Notes under the pieces: generated by a model | Told to the model about the DNA's origin: nothing | Database searches by the model: none | Seen by the model: only the letters and a program-made list of their open reading frames with translations | In this document: positions 1 to 64,000 of the stretch, piece by piece | How the letters are laid out: every line of letters begins with the position of its first letter | How positions within the stretch are numbered: the first letter of the stretch is position 1 | Translations under genes and position numbers: made by a program | NCBI GenBank assembly: GCA_037176885.1 | Contig: JAWWNJ010000012.1 | Location: 1,426,001 to 1,490,000 of the forward strand | From: Favolaschia claudopus | Taxonomy: Eukaryota; Basidiomycota; Agaricomycetes; Agaricales; Mycenaceae | Reading direction: 5' to 3' | DNA: 64,000 nucleotides

Positions 1-2173
1 CATACAAAGTCAGGTGTACATGTATAGTATCAAGATCTCAAGATCTCAAGCCATATTGAGAACCGTACATCTCAAAGCGAACAGGGTCGCATTTCAAAAC
101 TTCAACCGTGGGAACCTATTGATTACTCTGCAACACCCCCACAAAAAAGCTAGAACAGTGGCGGAGGTTTTGCTGAAAATGTGCAGAAGTACAAGCACCA
201 AAAAGTTGCAAATCCCTGAATGCCTGAAGTGGGGAGTTGAACCTCAGATCGGCGAAGTACGTCGGATGATCATCGATCGATCAGCACGTCACAAGTCTGT
301 CTGTCTTGCGTTAAGACGCAACAGGTATTCCTGCCGGTTAGACGAGATATACCCTCGATTCCATGCCCGAGTTTTCTGAACTATGGTCTAGCTCAGAGGC
401 TTTAGTAGGCCTTGTGGTGCGTTCATTTGATTTTCGAACCATGTCCCAATACCATTCTGATGGCCGTCTTTTATCTTCGTATTTTCAATACAAACCGTCC
501 AGCTGTCAGAGAAATGCAACCTGAACACTCGACGTTCATCCATAAAAAAATTAAACCGCCTGCTTGAAAAGCTATGTGAGACACCTGGAGTCGAACCAGT
601 TTGTGCTTCACGAAGATCGCACCGCATGCGGAGACGCGCTTGTCAAGTCAGCCCGTCTTGTGGAAAAGAGGTGAGACGGCCATCTATTTCCAAGCCCGGG
701 AAGGAGAGTACGAAGCGCAAAGGCAGCTGTAAAGTGCAAATTAAAAGAATTCGCCTTTCTGGTCATATCGAAAACCGGGTATAGAACCCGGAAATTCGAG
801 CATGTCGCAGAACTGAAGCAAGCTGGAGAAATTGACAGCAGGTTCATTGCAACACCGGCTGTTCACAAAGCCTACATCCCGCGGTCTCTGTAGCTACTCA
901 CTGACCTTTCTCACAACTCTGGAGGTGCCACAAAAAATGAAGAGGCAGTGATGGTAATGTCGAACGCCGGAAGGTAGGATTCGAACCCGCCTTCGAGCTG
1001 ATGGCGCGTACTTGGGGGCAAACTCGTAGATGACCTATAAACTGAGCGAACGGGTTTGCGCGAACGCACATCAGGAGCATTGCATTTCCTCTCCGTACAT
1101 CAGTCTCGATGTTGACATACTGAGTGAACTGTTTTGCGAGTCAGAGCAGTGGTGTGGACTGGCAACGGGATATACAATCACCTCGAGTTTCAGCCTCAGT
1201 CGTTGATACTACGTCAGTCCTCGTCGGCGAGGGTCACGGTAAACCAGTGCGAATTGAGATGAGGGATTTGTGGAGGCCGGCGGCTTGCAAACAGCCAGAA
1301 CGGGAGCTTCGAGTACTGTAACATCCTCCCAACTTTCATTCCGGCAGCGTATCATATATCAACACCTTGAGATGACGACGTGGGTGCGGGTGATTGGAGA
1401 TTGAAAACACGATGTTCAATCCTCAACTCCAATCTTTATATGATATCAAGGGCAGAACTTGGGACTTACGACAACCTCAATGAACGGATCAAAAAAAACA
1501 TACAGCGTGTGTAGTTTTTTATGTACATATTTCCGCTTTCCGCATCGTATCTCGGAGTCCGGGACACGTTGTGACGTTGTATACTTATAGATCCGCGCGG
1601 GGACCTGAGGCTGTAATACGCATCTAGAGATGATTCATTTCAATCATGCCATGCCACGGCGGTGTATCAGGACCTGGCCATGGATGGCATGGGAGACTCG
1701 GAGATTGCGAGGATGAGAGAGTACTCAGTAGGGATTGGTGTGGAATATTAATGGCGAGGATTGGAATGGAAGGTGCCTACAGAGTAACGGAGGGATGTAA
1801 GAAAGCAGGTGGAGTTGGAGTTGCTAGGATAGGTAAGTTGAAGCTCGAGCGGTAGAAGGCAAGCTGAAGGCTGTTGAAGGCGATCAGGGCAAGGGGAGTT
1901 GAATGCTAAGCGCCGCGGTCGGTTCGCGAGGTTGATTGATTGGAATGCAGGAGAATACCGCCGCGCGTCGGCGTCTACATTCAGGGAATCAATCTTCGGT
2001 TTAAATCCCAGCGTACACAGTTTTGAACGCGGGATGCAATCTTGAATCATGCACACACTGGACGGCGTATTCGTATTAATAACATCCTCGCGCATGCGAG
2101 CAATTTACCATACACAGCGTGCCTCGGAAAACCGTTACGGGATTCTGACATTCCGAGCTCGGATTTTGGCGCG
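1..2173. other. Left flank, no convincing gene
   Basis: No reading frame here looks like a real protein. Two stretches resemble decayed tRNA genes on the minus strand. Around 585-650 there is a T-arm-like GGTTCGACTCC sequence, and around 970-1065 there is a GGGTTCGAATCC box-B-like sequence. Neither folds into a full cloverleaf that I could complete by eye. The last bases (2174-2179, GAGATA) are one half of the target-site duplication of the large transposon that follows. Confidence 0.5.
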
Positions 2174-2179
2174 GAGATA

Positions 2180-2206
2180 TATGACGGTTATTATCGTCGT
2201 TTATTC
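2180..2206 (+). repeat. Outer TIR of copy L
   Basis: The sequence starts TATGACGGTTA and shares the inner block TCGTCGTT at the same distance with the opposite terminus at 23396-23422. It is the outer, HECT-side end of the transposon. GAGATA at 2174-2179 is the adjacent target-site duplication. Confidence 0.85.
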
Positions 2207-2370
2207 CAACTCGAGGGTGCAGCTTTCAAGGTTGAGGTCGGAGATCCAAGGCCGAAGAATTGCGGCTGAATTAGGAAGAAGTGACAGGTCTGTGACTCAA
2301 CTCCCAACTTTTCTGAGCGACTCGACCAGCGCTCAGCAACTTCACGGCGCCGTAATCTGATGCGTAGGTG

Positions 2371-2410
2371 CCCATGGGTGACCTATGGGTACCTATGGGC
2401 AACCTATGTG
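2371..2410 (+). repeat. Subterminal 10-bp repeats, outer end of copy L
   Basis: Four imperfect units of the type ACCTATGGGY follow each other at a spacing of 10-11 bp, about one helical turn, roughly 190 bp inside the TIR. A similar array lies near the other end at 23120-23160. Helically phased subterminal repeats are typical transposase binding sites in other DNA transposons, and this role is inferred here. Confidence 0.6.
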
Positions 2411-2514
2411 CTCCCTGAAGCGGTGGGCAGGCGCCGTGCCATGTAGACAAAAGTTTGAAGTCCTCCAATCTCTGCTGGAGGTCCTTCTCTCTATCTCCTC
2501 TTGTTATTGTCCCA

Positions 2515-5500
2515 ATGTCCTCCCCGGATAACAACGTGAGCCACTGTTTCGATATTCAATGCCCCCGCTCATCGTCTGGCACAGGATCCGGCCTGGTTGG
2601 AGTTCAGGCGCCAGCGTCAAGAGGCAGAAATTTGGCGAGATTATCAGGCCCAGCGCCCGCAGCAATCCGCGTCGTCCGCTGCATCCTCGACGATTTCGGT
2701 GCCTGCAACGACCTCCGTTCTACAGCCAACGGCCAATAATCCAGTACCAACTACGTCTGAAAACGTTCCAGCAGTCCCTGCACCGGGCACGTCGTTTCTC
2801 GCCTACCAATACTGCAATTACTGACTTTGTATCTTCAGCGCGTGTCACACAATCATATCTCAGCGCTCGCGCTTTGCCAATGCCTCAAAATCAAGCATTG
2901 ATCGCCCCGAATTCTTACGGACCCTTCCTCGGGGCTCAGACGCTTGCGCCTTCTTCGGGCACCCTCAGCACCACCCACGCTAATCAGGCGCGACTGCAAT
3001 CAAGCTCTCGCTCGTCCCTGCCTCGTCGCACCTCCCAACGTCCAGCCGGTCGTCCCGCAGGTTCGACTACTCGTCTCGCTCCATCCCTCGCCATGAGCGG
3101 CCCCAACATCGAGTCGTGTGTTTTCATCAACTCTGACGGAGTGCGAATGTTTCGCTTGACTGTTCAGGTCTATCCTCCCATTGTAAGCTTCACAATATTT
3201 CCCTCGTCAATGACTAACACTCAAAATTACAGGCGCCAAAGAGCAAATTGCCCCTCTTTGTGTACGACGCTCTGAAGTTCGATTGGCGTAACTATCTCGA
3301 GGCGCACGGTCTCTTATTTGAATACGATCTCCCTGCATCCACTCCTGTACAAGAGCTTCTCCACCGTGCCATCACAGACCTATCTCGCGGGAACTACAGT
3401 TTCCCTCCCATTCTTCGCTACGGCGACACCGCCGGTGCTCCGATGCCGTATCTCCAGTTGCTCGCGCACAAAAATAAAGGGAAGAACACAGGCGGGATCA
3501 AGCTAGCTTCTGTCATGAAGCCCAGCCACTGGACCATTGAGCACCTTGCGGCGGACCGCAATTACTTCGCTGCACCGGACGTCTGCATTGAATACGAGTA
3601 CAATCGCCCCAACCGTTTCCTCATCCGAATCAGTAAGTGTTTTCTGGACTAATTTCAATATGCTTTCTCATCGGCATTCAGTACCTACGGTGTTCCCGTT
3701 GTACCGCCAAGTGGAGGGCGTGAAGCACGAATGTATCACTAGCATAACATACCGTCGTTTCCCTCGAGATGGGGGCAGTTTGCAGTCGGCTTCTTCTCAG
3801 GTCTGCTTTTGCGCGCAAGATGAACACAAAGATGAAGATTCGGAGTGTGCCGAGGGGGATGACCAGCTTGTAGCTCGGATGCTGGTATGTCAAACTTAAC
3901 TCATCTCCGTGGGACTGTGATCTCAAATCCCGTCGAAGCTTCCGTCCACGTCAACAACATTCAGCCCACCGTCGCCGAGCTTCTTTGCCACAAATCCTTC
4001 TGTTGATATCTCACAACCCGGCCCTAGCAGTGCCGTCGCTCTTGCTTCGGCCTTTGTGCCCTCGACTCCTCTCCGGCCCCGCTCTGCCCTACCACCCCGC
4101 CCCCGTACACCCAGTCCCCGCCCCCGCCTAGCCCTACGCTCTCTTCCAACAGCTACCTCATCTCTCTCCGTCTCTTCATCCGCTGCGTCTGCGGCCAACT
4201 CTAGTGGGCTTCCGCGTGAGATCTGGAGCGAGAACACAGTGTTCCTTCCCGAACCCGTTGGCGATGTTGATCGTCTAGATATTGAGTCGTTCATGGATAG
4301 CGTGTACAGTGCTGCAACGGTTGGAGGCTCTACCGTCGCACTCCACATCAATGCCACCGACATCGACGATGCCCACCGACAATACGTTGCCATCATCGAC
4401 GACTGCCTACGCCAGGGTGATTGCGAACGCATTTTAGTCAAGCCCCATCAACGAATCTTTAGTTTGTGAGTTAATCCTACCTCGTCTGTCCCTCTTCTCA
4501 TCAATTGTATAGGCAATATCCGCAGTCCGCTACTGGTCCCGGGGTCGAGCGCGAGACGCTGTGGAGCGTCTTTTCAGGCTTTGACCTGCCATCGCTGCTG
4601 ATGTCCCGCGAGGACAATTTCTCCACTCTCCGGCCCCTCTTCACCTCGACGGACATTCCCGTCCCTGCATCCCGTCTGGATATCGTGCGACGTCTCGGTG
4701 CTGTAACTGCGCTTCTGTTGATCTCTGGTCGTTGGCCCTTCCCACTTGATCCGTCAATTTTCCAATACCTCATACACGGCGGGAACCTTCACGCTCTCCA
4801 TCCAAGCTTCGTCGGGGAATGGCATCCGTCCCTCCGTCAACGCCTCCTTTCTCTAATCGATCTTGGGCCTGACGCAGATCTGACCCCCTTCGAATCTGAT
4901 CTGGCTACCTATCTGGACAGCAGCGTATGTTTCGTCAAACAATATCTTGATTCTCGTGCGCTGAAATCTCCCACAGGCCACTGTATATCGTCGCCGGGAT
5001 TTGGCGACACATCTCGCTATTCCTCCTCTACTATTGCATATTGCTATACTCGGGACGGCCAGCCCTCCTTACTGGGCTGCGTTCAAAGCTGGGTTTGACT
5101 TGCCGTGCCCTCGGAACGACTTCACATTCTCCAAGGTTTGTCTTGCATGTGGCGCCTTGATTCACTTTGCTGATCTTTCTATAGATGATCAAACGCTTTC
5201 AAGGAGGGTCCGAGGCCTTCTTGTCCCTCTGCAACACCTCCTTCATTTCTGATGCTGAAGTTTTCCTGAATTCAGTCAACTTTTTAACCCCGACCGGCAC
5301 CTCGCAGTGGACTGCAAGTCTTCGGACCTTGGCAGCAGATCCATTCCTCACTTGCCAGGGTTTGTTTGAGCGGTTCGTTCGTGGGAGCGGCATCCCCTGC
5401 CGCAACCGCTTCGAGGAAGCGCGCGGATCGTTCTCCTCCATCATCGACCTGACCCGCATCGACACACCTGGTTTCCGAGGACAAATCGTAGCGTGGGCAG

Positions 5501-5842
5501 CAACTGGTTCCCCCTTTATCGACCTGGCGTCCGACACCATTGATGTCTGTATTCCTTTCAACCTTCACATCTAGCCTTATAATAATTAAATGATTCCAGA
5601 TCGGCCCCATTGCCACGAATGACGGCGCGTACGCAGTGGAGGAGAACCAGCTATATGCGAGTGCTGGGACCATCTGTTTTCGAACGTGCACGCGCTCAAT
5701 GCGCTATCCCGCCGAGTATCTCCTCCAACTTGCAAGCACCACATACACAGAAGGCTCGGAGCCGTCGAACTTCCAGGAAGCCTTCAACTTTTGGATTCTA
5801 CGAGAATGCCTTCTCACTATCGGACGCCATAGCATGGCTTAG
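2515..5842 (+). CDS. HECT-like protein, transposon cargo (copy L)
   Basis: This is a multi-exon gene. It starts at ATG 2515 with a seven-codon first exon, followed by a 49-bp GT..AG intron. The N-terminal third is Ser/Pro/Thr-rich low complexity, and one intron there cannot be placed with certainty. Conserved exons begin near 3233, then come an acidic Cys-containing stretch (about 3790-3890) and a PRTPSPRPRLALRS linker (about 4090). The C-terminal half (4510-5842) has the look of a HECT E3 ligase: a long alpha/beta lobe and a last exon with the motif TICFRTCTRSMRYP, resembling the catalytic-Cys region TCxxxLxLPxY. The assignment rests on this pattern only and the catalytic Cys is unproven. 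The exons used stay open, so the gene may be intact. A diverged homologue sits at the same place in copy R. A host ubiquitin-ligase-like protein as cargo is an inference. Confidence 0.55.
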
Positions 5843-6383
5843 TACTGACCGCCTTCATATCAAAGAGTCTCATCCAAGTTTCGCGCTGCTGCTCAGTTTC
5901 TCCCTACGTAGTCTGCTAAAAAATTCATGTTTTACATAGCTGTAAAGAAATTGTGTTTGTGTTGTCCTTCAATTACTGTCAATTACTGCCGCCTCTAATT
6001 TGATTCTCTGAGACAAAGCGAGCATGAGATTCTATCACAATTGACGATGTGTCGTCGTCGTTGCTGCTTCGCTGCTGCTTGCCGGTGCTTCTTTGTATCG
6101 ACCGTGCGGTTCTCGCGCCGGCGCCGGCACCCACCCTTCACTGACCATCTTCGTTGTCGGAGTCAAAATAGCTGAGTCTGTGTGAGTCTCGTCTGCGTCC
6201 AGTCCATTGTTTCTTGGCCGTCCGTACTGCATAGGACTCAAACCCGGGACCCAGCAGCCAACAAACGGATCGTGCATCTCGGACAATGTCATACCAGTAG
6301 CTGATTTTGCTCTATTTTTCTTCACAGTTTGCGCCTCGCCGCCTCGAAACTGTTTTCGCCCACTCACATCTCTCCCAACACAA
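5843..6383. other. Intergenic between HECT-like and Hsp70 remnants
   Basis: There is no coding potential. A box-B-like stretch (GGTTTGAGTCC on the minus strand near 6236-6246) is also present in copy R near 34185-34195, inside a roughly 80-bp conserved tRNA-like sequence, but it does not form a good T-stem. The region probably contains the old Hsp70 promoter and 5' leader. Confidence 0.4.
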
Positions 6384-6976
6384 TGTCTTCCTCAAAAGCT
6401 ATTGGAATCAATGTGGGAACAACCTATACTCGTATGCTCCCTTCATGTCTTCACACCCTCACTTTTACTCACTTTCAATCCAGCTGCGTTGGTGTCTGGC
6501 AAAACAATCGTGTAGAGATCATCGCTAACGACCAGGGTAACCGCACCACCCCCTCGTATGTCTCCTTCTCAGACAACGAGCGTTTCATCGGCGATGCCGC
6601 AAAAAATCAAGTCGCAATGAACCCGACAAACACGTACGTTCATTTTTTTCTCTCTCTTACTTCCTGGTATCATGCTAACATTCTCTCCAGAATGTTCAAC
6701 GCCAAGCAACTCATTGGTCGAAAGTTCGACGGTGCCGAGGTGCAGGCCGACATGAAGCACTTCCCCTTCACCCGTGTTCAGCAAGGGTGGTAAGCCCTAC
6801 ATCCAGGTCGATTACCGTGGCGAGTCGAAGGAATTTGTACGTGTTTTTCTTCCTTCTACTTGAGATCGCGATGTGCTGACGAATTTCTTTTTTTTCAGTC
6901 GCCCGAAGAAATCTCGTCCATGGTCCTACTCAAAATGAAAGGAATTGCCGAATCATACCTTGGCACGACGGTTAAA

Positions 6977-7016
<40 letters not shown>

Positions 7017-8835
7017 CGCGTCAGGCTACCAAGGACGCCGGTACCATTTCCGGTATGAACGTCCTCTGAATCATCAACGAACCTACTTGTCCTCATCTTC
7101 GATCTCGGTGGAAGAACCTTCAATGTCTCCCTGTTGACGATTGAAGAGGGTATCTCCGAGGTCAAGGCCACCGCTGACACTCACTTAGGTGGCGAGGACT
7201 TCGACAACCACCTTGTCAATCACTTCGCGCAGGAGTTCAAGCGTAAGAACAAGAAGGGTATGCATTTTGTTTGATCCTTTTTCAACCACATCCTGATTGG
7301 ATTCCTTCAGATCTCTCCTCTAACCTTCGCGCTCTGTGTCGCCTGCGTACCACTTGCGAGCGTGCCAAGCGTACCCTCTCCTCCGCCGCCCAAACTTCCA
7401 TTGAAATCGACTCTCTGTTCGAGGGCATCGACTTCTACACCTCTTTAACGAGTCAGCCCGATTCCGTATGCCCGACAGTCGCCTTCAATTCGAGAGGTAG
7501 CCTGCCGACAAAGCTTTCGACTACTTTCTGACCCCAAATCACCGCTCATCTTCTACTTTCATAGCCGGTTCATATCTTCGGTGCGCGCAATCCTCGGCTG
7601 GACATCACCTCGTGCAAAGTGGTCCGTCATTGTCTTGGAACTCTACCACCAACATCGAAACTTTGTGTCTTTACTCAGCGTGGAGTTAGAGACGTCGATT
7701 ACCATCCATCATGTTGCTCCAGTACTTAGTAGCGTACACATTTGAATGAATATTTTGTCTTGACAGTGTAGTGTGAAATAGTGAGCTCTGCTGGGCCTAT
7801 GTACTACGGATTATAATGAGCTGGAGGATTCCGAGCGATAGAATTGTCACGTCCAACAGCGGCCGACGTGACACCAATATGACCGTGTTTGGCTCACACC
7901 ACCACCACCACCACCACTGCGTCCCCCTCGATTCTTTAGGAGTTCAAACTGAGCAAAGTAAGTCCTAGGTTTTTTTTGTGACTTTTCGGTCAAGTCGCAC
8001 GGCGCAAAGTTCGTGCTCGAAACACGTTGCTGCTGCTGTGTGCGATACGCTGGGCGCGTACCATCGGTCCTACGGAGGTACGCAGCAGCTGCGGCCATTT
8101 CGGCGCACCTTGCAATGTCGTCTCGACAGTCGGTTCCCTTTTCTTCTTCTCCAAACACTCGCCTGACGGTACTTCATGTAGGAAATGGGGCATTGCGCCA
8201 AAACTCGCCTTCAAGATCTCGGACACACTTAGACCGTCTCGCCACGCCATCTCCGGACACAATTCAAACGTCTTGCCATCCTCTACGCTCACGCCGAATC
8301 CCAGACGCCCGACTCGTCTGCCTACGCTGTTTAACAACGTAAGCTTCCCATATTCAAAACCAGACTCGAAAAACTCATCCTTCTTTCCACAAAGCAGGCA
8401 ACACATCGGCGTTTCTCTCCCCTCAGCCGCCGACTGACCTTCTCAGTTGTTTGTCGCCACAACATCAACCTCCCAGTCACATCCGAGTCGTCGCTCTGAC
8501 TTGCCGCTGCCGCCCTGACCACAGGTCTGTGGTGGTGTGTTCCCGCTCCCTCCTGCCCGCGCTCGTTTCGAGGACATGTGCCAATATCTCTTCCGCAGCA
8601 CCCTTGAGCCTGTCGAGAAGGTTCTGAGGGATTCCAAGATCGACAAGGCCAACATCCACGAAATCCTTCTCGTCGGTGGCTCCACCCGTATCCCCCGTAT
8701 CGTCAAGCTCGTGTCGGACTTCTTCAACGGCAAGGAGCCCAACAAGAGCATCAACCCCGATGAGGCCGTCGCATATGGTGCCGCGGTCCAGGCCGCCATC
8801 CTCTCCGGCGACACCTCCGAGAAGACCCAGGATTC
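6384..8835 (+). pseudogene. Broken cytosolic Hsp70 gene (copy L)
   Basis: It starts [15 protein letters not shown] and continues with unmistakable Hsp70 blocks: [74 protein letters not shown] and [12 protein letters not shown]. The usual GIDLGTT phosphate-loop motif reads GINVGTT, replacing a conserved Asp that binds Mg-nucleotide in Hsp70s. It is broken by a frameshift near 6780, a stop after SGMNVL (about 7067), a deletion of the AAAIAYGL block, an unrelated insert of about 1.1 kb after DFYTSLT, and loss of everything beyond SGDTSEKTQ at about 8835. It is non-functional as a chaperone. The copy R homologue retains more of the C-terminus but is broken at other points, so the two decayed partly independently. 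Confidence 0.85.
7470..8545. other. Unrelated insert inside the Hsp70 remnant
   Basis: Between the Hsp70 blocks DFYTSLT and RARFEDMCQ lies about 1.1 kb that does not belong to the family. It includes a CAC/CAA-rich stretch near 7895-7920. A recognisably homologous insert is in copy R (about 32200-33060), so it entered before the two elements separated. Several overlapping frames are open but none resembles a known protein. It ends just before the Hsp70 frame resumes. Confidence 0.5.
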
Positions 8836-8943
8836 AGCGCGACTTCCCTCCTGGCTCAAAGGGACCTTACCCGACGTATTCGCTACATATGGTCTCGAAG
8901 CGTGCTGCCAAGGCCGCCGCTTCCGCTTCCGCGTCTGCGACGC
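8836..8943 (+). other. Host-derived fragment, left half (split by gypsy)
   Basis: This follows the Hsp70 breakpoint and continues at 18647-19049 on the other side of the gypsy element. Joined at the TSD GACGC, one frame begins [19 protein letters not shown] and runs into a Ser/Thr/Pro-rich stretch. It has no counterpart in copy R and no family is recognised. It looks like a captured piece of a gene. Confidence 0.35.
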
Positions 8944-9489
8944 TGTTATATCCGTGTCGAACAAAGGGACGGAGGACGGGTGGCCGGAGGCCGGAGGACG
9001 GAGATGACGGAAGAGACGGAGGACGGAGGACGGAGGACGGATACGGAGGACGGGTGAAGCGATACCACAGGGGGCTAAGGGTACGCCACTAACTAGACTT
9101 CCAAGAAGATAGAGGATTCTGACCACGGAGCAATGCGGAGGCAAAGCACGTTAATTTTCAACTGAAGTTACAAGACGAAGTAGATAGGTATATATACGTA
9201 TTACGGAGAAAGGCCATATAAGGTAATAGTAAGTAAAGACAATAAGAGTTGTAAGCGAAAGAACAATAAAGACAATAGAGACAATAAGGGAGAAGCATAC
9301 AGGCATAGATCATGGGATTGATTCGGGAACGCTCAGAAGACCTTCATTGCGAAAACCCGATGGGTGTATGCTTCGACGGATGAACCGGAGCACATAAGGA
9401 CGGACAAGTAGAAGTAGGCCGGGGGCCGGATGGCCGGAGGCCGGGGGACGGATGGCCGGACGACCGGGTGAAACTGCATGGGCGTAACA
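8944..9489 (-). repeat. 3' LTR of gypsy element
   Basis: The LTR is 546 bp with TGTTAT...GTAACA ends, GACGC outside at 8939-8943, and an array of GGACGGA-type units (8960-9060). It carries a palindromic TATA-like GTATATATAC at 9188-9197, which could work in either direction. It has one 7-bp unit more than the other LTR. It lies directly upstream of the opposite-strand gene at 9678. Confidence 0.95.
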
Positions 9490-9505
9490 GTATCCCCCTC
9501 TTAAG
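9490..9505 (-). other. Polypurine tract of gypsy element
   Basis: On the minus strand the bases just before the 3' LTR read AAGAGGGGGATAC. This is a purine run at the place where plus-strand DNA synthesis is primed in LTR retrotransposons. Confidence 0.6.
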
Positions 9506-9677
9506 GTTCCTTGACCCTAAGGAACCTAAGAGTTCTGTGGAATCAGAATGAGTCGTAGGGATGACGAAAGGAAGGCCGAAGAGTCCGATAGAATAATTGT
9601 TGACTGCGCATCAAAAAGTCACGTGAGATCGTGGGAAGTTGAACTTGGCAAAAAACTTCTCTCTTCCTACTACCACC

Positions 9678-11538
9678 ATGTCGCCCGCCCCGTCCAACTC
9701 GTCTGCCCCGCCCCGTCTCACCGCCAAGCAGAAAGCCAAGGGCCGCCTGGTGCAACGTCGCCGGGTGGAAAGCGAAGAGGAACACCCCGAGGACGCCGCC
9801 TCTGTCGACGAGGACCACCACCGCCGACAAATCCCGCCGCCTCTCTTGGAGGAGGCCAACAAGCAAGCGGATGGGTTGCTTGCCCACCAACTCCATGAAC
9901 AAGAGCTGGAGTACTTGGACGAGATAAAGACCCTCAACAAGCTCATCAAGGATAGGAAGGCACTTCGTCGACGACTGGAGACTGGCAAGGCCGACAACAA
10001 CGACCGCGTCCAGGCCACCGACGTTATCCGCGGGGTCACTCCGGACAAGGCGGACGTGCCGGACGAGTCGATGCACTCCAGCGATCATAGTACGGTGCCG
10101 GAGGGTATGGAGGAGGTTGTAGAGGATGAGGAAGTGGCGAAGAAGGCGGGAGGAAAGCGGGGACGGAAGACGGAGGAGACGGAGGAGCGTCCTCGCAAGA
10201 AGATGAGGCCGGAGGAGATCGAGTGGGAGGAGAGGAAGCCGGGTGAGTCTTCGTCCGGGTATTGACATTGACGACTAACTTCCAATAGCATGCAAGAAAT
10301 GCGTGGCGAAGGGCGTTCCATGCCTCTTCGCCAAGAACAAGAAGCAAGACGCTTGCAAGGCCTGCGCCGAGGCCCACATCAAGTGCCCGGCTTTGCCGGA
10401 GAACGCTGCTCGCCCGCCCACTGTCAAGAAACACCGGGTGGAAGAAGCTCTCAAGGCGAAGTCGGAGGGCCGGGCGAAGCCGGAGGTCAAGAAGACCAAG
10501 ACCAAGGTGGTGACGCGTGCCCCGGCTGCGACGGGTGGGCCGGACGTTACTCCAACGTCCGCTGCCCACTCGTTGGAGCTGAGGAGGGTTAGGGCGCGCG
10601 TCACCCAATTGGAGACCTTTTGCGACTTCATGGCGGAGCGGTTCTGCAACCAGTGGGAGAAGGATATTGGGGGAGTCGTTCCACACGAGATAGTGGAGTA
10701 TTTGCAGAGCAGGGGAAGGATGCCGCTGGATGAGGTGAGGGACGACGACGAGAAGGAAAAGAAGAAGGAGAAGAAGAAGGAGATGGATGACTGGCGGAAG
10801 AACGTTTCGCCAGGTCAGCCGGAGGAGGAAGAGGGAACGGACGAGGACGAAGAAGAGCAAGCTCCGGCTCCGGCCCCGACCCGTCCACCTACCCCCGGCC
10901 CATCGCACCAACCCACCACTCCCCGCACCCCGCGCACCCCTCGCACTCGCCTTGGTACGCGCGCACCGACCTCCGGTCGTTCGAGGAAGTCGGTACAATC
11001 GGTGAGCACGTTTGCCGGCCCCTACCTCATGCTCAACCAATACACGGCATTGTATCAGATGCCGCCGGAAGAGCCGGAGATCAAGCGGGAGCCGGGCGTC
11101 GAAGAGAAGGCGGAGATCGCGCTGGCGTTGGAGCCTAGTGCGGCGAGGAAGACGGAGAAGGTGGCGGATAAGAAACGGAAGGAGGAACTGGAGAAGTTGA
11201 AGGCGGAGAAGGCGGAAGCGGATAAGCGGAAGGCGGAGGAACAGGAGAGGGATAAGGAGCGGGATGAAAAGATCCAGGCGCTCCAGGTGTCGTTGGAGGA
11301 GGTGAAGAAAGAACCGGAGGAGCAAGTCGTACCTCCGGCTGAAGTGCCGGAGGGATTTATGAGGACGGTTGAACAGGGGAAAGAAGTCCTCGTCCTCATG
11401 GACTCGGATGACGAGAGGGATGGAGAGGCGGAAGAGGAAGAGACGGGAGAGGCCGGAGAGGCGGAAGTGGCCGGAGAGGCCGGGGGAAATGAAGAAGGGC
11501 CGGATGTTGGAGGTGAACAGTCCCAGGCGGACTTGTAA
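9678..11538 (+). CDS. Opposite-strand Zn2Cys6-like gene in gypsy element
   Basis: The model is join(9678..10242,10289..11538), 604 aa. The start ATG lies in ACCACCATG, a good eukaryotic context, and the 46-bp intron has GTGAGT, a CTAAC branch-like site and TAG. Right after the intron is C-X2-C-X6-C-X10-C-X2-C-X6-C (from ACKKCVAKGVPC to CKACAEAHIKC), the spacing of fungal Zn2Cys6 clusters. It is followed by a Pro-rich linker and a very long Glu/Lys coiled-coil-like region (about residues 390-530) and an acidic tail. The N-terminus (first 190 aa) is charged with a predicted helix. It converges on pol, with 154 bp between the stops, and its only nearby promoter candidate is the 3' LTR. A DNA-binding or regulatory role is inferred from the cluster. 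Expression is unknown. Confidence 0.75.
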
Positions 11539-11691
11539 ATAAAAAATGAACTTTTTGTAAATAAAATCGAATAGCGAACCGAATTGTTTTCTTGGTCCTT
11601 TTTGGTGTGAAGTAAGCCAAGTCGGATGAGCCGGGTGACGGGTGAGCCGGAGGACGGAGGAGCCGGAAGACGGGTGAACGCGTTCATCCGG

Positions 11692-14600
11692 CTACCACTC
11701 GGGTCCTGGCTTGTCGGGATATTTGACATGGAATTGCGCTAACAACTCGGGCGAATCCAAGTCATCCGCAGCAACCCATTCCGAATTGTCGCCAGTATGA
11801 GTCCAACCCTTCCACTCTACAAGATAGCGTAGAGGACAACGTCGGAATCGTCTATCGATTTTGGAGTCGAGAATAGCCGACACTTCGTAATGTTCTTCCC
11901 CATCGATCACTTCGACCGGACCGGGCGGAATATCATTTCGACCGGGGAATGGATTAGGAACGTGCGGTTCAAGTGAGGAAACATGAAAGACCGGGTGAAT
12001 GCGCGAAAGAGCTTTGGGAAGTTTGATCCGGTACGACGCGCCGGAGGTCTTCTCGAGGACTTCGTAAGGACCGAAGTGCGTCTCAGAGAACTTCTCCGTA
12101 GGACGGGTCGTGGCAATGAACTCCGTAGAGATGAAGACCTGGTCGCCCGGCTTGATGTCCGGGTCGGGAAGACGTTTCCGGTCAGCGATCTCTTTGTAAC
12201 GCTCCGTAGCAATAGTGAGCTGCGTACGAAGGTATTCATGAACGGATTGAAGTTCATAAACATAGTCGCGAGCCTTGTCGACGTTGTTGCCTTCGACAGA
12301 GGTCTCGTGGAATGTAAGAGCCGGATGATAGCCCTTGTTGGCGAAGAATGGCGATATACCGGTGGAAGCGTTCGGAGCGTTGTTGAGAGCGAACTCGCCA
12401 AGAGGCAGAAGCTCGTCCCAGTCGTCCTGGTGGAACGCACAGTACATCCGAATATACTGCTCGACAGTTTGGTTCATGCGCTCCGTCTGCCCGTCCGCCT
12501 CCGGATGGTGGCCGGACGTGAAGTGCATAGTCATGCCGAGTAGTTCGCCAAGTGCGCGGAAGAAAGCCGATACAAACTCCGTCCCGCGGTCGGAGGTGAT
12601 GTGGGACGGAACTCCATGTTTCGAGAAGACGTGAATAAGAAAGAGCCGGGCGAGTTGGACGGACGTGATGTGGAAGTCGCAGGGAATGAGGATGACCTGT
12701 TTCGACGCCCGATCAACTATAACGCAAATACAGTTGTACTCGCCAGCATAAGGAAGGTTTTCAATGAAGTCGATAGAAATAGAATGCCATGGACGGAGTG
12801 GGACGGGAAGAGGCCGGAGGAGTCCATATGGCTTGTGCCTCGGGGCCTTGTTGCGCTTGCATTGAGTACAGGATCGGCAGTAATCCCGGACGAACGTTCG
12901 CATGCCGGGCCAGGCGTATTCGCGCCGGACGAGAGCCAAAGTTCGGTTCTGTCCAAAATGGCCGGAGAGAATGTGGTCATGCTTGTTCTGAAGAACACGT
13001 ACGCGTAGGATATCGGGAGTATCACCAGAAACCTGCGGGACATAGACGCGGTTGTTGAGTAAGAGTAGACCGGTTGCGTCAAGAGTCCAGCGCGTGGTGC
13101 CGGAGGAGCCGGACGATGCGATATCGAGTCCGGCTGCTGCAGCGGGGTCGTCGGGATAATGGGATTTGATGTCGCGATGAAGTTGTTCCGTGTCCATTAG
13201 GGCTGAAGCACGAAGGCAGACATCTTCTAGGTAGGTCGCATTAAGGGACGCAGTCAACTGATCGGTAGAAAAGATGGGCCGAAAATTCTGAGGATTGACT
13301 TTACTGAAGGCCGTATCCCCCTCTTTCGGATAGACGTCCCATCGTCTAGTTAACGCGTCCGGCTTGCCACCTAGTCGTCCCGGACGGAAGCGAATTACCA
13401 TATTAAAATGGCAAAGGTATTCGGACCAGCGTACTTGGCGACGGGTGAGAGTCTTGGTCGTCGCAAAGTATTCTAGATTCTTGTGGTCCGTGACAACGTC
13501 GACAGGATGTGCGGTACCCTCGAGATAATGACGCCAATGAGTAAAGCAATCAAAAATAGCAAGGAGTTCCTTATCGTGCGTGTCGTAGTTTAATTCCGGA
13601 GGAGTGAACGTCCGGCTCCGGAATGCCACAGGATGCCATTCGCCGTCCTCTCCCTGAATAGAGAGGATGCCGGCGAGAGCATAGTCGGACGCGTCTGTCT
13701 CGACCATGCATTCGCGACCAGGGATCCAGTGGGCTAGTATTGGCGCCGATGTGAAGGCAGCCTTGAGAGTGTCGAACGCGTGCTGACAGGCCGGACTCCA
13801 ATCCCACCGGACCGCAGCCCGGGTGAGCCGGGTGAGCGGAACAGTGATGCCGGAGTAGCCATAGATGAAGCGACGGTAGAAGTTGCAAAAACCAAGGAAG
13901 GATTGAACGTCCTTCACTTTCCGGGGGACGGGCCAGTCAGTGATAGCGGAGATCTTCTCCTCCGACATGCGGAAACCGTCCGGCGACAGGATGTAGCCGA
14001 GGTATTCGCAAGTCGTAACACCGAATTCGCACTTCGGAAGCTTGCAGTACAAGCCAGCTTTACGAAGGCGACTGAGCACTTCACGAACGTGCTCAGTATG
14101 GTTGGACGGGTCGTCGGAGTAGACCAAGATATCGTCGAGGTAAACGACGACGTAAACGTCCAAGAGATCGGCGAAGAGGGAATTAAGGAAGCGCTGAAAG
14201 GCGGCCGGAGCATTGGATAGTCCCTCCGGCACGACTCTGAAATTATAAGAGCCATACCGGGTGCGAAAAGCGGTTTTGTACTCATCTCCCGCGGCAATCC
14301 GGAGCAAATGGTATGCGTGCCGGAGATCCAGTTTCGTATAAATTCGAGCCTTTCCCGGGGCGTCGAGAAGGTCCGCAATCAGAGGAAGCGGATAGCGGTC
14401 CTTCTTAGTGATTCGATTGAGGCCACGGTAGTCAACGCAGAGCCGGAGACTTCCGTCCTTCTTCTTAGCGAAGAGGATTGGTGCGCCATGGGAGGAACGA
14501 GCCGGAAAGATGAAATCCGACTTCAAGTTCTTGTCGATGAACTCCCAGAGCGCAGCAAGCTCGGCCGGAGAAAGGGAATAGATGGGACCGACCGGAGGCT

Positions 14601-15657
14601 CCGCACCATCGATAGTCTCGATCTTCAGATCGTAGTCTCGATGGGGCGGTAGATTGTAAGCCTCGGATTCGGAGAAGACGTCGGCGAAGTCGTGGTACTC
14701 GGGTGGAATGCCTTCGGTGCTGAAAGGCGGGCCATCCGTAGTAGCACTTCGTCCGGCAACCTCGTCCGGAGGTTCCATACGAATAGTGAACTGGGTAGTG
14801 TCTTTGTCGCGGATGATGACGCTGTATGCAGCAGCGTTAATGATCGACACAAGAGGTGCGGTGAATCTAGAACTTGTCGCCGGAGGAGACTTGTCCGGAC
14901 GATCCGACGCCGGCGGGGAGAAGGCCGGACAACCCTCAGGAGCAGAGCCGGAGGGTAGCGATGATATTATGTTGGATTGCGATTGAGACGGAGGAGCAAT
15001 TGGGGTTGCCAAGTCGTCCGCCTTCTCCGTAACTGGAGGGATCGCCGGTAGAGTCGGAGCAACGTCCGAGTGTGTCGACACAGCAGAATCACCGTAAACT
15101 GGACAGAACTTTAGTGAGGCTGAACGCCAGTCAATCGACGGATTGTAGCGGCGGAGCCAATTTAGTCCAAGAACCGAGTCGCAGGTAGAGTCTAGACGGG
15201 TAACATAAAATTCCATAGAATGGACATCGCCGGTTGGAAATCGAACAAGAAGCTGGATTTGCTTGTCGATGACCGAAGAGGAGCCGTCGAGATATCGCAG
15301 TTTGACTGGCGGGACCGCATACGGAGAAAACCCATTAGATTCGCATACTCGAGCAGACACAAAACAGTGAGACGAGCCGGAGTCGATGAGTGCCCGTAAG
15401 CGGGAGTTGAATCCCGCGGCAACTCTTGTTACAACGTCCGGACGCAGGGTTAGGCCTACGTCCGAAGTGGGAGGAATACCGAAAATGCCGGGCGTAATGC
15501 CGGACGAGGATAAATAGTCCGCGGAAAATACAGATACATCAAGATCAACATTAAAAGAGTTCGGGGAAAGAGCGGAAGCGTTGAGTGTCACCTCTGGATA
15601 CACCTCGGAGTCAACGCGGCTCGGGCCAGGTGCAGAGGGGGCCGAGCCGCTGACTAT
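11692..15657 (-). CDS. pol: Pol polyprotein of chromovirus
   Basis: The pol frame has no useful ATG. It is entered by -1 frameshifting from gag at about 15657, and the conserved part begins near 15603. Counting from 15603 there are an aspartic protease (ALIDSGSSHCF, Asp near 74), reverse transcriptase (VDYRGLN near 390, YLDD at 488-491) and RNase H (ETDASDYAL near 635). The integrase has an HHCC zinc site (HFGQNRT...CRSCTQC) and a DDE core (SIDFIE, DRGTEFV, HPEADGQTERMNQ). The C-terminus carries a chromodomain (YLVEWKGWT, SEWVAADDL). At about 1300 aa with no stops or shifts, it looks active. Chromodomains in this clade (Chromoviridae) steer integration to modified chromatin. That role is established for the family, not shown here. 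Confidence 0.95.
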   Translation of the reverse strand: MVSGSAPSAPGPSRVDSEVYPEVTLNASALSPNSFNVDLDVSVFSADYLSSSGITPGIFGIPPTSDVGLTLRPDVVTRVAAGFNSRLRALIDSGSSHCFVSARVCESNGFSPYAVPPVKLRYLDGSSSVIDKQIQLLVRFPTGDVHSMEFYVTRLDSTCDSVLGLNWLRRYNPSIDWRSASLKFCPVYGDSAVSTHSDVAPTLPAIPPVTEKADDLATPIAPPSQSQSNIISSLPSGSAPEGCPAFSPPASDRPDKSPPATSSRFTAPLVSIINAAAYSVIIRDKDTTQFTIRMEPPDEVAGRSATTDGPPFSTEGIPPEYHDFADVFSESEAYNLPPHRDYDLKIETIDGAEPPVGPIYSLSPAELAALWEFIDKNLKSDFIFPARSSHGAPILFAKKKDGSLRLCVDYRGLNRITKKDRYPLPLIADLLDAPGKARIYTKLDLRHAYHLLRIAAGDEYKTAFRTRYGSYNFRVVPEGLSNAPAAFQRFLNSLFADLLDVYVVVYLDDILVYSDDPSNHTEHVREVLSRLRKAGLYCKLPKCEFGVTTCEYLGYILSPDGFRMSEEKISAITDWPVPRKVKDVQSFLGFCNFYRRFIYGYSGITVPLTRLTRAAVRWDWSPACQHAFDTLKAAFTSAPILAHWIPGRECMVETDASDYALAGILSIQGEDGEWHPVAFRSRTFTPPELNYDTHDKELLAIFDCFTHWRHYLEGTAHPVDVVTDHKNLEYFATTKTLTRRQVRWSEYLCHFNMVIRFRPGRLGGKPDALTRRWDVYPKEGDTAFSKVNPQNFRPIFSTDQLTASLNATYLEDVCLRASALMDTEQLHRDIKSHYPDDPAAAAGLDIASSGSSGTTRWTLDATGLLLLNNRVYVPQVSGDTPDILRVRVLQNKHDHILSGHFGQNRTLALVRREYAWPGMRTFVRDYCRSCTQCKRNKAPRHKPYGLLRPLPVPLRPWHSISIDFIENLPYAGEYNCICVIVDRASKQVILIPCDFHITSVQLARLFLIHVFSKHGVPSHITSDRGTEFVSAFFRALGELLGMTMHFTSGHHPEADGQTERMNQTVEQYIRMYCAFHQDDWDELLPLGEFALNNAPNASTGISPFFANKGYHPALTFHETSVEGNNVDKARDYVYELQSVHEYLRTQLTIATERYKEIADRKRLPDPDIKPGDQVFISTEFIATTRPTEKFSETHFGPYEVLEKTSGASYRIKLPKALSRIHPVFHVSSLEPHVPNPFPGRNDIPPGPVEVIDGEEHYEVSAILDSKIDRRFRRCPLRYLVEWKGWTHTGDNSEWVAADDLDSPELLAQFHVKYPDKPGPEW

Positions 15658-15663
15658 TTTTTT
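15616..15663 (-). promoter_or_regulatory. Programmed -1 frameshift signal between gag and pol
   Basis: On the minus strand the gag frame ends CCA AAA AAA TAG. The heptamer A AAA AAA (15663-15657) is a canonical X XXY YYZ slippery site lying directly before the gag stop. After a 6-nt spacer comes GCGGCTCGG (15650-15642), which pairs perfectly with CCGAGCCGC (15624-15616) across a 17-nt loop. Slipping back one base puts the ribosome into the pol frame, which stays open from there to 11692. All the pieces are visible; activity is inferred. Confidence 0.85.
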
Positions 15664-18068
15664 GGCTCGGAGGTGTTGGCGTTAGCAGAGGCGCCAGGCG
15701 GCTGAGAAGCAGTAGCCGCCTTGCCTTGAATCGCACTCTGCCGCTTCCGACAGTCGGCAGCCTTATGTCCGGGGTTCCCGCAGAACATGCACAGATTGTT
15801 CTTCATCCGGCGCTCACGTTCCTCCGGCTTGAGACGGCCGGAGGAGTCGAGTTTGGCGGCGTACGGCTTCTGCTTAGGCTGAGCCTGTGCGCCGTTAGCA
15901 GCCGGAGAAGCGGGAGGATGGTTTGGAGACGGATTAGGCTTGCCGGACGTAAAGGGCTTTCCCCGGCCCTTACCCTTCTGTTGTCTACCACCACCGCCGC
16001 CGCCTGCACCGGGAGAATTGCCGGGCGGATTGCCGGACGCATTCGGGGTGCCGGGCGAGCGATGAGCCGCAGGCGGATTGGTCGCGCGTTCCCAATTCTT
16101 CTCCTGCAAGCGCTGGTGATAGCGCTGGTCGATCGAACGCGAAAGGTTCTTGAGACCCTGCAGAGAAGCCGGGATGAGGCCGCGGCACAATTCGTCCTTG
16201 ATGCGGGACGGAAGACCACGATAGAAGAAGCGGTGAAGGGCCGTGTCGTTATACCCCGTCAACTTCGCATGCGCATCGAACTCGACTTGATAAGTCGCGA
16301 TGCGATCCCCCGGCTTCATACTCAACTGCTCCAAATGAGCCCGCGCTTCTCCGGCCATATCGGGCGGACCGAAGTTGGTAACGAGCTCTTGGATGAACAG
16401 CTGGATGTTGCCGTCCCAAGCCGGAAGAGGTGCTCCCTGATTGAACACATCCATCTGGAACCATTGTTGGGCGGTTCCACGCAGGTACGAACGGATGTAA
16501 TTAATTTTATCATCATCCGTCGGAAAATCCTGCGGACGTTCGTCAATGTGAAGATAGACTTGGCCGATGAACGTAGGAAGCTTGCTCGGGTCCGAACCAT
16601 CGAAGGTGTCCGGAGCTCTGAGAGCCGAGCGATTTGAACGCGGAGGAGCTGTCGCGTTGTTGGCAAGGATTGCCATGGCTTGGGAGATCTGCTGGACTGC
16701 GAGATCAAACTGGGGATTATGCGGAGCAGGATAATAATAAGCCGGACCAGGAGGGCCGGGCGGACCAGGAGGACCACGGGGACCGGGAAATGGCGGAGGA
16801 CCAAAAGGACCACCGCCGCCCCCGCCACCACCACCACCCCCACCACCTCCGCCGCCGTGCCCTCCAGCGCCACCTCCACCGGGGCCATAGCCGGGTGGGA
16901 AAGGCGCGTTGGGAATGTTGGGAGGCTGACCGCCTGGACCGGGAGGATTGCCACCAGGACCACTAGGCCCACCAGAACCGCCAGGACCGCTCGGACCACC
17001 AGGTCCAGGAGCGGGCGGAGGAGGCGGAGCCGGGGGAGCCGGAGGTGCTGGGTTCGACTGAGAAGGTGCCTGTGCTTGTTGACCAGTAGGTTGAGCCGGA
17101 GGAGCTGGTGCGACCGGGGCAACCGGGGGAACTGGAGCAACAGGAGCAGTAGGAGCGACTGTGACAACAGGAGCAGCAGTTACCGTGGTAGAAGCATCCG
17201 GAGCCGGAGGGGCGACCGGAGCTGCCGGAGCTACTGGTGCTGTTGGTGCTGCCGGGACCGTAGTGACAACAGGTGCCGGAGCATCAGGCGCTTGAACAGA
17301 CGAAGTCGATTGAACAGGAGGCAATACAGGAAGTTGGGGTCCAGAGGTAGATGCCTGTGGGGCCGGGGGAACAACCGGAGGTTGGACAGCCGGAGCCACA
17401 GGTGTGAGAGGATTAGCGGGTTGTTGGCTAGGCGGAACGAACGGGAAGCTGGGTGCCGGAAGTACGGGAGGCGCAGTGTCAGGGCGCGCAGTTGGCCGAG
17501 GAATACGAGGGCCACCGAACTGAACCGGACCAGAGAAATCAGCCAAAGGAAGGAAAGGACCCTTAACAACCGGAACCGGAGGAACAGCCGGAGCAGGTTG
17601 CATTGGAGGAGCGACAATCGAAGGCAAAGGAGCGAGTGCCTCAACCGATTCCGAAGATTTCAAGGAACCAGGAAGAGCAACATCTTCCGCCTGGCCGGAC
17701 CACTCGTGAATAGTGGACGGAAAGGCAGAAGGCCGGATCGGTGTCGGAGAAGGGTAACTTTCTTGACTGCCCCGTCGTTCGCCATAGAAAGAAGGACCAG
17801 GGTACTGAGGAGAGTTCGAGATGACGGGGGAGACCGGACGAGCACGAAGAGCCGAGCCCTGATTCGCTCGGGAAAGTGGAGAATGAGTCCACATTACCGG
17901 AGCATTGGGGCGAGGAATTCGAGACTCATCGAAGTGCGCGGTCCGAGAGTAGGGGTCATCTTGGTAGTAAGAACCTGGAAGATCGATTTGGATGGAGCGG
18001 GAGAATCGGCGCGATTGGCGACGATTGTCAACCTGGGAGGTATTAACGAGGTGCGAGTAGTCGGACAT
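15654..18068 (-). CDS. gag: Gag protein of chromovirus
   Basis: An 804-aa frame starts at ATG 18068, only 34 bp from the 5' LTR edge. The N-terminal half is a long Pro/Ala/Val-rich low-complexity tract that turns into a collagen-like Gly-Pro run and a poly-Gly block (about residues 340-440). The retrotransposon gag/capsid domain follows (IGQVYLHIDERPQDF, GTAQQWFQMDVF, about 490-640). A CCHC zinc knuckle, CMFCGNPGHKAADC, lies near the C-terminus (about 765) for RNA packaging. The frame ends at the slippery site. No canonical tRNA primer-binding site was found next to the LTR; the short leader leaves self-priming or a divergent site open. Confidence 0.92.
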   Translation of the reverse strand: MSDYSHLVNTSQVDNRRQSRRFSRSIQIDLPGSYYQDDPYSRTAHFDESRIPRPNAPVMWTHSPLSRANQGSALRARPVSPVISNSPQYPGPSFYGERRGSQESYPSPTPIRPSAFPSTIHEWSGQAEDVALPGSLKSSESVEALAPLPSIVAPPMQPAPAVPPVPVVKGPFLPLADFSGPVQFGGPRIPRPTARPDTAPPVLPAPSFPFVPPSQQPANPLTPVAPAVQPPVVPPAPQASTSGPQLPVLPPVQSTSSVQAPDAPAPVVTTVPAAPTAPVAPAAPVAPPAPDASTTVTAAPVVTVAPTAPVAPVPPVAPVAPAPPAQPTGQQAQAPSQSNPAPPAPPAPPPPPAPGPGGPSGPGGSGGPSGPGGNPPGPGGQPPNIPNAPFPPGYGPGGGGAGGHGGGGGGGGGGGGGGGGPFGPPPFPGPRGPPGPPGPPGPAYYYPAPHNPQFDLAVQQISQAMAILANNATAPPRSNRSALRAPDTFDGSDPSKLPTFIGQVYLHIDERPQDFPTDDDKINYIRSYLRGTAQQWFQMDVFNQGAPLPAWDGNIQLFIQELVTNFGPPDMAGEARAHLEQLSMKPGDRIATYQVEFDAHAKLTGYNDTALHRFFYRGLPSRIKDELCRGLIPASLQGLKNLSRSIDQRYHQRLQEKNWERATNPPAAHRSPGTPNASGNPPGNSPGAGGGGGGRQQKGKGRGKPFTSGKPNPSPNHPPASPAANGAQAQPKQKPYAAKLDSSGRLKPEERERRMKNNLCMFCGNPGHKAADCRKRQSAIQGKAATASQPPGASANANTSEPKK

Positions 18069-18102
18069 GGAAACGAAGCCAGTTAGGGTGAGTTGAAAAT
18101 AC

Positions 18103-18641
18103 TGTTATATCCGTGTCGAACAAAGGGACGGAGGACGGGTGGCCGGAGGCCGGAGGACGGAGATGACGGAAGAGACGGAGGACGGAGGACGGATACGGAG
18201 GACGGGTGAAGCGATACCACAGGGGGCTAAGGGTACGCCACTAACTAGACTTCCAAGAAGATAGAGGATTCTGACCACGGAGCAATGCGGAGGCAAAGCA
18301 CGTTAATTTTCAACTGAAGTTACAAGACGAAGTAGATAGGTATATATACGTATTACGGAGAAAGGCCATATAAGGTAATAGTAAGTAAAGACAATAAGAG
18401 TTGTAAGCGAAAGAACAATAAAGACAATAGAGACAATAAGGGAGAAGCATACAGGCATAGATCATGGGATTGATTCGGGAACGCTCAGAAGACCTTCATT
18501 GCGAAAACCCGATGGGTGTATGCTTCGACGGATGAACCGGAGCACATAAGGACGGACAAGTAGAAGTAGGCCGGGGGCCGGATGGCCGGAGGCCGGGGGA
18601 CGGATGGCCGGACGACCGGGTGAAACTGCATGGGCGTAACA
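18103..18641 (-). repeat. 5' LTR of gypsy element
   Basis: The LTR is 539 bp. As far as I can compare by eye it matches the 3' LTR except for one missing 7-bp GGACGGA-type unit. TSD GACGC follows at 18642-18646. The palindromic TATA-like GTATATATAC is at 18340-18349. Confidence 0.95.
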
Positions 18642-18646
18642 GACGC

Positions 18647-19049
18647 CCATTCCGGAACCCAACTCCACCACGAGTCCCATACCGTCGTTTGACCAGCAGC
18701 GCCAAGCCACCCCCACCAAGTCAACGACCTCGCCTGCTTCGTCCGTGTCGCCGCCGACGCCGACCGGCCCTATGGACCTTACGGCCCAACTCGTCGATCC
18801 CAAGAATTGCGAACCCTTCGAAGGTCCATCGCTCTGGGCGACCTTCCCCCAGCCCACCCGCTCAAGAACAAAATGTTCGCATTTGCTGCACCCGCTGTCT
18901 GGTAGCCCCCGCGCCAACGTCTTTATTTGGCCCCCCGCACACCCGCATATTTTCCTTTACCACCTCACCTGCATTATATTTTTTGGCATTTCGTGGCTTT
19001 CACCCACCGCAATTGTATTCATACAAGCACATCGCCCAACGCACGCCCT
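18647..19049 (+). other. Host-derived fragment, right half
   Basis: This continues the fragment at 8836-8943. The joined frame is Ser/Thr/Pro-rich and then reads MDLTAQLVDPKNCEPFEG before losing coherence. Similarity to copy R starts again near 19049 with the tail of ORF539. The source gene is not recognised. Confidence 0.35.
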
Positions 19050-19229
19050 GCTACTATAACTAGACATCCCTGGTATACTTACGATTCGGCCTTGGTTGCA
19101 ATCTATCAGTTTCGCCATTCTTATTTATATTTCGTAGATACAAGTATTCAAAGCAATTGCATAGCATATACAGCAACAGAAAGGTAATTATGGGAAGAAC
19201 GCGGTCAGAATACTAGGCTTTTTTATAGT

Positions 19230-20972
19230 TCAATTAGCTTTTTGTTTCGCAATATCATCAAGTAAGGCACGAATCGGTTTCAGGCGATTAAGGAGTATAT
19301 TCTGGGAAAGTGTGGCTGCATGGGCCTCGTTTGCATCGGAAGAGTCCTTCTGAGGGGGGGTACTCCGATCGCAGTAGCCGTGATGGAACATGGCAACAAT
19401 TCCCAACCAATTTTGATAGTGCGTGTAAGGTGAATCCATGGTTTTTTGTCCGGAAGTCAAATCTGCAGTGGGAACGGGTCCCGGCCAGGAGCGATTGGCC
19501 AATTCTCGTGCCGCCCTATAAGCGGTGCATTTGTTTCGGAACGAGCGACTTGACCATCCCAATTCCGTCAGCACATTATCTCCTCTCAATGTCAAACCGC
19601 CGCTGTATGTGATTTGAGAGGATTCCGAGGCGAGCCCCATGCACGACAGAACATGTTTTGCAGCCTTGTGGTTGCGATACAGCTGCCATAACGTGCCGCT
19701 CTGCACATACTGAGCCGCATTCAACTGCGCTGATGCAATACCTGCCATTGCGAGTGCATCCCGAACACGCATGCCGACCACCAGAGAGCAAGAAATATGC
19801 TCAGGAACCTGGTGGACTTCGCCGGTGTCATTGTCTTCGCCGCTGATTGGAATAGACGGTGCTAGCATGTAATCTGCGGAGATCTTGAGCTTCATGCAAG
19901 GATTCAAGAATATTTTTTGCACAAGAGTGGAGTGTAGAACTTACCGAAATTGGACGGAGGCAGTGTTTCGGATACCCCAGGCCAAATGACTGCTTGGGCA
20001 GAACTGTCAATATTTTCGTACTGTGTCTCCAACCGATTTTGCGGAGAAGAACTACTAGTAGCACTGTCATTGTACATTGAACCCCAGTACTCTTCTGTTT
20101 GAAACCTTTAAAAACATTCAAACTCAACCAATGGTTTCCGACTCACCGAGAGAATGATTTTCAGCAACATTGGCGCTCGATTCGGGAGAAAAAAGCATAG
20201 GTGTATTAGAGACTGTTGTCAGAGATTGGTGGGAATTTGGTAGAATGGCTTCCAGTTCACGCCAGTTTGCTCCGTGAAACAGTTGTCCATTGGAGGTTGA
20301 AAAAGGTGGAAACTCCCCTGGGGCGCTAGAAAGGGCGGCTGGACTATCCAGCGGGATTGGGTCAACAGCAAGTATTACTATGAAATGGTGGGACAGATTG
20401 GCCCCCGCTCTGACTAGTTGTTTCCTCCAAGACTGCATTTCCAGCAAATCGGAAGTGTAATCAATGGATGAGATCGGACTCGAGCTTTCACCGCTCAATA
20501 GTAGAGTCTTCAGGAAACCGAGGCCTTGGAATCCGGTGTGGGGCAACTGCATCTCCGCACCGAAACAAGGCACTTGTGTTGTCGAGACACGAATATCTGT
20601 GAGACTGGAGTCATATTTGGTAAGGATGGTGTGCAGTTCTCGGGGGAGTTTCTCGCTTTCCGACGAGTTAGCTGCATCAATTATTGCCCTCAAAAGAGCA
20701 GAGATGCCGACGGAGCTTGTAGGCTCAGAGCCTGGAAAGGAGGGTGGCGCCGAAGTGCTTAGCGGCATAGAAAAACCATAGAACGTGTGCTGATGAATGC
20801 CAGGGACTCCGTCAATGGAGACACAAACCAAGGTAGCCGAAACTGGAGGGTTGTTCGACGGCTCGGACACAGGATGTGGCGAGCCCAACATTGGTTGAGT
20901 TGAAGTTATTAGAATGATTTTTTTTGTTTGTTTGGTCGTGATGAATGAAGCCTCTTGAAAACAAGCACTCAT
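19230..20972 (-). CDS. ORF539, transposon core protein of unknown function (copy L)
   Basis: The model is complement(join(19230..19873,19945..20094,20147..20972)), 539 aa, with two short GT..AG introns. No family is recognised. The first exon (about 275 aa) is Ser/Pro-rich, and the C-terminal 210 aa look globular, with conserved blocks such as SCSLVVGMRVRDALAMAG, LWQLYRNHKAAKHVLSCMG and TAYRAARELANRSWPGP. It is divergent from the integrase gene. The first ATG overlaps the integrase start codon, so translation may really begin at the internal Met at about 20892 (MLGSPHPVSE). It is intact in both transposon copies. The first 280 residues are identical, with a handful of differences in the last exon. 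Conservation beside the integrase suggests a role in transposition; this is inference. Confidence 0.75.
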
Positions 20973-22797
20973 GTCGGTGTCGGGAGCCGCACAACAGGAT
21001 CTGCTGAATGCTTTCAGGGAACACTATCATCGATACGAAGCCTCGGTTAGGAGTGCGGTTGCGAATTCCGCGGACACAGTGGTGCTCTGGAGATTGGGCG
21101 ACGACTTGGAAGAATATGCGAATTTACTTGATGAGGTCGGCAGAATTTGTTACCTTGAATACCTCACAATGAATAAAATCCAGTATGCATTTATCTTCGA
21201 CGCGGCTGAACTGGAGTTATTGTGCCAAAATATTGCTGTGATGCAAAACGATGTCAGACAACAGTACCAAGATGCTGCTGATCAGTCACACGAAGGTCGT
21301 CCGATAGTTGTCGAGAGGGTCTACAGTGGTGCCGCTGGCCGTCCATCCATTGAGATCGATCCTGATTTCCTCCGATGGGCTTACTCCTTGAGGTCGACAT
21401 CCAGCATCGCACATTTTCTTGGCGTTAGTAGAACGGTGGTGCGGCAAGCGTTACTGGATCACGGCATCGCCGAGCCACAGGAGCAGCCTGCAGGACTGTC
21501 GACTAGGGAAGAGAGAGATGGAGCTACCAATGGCGAGGAACAGCCAGCAATCTCCTCTTACACTGGCCCACTTTCCACAATTACTGATGACGAGTTGGAC
21601 GAGCTTGTCATCCGACTGCGACACCACTTCCGAAGAGCGGGGGTCAGAATGATGCAAGGAATGTTACGGCGGCTCGGTCACCATGTCCAGATCGAGCGCA
21701 TCCGCCAGTCTTTGCTTCGCATTGATCCTGTTAGACGAGTTTTTGAGCGTATCACAATCCGGCGCCGCACATACAATGTCCCTGGACCAAACTCACTGTG
21801 GCATCACGACGGACAACATGGTGAGTGCACAGATGTATTCGCAGCAGTATAGATAACAAAGAATCACAGGTCTCATTCGCTGGGGCATTGTGATTCATGG
21901 ATTCATTGACGGGTACTCACGATTGATTACAGGTCTACTTGCGAGCAATAACAACCGCTCGCAAACCGTCTTAGACCTCTTCTTGGCAGCGACCTTGATA
22001 TATGGCATCCCGTCGCGCGTTCGAGGAGATCACGGTGTCGAGAATTTGCTGGTCGCAGCTTGGATGGAGGCATTGCGCGGGGAAGGCCGGGGATCCTATT
22101 TGTGGGGGAGGTAAGCGGCTTATATTTTCGAGCAATTAAAATGGTGCAAATATCGCTTTACAGGAGCGTGCATAATGTAAGAATAGAGCGCCTCTGGGGT
22201 GATATCACTGCTCAAATCGGAGCTACTTGGGCGGAGCTCTTCACTCACCTTGAGATACAACACGGCCTCGACATCAATAACGTCGGCCATATCTGGCTCT
22301 TGCATTACCTTTTCCTCAACCAGATTAACGAGCAGCTTCGCTTCTTCATGGAGTCCTGGAATCAACACAATATCGAGATGCGCCGTGGACCGGGGCCCAA
22401 CCGTTCTCCAGCGGACATGTTTGGGTTCGACATGATAGTGCATGGTGTACGCGGAAGCGAGTTACCCACAGCAGACGCTGCCCCGATGTCGGACGAGGAG
22501 ATGGAGGTTTTTGGGGTGGACTGGGAGGCATTACGCGACAACGACATTCTTGACTCACGTCAACAGAACAATGCGATGGATGAAGAGCCTACATCCTGGC
22601 TTGGGCGACGCGGCCCACCCGAAAACCTCAACGAGATAGCCGTCGAGCCCCCAACGGGTCCCTTCTCATTGGATGAGCTGCAGGCCCTTGAAGCGGTTCT
22701 TCTCCCATTTGCTGGGGCTGTTCGTGATGAGGATGTCGTAGTTCTGTGGATTGAAGGGCTTGCCGCTGCGAGGCGCCTTCGTAATGACTTATTTTGA
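20971..22797 (+). CDS. rve-superfamily DDE integrase/transposase (copy L)
   Basis: The model is join(20971..21820,21870..22110,22164..22797), 574 aa, with two introns of 49 and 53 bp. The N-terminal 110 aa are helical. Next comes a helix-turn-helix (FLRWAYSLRSTSSIAHFLG, SRTVVRQALLDHG, about 125-165). A second helical block (RLRHHFRRAGVRMMQGMLRR) has the form seen in eukaryotic integrase-core proteins. The RNase H-fold core follows: first Asp in LWHHDGQHG, second Asp in SRVRGDHGVEN, Glu in NVRIERLWGD 35 positions later, matching D,D(35)E spacing. It ends with an acidic C-terminus. Similar integrase-core proteins are widespread in basidiomycetes and fish. The translation is identical in copy R, including intron positions, so the enzyme is probably recently active. 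It would cut and join the TIR ends. Confidence 0.85.
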
Positions 22798-23119
22798 TGC
22801 CGTCGACGTACCTTTCATGGAGCAGATAGCGGTATAGTGCTTGCATTATTCATGAATATAAGTCGTTGGTTGAGGAAACTTAGATTACGAAGTGCGACAA
22901 GGGAGACATCGTTGTGCAGCAATTGCAAGCAATAAACATACCTTAGTCGAAATTCGGACTCGAACAGTTTTTCCCTCCTCCTTCCAGTCGTCCTCGTCCT
23001 CCGTCTTCTCCTCCCTCGTCGTCGTCGTCGTTATCGTTGTCGTCGTTTCCACGCCGTATGTCGAGCCTCGGGGCGCTGCGTCAACAAGATCCATACAAAC
23101 CAGACTTGCGTCATAGAGT

Positions 23120-23160
23120 TGCCTATGGGCAGCCGTGGGTGCCCATGGGTCACCCACGGC
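23120..23160 (+). repeat. Subterminal 10-bp repeats, inner end of copy L
   Basis: Units GCCTATGGGC, GCCGTGGGT, GCCCATGGGT and ACCCACGG follow at about 10-bp steps, echoing the array at 2371-2410. They lie about 265 bp from the TIR and are probably a recombinase binding platform (inference). Confidence 0.6.
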
Positions 23161-23395
23161 GCTTGTCGCAAGTGTTGGTCGCCCGCATAGCGGAAGTTGC
23201 GCAGCGAAGTGGCGGAAGCTGGATTTGGTACAGCGGAACACGTGTTTGCGAGTTGACAGCTGGCGGTTGATGCCGGATCTCGGAAAACTTGACAGTTGAA
23301 TGTTGATTTCGCTGCACAAACCTCACCTTACACACTGAAAAGCTGAGTTTACACCCCAAAACGGCCCAAATCCACACACTTGAGTCTGCGACTAC

Positions 23396-23422
23396 AGATT
23401 AACGACGAATTTAACTGTCATA
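23396..23422 (-). repeat. Inner TIR of copy L
   Basis: Read on the minus strand it starts TATGACAGTTA and carries TCGTCGTT at the same offset as the outer end. GAGATA (23423-23428) is the other half of the TSD. Confidence 0.85.
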
Positions 23423-23428
23423 GAGATA

Positions 23429-24331
23429 CGTCGCATGCGAATGCTTACAGCGTGGCTTATGTAGTATGTATACCCCCGCACGCGACGTATGCGGGGGCGA
23501 ATCGTGCTGTAATCCGCAGTGGCGGACGCTTGATAAGGGCAGGGCTGAACAAGCAAGATCCGATGACTTCTCCTTGGGAAAGCAAATTGTGTAGAGAGTT
23601 ATGAATATATGGACCCTCGAGGGAGGAGACAATGAGGCTGCTGCGTGTTTGTTGATTGTGGAAGGAAATATTCGCCCCTGATCCAGGGTTCAGACCAGAT
23701 CTAGCTAGGGAGAGTCATCACAGAGTCATCGACAGAGCTCGGGGAGGTCAGGCGGGTAGGGTGAAAGTTGACGTTGTGGCCACCGGCGAACTAGGGAACA
23801 GGCGTAATTGAGACGGACACGGAGGGAGTTGGAACGGTGATCGCGGAGATGTTGTAGCAGTGCCAGAACAACCGGAAGGCATCGGGGGGCACTGTGAGCA
23901 ATCGAACTGCGATATAGGCTGGGACGAGCACCAGGAAAATAAATGGAACGGAATCAAAAATGAATCCGCAAGATGACTCGAAAAAGAAGGGGAGAAGTGG
24001 CCGAAAAAGGCAATTTTTGACAAGTCGCCAACCTCGTGTTAGCTGTTGTGCAGTTCCGGCCATCAAATCGGTGACGTCTCGGCTGGGTATAATTTTTTTT
24101 GCGTGCATCCACAAACAGCATGTCCCTTGCTCTCTCCCCTCATCTCTCCTCGTCGTGTTCGCCGTTGTCGCCGTCGTCCGTGTCACCGAGCTCATTCTGA
24201 CTCGCTCGCCGTCTGACTCGTCTCGTCTCGCCTCAGTCTCGCTCTTGACTCGGTTGCTCGTCGACTTGTATTTAGCTCGCAGACTCGCCTTGGACCCACA
24301 AAAACCCCAGACCCGCACAGAGACCTTATAG
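23429..24331. other. Host spacer, upstream of the PQ-rich gene
   Basis: No supported gene. The last 150 bp before 24332 are rich in TCGTCTCG/CTCGTC pyrimidine runs, as is common in basidiomycete promoters, and a TATA-like GGTATAATTTTTTT lies near 24087. Confidence 0.4.
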
Positions 24332-25387
24332 ATGACAGAATACGACTACAGCCCCGACGCCATCGAGCGCTATCACGCCAAACTTGCAGAAATTTCACGA
24401 TGGACCCACAAGACCGCCAATGTGCAGCAAAAAGACCCTTTCACGCCCCAGACGCCGGCTAATAATGCCAATGAACCACTACCATCTACGAGAAGCAAAA
24501 GCAGACGCAGGACGAGGTCGAGTGACCGCGACGGAGATCGCGAAGGAAGTAAGAAAGACAGGGAGCGAGGACAGCGGGTGAAGGAGAGGGATGCATCGAT
24601 GTCGACTGCACCAGGACTCGACCGCTCGCGCAGCTTAGGACCAAGGCCACGCACGGCGCCGCCGCGGGGAGACGTCTACGGCGTCCAACAGCCTCCAGTA
24701 CCAAACACCTCCCCGACCAGCGTCTACCCTCTCCAACAGCCCGCCCAACAGCAGCAGCAGCCACAGCAATACTACCAAATGCCCGCCACCGCCCCACCCT
24801 TCCCAGGCTCCTACCCCCACCCATACTACTACAACCAAAATCCGTACCAACAACACGCGCCGCACCCCCAACAATCCCAACCCGCCAACACGCACGCCCG
24901 CTCGCGATCGACGACACACATCCCTGCGCCCGCCACGCTGCACATCCCCGCCGTCCCTACGAACGCCAATCCCACGGCCGCGCCCGGGAAACCGGCGCGC
25001 ACGCGCAGCTACAGCGTCGCGCAAGCGCCGCCTGTCCCCCCGCCCTTGCGGTCCAACTCGTATCCCTACGGGAGCGCCCCGCCGCCGCCGGGGTACGCTT
25101 ATGCGTATCCCCAGCAGCAGCAGCAGCCGGGGTATCCTGGGTATGGTACCGCGAAGCAGGGGTATCCGGGCGGCGGGGCGGCGTTCGTGCCGACACCGGG
25201 GTACGCTGCGTACTCGTATGCGCCGGCACAGCAGCAGCTGCCGCCGCACCCGCAGCAGGCACCGCGGATGAGTCCGACGAAGGAGGTGCCGTTGCTGAAG
25301 CGGGTGTTTGGGTTTGGGAAGGGTGGCGGGGAGAAGAGGAGGTCGAGGAGTGTTAGTGTGGGACCGGGGAGGAAGGATGGGTATTAG
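24332..25387 (+). CDS. Pro/Gln/Tyr-rich low-complexity host protein
   Basis: An intronless 351-aa frame starts MTEYDYSPDAIERYHAKLAE. A short conserved-looking N-terminus (about 40 aa) is followed by an Arg/Ser/Lys-rich basic stretch (SKSRRRTRSSDRDGDREG, about 57-90), a long Pro/Gln/Tyr tract (about 115-310) and a basic C-terminus with PLLKRVFGFGKGGGEKRRS. No family is recognised; the ending resembles a conserved tail seen in other agaricomycete low-complexity proteins. The middle is expected to be disordered. It is the only gene between the two inverted transposon copies and its reading frame is undamaged. GC-rich codon use differs from the surrounding transposon genes, supporting a host origin. 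Confidence 0.7.
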   Translation: MTEYDYSPDAIERYHAKLAEISRWTHKTANVQQKDPFTPQTPANNANEPLPSTRSKSRRRTRSSDRDGDREGSKKDRERGQRVKERDASMSTAPGLDRSRSLGPRPRTAPPRGDVYGVQQPPVPNTSPTSVYPLQQPAQQQQQPQQYYQMPATAPPFPGSYPHPYYYNQNPYQQHAPHPQQSQPANTHARSRSTTHIPAPATLHIPAVPTNANPTAAPGKPARTRSYSVAQAPPVPPPLRSNSYPYGSAPPPPGYAYAYPQQQQQPGYPGYGTAKQGYPGGGAAFVPTPGYAAYSYAPAQQQLPPHPQQAPRMSPTKEVPLLKRVFGFGKGGGEKRRSRSVSVGPGRKDGY

Positions 25388-26725
25388 TTGCGGGGAAAGG
25401 AGGGGAAGGAGGAGGGCGAAGGTGTATATTCGGCGCGGGCGTCGACGGCCTGCGTTACAGCGATTCATCCCTTCCTCTCGCCACACCATCTTACCTCCTC
25501 TGCATCCTCCCTGCCTGGGCATTCCATCGCAGCCGCCTTTCGCCTTTCGCCACATGCGCACACCGTGACCCACCCCCATCGCCTCTCCTCACCCTCCCGC
25601 CGTACATAGACATAACCAGACAAAACACGCCGCCCGCGCCCGCCTCCATCCCCTCCCCCCGCATCTACCTAGCCATAATCCACTCATACATACATACCAT
25701 ACTGTACATATCGCAACGTACATACACTACATTTATACCATTTCTCGTTTAGTATTAGTAGCCGTAGTTTCGTTGTGCGTAGTAGTAGGAACTTGAAGCT
25801 GAAGCAGGAGATTGAATATAGTGATTTTGAAGCAGCAGAGTGTCTAGATAGTAGACCCGATGTGATTTCGAACGGCTGGATGAGTTCCGCATAAGAGCGA
25901 GCAAAAAGGCAAAGTCCTCAGGCCTCGAGTCAGCATATCGGTGGTACACACAACTTGACAAGAGATGAGAGCCAAAAATCATCCACAGATTCCAACAATC
26001 CCAGCACCCGGTTCGAACGGGTGTACCTCCAGCCGACGTTGAACACAGAAGGGGGAGGTAAACTACCATTTAGCCACTGGGCAATGAGTAGGAGATGAGT
26101 CGTGATATGGTTATGATAGTTCGCGCATGCAAAGTTTGAGTGCCCGTTTGGCGGTTTTTTATTCAATGTACTGGGTCCCGTGCCGGAAAATTGCGAAAAA
26201 GAAAGGGAAAAAGAGGAAGAAAGGGAGAAGATACGGGAGTTCCAAGGAAGCTTGTCGCTGCTCAGGAAAGACTCAAAAAGGATGAATTGATCCTAAATCC
26301 ACATCAAATTGAGAGTGCGCGAGGACGCGCGAGCTTCGCTTCATCTCAAATATTAATATTGACTGGTTGTGTAGAACAAGTAATTGTATTGATTGAAACT
26401 GCATTGAAGTGCACATTGCGGCTAGCTACTGGCTGCTTGTAGAATAACTGGGTGAAATGTGGTAGCAAAATCTCCTTACTGTGCTTGTTGCTCGTGGTGA
26501 TGGAATCCGCTCTGAATAAGATGACCCGGCTTACATCTTGGAGGACAGTTCCCGCACACCAACACCTGGTCTGACGAGACTTGAATTGATGTGCATTTAG
26601 CTTACTTTGCTGACATCCCATTTGGTCAAAATACACGCGATATACAGTTTAGTTGACAGGGTACGCACCTCCACTGGACCAATGTGATAGCTCTCTGATT
26701 GGAGCCGTTCTTCATTTGATGTACT
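25388..26725. other. Downstream spacer between the two transposon copies
   Basis: The 3' region of the PQ-rich gene is pyrimidine-rich to about 25620, then AT-richer DNA without a convincing frame. It contains a tRNA-like element (see 25998-26085) and ends with GAATTG (26726-26731), the TSD of copy R. Confidence 0.4.
25998..26085 (-). tRNA. tRNA-like sequence, identity unclear
   Basis: On the minus strand there is a consensus box A, TGGCTAAATGG, and a perfect T-arm (ACCCG-TTCGAAC-CGGGT). The acceptor arms match in 6 of 7 pairs, and CCTCC/GGAGG could form an anticodon stem with an intron of about 16 nt. The D-arm offset is irregular and no anticodon can be read safely. It could be a real intron-bearing tRNA gene or a decayed or SINE-derived copy. 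Confidence 0.35.
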
Positions 26726-26731
26726 GAATTG

Positions 26732-26758
26732 TATGACAGTTAAATTCGTCGTTAATCT
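26732..26758 (+). repeat. Integrase-side TIR of copy R
   Basis: It begins TATGACAGTTA and is identical to the inner TIR of copy L read from its end. It is preceded by GAATTG. Confidence 0.85.
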
Positions 26759-26994
26759 GTAGTCGCAGACTCAAGTGTGTGGATTTGAGCCGTTTTGGGG
26801 TGTAAACGCAGCTTTTCAGTGTGTAAGGTGAGGTTTGTGCAGCGAAATCAACATTCAACTGTCAAGTTTTCAGAGATCCGGCATCAACCGCCAGCTGTCA
26901 ACTCGCAAACACGTGTTCCGCTTTACCAAATCCAGCTTCCGCCACTTCGCTGCGCAACTTCCGCTATGCGGGCGACCAACACTTGCGACAAGCG

Positions 26995-27036
26995 CCGTGG
27001 GTGACCCATGGGCACCCACGGCTGCCCATAGGCAAC
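26995..27036 (-). repeat. Subterminal 10-bp repeats, integrase end of copy R
   Basis: This is the reverse complement of the 23120-23160 array, with GTGGGTGACCCATGGGC, GCCCATAGGC and similar units at about 10-bp steps. Confidence 0.6.
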
Positions 27037-27353
27037 TCCATGACGCAAGTCTGGTTTGTATGGATCTTGTTGACGCAGCGCCGCGAGGCTCGACATACGG
27101 CGTGGAAACGACGACAACGATAACGATGACGACGACGAGGGAGGAGAAGACGGAGGACGAGGACGACTGGAAGGAGGAGGGAAAAACTGTCTGAGTCCGA
27201 ATTTCGACTAAGGTATGTTTATTGCTTGCAATTGCTGCACAACGATGTCTCCCTTGTCGCACTTCGTAATCTAAGTTTCCTCAACCAACGACTTATATTC
27301 ATGAATAATGCAAGCACTACGCTATCTGCTCCATGAAAGGTACGTCGACGGCA

Positions 27354-29180
27354 TCAAAATAAGTCATTACGAAGGCGCCTCGCAGCGGCAAGCCCTTCAA
27401 TCCACAGAACTACGACATCCTCATCACGAACAGCCCCAGCAAATGGGAGAAGAACCGCTTCAAGGGCCTGCAGCTCATCCAATGAGAAGGGACCCGTTGG
27501 GGGCTCGACGGCTATCTCGTTGAGGTTTTCGGGTGGGCCGCGTCGCCCAAGCCAGGATGTAGGCTCTTCATCCATCGCATTGTTCTGTTGACGTGAGTCA
27601 AGAATGTCGTTGTCGCGTAATGCCTCCCAGTCCACCCCAAAAACCTCCATCTCCTCGTCCGACATCGGGGCAGCGTCTGCTGTGGGTAACTCGCTTCCGC
27701 GTACACCATGCACTATCATGTCGAACCCAAACATGTCCGCTGGAGAACGGTTGGGCCCCGGTCCACGGCGCATCTCGATATTGTGTTGATTCCAGGACTC
27801 CATGAAGAAGCGAAGCTGCTCGTTAATCTGGTTGAGGAAAAGGTAATGCAAGAGCCAGATATGGCCGACGTTATTGATGTCGAGGCCGTGTTGTATCTCA
27901 AGGTGAGTGAAGAGCTCCGCCCAAGTAGCTCCGATTTGAGCAGTGATATCACCCCAGAGGCGCTCTATTCTTACATTATGCACGCTCCTGTAAAGCGATA
28001 TTTGCACCATTTTAATTGCTCGAAAATATAAGCCGCTTACCTCCCCCACAAATAGGATCCCCGGCCTTCCCCGCGCAATGCCTCCATCCAAGCTGCGACC
28101 AGCAAATTCTCGACACCGTGATCTCCTCGAACGCGCGACGGGATGCCATATATCAAGGTCGCTGCCAAGAAGAGGTCTAAGACGGTTTGCGAGCGGTTGT
28201 TATTGCTCGCAAGTAGACCTGTAATCAATCGTGAGTACCCGTCAATGAATCCATGAATCACAATGCCCCAGCGAATGAGACCTGTGATTCTTTGTTATCT
28301 ATACTGCTGCGAATACATCTGTGCACTCACCATGTTGTCCGTCGTGATGCCACAGTGAGTTTGGTCCAGGGACATTGTATGTGCGGCGCCGGATTGTGAT
28401 ACGCTCAAAAACTCGTCTAACAGGATCAATGCGAAGCAAAGACTGGCGGATGCGCTCGATCTGGACATGGTGACCGAGCCGCCGTAACATTCCTTGCATC
28501 ATTCTGACCCCCGCTCTTCGGAAGTGGTGTCGCAGTCGGATGACAAGCTCGTCCAACTCGTCATCAGTAATTGTGGAAAGTGGGCCAGTGTAAGAGGAGA
28601 TTGCTGGCTGTTCCTCGCCATTGGTAGCTCCATCTCTCTCTTCCCTAGTCGACAGTCCTGCAGGCTGCTCCTGTGGCTCGGCGATGCCGTGATCCAGTAA
28701 CGCTTGCCGCACCACCGTTCTACTAACGCCAAGAAAATGTGCGATGCTGGATGTCGACCTCAAGGAGTAAGCCCATCGGAGGAAATCAGGATCGATCTCA
28801 ATGGATGGACGGCCAGCGGCACCACTGTAGACCCTCTCGACAACTATCGGACGACCTTCGTGTGACTGATCAGCAGCATCTTGGTACTGTTGTCTGACAT
28901 CGTTTTGCATCACAGCAATATTTTGGCACAATAACTCCAGTTCAGCCGCGTCGAAGATAAATGCATACTGGATTTTATTCATTGTGAGGTATTCAAGGTA
29001 ACAAATTCTGCCGACCTCATCAAGTAAATTCGCATATTCTTCCAAGTCGTCGCCCAATCTCCAGAGCACCACTGTGTCCGCGGAATTCGCAACCGCACTC
29101 CTAACCGAGGCTTCGTATCGATGATAGTGTTCCCTGAAAGCATTCAGCAGATCCTGTTGTGCGGCTCCCGACACCGACAT
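27354..29180 (-). CDS. rve-superfamily DDE integrase/transposase (copy R)
   Basis: The model is complement(join(27354..27987,28041..28281,28331..29180)), 574 aa. It has the same three-exon structure, HTH and D,D(35)E residues as the copy L enzyme, and the translated exons are identical to it. The absence of any change in this gene, against clear divergence elsewhere in the element, suggests recent transfer, recombination or gene conversion of this end. Its start codon overlaps that of ORF539 on the other strand. Confidence 0.85.
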
Positions 29181-30921
29181 GAGTGCTTGTTTTCAAGAGG
29201 CTTCATTCATCACGACCAAACAAACAAAAAAAATCATTCTAATAACTTCAACTCAACCAATGTTGGGCTCGCCACATCCTGTGTCCGAGCCGTCGAACAA
29301 CCCTCCAGTTTCGGCTACCTTGGTTTGTGTCTCCATTGACGGAGTCCCTGGCATTCATCAGCACACGTTCTATGGTTTTTCTATGCCGCTAAGCACTTCG
29401 GCGCCACCCTCCTTTCCAGGCTCTGAGCCTACAAGCTCCGTCGGCATCTCTGCTCTTTTGAGGGCAATAATTGATGCAGCTAACTCGTCGGAAAGCGAGA
29501 AACTCCCCCGAGAACTGCACACCATCCTTACCAAATATGACTCCAGTCTCACAGATATTCGTGTCTCGACAACACAAGTGCCTTGTTTCGGTGCGGAGAT
29601 GCAGTTGCCCCACACCGGATTCCAAGGCCTCGGTTTCCTGAAGACTCTACTATTGAGCGGTGAAAGCTCGAGTCCGATCTCATCCATTGATTACACTTCC
29701 GATTTGCTGGAAATGCAGTCTTGGAGGAAACAACTAGTCAGAGCGGGGGCCAATCTGTCCCACCATTTCATAGTAATACTTGCTGTTGACCCAATCCCGC
29801 TGGATAGTCCAGCCGCCCTTTCTAGCGCCCCAGGGGAGTTTCCACCTTTTTCAACCTCCAATGGACAACTGTTTCACGGAGCAAACTGGCGTGAACTGGA
29901 AGCCATTCTACCAAATTCCCACCAATCTCTGACAACAGTCTCTAATACACCTATGCTTTTTTCTCCCGAATCGAGCGCCAATGTTGCTGAAAATCATTCT
30001 CTCGGTGAGTCGGAAACCATTGGTTGAGTTTGAATGTTTTTAAAGGTTTCAAACAGAAGAGTACTGGGGTTCAATGTACAATGACAGTGCTACTAGTAGT
30101 TCTTCTCCGCAAAATCGGTTGGAGACACAGTACGAAAATATTGACAGTTCTGCCCAAGCAGTCATTTGGCCTGGGGTATCCGAAACACTGCCTCCGTCCA
30201 ATTTCGGTAAGTTCTACATTCCACTCTTGTGCAAAAAATATTCTTGAATCCTTGCACGAAGCTCAAGATCTCTGCAGATTACATGCTAGCAGCGTCTATT
30301 CCAATCAGCGGCGAAGACAATGACACCAGCGAAGTCCACCAGGTTCCTGAGCATATTTCTTGCTCTCTGGTGGTCGGCATGCGTGTTCGGGATGCACTCG
30401 CAATGGCAGGTATTGCATCAGCGCAGTTGAATGCGGCTCAGTATGTGCAGAGCGGCACGTTATGGCAGCTGTATCGCAACCACAAGGCTGCAAAACATGT
30501 TCTGTCGTGCATGGGGCTCGCCTCGGAATCCTCTCAAATCACATACAGCGGCGGTTTGACATTGAGAGGAGATAATGTGCTGACGGAATTGGGATGGTCA
30601 AGTCGCTCGTTCCGAAACAAATGCACCGCTTATAGGGCGGCACGAGAATTGGCCAATCGCTCCTGGCCGGGACCCGTTCCCACTGCAGATTTGACTTCCG
30701 GACAAAAAACCATGGATTCACCTTACACGCACTATCAAAATTGGTTGGGAATTGTTGCCATGTTCCATCACGGCTACTGCGATCGGAGTACCCCCCCTCA
30801 GAAGGACTCTTTCGATGCGGATGAGGCCCGTGCAGCCACACTTTCCCAGAATACACTCCTTAATCGCCTGAAACCGATTCGTTCCTTACTTGATGATATT
30901 GCGAAACAAAAAGCTAATTGA
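29179..30921 (+). CDS. ORF539, transposon core protein of unknown function (copy R)
   Basis: The model is join(29179..30004,30057..30206,30278..30921), 539 aa. Exons match copy L one for one. Scattered substitutions appear only in the last exon, for example AASIPIS versus APSIPIS and KDSFDADEARA versus KDSSDANEAHA. The frame is intact. See the copy L entry for a description; the function is unknown. Confidence 0.75.
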
Positions 30922-31308
30922 ATTGTAAAAAGCCTAGTATTCTAACCGTGTCCTTCCTTCCTATAATTACCTTTCTGTTGCTGTATATGCTATGCAATTG
31001 CTTTGAATACTTGTATCTACGAAATATAAATAAGAATCGCGAAACTAATAGATGCAACAAAGGCCGAATCGTAAGTATACCAGGGACGTCTATATTAGTA
31101 GGGCAAGAAGGGATTCCGGTTCCCTTGACTTGTCCCCGATACATGCTGTCTGCTCTTGGTGGAAGAAAACTGTGTCAAGTCAAAGTGAAGACATCGAAGA
31201 GGAGATGCAAGTTTGCTGACGAAGTAAGTAAGTTTTATCTAACCACTCAATTTGTCTTATTTCCCTGCTCATCTGTGCTGACAACCCAATTCAGCGCATG
31301 CGTTTTTC
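30922..31308. other. Junction between ORF539 and Hsp70 remnant (copy R)
   Basis: No gene. Similarity to copy L fades at about 31100. The remaining 200 bp are specific to copy R and differ from the host-derived fragment that occupies this place in copy L, so the two elements have different internal junctions. Confidence 0.4.
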
Positions 31309-34081
31309 ACACATGAACCCGCTCACCGTCATCCACTGCCAAACCCTTCTGCAAAGCATCGAGTCATTTGATTGTCTTGGTGACAGCGCTCTCGAGTTTC
31401 GACTTGTCAATGAGCTTCTCGTCGGTGAGCGAGTTGCGGAGGTTGTAGGCGTAGGACTCGAGGCCGATCTTGGCGGCGATGCGAGCGACGGCAGCCTCGT
31501 TCTCAGCTAAAAATACTCAAGTCAGTGAATTGAATAAGACAGAAAGAGCAGTGCAACACACCTTTGTAATTCTCCGCCTCCTCGACCATGCGGTTAATCC
31601 CCTCTTTTGACAGAGGGCCCTTGTCGTTGGTGACGGTGATTCGGTTTGACTTGCCGGTCGTCTTGTCGGAGGCAGAGACGTTGAGAATGCCGTTGACGTC
31701 GATGTCGAAGGTGACCTCGACCTGAGGGACACCACGGGGAGCGGGGGGAATGCGGCAAATGCCGGAGAGCTCGAATTTGCCGAGGAGGTTGTTGTCCTTC
31801 GTGCGCGCATGCTCACCCTCGTAGACCTGGATGAGCACACCGGGCTGGTTGTCAGAGTAGGTGGAGAAGGTCTCCGACTTTTTCGCGGGGACGGTGGTGT
31901 TGCGCTTGATGAGCGCGGTCATGACACCACCAGCGGTCTCGATACCGAGGAAGAGGGGAGCGACGTCGAGAAGGAGGAGATCCTGGGTCTTCTCGGAGGT
32001 GTCGCCGGAGAGGATGGCGGCCTGGACCGCGGCACCATATGCGACGGCCTCACCGGGGTTGATGCTCTTGTTGGGCTCCTTGCCGTTGAAGAAGTCCGAC
32101 ACGAGCTTGACGATACGGGGGATACGGGTGGAGCCACCGACGAGAACGATTTCGTCTCAAGGGTGCTGCGGAAGAGATATTGGCACCTCTCCTCGAAACG
32201 AGCCCGGGGAGGTCGGAGCGACGACTCGGATGCGACCAGGAGGCCGATGTTGTGGCGACAGACAACTGAGAAAGTCCGTCGGCGGCTGAGGGGAGAGAAA
32301 CACTGATGTGTTGCCTGCTTTGTAAAAAGAACGGTGAGTTTTTTGAGTCTGGTGTTTGAAAGTGGGAAGCTTACGTTGTGAAACAGCATAGGCGGACGAG
32401 TCGGGTGTCTGGCAACAGGATTTGGCGTGAGCGGAGAGGATGGCGAGACAGTTTATTTAAATTGTGTCCGAGATCTTGAAGCCGAGTTTTGGCGCAATGC
32501 CCCCATTTCCTACATGAAGAGCCATCAGGCGAGTGTTTGGAGATGAAGAAAAGAGAACCGACTGTCGACACGACACCACAAGGTGCGCCAAAATGGCCGC
32601 CACTGCTGCGTACCTCCGTAGGACCGACGGTACACGCCCAGCGTATCGTACACAGCAGCAGCAACGCCTTTCGAGCACGAACTTGGCGCCGTGCGACTCG
32701 ACCGAAAAGTCATAAAAAAAACTAGTTCTTACTTTGCTCAGTTTTAATGCTCCTAGAGAATCGAGGGGGACGCAATGGTGGTGGAAGACCAACGCGGTCA
32801 CATCGGTGTCACGCCGGCCGCCGCTGTTGGACCACAATTCTATCACTCAGAATCCTCCAGCTCATTATAATCCGTAGTACATAGGCCCAGCAGAGTCCAC
32901 TATCTCACACTACGCTGTCAAGGCAAAATATTTATTCAAATGTACACTACTACTAAGTACTGGAGCAACATGATGGATGGTAATCGACGTCTCTAACTCC
33001 ACGCTGAATACTTAAAGACACGAAGTTTTGATGTTGGTCGTGGAGTTCGTTTGGCACGCTCGCAAGCGGTACGCAGGCAACGGAGAGCGCGAAGGTTAGA
33101 GGAGAGATCTGAAGAAATTTGATCAGGATGTGGTGAAAAAAGTATCAAACAAAATGCATAACCTGCTTGTTAACTTCTTACGCTTGAACTCCTGCCCAAA
33201 GTGATTGACGAGGCGGTTGTCGAAGTCCTCGCCACCCAAGTGAGTGTCACCAGCGGTGGCCTTGACCTCAAAGATACCCTCTTCAATCGTCAACAGGGAG
33301 ACATTGAAGGTTCCTCCACCGAGATCGAAGATGAGGATATTCCGCGAGCCAGTGACCTTCTTTTCGAGACCGTAGGCGATGGCGGCAGCGGTAGGTTCGT
33401 CGATGATTCGGAGGACGTTCATACCGGAAATTTCAAATAGTACCGGCGTCCTTGCTAGCCTGACGCGGAGAGTTGTTGAAGTAGGCGGGGACGGTGACGA
33501 CGACGTTGTTGATCGTCGTGCCGAGGTACGATGCGGCAATTTCTTTCATTTTGAGCAAAGCCATGGACGAGATTTCTTCGGGCGACTGAAAAAAAGAAGA
33601 TCGTCAGCACATCGCAATCTCAAGTAGAAGTAAGAAAAAAAACGTACGAATTCCTTCGACTCGCCATGGTACTCAACCCAGGTGTAGGGCTTACCACCCT
33701 TGCTGAACACGGTGAAGGGGAAGTGCTTCGTGTCGGCCTGCACCTCGGCATCGTCGAACTTTCGACCAATGAGTCACTTGGCGTCGAACATACTGGAGTG
33801 AATGTTAGCATGATACCCAGGAAGTAAGAAGAAAATGAACGTACGTGTTTGTCGGGATCATTGCGACTTGATTTTTTTGCGGCATCGCTGATGAGATGCT
33901 CGTTGTCTGAGAAGGAGACATACAAGGGGGTGGTGGGGTTACCCTGGTCGTTAGCAATGATCTCTACACGATTGTTTTGCCAGACACCGACACAGCTGAA
34001 TTGAAAGTGAGTGACAGTGAGGATGAAGAGATGAAGAGAGCATACGAGTTGGTTGTTCCCAACAGCTTTTGAGGAAGACAT
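31309..34081 (-). pseudogene. Broken Hsp70 gene (copy R)
   Basis: It starts MSSSKAVG at 34081, but a short deletion removes the rest of the phosphate-loop motif. Recognisable blocks follow: [30 protein letters not shown]-type sequence, [32 protein letters not shown] and [14 protein letters not shown]. After an unrelated insert (about 32200-33060) there is a deletion after [11 protein letters not shown] clean substrate-binding region follows (LVGG..., [53 protein letters not shown]). A last exon ends ESAVTKTIK and stop. Compared with copy L it keeps the AAAIAYGL block and the C-terminal half but has its own deletions. Not functional. Confidence 0.85.
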
Positions 34082-34546
34082 TGTGTTTCGAGGCGCAAAC
34101 TGTGAAGAACAATAGAACAAAATCAGCTACTGCTATGACATTGTCCGAGATGCACGATCCGTTTGTTGGCTGCTGGGTCCCGGGTTTGAGACCTATGCAG
34201 TACGGACGGCAAAGAAGTAATGAACTGGACGCAAATAGGACTTACACAGAGTTGTTTTGACTCCGGCAAGGAAGATTGTCAGTGAAGGCGGGCAATGGCG
34301 CGTGATCATGAGAACCGCAATATACAGCGGCTGCGAAGCAGCAACGACTATGCATCGTCGATTGTAATGGAATCTCATGCGCGTTGTCGCGGAGAATTGA
34401 AATTGGACGCGGTAGTTGCTATTACAGACACAGACACGATTTGTTTACAGCTACTATGTAAAGACATATTTTTTTTGGCAGACTACAAAGCAATTTGGCG
34501 ACGGCGCGCAAGCTGGATGAGAGGCATATGCAAGATGGTACTCGTA
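34082..34546. other. Intergenic between Hsp70 and HECT-like remnants (copy R)
   Basis: The counterpart of 5843-6383 in copy L. The tRNA-like stretch (34138-34210) is conserved. No coding potential is seen. Confidence 0.4.
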
Positions 34547-37500
34547 CTAAGCCATACTGTGACGTCCGATGGTGAGAAGACATTCGCGCAGGATCCAAAA
34601 GTCGAAGGCTTCCTGAAAGGTCGACGGTTCCGATGCTTCTGTGTAAATGCCGCTTGCAAGTTGAAAGAGATAGTCGACGGGATAGCGCATTGAGCGCGTG
34701 CAGGTCCGGAAACAGACAGTCCCAGCACTGGCATAGAGCTGATTTTCCTCCAGCGCGTAGCCACCGTCGTCCGTAGCAATAGGGCCGATCTGAGAACGGT
34801 TATGTTCAGGGACTAATGTGATTGTACAAGAAACACATACATCAATGGTGTCAGACCCCAAGTCGATGAAGGGGGAACCAGTCGCTGCCCATGCGACCAT
34901 CTGCCCTCGAAAGCCAGGCGTGTTGATGCGCGAAAGGTCGATGATAGAGGAGAACGATGCGCGAACATCTTCGAAACGGTCGCGACAGGGAACCCCGCTT
35001 CCACGAACAAATTTCTCAAACAAACCTTGAAAGGTAAGCAAGGGGTCTGCTGTCATTGTCCGAAGACGGGCGGTCCATTGTGAGGTGCCGTTGGGAGTCA
35101 TAAAGTTGACTGAATTGAGCAAAACTTCGGCGTCAGAGATGAAAGACGTATTGTAGAGAGACAAGAAGGCTTCAGAGCCCCCTTGGAAAAGCCGGATCAT
35201 CTAGCAAGCGTTCAGGACTACACAACAAGAAAGGGCTACACCAACCTTAGAAAACGTAAACTCATTGCGAGGGCATGGTAGGTCAAACCCGCTTTGAAAT
35301 GCAGTCCAATAGGGACCACTGGCTGTCCCGAGAATGGCAAGGTACAACAATACCGGCGCAATCGCGAGATGGGTTGCCAAATCGCGATCACGATAAACGA
35401 TAGCCTGTACAACAAATCAGCAAACCGAGCCACCAATTCCTTGACGTACACTTACACTGCTATCCAGGTACGTCGCAAAATCGGACTCGAAGGCAGCGAG
35501 GTCAGCATTAGGCCCAAGCTCAATCAACGACAGAATGCGTTGACGAAGGGATGGGTGCCATTCACCTACAACATTTGGATGAAGTGCGTGAAGGTTCCTG
35601 CCGTGGACGAGGTACTGGAAAATGGCTGGGTCAAACGGCGACGGCCAACGGCCAGAGATAAGTAGAAGCGCGGCGACAGCGCCGAGACGCTGTATGATTT
35701 TGAGACGAGACGCAGGAACTGGGATTTCTGGTGAATTGAAGAGAGGTCGAAGAGTAGAGAAGTTGTCTTCGCGCGGCATGAGTAACGAAGGCATGTCGAA
35801 CTTTGAATATATGCTCCATAGAACCTCGCGCTCCACGCCAGGACCAGTAGCAGACTGAGGGTATTGGCTGTAACCGATGAGAAAGATGGGTGAAAAGAGT
35901 AGCGAAACAACTCACAGACTAAAGATGCGTTGATGAGGCTTCACTAAGATGCGTTCGCAGTTCCCCTGACGGAGGCAATCGTCAATGATGGCGATGAACT
36001 GGTTGCAAGCATCGTCGATGTCGGTGGCATTAATACGGAGTGGAACAGTAGCACCTCCAGCAGACGCGGTAGCGTATACGGTATCCATGAACGAATCTAG
36101 GTCGAGACGCTCGATGTCGCCGACGGGCTCCGGAAAGAACATGGTGTTTTCACTCCATATCTCGCGCGGCAGTGCAGTTGAATTGACAGCAGGTGGAGCT
36201 GGTGCAACGAAGGAAGACGCAGGCTGAGATGAGACCGTTGTTGTAAGCGAACGAAGCGCCAGGCGGGGCCGTGGGCTGGGGGTACGAGGGCGCATCGGCA
36301 AAGCACCACGAGGACCAGGAGGGCTGGAAGGCACGAAAGCCGGGGCCAGAGTGACGGCAGTACTGGGTCCCGATTGCGAGAGACCGGCAAATGGATCTGT
36401 AACGAAAACGCCAGATGAAGAGCGACTGAGCCCTGTGGCTGACGTCGATGGAAGCTTCGAAAACGTGTTAGTGTATGCTTGGACAACGCTTGGAATTGAC
36501 ATACCAGCATCTGAGCCACAAATTCCACATCCCCGGAGTCTCCGTCTTCGTGTTGGGGATCATTGTACGGAACGCTCTCACACACACAGATTTTAGAAGA
36601 AGACTGCAAACTGCCCCCATCATGAGGGAACCTGCTGTATGCTATAGTAGTGATGCAGTAGTGCTTCACGAGCCCCTCGTGGTAGAATAGTGGAAACACT
36701 GTTGGGACTAATAGTAGATGTCAATAAGAAAACATCTTAAACGATAGATCAGAGACACTCACTCATTCTGATGATGAAACGGTTCGGACGGTTCATGTCA
36801 GACTCGATGCAGGTATCAGGCGCAGCAAAATAATTGCGGTCTGTAGCTAGGTGTTCGATGGTCCAATTATTTGGCTTGATGGCTGTATTCAGCTTAATAC
36901 CGCCGGTGTTTTTTCCTTTGTTTTTCAACGCAAGCAATTGGAGGTATGGCGTCGGAGCACCAGTGATGTCACCGTAACGAATGATGGGGGGGAGACTGTA
37001 GTTCTCGCGGGATAGATTTGTAACGACACGCTGAAGGAGATCTTGTACAGTGGTGGTTGCAGGAAGGTCGCACGTAAAGAGAAGACGATGTGACTCGAGA
37101 AAGTTACGCCAGTCGATTTTGAGGGCATCGTACACGCTGAGCTGGAACTTGCTGTGCGGTTTCTGCAATTTCAAGCATGAGTCATGGTCGAGAGGTAGAA
37201 ATTACAAAACATACGATGGGGGGATAGACTTGAACGGTAACACGATACATCCGGACCCCAACCGAGTCGGTGAAAACGCAGGACTCCATGTTGGGACCTG
37301 CCATAGAGATAGATGGAGGAAGACGGCTGGTCGAGCCTACGGGGCGGCCGGCGGGGCGTTGGGATGTGCGACGAGGGAGTGACGAACGAGAACTGGACTG
37401 CAGCCGCGCTTGGTTAACGTGCGTGGTGCTGAGAGTGCCCGACGACGGAGCGAGCGTATGAGCGCCGAGGAAAGGTCCGTATGAGCTTGGCGCAATTAGG

Positions 37501-37882
37501 GCTTGATTTTGAGGCGTTGGCAAAGCGCGAGCGCTAAGATATGATTGTGTAACACGCGCTGAAGATACGAAGTCAGTAACTGCAGCATGGGTAGGCGAGA
37601 AACGACGTGCCCGGTGCAGGGACTGCTGGAACGTTTTCAGACGTAGTTGGTACTGAATTATTGGCCGTTGGCTGTAAAACGGAGGTAGTTGCGGGCACCG
37701 AAATCGTCGAGGATGCAGCGGACGACGCGGATTGCTGCGGGCGCTGGGCCTGATAATCTCGCCAAATTTCTTCCTCTTGACGCCGGCGCCTGAACTCCAA
37801 CCAGGCCGGATCCTGTGCCAGACGATGAGCGGGGGCATTGAATATCGAAACAGTGGCTCACGTTGTTATCCGGGGAGGACAT
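34547..37882 (-). CDS. HECT-like protein, transposon cargo (copy R)
   Basis: The same multi-exon gene as in copy L, from ATG 37882 to TAG 34547, ending LTIGRHSMA like its partner. The N-terminal low-complexity part (37190-37880) is almost identical to copy L. From the next exon (36770-37170) onward the proteins differ at roughly a third of positions, although domain order and intron positions hold. The last exon has TVCFRTCTRSMRYPV, the candidate catalytic-Cys region. The Cys/acidic block (CVCESVPYNDPQHEDGD) replaces the copy L version. The frames are open, so both copies may encode proteins. The HECT assignment is by motif look only. Confidence 0.55.
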
Positions 37883-37999
37883 TGGGACAATAACAAGAGG
37901 AGATAGAGAGAAGGACCTCCAGCAGAGATTGGAGGACTTCAAACGGACTTCAAACTTTTGTCGACATGGCACGGCGCCTGCCCACCGCTTCAGGGAGCA

Positions 38000-38042
38000 C
38001 ATAGGTTGCCCATAGGTACCCATAGGTCACCCATGGGCACCT
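38000..38042 (-). repeat. Subterminal 10-bp repeats, outer end of copy R
   Basis: This is the reverse complement of the 2371-2410 array, with ATAGGTTGCCC, ATAGGTACCC and ATAGGTCACCC steps. Confidence 0.6.
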
Positions 38043-38147
38043 ACGCATCAGATTACGGCGCCGTGAACTTGCTGAGCGCTGGTCGAGTCGCTGAGAAAAG
38101 TTGGGAGTTGAGTCACAGACCTGTCACTTCGACTTCCTAATTCAGCC

Positions 38148-38809
38148 CAGAAAGAATGGGATTTGGAAAGTCCGCCAAAATGTCTGGCATCACGTCCGGC
38201 GGCGGCGATCGGCACACCTATATGACGTGATTGGTAGCTGCCAGACAATATGTGTAAACAAACACGACGCGTCGACAATGCGAGTTCTTCTGGCGTATTT
38301 CGACGCGACATACGGCTGCCACCACGCGTCATTTGCAGCTTCAATACACTTATAATTGTTTTAATATTGATTCTCGTGCTCGTAGCCCTCAAAGTATCCC
38401 AATAAATGAACTGTACTACATTTTTCTGTTGTCTTGCCATCTAAAAATATTGTGTAAAGGCACTCACACATCTAAGAATAAAGCAGCTGCTACTTCTATG
38501 GTATTGACGCAATATTCTAATCAATTGTGGACTGGGCGAGGTGGGCAAATGGGATAAATTGTCCTGCATACCTCAATTTGGGACGCTGTACTTGATTTTC
38601 TCGGAGCTCCTGCTAATTCAAAGTGTATAACAGGCGCGTGGAGCATATAGACGCCCTCACATGCCCAAAGGGAGAGCGGAAAACGCAGAAAACAAAGTGA
38701 TTCGGCCATTCGGCATAGCTCGGAATGTTCCGATCAATGTCTGGCCGACCTGCGGCCAGACCTGATCCCGGACATTTGATGCCAGACTTTCTATTTCCCA
38801 TTTGTTCTC
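38148..38809. mobile_element. Non-autonomous hAT-like insertion in copy R
   Basis: 662 bp absent from the same place in copy L. It is flanked by the perfect 8-bp duplication ATTCAGCC at 38140-38147 and 38810-38817. The ends are imperfect inverted repeats (CAGAAAGAATGGGA and GAGAACAAATGGGA, then AAAGTC). An 8-bp TSD with a CAGA-type end fits the hAT superfamily. No transposase frame is present. Confidence 0.75.
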
Positions 38810-38874
38810 ATTCAGCCGCAATTCTTCGGCCTTGGATCTCCGACCTCAACCTTGAAAGCTGCACCCACGAGTTG

Positions 38875-38901
38875 GAATAAACGACGATAATAACCGTCAT
38901 A
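38875..38901 (-). repeat. Outer TIR of copy R
   Basis: Read on the minus strand it starts TATGACGGTTA and matches the outer TIR of copy L. It is followed by the TSD GAATTG (38902-38907). Confidence 0.85.
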
Positions 38902-38907
38902 GAATTG

Positions 38908-40165
38908 AGGCTCTTTGAATGCATTTGAAGGGATATTTTGAGTGGGGACAACGAAATGATTGAAGAGCGGTAATATAAAGCATTGATTAGCCAAGAGACG
39001 TCCCGGGGTGGTGCAAGCGTGTTTAGACGGCATCGAAAAACGCGTTTTTGAGCCCCAAAAGCCGGTAAGTAGCCCAAGATCGTCGCCACTCGCCAGAAGT
39101 GTACCGAGGGATTGCCGAATTTTCATACAGTTTAGACACAGTTTGAGGCATACTGCTATGTAGGGAGCGACTGTTAAATGTTCAAGGGCATTTCGCCGTT
39201 CGTCGCCGGGCCAGAAACACAGAGAGACGGAGGAGGGAGACGACAAGAGTGCGAAGTGACTTATGTCACACTGTGACTGTTATCTGACCATCACGCTGTT
39301 ATCTGCCAGATAACGGCGGTACTCGACTTTGCCAGTTTAAATGGCAATCTTCTCGAAATAACAAGTCACAAGCATTCAGTTATCTCTCCTCTGCACCCTA
39401 GAACAATCTCGAGACTCACCGACATCGAGAGAGGCAGGAAATTGCAAGAATGTTATCTGCCAGCACTGCCACTGGCAGATAACACCCAGTTGATCGGAAC
39501 ATCAACCCGTTTGGCCGAGTCGCCCAGGCTCCAGCCAAGGAAACTAACATTGATGCCACTGATGCATGGTTGTCCGATCCGGCTCGATCCGTGCGGCTTC
39601 CTTCTATACCACATCCATCGTCACTCTACGAAGTCGGTCTTCGAGAGCGGCGGCCTCTCAACAGCTGTGTTTCCGGAGTGACTGTCATAACTGACCCCCG
39701 GTCGGTCCAACATTTGTATCCCGACTCTCACACTGGCAGCATGATGTTTATTCCTGATATCGGGATGCTTCTTGGATGCTTCAAAGACTCACATTGAGGA
39801 CGGTGAGCCAGCGTCTTGAACTTGAACGGTGAAACTCTGGAGCATCCTCTCTATCTCTACGGCCTCTGCTACTCCTCGGCTACCTTGGGCCAATGACCCG
39901 TACCCAAAAGTTCATCACATTCCCTTCACGGCTAATTATAACGAGTTTCTCTCTCCCTCACGAGAGTCGCATTCCTCAAACGACCAGCTACAGCCAAAGA
40001 TACTGCAAAATTCTCTCAACCCATTCCTCTCCACGCGCTTGACTCCGGACTCAATGAAACCTATCGATAACGGCGCACTGCCGCACACAAGATCGACTCA
40101 ACGAGTATGTTTATAACTGTGCCTATCCTATCTCGCTGCTGTCGTCTAGGACTTTTCTTCTTGGC
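38908..40165. other. Intergenic region before the sedolisin gene
   Basis: No supported gene. A frame of about 100 aa on the minus strand (39246-38908) runs into the transposon end and may be a remnant of a disrupted gene. There is a perfect 12-bp inverted repeat, GTTATCTGCCAG / CTGGCAGATAAC with an 8-nt loop at 39453-39484, and a shorter GTTATCTGCCAGATAAC palindrome at 39297-39313. Confidence 0.4.
39453..39484. repeat. Perfect inverted repeat, possible hairpin
   Basis: GTTATCTGCCAG and its exact complement are separated by CACTGCCA. The same GTTATCTGCCAG core recurs at 39297 as a tight palindrome. It could be the trace of a small TIR element or a protein-binding site. Confidence 0.5.
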
Positions 40166-43100
40166 ATGGCGATGTCTCTGCGCAAGTTTTTGATATCTGT
40201 GCTCTCCTTTACTGCTCTCTCAGCCGGCCGCATGGTCTTGCACGAGAGCCGTACAGCTGCCCCTACTGGATTCGTGAACGAAGGGGCAGCGCCGAACGAG
40301 AAAATGCTTACTCTGCGTGTAGCTCTGGCTTCCAACAACATCACGGGTCTCGAGTCAAAGCTGATGTCTGTATCGACACCCGGAAGCTCTGAGTTCAGAC
40401 AGTGGCTTTCAATGGAGCAAGTTGGGGAATTTTCTCTGCGTCTAACATCAATTTCATGGAGACAATTTATAGGTTAAAGAATTCGTGCAGCCGTCACCGA
40501 AAACGGTCGCCGCGTTCAATGCGTTTGCATCGGCGAACGGGCTTGAACATACTACAATTTCGCCCAACGGCGACTGGGTATCAATTACCCTCCCCGTGTC
40601 CCAGGCAAACGATCTCTTCGGCACAAATTTCCAGGTCTTTTCGCACCCATCACTGAAGGAGAATATCATGCGAACTCTGTCCGTATCACTGCCATCCGAA
40701 CTAGTCGGCCATGTCGACGTTATCCATCCCACCACCGAATTCACGGAACCTAATCCTCGATTCGCACCGTTCACGAGTTTCAGTCTCGATAGGCGGGCCA
40801 CACCTGCCGCATCATGCAACTCCAGCGTCGCCACCGGGGTCGTTACTCCGGCTTGCTTGCAAGCGTTGTATGGGATACCTACGACGCCCGCTGCGGACTC
40901 GAGCAATACTCTTCTTGTCACGGGCTATGTTGGAGAGTTTGCACAGGCAGCTGATCTTTCGGTTTGATTTCTCATTGCCGATAATGTAGAATTTCTGATC
41001 CTCACTTGAGTCTATCTTTTAGACCTTCCTCGCGTTATTGAGACCGGATATTCCTTCCACCACGACGTTCAACTTGCTGACAGCTGACGGCGGAACGAAC
41101 CCTCAAAGCCCAAACCAAGCGGGCGATGAAGCCAATCTAGATGTTCAATACACGACGGGTAACTCACCGACTCTCATTCCTCGTCTCAGCGGCTCACAAA
41201 GGATCTATTCAAGGTGTGGCAACCGAAGTACCCATTACATTTTTATCCGTAGGAAACAACAACTTTGCTACTGCATTGCTCGATACGACCACATTCCTTG
41301 ACGGTGTCGCCAACCCGCCTTCTGTGATGACAACATCGTATGGCTCAACGGAATCCTCGTTCGGAAGCACTATGGCTACGTCGGTCCCTGATTGCCTCAG
41401 GCCGCCAAAATTGCTGACTTGATGTGTAGAAAGGTATGCAATGGCTACATGAGCCTCGCTAGTCGCGGGATCTCGGTTGTCTTTGCTTCCGGAGATGTGA
41501 GTACAAATTTTCACTTCGTCCTGGGTTTCCGATAGTGCTGGCCATAAATACGATACGATACGAATTTTCCGTATCGTATTCATATTCAAACATATTCTGA
41601 AATTCTAAATACGCCAGCGGCGTATCGTATTTGTAGTGTATCGTATTCATATTCATAGCGGCTGAATATGAATATATTATGAATATATTTGAATATATTC
41701 TCTCACCTGAAACTTACTATACTGTAGTATTACGTTCAATTCGTAAGCCGGTTTTGGGTGTGACACCCCTTACGAATTTACCCTTTCGTGAGCGGGCCTT
41801 GGGACACTGTGACTTACGAAAAAAATTCGTTTTTTACCCCCTTTTTAGGCCCGAAATCGCACCAAATTCCGTGTCACAGGGGGGAACCTTTCGTAGGACC
41901 CCTTTGTGACGCTGTGACTTGCGAAAATTTTCGTAGGATTTCGGGTCTGTGACCTGTGACCCTACGAATTGAACGTAATACTACAGTACCAGGCACATTA
42001 ACCAAGTCAAATAGGTGTTCAATACGCTTCATTATCATTCATATTGCGTCCATTCAATGTTCTGAATGACCTGCACCGTATAAAAGGTCCAATTTCAACA
42101 TGGGACGGCTCATGGGACGGCTCGGAGACTAAGGATGCCGGTGTGGAATGTTATCCGAGATGCCCGAGAGACTGGTAGGATCTATGCCGAATGCCTCGGA
42201 AGACCACGGGAGGCTGATTGTCGTATTCACGGCTGATATAGACCGATGATTACCCCGAAAATCTCGGCCGGGAGGCACTGCCGAGGGGCCAAATCACGCC
42301 GCAGTGGTATTCAAACGTATTCAAATATATTCGAGTACGCTATGGCCGTATCGTATTCGTATCCATATTCTGGCATATTCATATTCAACCGTATTCATAT
42401 TCAGTGATGGGTTCGAGCACCGTATCGTATTCATATTTATTTGAATATATTCAGAATATATTTTTTCGTATCGTATTTATGGCCAGCACTAGTTTCCGAA
42501 TTCTTCAACTTTTAGGGTGGGGTGCGCGGTAATCATGATTCAGCCAGCGTATGCAATAACAACAACTTCATGCCGGTCTTCCCCGCCTCTTGCCCTTTCG
42601 TAACATCCGTTGGGTCCACACAAGGCTTCGCCCCAGAGAAAGCTATCAACTTCACTGGCGGTGGCTTTTCGAACGTGTTCAGTGCTCCTTCTTACCAGAC
42701 CGCCGCTGTGGCTAGTTTCCTCGAAACCGTCCCGTCCAACTTCCGCGGAACATTTAATAGGGGTGGAAGAGGTTACCCCGATGTCGCTTTGCAGGGATGG
42801 AATTTCGAGATAGTATCCGGAGGATCTGCGGGTCTTGTTGGTGGCACGAGCGCATCTTCTCCTTCGTTCGCGGCGATTATTGCGCTCATAAATGACCGCC
42901 TGGTTGCGGCTAACAAACCAGTACTGGGATTCCTAAATCCATTTCTTTATTCCGCAGCGTCGGGAGCGTTTACCGATATTACAATTGGACACAATTCTGG
43001 GTTTGTCTGTCCGGCAAGTTCTGTACGTGTATTTTCTTGTTCTTGTCGAAAAGCTTTTGTTCATATTTGACACCAGGTGGCTTTTGACGCAGCTGAAGGC

Positions 43101-43214
43101 TGGGATGCGCTAAGTATTATTGTTCTGCGCATCAGTCGCTGGTTCCTGACATGATTATTAGCGGGACTGGGTACTCCGATATTTGAAGACCTGCTCGCAG
43201 CAGCAATGGCATGA
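40166..43214 (+). CDS. Sedolisin-family serine-carboxyl peptidase (secreted)
   Basis: This is a secreted acid peptidase of the S53 (tripeptidyl-peptidase/sedolisin) family. A signal peptide (MAMSLRKFLISVLSFTALSA) is followed by a pro-domain (about 30-200). The catalytic domain shows all expected residues: Glu and Asp in DEANLDVQY, the oxyanion Asp in VVFASGD, Ser in GGTSASSPSFAA, and the C-terminal calcium-binding pattern FTDITIGHNSGF. Introns are spliced near 40420-40475, 40964-41021, 41161-41191, 41372-41428, 41497-42515, 43023-43077 and 43114-43161, restoring an open frame to TGA 43214. The fifth intron is 1019 bp because a MITE inserted in it; without the insert it would be 52 bp. All splice sites remain canonical, so the gene is probably functional. 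Confidence 0.88.
41533..42491. mobile_element. hAT-type MITE in sedolisin intron
   Basis: A 959-bp non-coding insert with inverted ends TAGTGCTGGCCATAAATACG and its complement, and an exact 8-bp duplication GTTTCCGA at 41525-41532 and 42492-42499. The interior is dense in ATTCATATTCA/CGTATCGTATT repeats. An 8-bp TSD and TAGTG-type TIR fit hAT. It contains a second, TA-flanked element at 41722-41986. Confidence 0.85.
41722..41986. mobile_element. Nested MITE with TA target duplication
   Basis: A 265-bp insert with perfect TIRs of about 24 bp (CTGTAGTATTACGTTCAATT and complement), flanked by TA at 41720-41721 and 41987-41988. TA duplication suggests the Tc1/mariner superfamily. The interior carries TTCGTAAG/CTTACGAA-like inverted motifs. 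No gene. Confidence 0.75.
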
Positions 43215-43361
43215 TCCTAGTCGAATGTGATGTGATTATATCTGGGGTAAACGAATTATAGTACATTTTCAAAGAAGGATCGGAAGTTTAGCCAATTTCG
43301 CGAACTACCCGAAGTATTAGTGTCCCGAGGCACATTTTTGCCATGTGAGATTAAAGATCTG

Positions 43362-44436
43362 TTAGTCCGGCCGCCCACCAGTCTCATGGCCGCCCCTTCT
43401 GGTCTTTTTCTTGTGAGGTGGATTTTGCTGCACCTCTGTATACTTTTCAAGAAGGAGTTGATAGTATTCCTCATCGAAGCCCACGCGCTGTAGGCCGAAA
43501 CACTCCGTCGGCAGCACTGCGCCGGGGAAGTATGGTTCCAGCCGCGAATGTTTGGCGGTGTCGCCACCTACGCCGGCATACAGGGCTAGTTGACGGCGCG
43601 ACTTGATATCATATTTTTTCAGGATGCATGGTAAAGGTTAGTTAAACGCACTCACCACTTCGCTAGGTGCAGGCGAACCCGGCGGGTGTACATGGCGAAG
43701 ACTGAGTAGAGTGTACGCTCCGATATAGAGAACAAACTGCGTGTCTTCGCTGAGGACAAAAAGATCGCGCGTCTGACCAGTCGGTGAAGCTTCGGCGTCG
43801 CGAACCCACCAGTCTGACCATAGAGGATCGTACAGGTGGGTGGGACAGTAAAGGAGGAGGTGAGTTTTTCCATTTGAATCACCGTCTGAGCCCGGGCACC
43901 AAACTGTACGATTCGGTGCATAGAAGTGGGCTCTGAAGGGAATAAAGTATGATACTGTTGGTAATGGCGCGATACTTACCTTGGCGGATTTGAGATTGTC
44001 TAAAGTGGCCAAGCAAAACAGTCAAAATCGTAGAAGTGAAATAAAAAATATATTGAGGCAACATTCCTTACTCATGTGTGTGCGAAACGTGAATTGCGGA
44101 TTTGACAACGCGAAAATTGGCTTCAGGGTTCCAATGCACGGTAGCCCGCTTGGAGAAGGAAGAGTTGCCATGTAGTCATTGTACGACGCGCGTTCCGCGT
44201 TCAGCTAATGATAGCACAGTCGATAATAGACGGGAAGCAATCGTACGGGAACATACCGCTTCTGACTGAGGCGTTTCACTCACGCTATCTCCCTTCCGCT
44301 GGAAAGTAAAAATCTCGGTGACCTTGAAAAATGCAATGCTACGCACTGGAAAATTATCCTGAGCTCTCGGGTGATCCTCGAGTGTGTCAGATGCTTCGAT
44401 AGGCTCAGGCTCAAGCGACTCTGCACGTCGCTTCAT
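43362..44436 (-). CDS. DUF6697-like protein
   Basis: The gene has at least five exons from ATG 44436 (MKRRAESLEPEPIEASDT) to TAA at 43362. It is spliced through short exons near 44256-44436, 44068-44200, 43982-44000, 43680-43935 and 43362-43610. The core reads HFYAPNRTVWCPGSDGD, WSDWWVRDAEASP, DLFVLSEDTQFVLYIGAY and then YDIKSRRQLALYAGVGG, FPGAVLPTECFGLQRVGFD and a basic Lys/Arg tail. This combination resembles the basidiomycete DUF6697 family, whose function is unknown. It is convergent with the sedolisin gene, with 147 bp between the stops. Small-exon boundaries are tentative. Confidence 0.55.
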
Positions 44437-45239
44437 TGTGAAAGACACTGGTCAATCGAATCCAAGTCGATTCTCGAATCACTGCTTCGAAATTCAAATC
44501 TGAAAAGGAACCTTTCAAGTTTCCTCTAGATATAAGTTAGATCGGAAAGTCTGCCGGAGATTCTCCTGGAGGTTAAAATGAACGTTCCTTGAACCTGAGC
44601 CCTCTGACTCCGAGTTCACGACAACTTTGTGGTGGAAGTGGGTGGAAGTGAGAGGCCACTGATGGCATCAGCGATCATACCAAACACGTACACCGTGAGA
44701 ACCTCAACTTGCTTTGAACGCTGATCATCTCCACCTTCTGGAGTCTGTCAATGGACTCGTTGGACCTCAAACAACGAGGATATTCGCTGACTTCAATACC
44801 ATTGCTGTCCACAAATATCTCGGTGGGTAAATAGCACGCTCAAGGACTCCTCGAATCTTGATTCCTGGGAATTCGAGTAAAATTTGCATGATGCCTGAAT
44901 CCGAGTCGCGGCGCCGCCGTCGCTGGGCAATTTACTTGTGGTACTGCAAATTCGGATGCCGAAAGCTCAAGCTTGCTGGAGACCTCAGGGAAGATGGTGC
45001 GCACTGTCTCGTCCATCTTTTGTTGTCCACTCGTTCGACTACGGGTCAGGCTGACTCTCGTCAGGATTCGCTTTTTTGTTTGTTTCATGTCGTGCACAGA
45101 ATACTTCATCCATTACGAACTTGAAGTAATGTAATTGAAAGAGATTGCCGCCGGCGCTGCTATTTATGAGTTTGGACGTGTCTGTTGACGTGTTGCTCCT
45201 CAGAACTCCCACCCTTCCCTTGTCCTGCGATAACATCTC
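44437..45239. other. Intergenic, divergent promoters
   Basis: No coding signal. It separates the divergent DUF6697-like and BTB genes and should hold both promoters. A TATTTATGAG motif lies about 80 bp upstream of the BTB start. Confidence 0.4.
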
Positions 45240-46119
45240 ATGGCACTCCCCACACCTCAGACATCGGAACGCTGTGAGCATTTCTGGAATCGATCGCAGC
45301 TCACATTGACTCTCGTAGTTTGCGCCAGCGATGCCGATCTGACCGTGCGCTCGTCAGACGGCGTTCTCTTCAAGGTTCATCGGATGAATCTGAAATTCCA
45401 CTCCGAAATATTTTCAAACGCCTCAGATGCTACGAGCCCCGAAAACAATGAAATCGTTGACCTCACCGAGTCCTCCGATGTGCTCGATCTCTTGTTTCAA
45501 TACATGTATCGCCAACCGCAACCGAATCTCAAGCCTGTGCAGTTTAACGTATTGTTGGGATTGGCTGAAGCCGCCGAAAAATACGTGGTTTACTCTGCAT
45601 TACCTGCAATCATGATTCAAATGCAGTGCGTGAATTACATGCTTCCTTTCTTCTTCGCCCCTGACGTTGATGGCTCAGTGAACATCTGCGCAACCATCCG
45701 CTTCGTATTCTCAATTTCGCCGCACAGCATGGTCACAGAGAACTCGCAAATGCGGCCGCCTACTTGAGCGTCGGGCTCCCCATCTCCGATGCTGCAGAGT
45801 GTATGACCCCAGACACATTCAAGAGATGGGTGAGATGAATGTCAAGTCACTCTACTCCTGTTAATGGTTCTGGTCATTGACCCATCAGGCCAAATTCTAC
45901 GACTCGTGGCATTCCTCGGCCAGAGCAGCGCTTTCTCCAGTCATCCGGTATGGCAAGTCTGAAAGCAACCGCGAAGTATTTGCGGAATGTGTTCGTGACC
46001 CCCAATTATGCTATAAACATCGCGACACACTTCTATACCTCCCATCCAAGGCTTATGATTATGGAGTGCACAACCCATTCTTGTTTCTCAGCGAGGAGTT
46101 CATGCCTAATCCTCTTTGA
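45240..46119 (+). CDS. BTB/POZ domain protein
   Basis: The model is join(45240..45625,45679..45829,45889..46119), 255 aa. The BTB fold is visible in the first 120 residues: ASDADLTVRSSDGVLFKVHR, FHSEIFSNAS, IVDLTESSDVLDLLFQYMYR and the helix LGLAEAAEKYVVYSALPA. Helical repeats (HPLRILNFAAQHGHRELANA, then LSVGLPISDA) and a C-terminal region typical of the large agaricomycete BTB family follow. BTB proteins often bind Cul3 or dimerise. The actual partner is unknown. No second domain is present. Confidence 0.8.
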
Positions 46120-46257
46120 CTTGGAAATTTTACAAACCCAATTCCTGAGCATTATGAGCCCCAATGTATTCAATAAATCATGTGTAGCATTGCATTGATT
46201 CAAATCGTATTGAATGAATTCACGATGACAAGTTTGCGAGGTATCAAACAGATACAT

Positions 46258-48639
46258 TTATACGAAGGTTAGGAAACGAACATCAAAGGTTTTCGCCAAC
46301 TCCCAAACCGCTTCCATAAGATTACGATCCGCCTCCGAAACGCTGAGAATAGCCTGAGCCTGCTGGTCAACATTATCTAGACCAGGCGCAGGGAACGGCG
46401 TTCCGTCGACATTGCAAACGGTATCGGCCTCAGGAAGGATTCCGTCAAAGAAGTATCGACGGATGTGCTTTTGCGTACACATCGAAGGGGCGGAAAGAGA
46501 ACAATGCTGTTTTTTTTTTTTGAATTCAGCTTGAAGATCATATGTGTATGAGAAAGGGCAAACTCACCCCGGGAGAGTCTTGCGTCAAGACGGCGGAGCC
46601 AGCGAATCCTTTTGACATTTTCTTTGCGCTGCAAGTGGATGAGTTAGAACTTTTGATTTCCTGGACGGAGAAAAACGTACGCCCAGAGCGGAGTCACAGG
46701 ATCTTGGAGAAGCATGAAAATACAAATCTTGTATCGGGAGAAATCTCTCACCTGCGGTATTTCCAATCACGAGGAGGGGGAAACTAGTGTTGGCAATAAA
46801 TGGTCCTATGTTCGGTTTCGCAGATGCAGGCGCTCAGAAAAACAGAATCGAGACCGACCCTGAAAATGATCCTTCGGGAACTCCGGCCAAGCCCTGGTGC
46901 TTTCAAGTTAGCACTGTAAATTTCGAAGCGCCGCGCGACTCACAAACACATCATCCGAGCCGACTCCCATATATCCGCCCACTCCGAGCCGTTGCTCAGC
47001 TTTTCATAGTGGATCAAGAGATCTTCATACTTGGGAGAAATCTGGTTTCCATCGTTGCAAGCAATAGCGGCGCCGGCCTCTGCATGATCCTCGTATTTAT
47101 AACTCCGAAGCATCACAAGCGCATTCGAACGGAGGCACTTCTCCCATTTTGAAGAGCGTCGTTGCATTACCGTTGGATAAATCAGCCAAGGCTTGAGCTA
47201 GAGCCGGGAACGCTGCGTATGGCGAATAGAGGGCACGGAAGATCCGCATTCGGAGCAGGGAGAAGTCGACGATGCCGGAGGATGTTTCTGTGAGGACGGG
47301 AATTGGTCGAGCACGCACGGATGTGTATAGGTCGTCAATCTTGGTTGAGATTTCTGCTGCAGTGGGGGCGAAGAGTGGGCATCCGGTGGGGCCGGCATCG
47401 ACACAACCATTTAGGAATGACATCCAGGTTTTGTTTGTGTCGTAAAGGTTCTTGGACCATTCCGCTATTGAAAGAATCAGATTGAGTCAATGAAATGAAC
47501 TGCACCCTCACTGGCATAATAATCTTCCGAATCCATGACACCGTCAATCACCAGACGGCCGACTTTATCCTAGACGTTAATTGAACTGAGTTCGTGAGTT
47601 CTTCGCGATACAGCGCACTTACTGGGAACATCGCAGCAAACGTAGCACCCAAGACGCTCCCGTATCTAAAATGATTAGGGTCAAACAAATTATGACGGTA
47701 TTCACAAGACAAACATACGAGAATCCCCAATACTGAAGTTTTTCAAAGCCGTGCGCCTCCACAATGCGCAACATATCACGGGAAGTGTAGTCTGAGTTGA
47801 TAAATCGCAGACTTCCATCGTCCCGCTCGCCCGCAAGCTGCCCATCCAGCGTGCCTTGCGCCCAACTACGGGACAGACCGTTGGCGGAGGCATTCACGCT
47901 AAAGATTCTCAACCCTTCCGGGGCGCCACCGAAACGCAGCGCGCGTTCAGCACGGGTCTTATAGAAAGAGACGCCAGGGGTGGAATGCGCGACGCCTGGG
48001 ACGTCGTAGCTTAATATTAGCTGCTGGACAAGTAACTGATGCGATGCAATACAAACTTACCGCGCGGGTCAAAGCCTATGATGTCGAACTCGGGGCCGAC
48101 AATCGTGGAGAGATGTGCGCCTCTGCTGAGTACGAAGCTCACGCCGGAGCCACCAGGGCCACCAGGATTGACGAGAATCGGACCGCGGTAGCTGGGTGAG
48201 TCATGAGAGACGTGCGAGTGGACGCGAATCATGGCGATGGCAGCAGAGGCGGCGTCGGGGTTTTTGTAGTCCAAAGGTACCTTCGTGGATGTTCGGTTTT
48301 GCAGTGGTGTAGGAGAGGAGCAAGAGGAAGTCTTGGTACTGCTTACCTTCAGTCTCGCGCATTGATTGTTCGAATAGCAGTTGTGCCAGACGAGGTCGTC
48401 GCTTGGAGAAATCTGCCTAATCTTCTAAGATACTCGTTCAGCCACGCATTTATAGGACGCACGGAATCCCATGAGAATTTGTCGTTGCTGAACGTATTTA
48501 GAGGCGCAATGCTGCTCGCATCCGGTATATCGTCTTGAAGTCTGTAATATTTCGCGTACGACGAATGCTCCAGGAGGTAGCAGAGTGCGATGAAGGAAAG
48601 ACAGAACATGGCGGTTCTGGTTAGCCGCCCGACTGGCAT
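46258..48639 (-). CDS. Alpha/beta hydrolase with TAP-like C-terminal domain
   Basis: This multi-exon gene starts MPVGRLTRTAMFCLSFIALC, a signal peptide or membrane anchor. The spliced protein shows the family's CARLKVPLDYKNP entry, the oxyanion motif LVNPGGPGGSG, FDIIGFDPRG, the nucleophile elbow YWGFSYGS (catalytic Ser), RLVIDGVMDSEDYY, and the C-terminal TAP-like part with LTQDSPGHCSLSAPS (catalytic His). It ends WELAKTFDVRFLTFV. This arrangement is that of the tripeptidyl-aminopeptidase-like/proteinase hydrolases related to bacterial TAP. A secreted or membrane-tethered peptidase or esterase is likely. About ten short introns were inferred by eye. No stop interrupts the model. Confidence 0.8.
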
Positions 48640-49256
48640 GGTGGTCGGGAAGGAAGAGATTTACTGCGGCCTGACTGCGACTACTTACTTACTACGCGTC
48701 GTGGGACAGGGTAAATCAAGGGTAAAGTTGTGAATCGTGAGAAATTATGGGAGCGGAAGCTATGGTCGGTCGGCTCGGGCCGGGAATTCAGCTAGAGTTG
48801 AAAAATCCAGACCAGCGAAAAGAGGAGGTATGACGATGCAAGACAGGCAAACGGGTGCCAACTATCAAGACAATGCTGAGTCACAGAGGAATTTGAACGT
48901 TGCATGCGAAACACGAGGCGAAAAAAAGGCGAGGGTCTACTAATCAAGGCTATGTACAGGGATTTGAACCCAACACCATGCACATACACCTCGAATTGTA
49001 CGAGATATTTGCATGTCCAGTGTATGTGCCAGCCGCCAGTGAGTAGATTGTAAATTTTGTCCGACTCCATTGAAAATTAGATTCGTTGCCAGTTTTCGAG
49101 GTGAGCGGATTGGAAAAGAGAAAATTTCAAGCGTGAAAACGATCCTGAGAAGAAGCAGTGGGTTCAATGGCATAGATAATCAAGATTCAAGAGAGGTGGG
49201 TGAGGAAAAGGAATAAACTCTGAAAAAAAGAAAAATTCAGCAAACACAGTCTACAA

Positions 49257-49347
49257 GGGGTCTTGGGGAGTCGAACCCCGCCACAAACACACGTACGCTC
49301 GCTCCTCTTTTTTACATATGGAGAGTGTGTCGCTGCCTATATACCCC
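49257..49347 (-). repeat. tRNA-like repeat A1
   Basis: On the minus strand, 91 nt fold nearly like a tRNA. The acceptor GGGGTAT pairs with AGACCCC in 6 of 7 positions, CACAC/GTGTG could be an anticodon stem with a long intron-like loop, and the T-arm is CGGGG-TTCGACT-CCCCA. Related copies follow at 49676, 49917 and 50262. It is the best-formed member and could be the founder tRNA gene of a SINE-like family. Confidence 0.45.
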
Positions 49348-49675
49348 AGAGTATCTGAAGAGGGCCGTAGTTTACATGTGAGGCACGTGTATTAGTACGG
49401 CGCACCGCCCGTTCCTTTTAGGGACCATACGGTTAATACATCCTCCTCCTCCTCCTCCCCCTGGGAATTGGGTGGATGGAATTAAGTTGTAATGGCAAGC
49501 ATACTGCATAGCGAGAATGAACGGGTTTTTCGGGAATAGCATGTACTGTTTGACGAGTTACAAAAGAGAGAGAGATTTCGCAGGGGATTCGTCGTGAGGG
49601 CACAGACAACAATAAAGCATGAAAGGGTGGAGAAAGAACTTACAAAAAAACGATCAAAGACGTCTTGAATGAGGA

Positions 49676-49770
49676 GGAGGGGGAGTTGAACCCCGCCACA
49701 AACACATACTTATCAGTGATGAATTGGTATAGAGTGTGTGTAGCTGCCTATGGACCCTGTGGATGTAATT
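49676..49770 (-). repeat. tRNA-like repeat A2
   Basis: Shares CATAGGCAGC, CCAATTCATCACTG, GTGTTTGTGGCGGGG and TTCAACTCCCC with the other A copies, but the acceptor arms no longer pair. A GTTACAAAAGAGAGAG tail unit lies downstream (minus strand) and recurs with the other copies. Confidence 0.45.
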
Positions 49771-49916
49771 AATTTGTTATGGCAAGAGACCGTGTCTGAA
49801 AAGAAGGGTTACAGGTTATAAAAGAGAGATTTCGAAGGAGGGCCTTGAGATAACAATAAAGCACCAAAGGCTCGAGAAAGGACTGACAAAAAAGGCCAAC
49901 AGGGATTTCTCGAACG

Positions 49917-50010
49917 AGGAGGAGGGGAGTCGAACCGCACAAACACATAGACACCAGTGATGAATTGGTGTATCAGATCGCTGCCTAGAGACCCTCTATG
50001 TAGCGAGGGC
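49917..50010 (-). repeat. tRNA-like repeat A3
   Basis: Contains TCTAGGCAGCGA, an ACACCAATTC...CACTGGTGT hairpin, and a shortened GTGCGGTTCGACTCCCC box-B region. It belongs to the same family as A1, A2 and A4. Confidence 0.45.
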
Positions 50011-50261
50011 ACCGAGCTCAAGTACATAGAGCGTCTGTCTAGGAGAGACTAAGAGACCCTCACAATTGGGGGGGATGGAATGCAAAAATAGCGAGAATTG
50101 ACGGCTTTTTCGACAGCATGCGCCGTTACAGTATCTGAACTTTGGAGAGGAGTTAAAGGTCATAAAAGAGAGAGAGATTCGAAGAGGATTTGTTGTGTAG
50201 GGCCGTGAGATAACAATAAGAAAGAACTTGATAAAAGAAACCGACCTCCATCTGGAGCATG

Positions 50262-50340
50262 AGGAAGAGGGGAGTCGAACCCCGCCACCACATGTTATAT
50301 ACAGCACGTATACACCAGTGATAGCAATTGGTGTGGATAG
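50262..50340 (-). repeat. tRNA-like repeat A4
   Basis: Contains ACACCAATTGCTATCACTGG and GGCGGGGTTCGACTCCCC. It is truncated at its 5' side relative to A1. The flanking GAGATAACAATAAGAAAG tail is shared with A2 and A3. Confidence 0.45.
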
Positions 50341-51484
50341 AATGTAAGTATAGTGCGCATTGAGAATCAACGACTTTTTCGAGACTGGCATGTAAGTTAG
50401 TGTATCTGGAAATTTTAATCAAAAATCGTTGCGGGTTTTAACTTCTCGAAGATGGATGGGTCGGAACTTTGAAAGAGACTTTCAAAAAGATTGGGTTGGA
50501 AGAAGGGCGATGGCCCTGAGGAGAAGCAGGGCGGGGAATGCGATTTAAACGGCGAAGGGGAAGAACAGAACAGAATTTGAAGAAGAGAAGAGATGATTGG
50601 AGGGAAAAAGAGAAGAAGATGATTGGAGGAGGGAAGTGTCGAGAGGATGGGGTAAACGGAGATCAGCGGGGAGGGATCACTGATCACTGATCTGTCCAAA
50701 CGGTGATCGGAGTGCTGGCGGGACGGACTCCTCGGAGACGGGACTGAGGCTGACTGAGGGAGTCTGGACTGCGACGGGGCTAGCGCTTTCGAACTTCGAG
50801 CGGGGAACTAGGCACCAGGCTGTAGCACTAGCTAGACGATAATATACAAGGATTCGAATTGTAGTAGTATTTGTTGTTTGAAGTAAGAGGGATGAGGGAA
50901 CCGGGAGTTTGGAGAGTTTGCCATTTGGAACCACGATTGGCGCGAGCTACATATCACGACCTTCCTTGAGAAGGGGAAGCCGAGAGAACGGCACGGAGGA
51001 GAACTTCTGGAGAAGCAGGAAGCAGGTCGAGGCTAGCTGAAGAAGGAATTTCCGAAAGAAGTCGAATCTGGATGCCGGGGATTGCCGCCCGTGTGGATGT
51101 TTCGTCGACCGTATGAATGATTCATGTAGGGAGAGAGACTTTGGGCGTTCCTGACGAGGTTTGTCGTCGGTGTATTCAAAGGATAATGGAGAAAAGCTTC
51201 AAGGGAGAATGAGAAAATGGAGGTGATGGTCTCTAAGTGACACCGTTACGCGTTACTGGTTACGTTAGTTGGAAATGAATGTCAATGATGGGAACAAATC
51301 CACAATCAGTGATTCTCGACCCAACTATTCTCTCCACAACTCTGGACTCATCCACCACCACCACTACTCCCCCACTCTTTCCTCTGCACATATCATACAT
51401 CCTCTACAACACATCCTTTGTATCCACTCCAACAACCCAACTGTATCCACAAAACCTACTAGACTCTAGAAGACGAACCAACAA

Positions 51485-52998
51485 ATGGCTCGCACAAGCT
51501 CGACTGTAACTTCGACGACGACCCCGCTGGCTCCAGAACCACCCTCGCGTGCAGCACAGAGGAAACAACGGCTGCTAGAGCTAGAAAACGAGCAGCGCAT
51601 CGAGGACGCTGAGGCTCTCAAGTTCACCGATGTGCGTTCTTGCCACCTACACCTCCGTCATGCAATACGCTGACCGATGACCTGCTAATCCACCAGGAAC
51701 AAAAACTGTCCCTCTTCCTCTCATTCCGCAGCGTCAAGTTCGAATGGAGCGACCTCGACGGGATGAGACCGACGCGTTCGGTCAGACGGCGCTATAACGT
51801 GCGTCACTTCTCGCTTCCTCCTTCAGATTCGCATGCCACAGTCCTGACATTGCCAATTCTTATTCAACAGTCATCCTGCCCATCCTCCCCGCCGGCTGTC
51901 TCCATCGCCCCGCAAACGCACTCCCTCTTCCCCCCGCGCCCGCCCGCGCTGCCGCACCCGCCAGCCTCCCCCGCCCTCGCAGTCCTCACCAACGCGCACC
52001 TCGCCTCCTTCGGCAAAGACGACACAATCTGCGTCCGCCGGCCCTCAATCCCCCCTCCCTCCGCCACCTCCCCCTCCCTCTCCTCCCTCTACCGGCACCC
52101 GCAACAACTCAATCCCCCGCCGCCCGAATACACCAGCTTTCCCCAATATGGCTACGGCTACAACACCGGCGAATGGGGAGGAGACCGGAACCAAGACCAC
52201 GACCAAGAACACCTCACCCTCCCCTCGACGCCCCCGCGCCTCCCGCGTTCGCTGTCCTCCCCGCCCGGCGTCCCTCTACGGACGTCGCCAACCCTAGCTC
52301 CCCCGGCCCTCACGACACCCTCGATCGCCTTCCCGTGCCTCACCTCGCCGCTCTCCCCGCCTGCCCTCTCCCCGCCGACGCTTGCCACCGTCACCGCCAC
52401 CGCGCGCGCGCCCTCCCCGCGGCGCTCGTCTCCGCGAACGAGGCGGAAGAGCTCCTCGAGCCACAGTAAACTGTTGGCGTCCCGCCCGGCGTCGCACCAG
52501 CAACAGTCGCCGATCCGCGTCCCGCTACCGCCGCTGCTTGTCTCGTCGCCCGCGGGCGACGACGATGAGGACGCGTGGGTTGATGAGGAGGGAGATGGGG
52601 AGGGAGACACCACCATACTCGGCGTAAATCCAAACGAAGAACGCGTAGCAGAGGAACCACCAACCCCCGTTCCCGCCTCCGTATGGCGCTTCGGCGACGA
52701 CGGCCCGCGCTCGCCGCCGGCGCTAAGGGTCGTCGTGACGGATTTCGGGAACGGGGTGGGGATGGATGTCGACGGCGACGTCGATTCCGGCTCGGATAGT
52801 GGAGGAGGAGACGGAGACGAGAGCGATGAGGATGATGGGTTGGAGCCGCAGACCCCAAGGCCGTATTCGTATTTGAGTTCGGGGGGCTATGATCTTGAGG
52901 AGAGGACGGGGTATGCGCCGTTGCCTTGGGTGGAGGTGGAGGTGGATTTGATGGAGGTGAGGGGAGGGGAGAAGGTTGGTGGGAAGAGGAAGCGGTGA
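51485..52998 (+). CDS. Hypothetical Pro/Ser-rich acidic host protein
   Basis: Three exons start at ATG 51485 (MARTSSTVTSTTTPLAPE). Introns lie at about 51630-51694 and 51799-51869. The conserved-looking part is short: SRAAQRKQRLLELENEQRIE (a predicted helix), then LSLFLSFRSVKFEWSDLDGM. The rest is Pro/Ser/Thr-rich, with an Arg/Ser block (PSPRRSSPRTRRKSSSS), a strongly acidic part (DDDEDAWVDEEGDGEGD and a later Asp/Ser/Gly run), and a C-terminus ending GGEKVGGKRKR, a possible nuclear signal. No family is recognised. A disordered nuclear regulator is a guess only. Confidence 0.65.
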
Positions 52999-53391
52999 TT
53001 GCTGCTCGTCCTTGCTTCTTGTCGATCTCTTCTTGACCTTTGCTTTCGAAGTCGAAGCCACTCTCCCGACCCGCGTCGTTGTTCATACACATAAAACATA
53101 CATACATACATTCCTTACCGTTCTCTTTCCTCTTGCTCTTTCTCAATCCCTTCTCTCATTCTTCTGTGTCACCTACATTAAATCGCGTACATAGTAGCTT
53201 TAGCTTTTTTGGATGGATTACCTGTACAGTAAGTGCATATGTAATTTTTTTGCGTTGACCTGTCTCGAAGTTGAAAGACGATTTTGAATTGGGGTGATGA
53301 GCATTGGAACGAGCGGCCTGAAGTGCGGTGGATTAAAAATGTTGATGTCTGTGAGGGATTCGAATAAAAAGCATACAGCAGCGACAAGAAT

Positions 53392-53472
53392 AGTCTGGTC
53401 CCGAGTCGAACGGGTGACCTCACTGCGTAGTGTTCTTTCAATCATTATAAGAGGGCGCGGCGCTACCAGGCT
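53392..53472 (-). repeat. tRNA-like repeat B1
   Basis: On the minus strand it begins AGCCTGGTAGCGCC and ends with a T-arm ACCCG-TTCGACT-CGGGA and ACCAGACT. It is followed by the shared AT-rich flank with CATCAACATTTTTA. Confidence 0.45.
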
Positions 53473-53711
53473 TGTGAGTGCTGGATTTACTCCGAGTCGC
53501 GGGCGAAACTATTTCTTTCTTGGCCTCAACTCGAGTCGGATTGTCGTTTTGTTTCGGCTGGGGGCCACTTGAGGCCTGAGGTGAAACGAAAACCCTTGAA
53601 GGAAGCAAGGGCCCGGGGAGGAGAGGAGAGGAAGGGTGCCACCATACATAAAAATGTTGATGTCCGTGAGCGATTCGAAGAAAAATGGTCCTAACGCGCC
53701 TAAGCAAGAAC

Positions 53712-53808
53712 GGCCTGGTCCCGAGTCGAACGGGTGACCCGACTGCGTTTAGAAGGTTGAAATAGATCATCATAACAGAGTGAGGGCGCCGCCGGGCGCT
53801 ACCAGGCT
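53712..53808 (-). repeat. tRNA-like repeat B2
   Basis: Has the GCCTGGT/ACCAGGC ends, a GGCGCCGCCGGGCGC D-arm-like hairpin and the CCCGTTCGACTCGGG box-B stem. It shares the 3' flank with B1 and B4. Confidence 0.45.
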
Positions 53809-53895
53809 TGCTTGTGCAACGCAGGGATAGAATCCGAGATGACTCGAAATTCGAAATTTAGAAGAAAAAAGAGTCAGTTCGGTCTCATTTATTCA

Positions 53896-53986
53896 GAGCC
53901 TGATCCCGGGTCGAACGGTGCAGCTCACTCGGCTTACTACGCGCACTGCAGGGTTTCATAGAAGACACCGCGGGCGACACCAGACT
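53896..53986 (-). repeat. tRNA-like repeat B3
   Basis: A variant with AGTCTGGTGTCGCCCGCGG at the 5' side and CCGTTCGACCCGGGATCAGGCT at the 3' side. Its upstream flank, GAGATGGATTTTTGGAGAAT in plus orientation, is shared with B5. Confidence 0.4.
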
Positions 53987-54385
53987 TGAAGATGGAGATG
54001 GATTTTTGGAGAATGAGAATGAGACGCGAAGGGACTTGAAGGGAGGACGACATGGGGTGTTGATTTGATTTGTCACGTAGGCATGTCGGAAAAATCTGGT
54101 TTTGCTTGTGGCGGCTTGGGCTGGGTCCCAAGCCACTACAAGGTCGTAAGCGGAGCGTGGCTTATGACGCATAGTTTTGGGATTATGGAGTCTCCCAATC
54201 CACGCGGTGGCTTCTAATCCACTCCAACGGATTACGGTATTTCAAGCCGCTGCAAGGTCGCAATCCACCTCCCCCGTCCGATATCGCCACCTTTGGGCAC
54301 ATATTTGCCAGGTACTCACAACAAGAACAATGGTTTGAACGAACATTTATATGACCTCTACGAAATCGAGACAATAATATATTAT

Positions 54386-54944
54386 TTACCGTACCGTCCC
54401 TCTCGGCAAATTCAGTCGCTCGATGACAACACCACTCTGCGAGACAACGGGTGAGCAGAAGATTCTAAAATGACGCTCGAGCAACTTACCACATCTACAT
54501 GCTGGAATGCTACACCTATCGCAAGTAAGAGAGGGGAACACTACATGTTTAAGTCGCTCACCAGATGCATCTTGATTCTTCATCAATGCGTCGATATGAC
54601 GCGCGGAAACGCAAGATGAAGAAGACACCGCTCGACTTCACTTACCTCAGGTACTAAGACAACCTTCTCTACAGCCTGTTCCTCTGCTGGGCTCAACACC
54701 GCACATACGATCCGTCATCGAGTCATCGCCCTCGACGCACTGGAGGATTTTTGAGATCTAGGTATTGAGACTCGGAGGGGACAAGTTGGCTAAGATGGAG
54801 CAGAAAGTGGCCGAGTCGACGACGAGGGGAGTCTTGTGGGTGAAGATGACTTGTGCTGGCGAGAATGGACATCGTAGTAGGAAGAGAGAAGGGTGGTGGT
54901 TGTGTTTGGCGCTCCGCAGCACCTTTGTGGGGCGTTGTCGTCAT
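54386..54944 (-). CDS. Weak candidate small gene
   Basis: Two minus-strand frames could be parts of one gene: MTTTPHKGAAERQTQPPPFS to LDLKNPPVRRGR, and a downstream Cys-containing frame (LTCDRCSIPACRCGKLLERH). Splice sites are possible between them, but no continuous model was found and no family is recognised. It may be chance. Confidence 0.2.
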
Positions 54945-55432
54945 CGTGCCGTAATGCTTGAGGGTCGGTTCTGGTTGAGCTTGGAGTACTTTTGCGCGAC
55001 TGGGACCTGCAAACGAGGAGTATGAATGGCTCAGAATTCAGGGAAGGTAAGTATGATCTCAGGATGTAGCATGCTTAGAGCTTCATATTGTGCTAGGTCT
55101 TACCTAGGCAAGTTACAAAGGATTTGAACAACTTGAAGCGGCTTATAATCCACCCCGCCAACCGGTTGCAAGACGTCTCAAGGCTCCACAAGGCCGTAAT
55201 CCAGTTCAATCCGTTACAAGCAAAAGCGTGTTTTTCCGACACATTGGATGGAGCCTGCCGGAACGAGAGGGATGAGGTGCCACGGAAAAGTTGGAACAAC
55301 TGGAATGAGTCGTGATCGAATAGAAAATGAAGGAAGGGGAGGGGAGGAAAGGAAAGGAAGGTGCGATGGATAAAAATGTTGATGTCCGTGAGGGATTCGA
55401 GGAAAAAGTGAACAAACATGACCGCCGACAAC

Positions 55433-55524
55433 AGCCTGGTCCCGAGTCGAACGGGGGACCTCACTGCGTAGTGTTCTTTCAATCGTTGTAACAGGGTGAG
55501 GGCGCCCCCGGGCGCTACCAGGCT
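55433..55524 (-). repeat. tRNA-like repeat B4, best-formed copy
   Basis: 92 nt with perfect 8-bp ends AGCCTGGT/ACCAGGCT, a D-arm-like GCGCCCGGGGGCGC, CCTCAC/GTGAGG as a candidate anticodon stem around a long intron-like loop, and the T-arm CCCG-TTCGACT-CGGG. It may be a real tRNA gene or the founder of the family; no anticodon could be fixed. Confidence 0.45.
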
Positions 55525-55627
55525 TGCCATTGCTAGATATAGTCGTGACTGAACCTGGATAAGTAGTTAACGCACATAGAGAAAGAATCCAGTTTGGAAG
55601 AATGAAAATGGTGGGCTGTCTAGCTAA

Positions 55628-55710
55628 AGCCTGATCCCGAGTCGAACGGAGCACATCACTACACGCATTGCAATTTGCAGAAGAAACACCCCCGCGGGCA
55701 CCACCGGCTT
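55628..55710 (-). repeat. tRNA-like repeat B5
   Basis: AAGCCGGTGGTGCCCGCGGG...TCCGTTCGACTCGGGATCAGGCTT, a close relative of B3 with the same flank. Confidence 0.4.
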
Positions 55711-56273
55711 GGAGTATTGAGATGGATTTCTGGAGAATGAGAATATTGATGAGCTTGTGGCACGAGCGTGTTCGGACTCCGAAGGAAAAAATTGAATATC
55801 GAACCGTTGAACAAGGGTGCTGTGGGGCCAGTAGTCCGAAGTCGAACGGAGAACCTATGTTGATAATCATGTGGGTAAGCTCAGATCTCGAGAAGAAATG
55901 TGGGGGGGAGCCGCTGAAAAACGTCAACTCGCATGTATCGAATTTTATAAAAAGAAAATGGTGGACCAATCTTTTATACTCCGATCCCGAATCGAACTGG
56001 AAGCTCGGAGTGCCCTTGAGAACGTACTCGGATGTTCGAGCTGGACACAAACGATTAACTAAAGCTTAGAGCTCGAGTCGAGTGAGAAACGTACCATCAT
56101 ACAACCATCACAGTTTATGTATTGGGCGCCGCTAGCATTGACAAGTTTGCTGTTGGGATTGTAGTATCATTTGTCGGGACTGACCCAGAAATCCGAGTCT
56201 AACAACAAAATTGATTCATCCTCAACAATTGTCTCCGTGACTTGATTTTGAAAACGTACAGAAAGCGGTCTCT

Positions 56274-57500
56274 CTATGCACCCCGTCTTTCCGCCGACGC
56301 TATCTTCACCTGCGCCACGAACTCTTTCATCTCCTCTGCTGTAAAGTTGTCTGCCCCAGCCTGTACCTTCACCCCATCGATTTCCACAGAATATTCGGAG
56401 CCGGGTTTGAGTTTCTTTGAACCCGTCGTTTCTGTGCCGAGTCCGAAGCGCTGCATGGTGATGGAACGATCCGTGGGGTTGTATGGAATCGACTGAGGAC
56501 GCGCTGTCTCGAGTTTCTGAACGTCGATGCCTGGTTTGCACATTGGCTTGTGGGTTTTCCAGTCCTTTGTGAATTGAGCGTGAAGATCGATATGATATGG
56601 AGTACAAAGAAAGAGATATTACCGCTTTCTGGCATTCTTTTGTACAATAGCGGGGCTTATATGCGTCTTCACATTTTCCCGCACCTGTATCTCAATATCA
56701 GAAAAAAAAAGTCGATTTAGAGGGATACAAAGAAAAAACGCACAGGCCCGCAGCATGTTGCCCGACGAAGCTTTGACTGGGCAGCCCGGTCCCGCGCACT
56801 GATACCTTGATGGCTTCACAAACCGTTTTTCAGCCTTTTTATCCATCTCCGCCTGGATCTCCGCATTGCGCGCGTCAACGGCGGCCCAGAAATGCGTCCA
56901 CATGGCGAAGACCGCCTTATGCTCACCGTTCCGCAGATAATGCATGGTTTTACCTAGATGCAGCACGTTTGGCGCGTTTCCGAGCCCTAGCATTGCCGCG
57001 AGGTCCGCGTGCGTCCCCGCTCGGATGCAGTCCTCCGTGCGCACGCTGGGCGGGTTTCCGGGCCCGAGCGGGAGCCTGATGAGATAGGCGTGTGCGCTGG
57101 CCTTTTCAAGCTCTGTAGCGTTGGGGGAGTGTAGGATCATAGTCCAATATTGTTCGGCGAGAGGAACATTTGGTGCCTGCGGTGCGCTCGGAGGTTCGCC
57201 GATGCCTGCTGCCATTCTGGCGAGTGTATTGGTTTTAACATTCGGTAGAAATGTACTGTGACCGACAAACCGTAGCGCAAACTCATGCATCTTCATAATA
57301 TCTCCAGCATCCGCCAACCATTGACACTCCGAATTCGACATGGAGCGTATTTTGTTGATCCAAAAGCTAAGCATTGCCTCAAGGCTATCGTTCGGTGGCG
57401 GGAGCATTCCGCCAGCTAATCCTCCGGAGAAGATTCTTACAAGGTCGCAAGCTGACTGAACTTCTTCCATGTCTTCGATGCCGAGCGTAACTTCTTCCAT
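56274..57500 (-). CDS. MYND zinc-finger protein
   Basis: The start ATG is at 57500 in a CACCACC context. The first exon encodes a helical region of about 250 aa without a known domain. The zinc finger is split by introns: QCAGPGCPVKASSGNMLRAC, then AGKCEDAYKPRYCTKECQKA, then DWKTHKPMCKPG. This reproduces the MYND Cys/His pattern, with the final H..C in THKPMC. The C-terminal part (FGLGTETTGSKKLKPGSEYS, then EEMKEFVAQVKIASAERRGA) is specific to this type. Agaricomycetes carry many such MYND proteins. They are assumed to mediate protein interactions; the partner is unknown. Confidence 0.8.
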
Positions 57501-57756
57501 GGTGGTGAGTGGCAAGAGAGGTTGGTTGATCGGAAGTTGCCGACCAGGTTTGAGTGGTCTTGGTTGTGTTAGATTTGTACGGCTAAATCATAAATATGTA
57601 TGTAAAACGCTTGTCCCAAGTCTTATCCTGCGATATTGAGATGGCCGTGAACACAATTGCAAGTAACCTCGGTGCAACATAGGAAAATTGATGGCATAGA
57701 ATCATCATAAAGGCATAAGTTTACAAACGAGCATAAAGTTACCAACAACACACGCA

Positions 57757-58713
57757 TTACGCAGATAATACAATAACGAGCGTTTCATCGTCTGAACCGA
57801 GCACCTCAGCGTAATATTCTGGTGCTACGAAGAACAGAAATCCGAAGGAGACGAAAAAGATAATCCGCAAGACGACGGATGGCCAAAGAACAGCTCGCAG
57901 GAGAAATTCGATGGGCTGCCTGACTACCCAGAGCACAAGGGTTAAGAGAAGAAGCAGAGACAAGCGAGTTGCTGCGCCGGAATCAACCATGATATAATGC
58001 GATCTGGTGATGTAGAATCGTTTCGACGAGACGCGTTGTAAAAACGCGGAGGTAGCTCGCACATCGCTCAGAGCACCAGCGACAGCCAAGATTCCGTATG
58101 AGCGTATGAAGGAAGCACCTGCGAGGGCGATATATCGAATTTGACGCTTGATGAGGGTTTCGTATGAAGCGTGGGGTTCTGTGGTACAATGAGGGGAGGA
58201 TATCGAATTAAGAGGAAATTTACCGATAACTTTGATGCATCCGTATCTTTCGACCATTTTTTTGACCGTGTCAGCGGGAAGGAAGTTGAGGTCCGGAGGA
58301 AGCCCAAGTTTGAGATGACCTGGACGGCGTTCGATCATCTGTGAGCGTACACGATGATGGGTCAATTATATGAGCGGATAGCATGAGCATACATACCGAA
58401 CAAGTCTCGAGACCCCACAGCCGCCGAACGGCATGAAAGGAAAGATCTCCAGACTTTTCGAGAGGGACGAGAGCTTCCATGTCTGGCCGGACATCGTCGC
58501 GCACTTTGTATCGATAGGCATAAAACTGAACTCGAACGCAGCTACTCGAGTGAGTTATTGCTTTCTAGAGGAAGAGCGAATGTTTGCTCACCCAGGTCGT
58601 TCGAGCGGCGCCGGTGGCCATATGATGGTTGCTCGTAGCCGTTCCAGCTCCTCGGCAGCTGCTTCTGCATGCTCCTGAGGCGACCTTTCGAAGACAGATG
58701 GACCGTTCCCCAT
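57757..58713 (-). CDS. Putative N-myristoylated two-TM membrane protein
   Basis: ATG 58713 gives MGNGPSVFERSPQEHAEAAA. Gly2 and Ser6 match an N-myristoylation pattern. Four exons (58713-58592, 58541 to about 58407, about 58340-58226, about 58179-57757) join in frame. The middle is hydrophilic (CVRVQFYAYRYKVRDDVRPD, PPDLNFLPADTVKKMVERYG). Two hydrophobic segments lie near the C-terminus (LSLLLLLTLVLWVV and VVLRIIFFVSFGFLFFVA), followed by an acidic end. No family is recognised. A peripheral-to-integral membrane protein is inferred. Confidence 0.6.
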
Positions 58714-59255
58714 CCTTGTGAAAGCCTGACTCGGCGAGGTTCAAGAAGACTCGAAGTTGAGCCTCCTAGGACGTTTGACGGAAAACGCAAGATACAGGCA
58801 TCTCCCAAAGAAGAACAAGTAGAAGATCAGAGCGCAACCTATTCTAGGTGAGGCCCGCCATCGCAACGCAGTACAAGCACAGTTTCCAGCAAGTACAAGG
58901 CGGTAAAGAACAAGAGAAACTTATCGTGGGAACATGATCTCATCATTTCGCTCCGCCGGCCCGGATGGCCGTGTTGAAAATGGGGCGAAAAGTTTGGGGA
59001 AAAAATTGTCGCTTGAGTCTACAAGACTGTCGCTCCGTAAAATTCGTTGACGGCTGGGAGCTCCATTTGAGTAAGGTGATGGATGGACTTCCTCTTGAAG
59101 GCTCTGCTGTACTGTACGTAAAACATTTTAAGCTGGATAACTTTGAAAGGATTATTCAACTTGAAGGATAACAGTGCATGAACAGCTGAATTTGGGATCA
59201 TCGTCAATTATGACTGCACGGCGAGGGGCAAACATTGCGAAAACTGGTCTAAATC

Positions 59256-60311
59256 TTGATGGGAATCGGAAGCAACGTCGGCCAGACGTCAATTACGTGT
59301 AAACAGCCTCTTACACCCGAATCCACGACCATCGATATGGCTGACCCTCCATCGCAGACCACTGACAAGCCTCGAGTGGAAATGAGAGGCCTGGATAGCT
59401 TCTGTGTCGAGCTGTTGACCGGGATTTTTCTATGTTTGCCTTACAGATCTCTGCTTTCTGTGCTTGCCGTCTGCACGGAGTGGAAAAGTATCGTCATGGA
59501 GGATCCTTCCCTGAGCGTGGAGATTTTCAAGAGCGCCAGTGAGAAGTATGTCGAGCCGGGTGCGTGCTCTGAATTTCTTTTCTATTGCAGAGGAATTATA
59601 TTGTTGAAAGGCTGTCGCGAGATATCAAAGTACGGTTTCGAGTCCAGAGTCTACGATGCTTGGGAGGGGCTTTACAGATCGTACATGGAAGATCCCAAGT
59701 ACCTTGCCTTCAAAGAGCATGCGCTTGAGAGCAGCGACGACAGCCTCCTAGCCGCTTGGCACAAGTCTAGTCAAAACCCTGAAGTGGCCAAGGTGCTCCT
59801 CCATAATCGCTCATTTTCCTTGCCCGAAAGAGTTCGAGTATGTGGAATCTCTTTTTCATTTTCATGATTCATCTTGTGATATTATTCAACTATCTCAGCT
59901 GCATCCCGCCATTCCTGAGATTTCCTATGTATTCGGATGCGGCAAGGAAAAGGTCGGCTTCTTCGTCAGAGACCGCTCAGAAGACTGTCATACGGATTAT
60001 CCATATCGCCGCATCCAACTCTCCCAACTTGAGATCGCCAACGATTTTATCTCCATTCCGGCGGTTACCAAAGCTGTTATTGATGTTCGCGCGTTCATGG
60101 TAATATTGGAAAACCCGAAAGGTATCACTCTCATGAACCTTTTCGACGGGTTCGTCAAGGAGTAAGCCGCTTCATTTTCCGCAGGAGAGACGTTGAGCGT
60201 GGACTCATATCACACAACACTAGGTCGACCAGGAAGCTGGCACCGGACATTTTTGACATCGTTTTCAAAACGCAGAAAGTTATGGCCCACTTTTTAGGCG
60301 ATCATCTGTGA
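59256..60311 (+). CDS. F-box protein
   Basis: The model is join(59256..59837,59899..60161,60224..60311), about 310 aa; ATG 59337 (MADPPSQTTDKPRVE) is an alternative start in the same frame. The F-box reads LDSFCVELLTGIFLCLPYRS, then LLSVLAVCTEWKSIV. F-boxes dock Skp1 in SCF ubiquitin ligases. The remainder (ISYVFGCGKEKVGFFVRD, AVTKAVIDVRAFMVILENP, ITLMNLFDGFV) is typical of an agaricomycete F-box family without a known substrate. Reading straight through would stop at 60165. Using the GTAAGC site at 60162 adds a 29-aa exon ending AHFLGDHL. Confidence 0.75.
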
Positions 60312-61426
60312 ATGGCCCATGATATTTTTGTGTTTGAGATGTAATTCGTACTGATCTCCTGTTTCCAGTCATTACGAGGGCTTGTACACAGTAACCAGGA
60401 CTGGTAATTGCTTGACTGCAGAGGTTTTTCTTGGCTCCTGATTGTCCAGCGAATATGTGAGTTTCAGCTTTAAACTCACCATTATTCGTTCTAAACAATT
60501 CTCAACTCCTTCAAGCTTGCGATTCCGAGCTTCTTATCTTGATCCATTCGTCTCATGAAGACCAGTCTCCTGCACTCAGCCTGCCGTATAGACCGAATAT
60601 TTCCTTCCGTCTTGACCATCATACACTGTTACATACAATTTCTGCCCACAATTCGAAGATATTGAACATCTGCATTGTATAAAAGTATAACAGCAACGAG
60701 AATTCTCGCGAGGTGTTGAGGTGTAAAGACCATTCACGCGTCGGTCCATCATGACTGCAAAAGCAGTGACCAGTGGCTTGGTGCGATAAGTTCAACTTGC
60801 CGATGACAACTCAACCGTGCGAATTTCACGGCGATCTCCGAGCATTTCTGAATTGTCAAAGCACTGCTTGCTCTTTACTTGCGGGACGCCCATTCATCGG
60901 CATGATAACCATACAATGAGTAGGTAAGAATCCCTGAGGCCGTTGGTCAATGAATGGCGGGGGATTCCTTTTCTGGCCGCATTTACTTAAGTTTGGATCA
61001 CCAGCATCCCATTGACGTGATTTCTCAGTGAACATATGTTTACTACGTCCTCGCGGATCTTGCTTATCATCTGTATGTCTCAAGGATTGAATTATCCTCT
61101 TGCCGTTATACCCCCAATGTTATCAAGCCCCCGCTCTCCGGCATCCGGGAAAAATTCCGGTGCGTTTGGCTATTGCGCAGATGAATCGTTTGAACTTTGT
61201 TCTCGCAATTCACAGCTGACTACAAGCCAAAGGCGCCATTCACACGAAAGCGGCAGTCAAATGGCATCATGTCATTGAAACAATTGAAACAAAAGCGTAT
61301 ATAGACGGATGCGAAGAAGTAACAAAAGTGAGGCGAAACTTTTCAGCGAAGATACTATGGAACACGGGGAAAGACAGTGCTGACTTGTTCCCTCCAGCTC
61401 TCATTCGTAGGCCTATTTGTATAGAG
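60312..61426. other. Intergenic
   Basis: No supported gene. It separates the ends of the convergent F-box and HD-hydrolase genes. Only short random frames are seen. Confidence 0.4.
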
Positions 61427-62316
61427 CTAGTTGCGCACAGGAGGGTACCGTCCTCGCACGTTGCTACGACGCTGCTGATTCTCCGGCCCGACAATAGGAC
61501 CAACGTGGAAGTCTTGCTCAAGAGCACGCTCCTGCAAATGAATCGACGACGATGAGCTCAGGCGAACCAAAGAAAACGACCAAGACTTACCCCGCCAGGA
61601 TAATGAGACACCAAGCAGTTCGGCTTCTCATCAAAGTCTCTATCGATCGCCGCAATTCCTGCCTCAGCAAAGTCCCCGCGCGGATAAGCCTTCTCAATCT
61701 CCGCCACGGTCTTCGGGTGCCAGAGCTTCGTGGTATCGACGCCGACGAGGCCCGTGCCGTTGTATCCACCAACGTCGAACAGCGCGCTCAGGAACATGAG
61801 CATCTGGTTCGCGGACGAGTTTCCGGAAGGCCACTGCGAGGTGTGGAAGGTAATGCCCTGCACGATGTCCGCGAGCTGTACGGCGTCGAGGTTGGGCGAG
61901 GCGGTCTGCAGGTGCTCGAACGCGATGAAGGCGCCGTGCAGCTCGAAGGTCATCGCGTGGGCCGGGTGGTTCAGTATCTCGGTGTTGTTGGACCAGCCGA
62001 GGTCGTGCAGGAGGGTGGTGTGGTAGAGACGGAGGCTGAGCTCGTCGAATGCGATCTGAGGGACGCCGGGGGTGCCGGAGGGGAAGCCGGTGGAGAGGAG
62101 CGCGAGGGCGAAGTAGAAGCAGCGGACGACGTGGAAAAAGATGGTTTGGCTTGTTGCCTTTTTAGCGAACGCGTAGGACGCGGCCTCGGCGATGGGGTCG
62201 ATGGGGACGGCGCGGAGGGTCTCGAAGGGGACGTAGGTGGGGGTGAAGTTGGCGATGGCCAAGAGATCTGGGCCACCGCTGGGAACATAGGCGTCGAGGG
62301 TGCTGGGGAAGACCAT
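61427..62316 (-). CDS. HD-domain hydrolase, cyanamide-hydratase-like
   Basis: The first exon (62316-61591) starts MVFPSTLDAYVPSGGPDLLA. The second (61531-61427) follows a 59-bp intron and ends RGRYPPVRN. The HD metal-binding pattern is visible: an early His in SQTIFFHVVRCFYFA, then TTLLHDLGWSN (His-Asp), a His further on in FELHGAFIAFEH, and GITFHTSQWP. This set resembles the fungal cyanamide hydratase/Ddi2-like family of HD proteins, which hydrate cyanamide to urea. Activity on that substrate here is unproven. The C-terminus is less typical, so the second exon is tentative. Confidence 0.65.
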
Positions 62317-63609
62317 TCTTGAGATGCTATCGTTCCAAGTTCGGGGATGAGCCTGGATCTGGGTTTCTAGCTCTTCATTGCCCTCCTTAAATACCTGCGG
62401 TTCGACAAGTCGATATCATATCCATATTAAGCTCCATGGAAGACGGACGTCGGTATGATGGATACTGGCTGATTCATCCTCCCAGAAACCAGGTTTGTCA
62501 TGGCCGTAGTTGCGCAAGCGAGACGGCAGGGCGGGGGACATTAGGTCATACCGAGGCAGGCTACGCGGTCCCAAAGGGTCATTGTCGAATTGCAGCCAAC
62601 GTCTCGCGCGAGGTCATGGACATTGGAATTTCAATGCACTCCGAGGAAGACGGAGCAAGCCACGATCTCTGTATTTCCACCTAAGCTGCTCCCGCGTCGG
62701 CTTGCCTGGATATAGTCTGAGGTAACAGGAGATGGTACCTGCACGCTGATACATCCTTGCATTTGTACTGTGGCCGTGAAGCCAGGAGAAGGCAAGAGAA
62801 CAATAAATCCATGAATGTCCTCGCATTGGATAGGCTCCTCGAAAGACATGCGGTAAGATCGACGCATAATGCGAACCATAGAAGCCCGCCGCCATACACT
62901 GTATCGAACCCGTTGAGACCCGAAGATTCTCAGACAAACGACAGCGGGGAAACGCGGCTTGGTACATGCTGCCTTGCGTCTATCCGCACCTAATCTTGGA
63001 AGCGACAGGAATCGCACATAAGCGAGACGAGGGTGGGATGAGGGGACGGAGACATTGCCATCGGCTGATCGGTACGGGTGGATGCTGTAGCTCAGGCCCA
63101 TGATTTGCCTTGTTTTTTGAAGCAACACCGTCAACCGAGCTCATCGACGCGTTGCGTAGGCAAAGGAAAAAATTTGGGCGTCCTCTATGGCAAAGCGAGG
63201 AGTGAGCCTGGAGTACGCTATCGTCAAGACGAAGTCTAGTCTGAGGTGGATGATAGATTTGAGGTGGGAGCAAGGGATAAATCGACACGACTGGCAAGTC
63301 GCTCGACATTCTTTCATTGCAGGATTACCAGAAGTAATGTCGAATAAGTGGTGGCCTGAGAAGTGGCAGTAGCACAGGAAAGGTTTTCGATGCTGCGTGA
63401 TTGAAAGAATTTTTGCGGCTTGCACGCTTTATCCAATGTCAGGGACTAGTAAGAGGTCAAGCTGATCAGTCCTTGAGAGCACTGAGAGAGAAGGCAGCTC
63501 GGGGCATTCAGTTCCATTGCCAGATATCGATTCCCAGCATCGTGGTCGTGGTCAACGTTCGGGACGACGGTCACACCAAGTCACACTCTCAATCTCGAAC
63601 CACCACGCA
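62317..63609. other. Intergenic, with one ambiguous frame
   Basis: A 167-codon minus-strand frame (63134-62631) contains fragments such as MGLSYSIHPYRSADGNVSVP and FEEPIQCEDIHGFIVLLPSP that could be exons, but no family or clear splice model supports it. The rest is featureless. Confidence 0.3.
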
Positions 63610-64000
63610 TGACTCTGAGCCCAAAACAAACCCTCGAAGAGCTCACCGCGGCCATGCGCACTGCGGGCGGTTTGGGCTTATCTCTGTGCCTAGTAATGAA
63701 GAATTTCAACGCTGTACAAGCCTGGCGGCAACGACCCTCGACAAAAGCCTTGCTCTTTGTACCGCCGTGTCTAACGCCGTGTCTGTCGATATCGCGTCCC
63801 CCCACAGGCAGTCAAGCTCTGCTTCCTTTGGTTGTGATTCGCTGCCTTGGACCGGGAAGAAATCCAAAGTCTCGTTGTGGTGAAATACGTCCTGGACCTG
63901 CCCTCGTTGTACAGGAGGACGGGTCGCACAGCGAGTTCAACGAGGCTCACGATGATGATAGCTTGTTATTTTGGAGCGAAGAGTGCTCAGGTGAGGAATG
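63610..64000 (+). CDS. Partial gene running off the window
   Basis: An open frame from ATG 63610 (MTLSPKQTLEELTAAMRTAG) runs to the right edge without a stop (130 codons). It ends in an acidic stretch (EAHDDDSLLFWSEECSGEE) where a GTGAGG could be a splice donor. No family is recognised, and some internal parts could be intronic. Confidence 0.35.

Follow-up and report, generated by a model that had tools for sequence, protein, structure and literature searches.

The DNA analysed here, referred to as the window, is a 64,000-nt stretch of the Favolaschia claudopus genome (assembly GCA_037176885.1, contig JAWWNJ010000012.1, forward strand 1,426,001-1,490,000). Two units, copy A (2180-23422) and copy B (26732-38901), were identified as complete DNA transposons on the basis of their ends, target duplications and empty sites. 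Table 1 shows their features. The two copies are separated by 3.3 kb and lie in opposite orientation.

Table 1. Features of copies A and B, given as positions in the window.
Feature	Position	Strand	Remarks
Copy A, complete transposon	2180..23422	+	HECT end left, transposase end right; termini, target duplication, uninterrupted sites at C22 and C4
Copy A target duplication, left	2174..2179	.	GAGATA
Copy A target duplication, right	23423..23428	.	GAGATA
Copy A left terminal inverted repeat	2180..2206	+	20 of 27 bases shared with the right end in B
Copy A right terminal inverted repeat	23396..23422	-	
Copy A HECT-like gene	2515..5842	+	10 exons taken over from B; 956 codons without interruption
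Copy A Hsp70 fragments	6476..8818	+	pseudogene; profile positions 9-63, 109-172, 185-244, 295-380 of 599
Nested gypsy-type LTR retrotransposon	8944..18641	-	9698 bp, 5-bp duplication GACGC; later insertion, not part of the transposon
Copy A partner gene (ORF539 of the earlier note)	19230..20891	-	three exons, divergent to transposase
Copy A transposase	20971..22797	+	three exons, 574 aa, Pfam rva_4
Copy B, complete transposon	26732..38901	-	inverted relative to A; termini, duplication, uninterrupted sites
Copy B target duplication, left	26726..26731	.	GAATTG
Copy B target duplication, right	38902..38907	.	GAATTG
Copy B transposase	27354..29180	-	exons 28331-29180, 28041-28281, 27354-27987
Copy B partner gene	29260..30921	+	exons 29260-30004, 30057-30206, 30290-30921; 508 aa
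Copy B Hsp70 fragments	31563..33585	-	pseudogene; profile positions 109-162, 157-242, 328-518 of 599
Copy B HECT-like gene	34547..37882	-	10 exons, 960 aa, HECT-like domain C-terminal; fold from homologue P0126
Later insertion in copy B	38148..38809	.	662 bp, 8-bp flanking repeat GGCTGAAT; no aligned counterpart in A, C106, C119

Structure and copies of the elements

The termini, coordinates and 6-bp duplications of both units were all as an earlier note, made from the sequence of the window, had given them. That note had also tied its boundaries to empty sites. Uninterrupted sites were found for both copies, and their junctions coincide exactly with 2180/23422 and 26732/38901. The left and right ends of copy B match at 20 of 27 bases and, therefore, the inverted repeats are imperfect. 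The same pair of termini is present at C106 and C119, both of which include the integrase and the partner gene, as anticipated for other loci of this type. The surplus length of copy A is accounted for by the gypsy-type element. Comparison of A and B by BLAST showed about 77% identity between the left halves and about 99% between the right halves, indicating that they are not simple duplicates. Copy A is a mosaic, the left half of which matches C106.

The middle of the elements is variable and holds fragments of cellular genes, namely Hsp70 and a DEAD-box helicase. The Hsp70 gene, proposed before as cargo, has decayed to fragments in each of the four large copies studied. A stop interrupts conserved Hsp70 sequence in A, B and C106, only three short pieces are left in C119, and the profile is fully covered in no copy. 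A functional Hsp70 cargo was rejected on these grounds.

A 22-base terminus pattern with up to 2 mismatches had 51 matches in the 264.6-Mb genome, while the reversed-pattern control had 2. Pairing 46 of these termini gave 23 elements, of which 18 measure 708-838 bp and five 10.4-21.2 kb. The 6-bp target duplication is perfect in 22 of them and has one mismatch in the other. The ends are TATG..CATA in 22/23 paired copies, and the remaining copy has TATT at one end. The genome search suggested in the earlier note thus yielded further copies with clean duplications, many of them short and with the same ends. The ends of C35ins and C49 are also TATG..CATA, with 6-bp duplications at C35 and C49. 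C35 did not qualify as a fifth large member of the family seen in the window, since a 19,270-bp relative interrupts what is otherwise a short copy. The 10 kb adjoining each of the single termini C30, C57, C76, C200 and C110:446866 had no matches to HECT, the partner or the transposase.

A giant HECT-carrying family, with the left end TATGG, is represented in the F. claudopus genome by 19 paired copies of 19.3-23.3 kb. Matching 6-bp duplications flank 15 of them and are missing from the other four. Four copies of this family have common flanks and may not be independent. Three diverged families in the F. claudopus genome share the same gene order.

The transposase, its partner and classification

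The transposase has the 574 amino acids predicted from the sequence once two short introns are removed. It matches the Pfam models rva_4 (2e-66) and rve (2e-6, 28 bits). The second D and the E are separated by 34 residues, counted by eye. The HHCC zinc-finger pattern is absent from the deposited transposase model P0001; as a control, the gypsy integrase of the window has the HHCC pattern and a zinc domain. Helix-turn-helix matches at the N-terminus are weak and below the cut-off.

The partner gene had been described as a 539-aa companion travelling with the cargo. The gene is present, but its product was modelled at 508 aa and is deposited at 512 or 503 aa, and it belongs to the core of the transposon instead of the cargo. 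A transposase is located within 6 kb of 35 of the 41 partner loci, on the opposite strand in 34 of these 35, and 10 of the 35 pairs lack HECT. The partner ORF had no Pfam match above the cut-off, including none to alpha-kinase, and a structure prediction made with two sequences gave no usable fold, with a mean pLDDT of 31. The dN/dS between the A and B partners is 1.1, calculated from very few changes, and that between the B and C119 transposases is 0.30.

Several known groups were compared with these elements. The NCBIfam IS481 match was discarded as a classifier because the gypsy integrase of the window, used as a control, matches it too. Ginger1 has a 4-bp duplication and the HHCC pattern, and Ginger2/TDD a 4-5-bp duplication, while the units described here have a 6-bp duplication and no HHCC, and a Ginger origin was rejected on this basis. 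An LTR retrotransposon origin was rejected since reverse transcriptase and LTRs are found only in the nested element. Polintons (Mavericks) are defined by genes for a protein-primed DNA polymerase, a packaging ATPase and capsid proteins. Pfam scans of 10 ORFs from the two copies and of four gene models of B, which took in some of the short ORFs, matched none of these, and the ORF list has no polymerase-size ORF outside the gypsy insertion. A Polinton origin is disfavoured by this gene content.

IS3EU has been in the Repbase list since 2013, and its complete families are described as having 6-bp duplications and TA..TA termini (PMC10045372). Both units share with IS3EU/GingerRoot these two features and an rve-type DDE transposase, here of the rva_4/rve type, with no upstream HHCC zinc finger. 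The elements most likely belong to this group, an assignment made by structure and domain and not by a tree. They differ from the published descriptions in the HECT passenger and in their size of 10-23 kb. Fungal IS3EU-type elements with extra genes have already been published. Styx, from Zymoseptoria tritici, is IS3EU-related, is flanked by 6-bp duplications and includes further genes besides the transposase (PMC10853768). It differs from the units shown here in being 7927 bp long with a 36-bp inverted repeat, in having genes with GATA, CCHC and DUF3577 motifs, and in its new insertions, which were observed directly. The word ubiquitin does not occur in the main text of that article. The IS3EU elements of rusts and Tuber indicum also have 6-bp duplications and another gene on the strand opposite the transposase, and the rust ends TAYGG..CCRTA are close to the TATGG and TATGA ends found here (PMC12730594). 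One of their passengers has been proposed to act against silencing, and we liken the passenger of our units to it. However, the passengers reported in that article are a TET/JBP dioxygenase and an alpha-kinase. The gene opposite to the rust transposase is the alpha-kinase, to which the partner described above had no Pfam match. The words HECT, Hsp70 and ubiquitin are each absent from its main text.

The HECT-like gene

The HECT-like passenger recognised in the earlier note is a real, conserved gene with a predicted HECT fold. Its reading frame is uninterrupted in three copies (A, B and C119) and has frame lesions in C106. The fold was predicted by a structure model for the C-terminal 450 residues of the homologue P0126; TM-scores were 0.13-0.46 among the best 11 rows of the structure comparison, and the confidence of the C-terminal lobe is modest (pLDDT 62-91 per ten residues). 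The Pfam HECT model matched 0 of 20 homologues and the HECT profile had no matches to PDB sequences, the likeness being visible only through structure. A Cys located seven residues before a conserved Pro is conserved in 17 of the 20 aligned homologues; the other three lack or misread that end. From its place in the motif, this residue is the putative catalytic Cys of the HECT C-lobe. The predicted fold and the position of the Cys are common to HECT E3 ligases such as Smurf, NEDD4, UBR5 and HUWE1, from which the passenger differs in being below Pfam detection and encoded by a transposon, and its ligase activity is putative.

The gene is under purifying selection, with a dN/dS of about 0.12 between two HECT lineages at dS >1. 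The B-C119 comparison gave 0.25, and closely related copies gave higher or unstable values. HECT is present in three diverged element families of F. claudopus. A transposase was located within 25 kb of HECT at 23 of 28 loci, and none was found near the other five. Across five linked pairs, HECT and transposase divergence showed no significant correlation (rho 0.43, p 0.21). In M. sanguinolenta, HECT and transposase matches are adjacent by locus tag, and in two other Mycena species they are on contigs of equal length. The tags are MSAN_00844400/00844500 in the former and B0H15DRAFT_777894/948250 and C8R46DRAFT_1329376/1346449 in the latter.

Origin and possible role of the elements

With a probability of about 0.85, both units represent a lineage of large, HECT-carrying cut-and-paste transposons that measure 10-23 kb and are of the IS3EU/GingerRoot kind. 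In these elements, the transposase and its divergent partner form a core pair at one end, the predicted HECT-fold gene occupies the other, and the variable middle would have received its Hsp70 and DEAD-box helicase fragments from host genes. The transposase would cut at the TATG..CATA ends and join them to the target with a 6-bp stagger, and the short copies may be mobilised in trans. The HECT protein would benefit the element by ubiquitinating one of its own proteins or one of the host, probably blunting host silencing or tuning the transposase or repair proteins.

The earlier note had suggested that the units may be an undescribed superfamily, which would make them a group of rve-integrase transposons distinct from IS3EU/GingerRoot. 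The distance of the transposase from retroviral-type rve models (28 bits), the finding that its profile matches no PDB sequence at E 0.01, and a size and HECT passenger unlike the IS3EU descriptions are consistent with that idea. However, the duplications and termini are those of complete IS3EU families (PMC10045372), the TATGG end of the giant family fits the TAYGG of rust IS3EU (PMC12730594), and the paired core genes are reminiscent of the ancestral IS3EU with two proteins that was proposed for Styx (PMC10853768). Since the tested features match IS3EU/GingerRoot, a new superfamily is unnecessary, and we regard it as quite improbable. Segmental duplication or recombination instead of transposition could explain two inverted copies in such proximity with nearly identical right halves, as well as the left half that A has in common with C106. 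Yet A and B each have their own 6-bp duplication and their own unoccupied counterpart elsewhere, which argues against this as the sole cause. The mosaic calls for recombination or gene conversion, which the insertions do not require. This origin of the copies is highly implausible.

HECT could also be a host gene, captured a single time and since then a passive passenger that contributes nothing to the life of the element. The decay of the other cellular-gene fragments and the lesions in C106 point in that direction, but the frame is open in three copies, the gene is constrained at dS >1 and present in three diverged families while Hsp70 has decayed in the same elements, and the association with the transposase extends to Mycena. 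A passive passenger is, therefore, unlikely. A bolder reading, to which we give a little less than even odds, is that an IS3EU-type lineage of Mycenaceae carries a HECT-fold ligase selected for counter-defence or self-regulation. Its acquisition may have gone along with an increase in size to 10-23 kb, with recent amplification and with the swapping of internal modules by recombination, the ends remaining shared.

The literature searched, which included few subscription papers and no bioRxiv preprints and is a weak basis for negative statements, had no description of a HECT-bearing transposon of the IS3EU type and no publication on F. claudopus transposable elements. The 19 paired copies of the giant family indicate that elements of the IS3EU kind can pass 20 kb and still multiply. 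If the HECT protein is active, these would be transposons that bring their own ubiquitin ligase, in parallel to the TET/JBP dioxygenases of other fungal IS3EU elements, and they would open a concrete route to studying the response of fungal transposons to silencing by the host.

Ends, insertion sites and mosaic structure

Copies A and B, two large DNA transposons present in the window in opposite orientations, had been described in the earlier note as sharing termini and carrying perfect 6-bp target duplications (GAGATA and GAATTG), and direct reading of the junctions agreed (table). The genome search with the termini suggested there was carried out on the whole 264.6-Mb assembly of Favolaschia claudopus, a member of the Mycenaceae, using the pattern TATGACRGTTAWWWTCGTCGTT with up to two mismatches, and found 51 termini vs. 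2 with the reversed pattern. Pairing by position and opposite strands assembled 46 of them into 23 elements, leaving five single. Eighteen elements measure 708-838 bp; the other five are copies A and B, the large copies on contigs C106 and C119, and an element on C35. The 6-bp duplication is perfect in 22 elements and has one mismatch in the remaining one. The C35 element is a short copy interrupted by a 19,270-bp relative (C35ins, ends TATGGC..CTCATA, duplication GAAATG), and the nesting point is unoccupied in a short copy on C1. The 39 perfect duplications pooled from three families, including the two described below, showed a weak symmetric target preference, with G or C at positions 1 (30/39) and 6 (29/39), A at position 2 (17/39) and T at position 5 (19/39).

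Empty sites with one GAGATA or GAATTG, another proposal of the earlier note, were found. A 500-base query consisting of both flanks of copy A joined by a single GAGATA matched along its full length and in one piece at C22 (96%) and C4 (92%). The query built likewise for copy B gave 15 matches spanning positions 1-500 at 92-97% identity and a further one, at 98%, spanning 1-488, because copy B is inserted in a dispersed repeat. At all six aligned loci, two for A and four for B, the hexamer and adjoining bases are single and identical; these loci are paralogous or allelic places. The window elements are a genuine, well-bounded family.

Identity between copies was measured in 400-base steps. Copies A and B are 99% identical near the left end, 67-79% across most of the HECT gene (a predicted HECT E3 ligase fold) and 95-100% across the right part, while A and the C106 copy share 98-100% across the left and 77-97% across the right. 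Copy A, C106-like on the left and B-like on the right, is therefore a recombinant, and gene conversion between the neighbouring inverted copies A and B would be a simple explanation. A gypsy-type LTR retrotransposon (8944-18641; LTRs 98.7% identical, 5-bp duplication GACGC) sits in mid-A between these two parts. Copy B contains a 662-bp insertion (38148-38809) with GGCTGAAT on both sides and inverted ends similar by eye, which we take to resemble a short hAT-like element.

Coordinates, sizes and gene content of the elements
Feature	Position or size	Detail	Basis or state
Copy A junctions	2180-23422	GAGATA/TATGACGG...GTCATA/GAGATA	read directly in sequence
Copy B junctions	26732-38901	GAATTG/TATGACAG...GTCATA/GAATTG	read directly in sequence
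C106 copy	10,561 bp		terminus pairing
C119 copy	10,408 bp		terminus pairing
C35 element	20,046 bp		terminus pairing
Copy B HECT-like gene	960 aa	ten exons	open
Copy B transposase	574 aa	three exons	open
Copy B partner	508 aa	three exons	open
Hsp70 in A	9-63, 109-172, 185-244, 295-380 of 599	profile positions	profile match
Hsp70 in B	109-162, 157-242, 328-518 of 599	profile positions	profile match
Hsp70 in C119	61-107, 184-244, 315-390 of 599	profile positions	profile match
Hsp70 in C106	72-244, 243-486 of 599	profile positions; stops inside	profile match
Crosswise-flank giant copy C42b	C42:1599963-1620122
Crosswise-flank giant copy C169	C169:9929-29189
Crosswise-flank giant copy C293	C293:9929-30083
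Crosswise-flank giant copy C309	C309:9929-29191

Genes and their linkage

In the exon-intron models of copy B, introns were picked by eye and the HECT model was aided by the deposited protein P0121. Of the four large copies, only C106 has interrupted HECT and transposase (rve integrase) frames, which are open in A, B and C119; the frame of the partner, the ORF539 of the earlier note, is open in all four. For HECT, the four comparisons across lineages (A, C106 vs. B, C119; dS 1.1-1.3) give dN/dS values of 0.11-0.12, and those within lineages 0.13 (A-C106) and 0.25 (B-C119). The transposase gives 0.10 at dS 0.105 (B-C106) and 0.30 at dS 0.013 (B-C119), and the partner 0.33 at dS 0.42 (B-C106) and a value of 1.1, resting on very few changes, for A-B.

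The proposed chaperone cargo did not hold up: profile matching, with 73 of 123 candidates scored, found no whole Hsp70 gene among the four large copies, and stops occur within conserved Hsp70 sequence in A, B and C106. The fragments are read as pseudogenes in ordinary decay.

Genome-wide, 140 transposase exon matches merged to at least 69 loci (76 of 732 candidates scored), 95 HECT matches (query P0138) to at least 28 (51 of 481) and 42 partner exon matches to 41 (62 of 62). A transposase lies within 25 kb of 23 of the 28 HECT loci (rough random expectation, 0.37), in a list that lacks the A and C106 HECT genes and whose row for the window's contig, C12, names both window transposases. Within 6 kb, a transposase accompanies 35 of the 41 partner loci, on the opposite strand in 34, and HECT was not found at 10 of these 35 (the C106 HECT position was entered by hand). 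Among the at least 69 transposase loci, 24/69 are near a HECT locus and 35/69 near a partner locus; no partner was detected at the remaining ones at the sensitivity of the partner-exon search. The partner, which the earlier note saw as an ORF travelling with cargo beside the integrase, is therefore part of the transposon core where detectable, and HECT marks a sub-lineage. Five HECT-like loci have no nearby transposase match (C33:860382, C56:20096, C93:1085212, C120:138353 and C398:18385); left ends of the giant family described below lie within ~8 kb of those on C93 and C120, and partner matches are present for those on C33, C56 and C398.

Transposase homologues numbered 983 proteins; among the 120 listed, those with an organism name, which a few lack, come from Agaricomycetes. 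The 20 HECT homologues belong to F. claudopus (3), Mycena species (16) and Phlegmacium glaucopus (1), and both partner homologues to F. claudopus. HECT and transposase matches occur together on F. claudopus C49 and on consecutive locus tags of M. sanguinolenta (MSAN_00844400, 00844500); in M. belliarum and M. filopes they are on equal-sized contigs. A tree was built from the best 120 of the 983, those most similar to a HECT-linked query, with the window's gypsy integrase as root. The seven leaves for which HECT linkage had been established and labelled, four of them F. claudopus copies, fell in a single clade of 19 leaves (support 0.61), as did none of 1000 random sets of seven. Removing two F. 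claudopus labels left a 19-leaf clade and again 0/1000. This apparent clustering of HECT-linked transposases is taken as supportive only.

Related families and classification

Termini of the giant family (19.3-kb relatives of the C35ins kind) numbered 37 left and 20 right, with 0 in both reversed controls, and formed 20 pairs; 19 of these span 19.3-23.3 kb and the last spans 6.4 kb. This short one (C204:236095-242542, perfect duplication GCGGCG) is a probable internal-deletion derivative. Duplications are perfect in 15 of the 19 pairs with flanks fetched; in the other four (table) each copy's own flanking 6-mers mismatch and are shared crosswise among the four, as if by ectopic recombination or by misassembly or assembly joins. 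We infer that this family is young because its copy lengths are near-equal and its protein match scores identical. A third family, at C49, is represented by a 12,342-bp element with duplication CAATGG, whose ends were the best of all TA..TA pairs (18/24 bases matching vs. 12 in a control region). C35ins and C49 share the gene order HECT, middle, partner (opposite strand), transposase. The variable middle of C35ins holds a second cellular-gene fragment, a DEAD-box helicase piece (7473-8135 of the nested element; Pfam 2.8e-15).

According to PMC10045372, IS3EU elements have TA..TA ends and usually 6-bp duplications, HHCC is absent from IS3EU and GingerRoot, and duplications are 4 bp in Ginger1, 4 or 5 in Ginger2 and 6 in Polinton. 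Rust IS3EU elements, as described in PMC12730594, end in TAYGG..CCRTA and carry a TET/JBP gene and, in the opposite orientation to the transposase, an alpha-kinase gene. The Zymoseptoria element Styx (PMC10853768) has 7927 bp, four genes, 6-bp duplications, an IS3EU-related transposase and newly observed insertions. The elements studied here have the structural features of IS3EU/GingerRoot. As far as testable, they are a known kind of transposon, placed by these features rather than by tree; a HECT passenger on this kind was not found described in the papers searched, and the size is unusual.

Proposed mechanism

The sequences show that insertion is precise and duplicates 6 bp, that short copies share the ends of the large ones, and that transposase and partner frames are open. 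DDE-catalysed cleavage at the TATG ends would be followed by strand transfer, and the short copies may be mobilised in trans. Copy number could rise when a sister copy serves as the repair template, a route suggested for Styx (PMC10853768). The HECT protein would be a putative ubiquitin ligase working for the element because of its predicted fold, its cysteine, its selection and its linkage. Our preferred guess, a tentative one, is that it may act on host silencing, or on the control of transposase and repair proteins.
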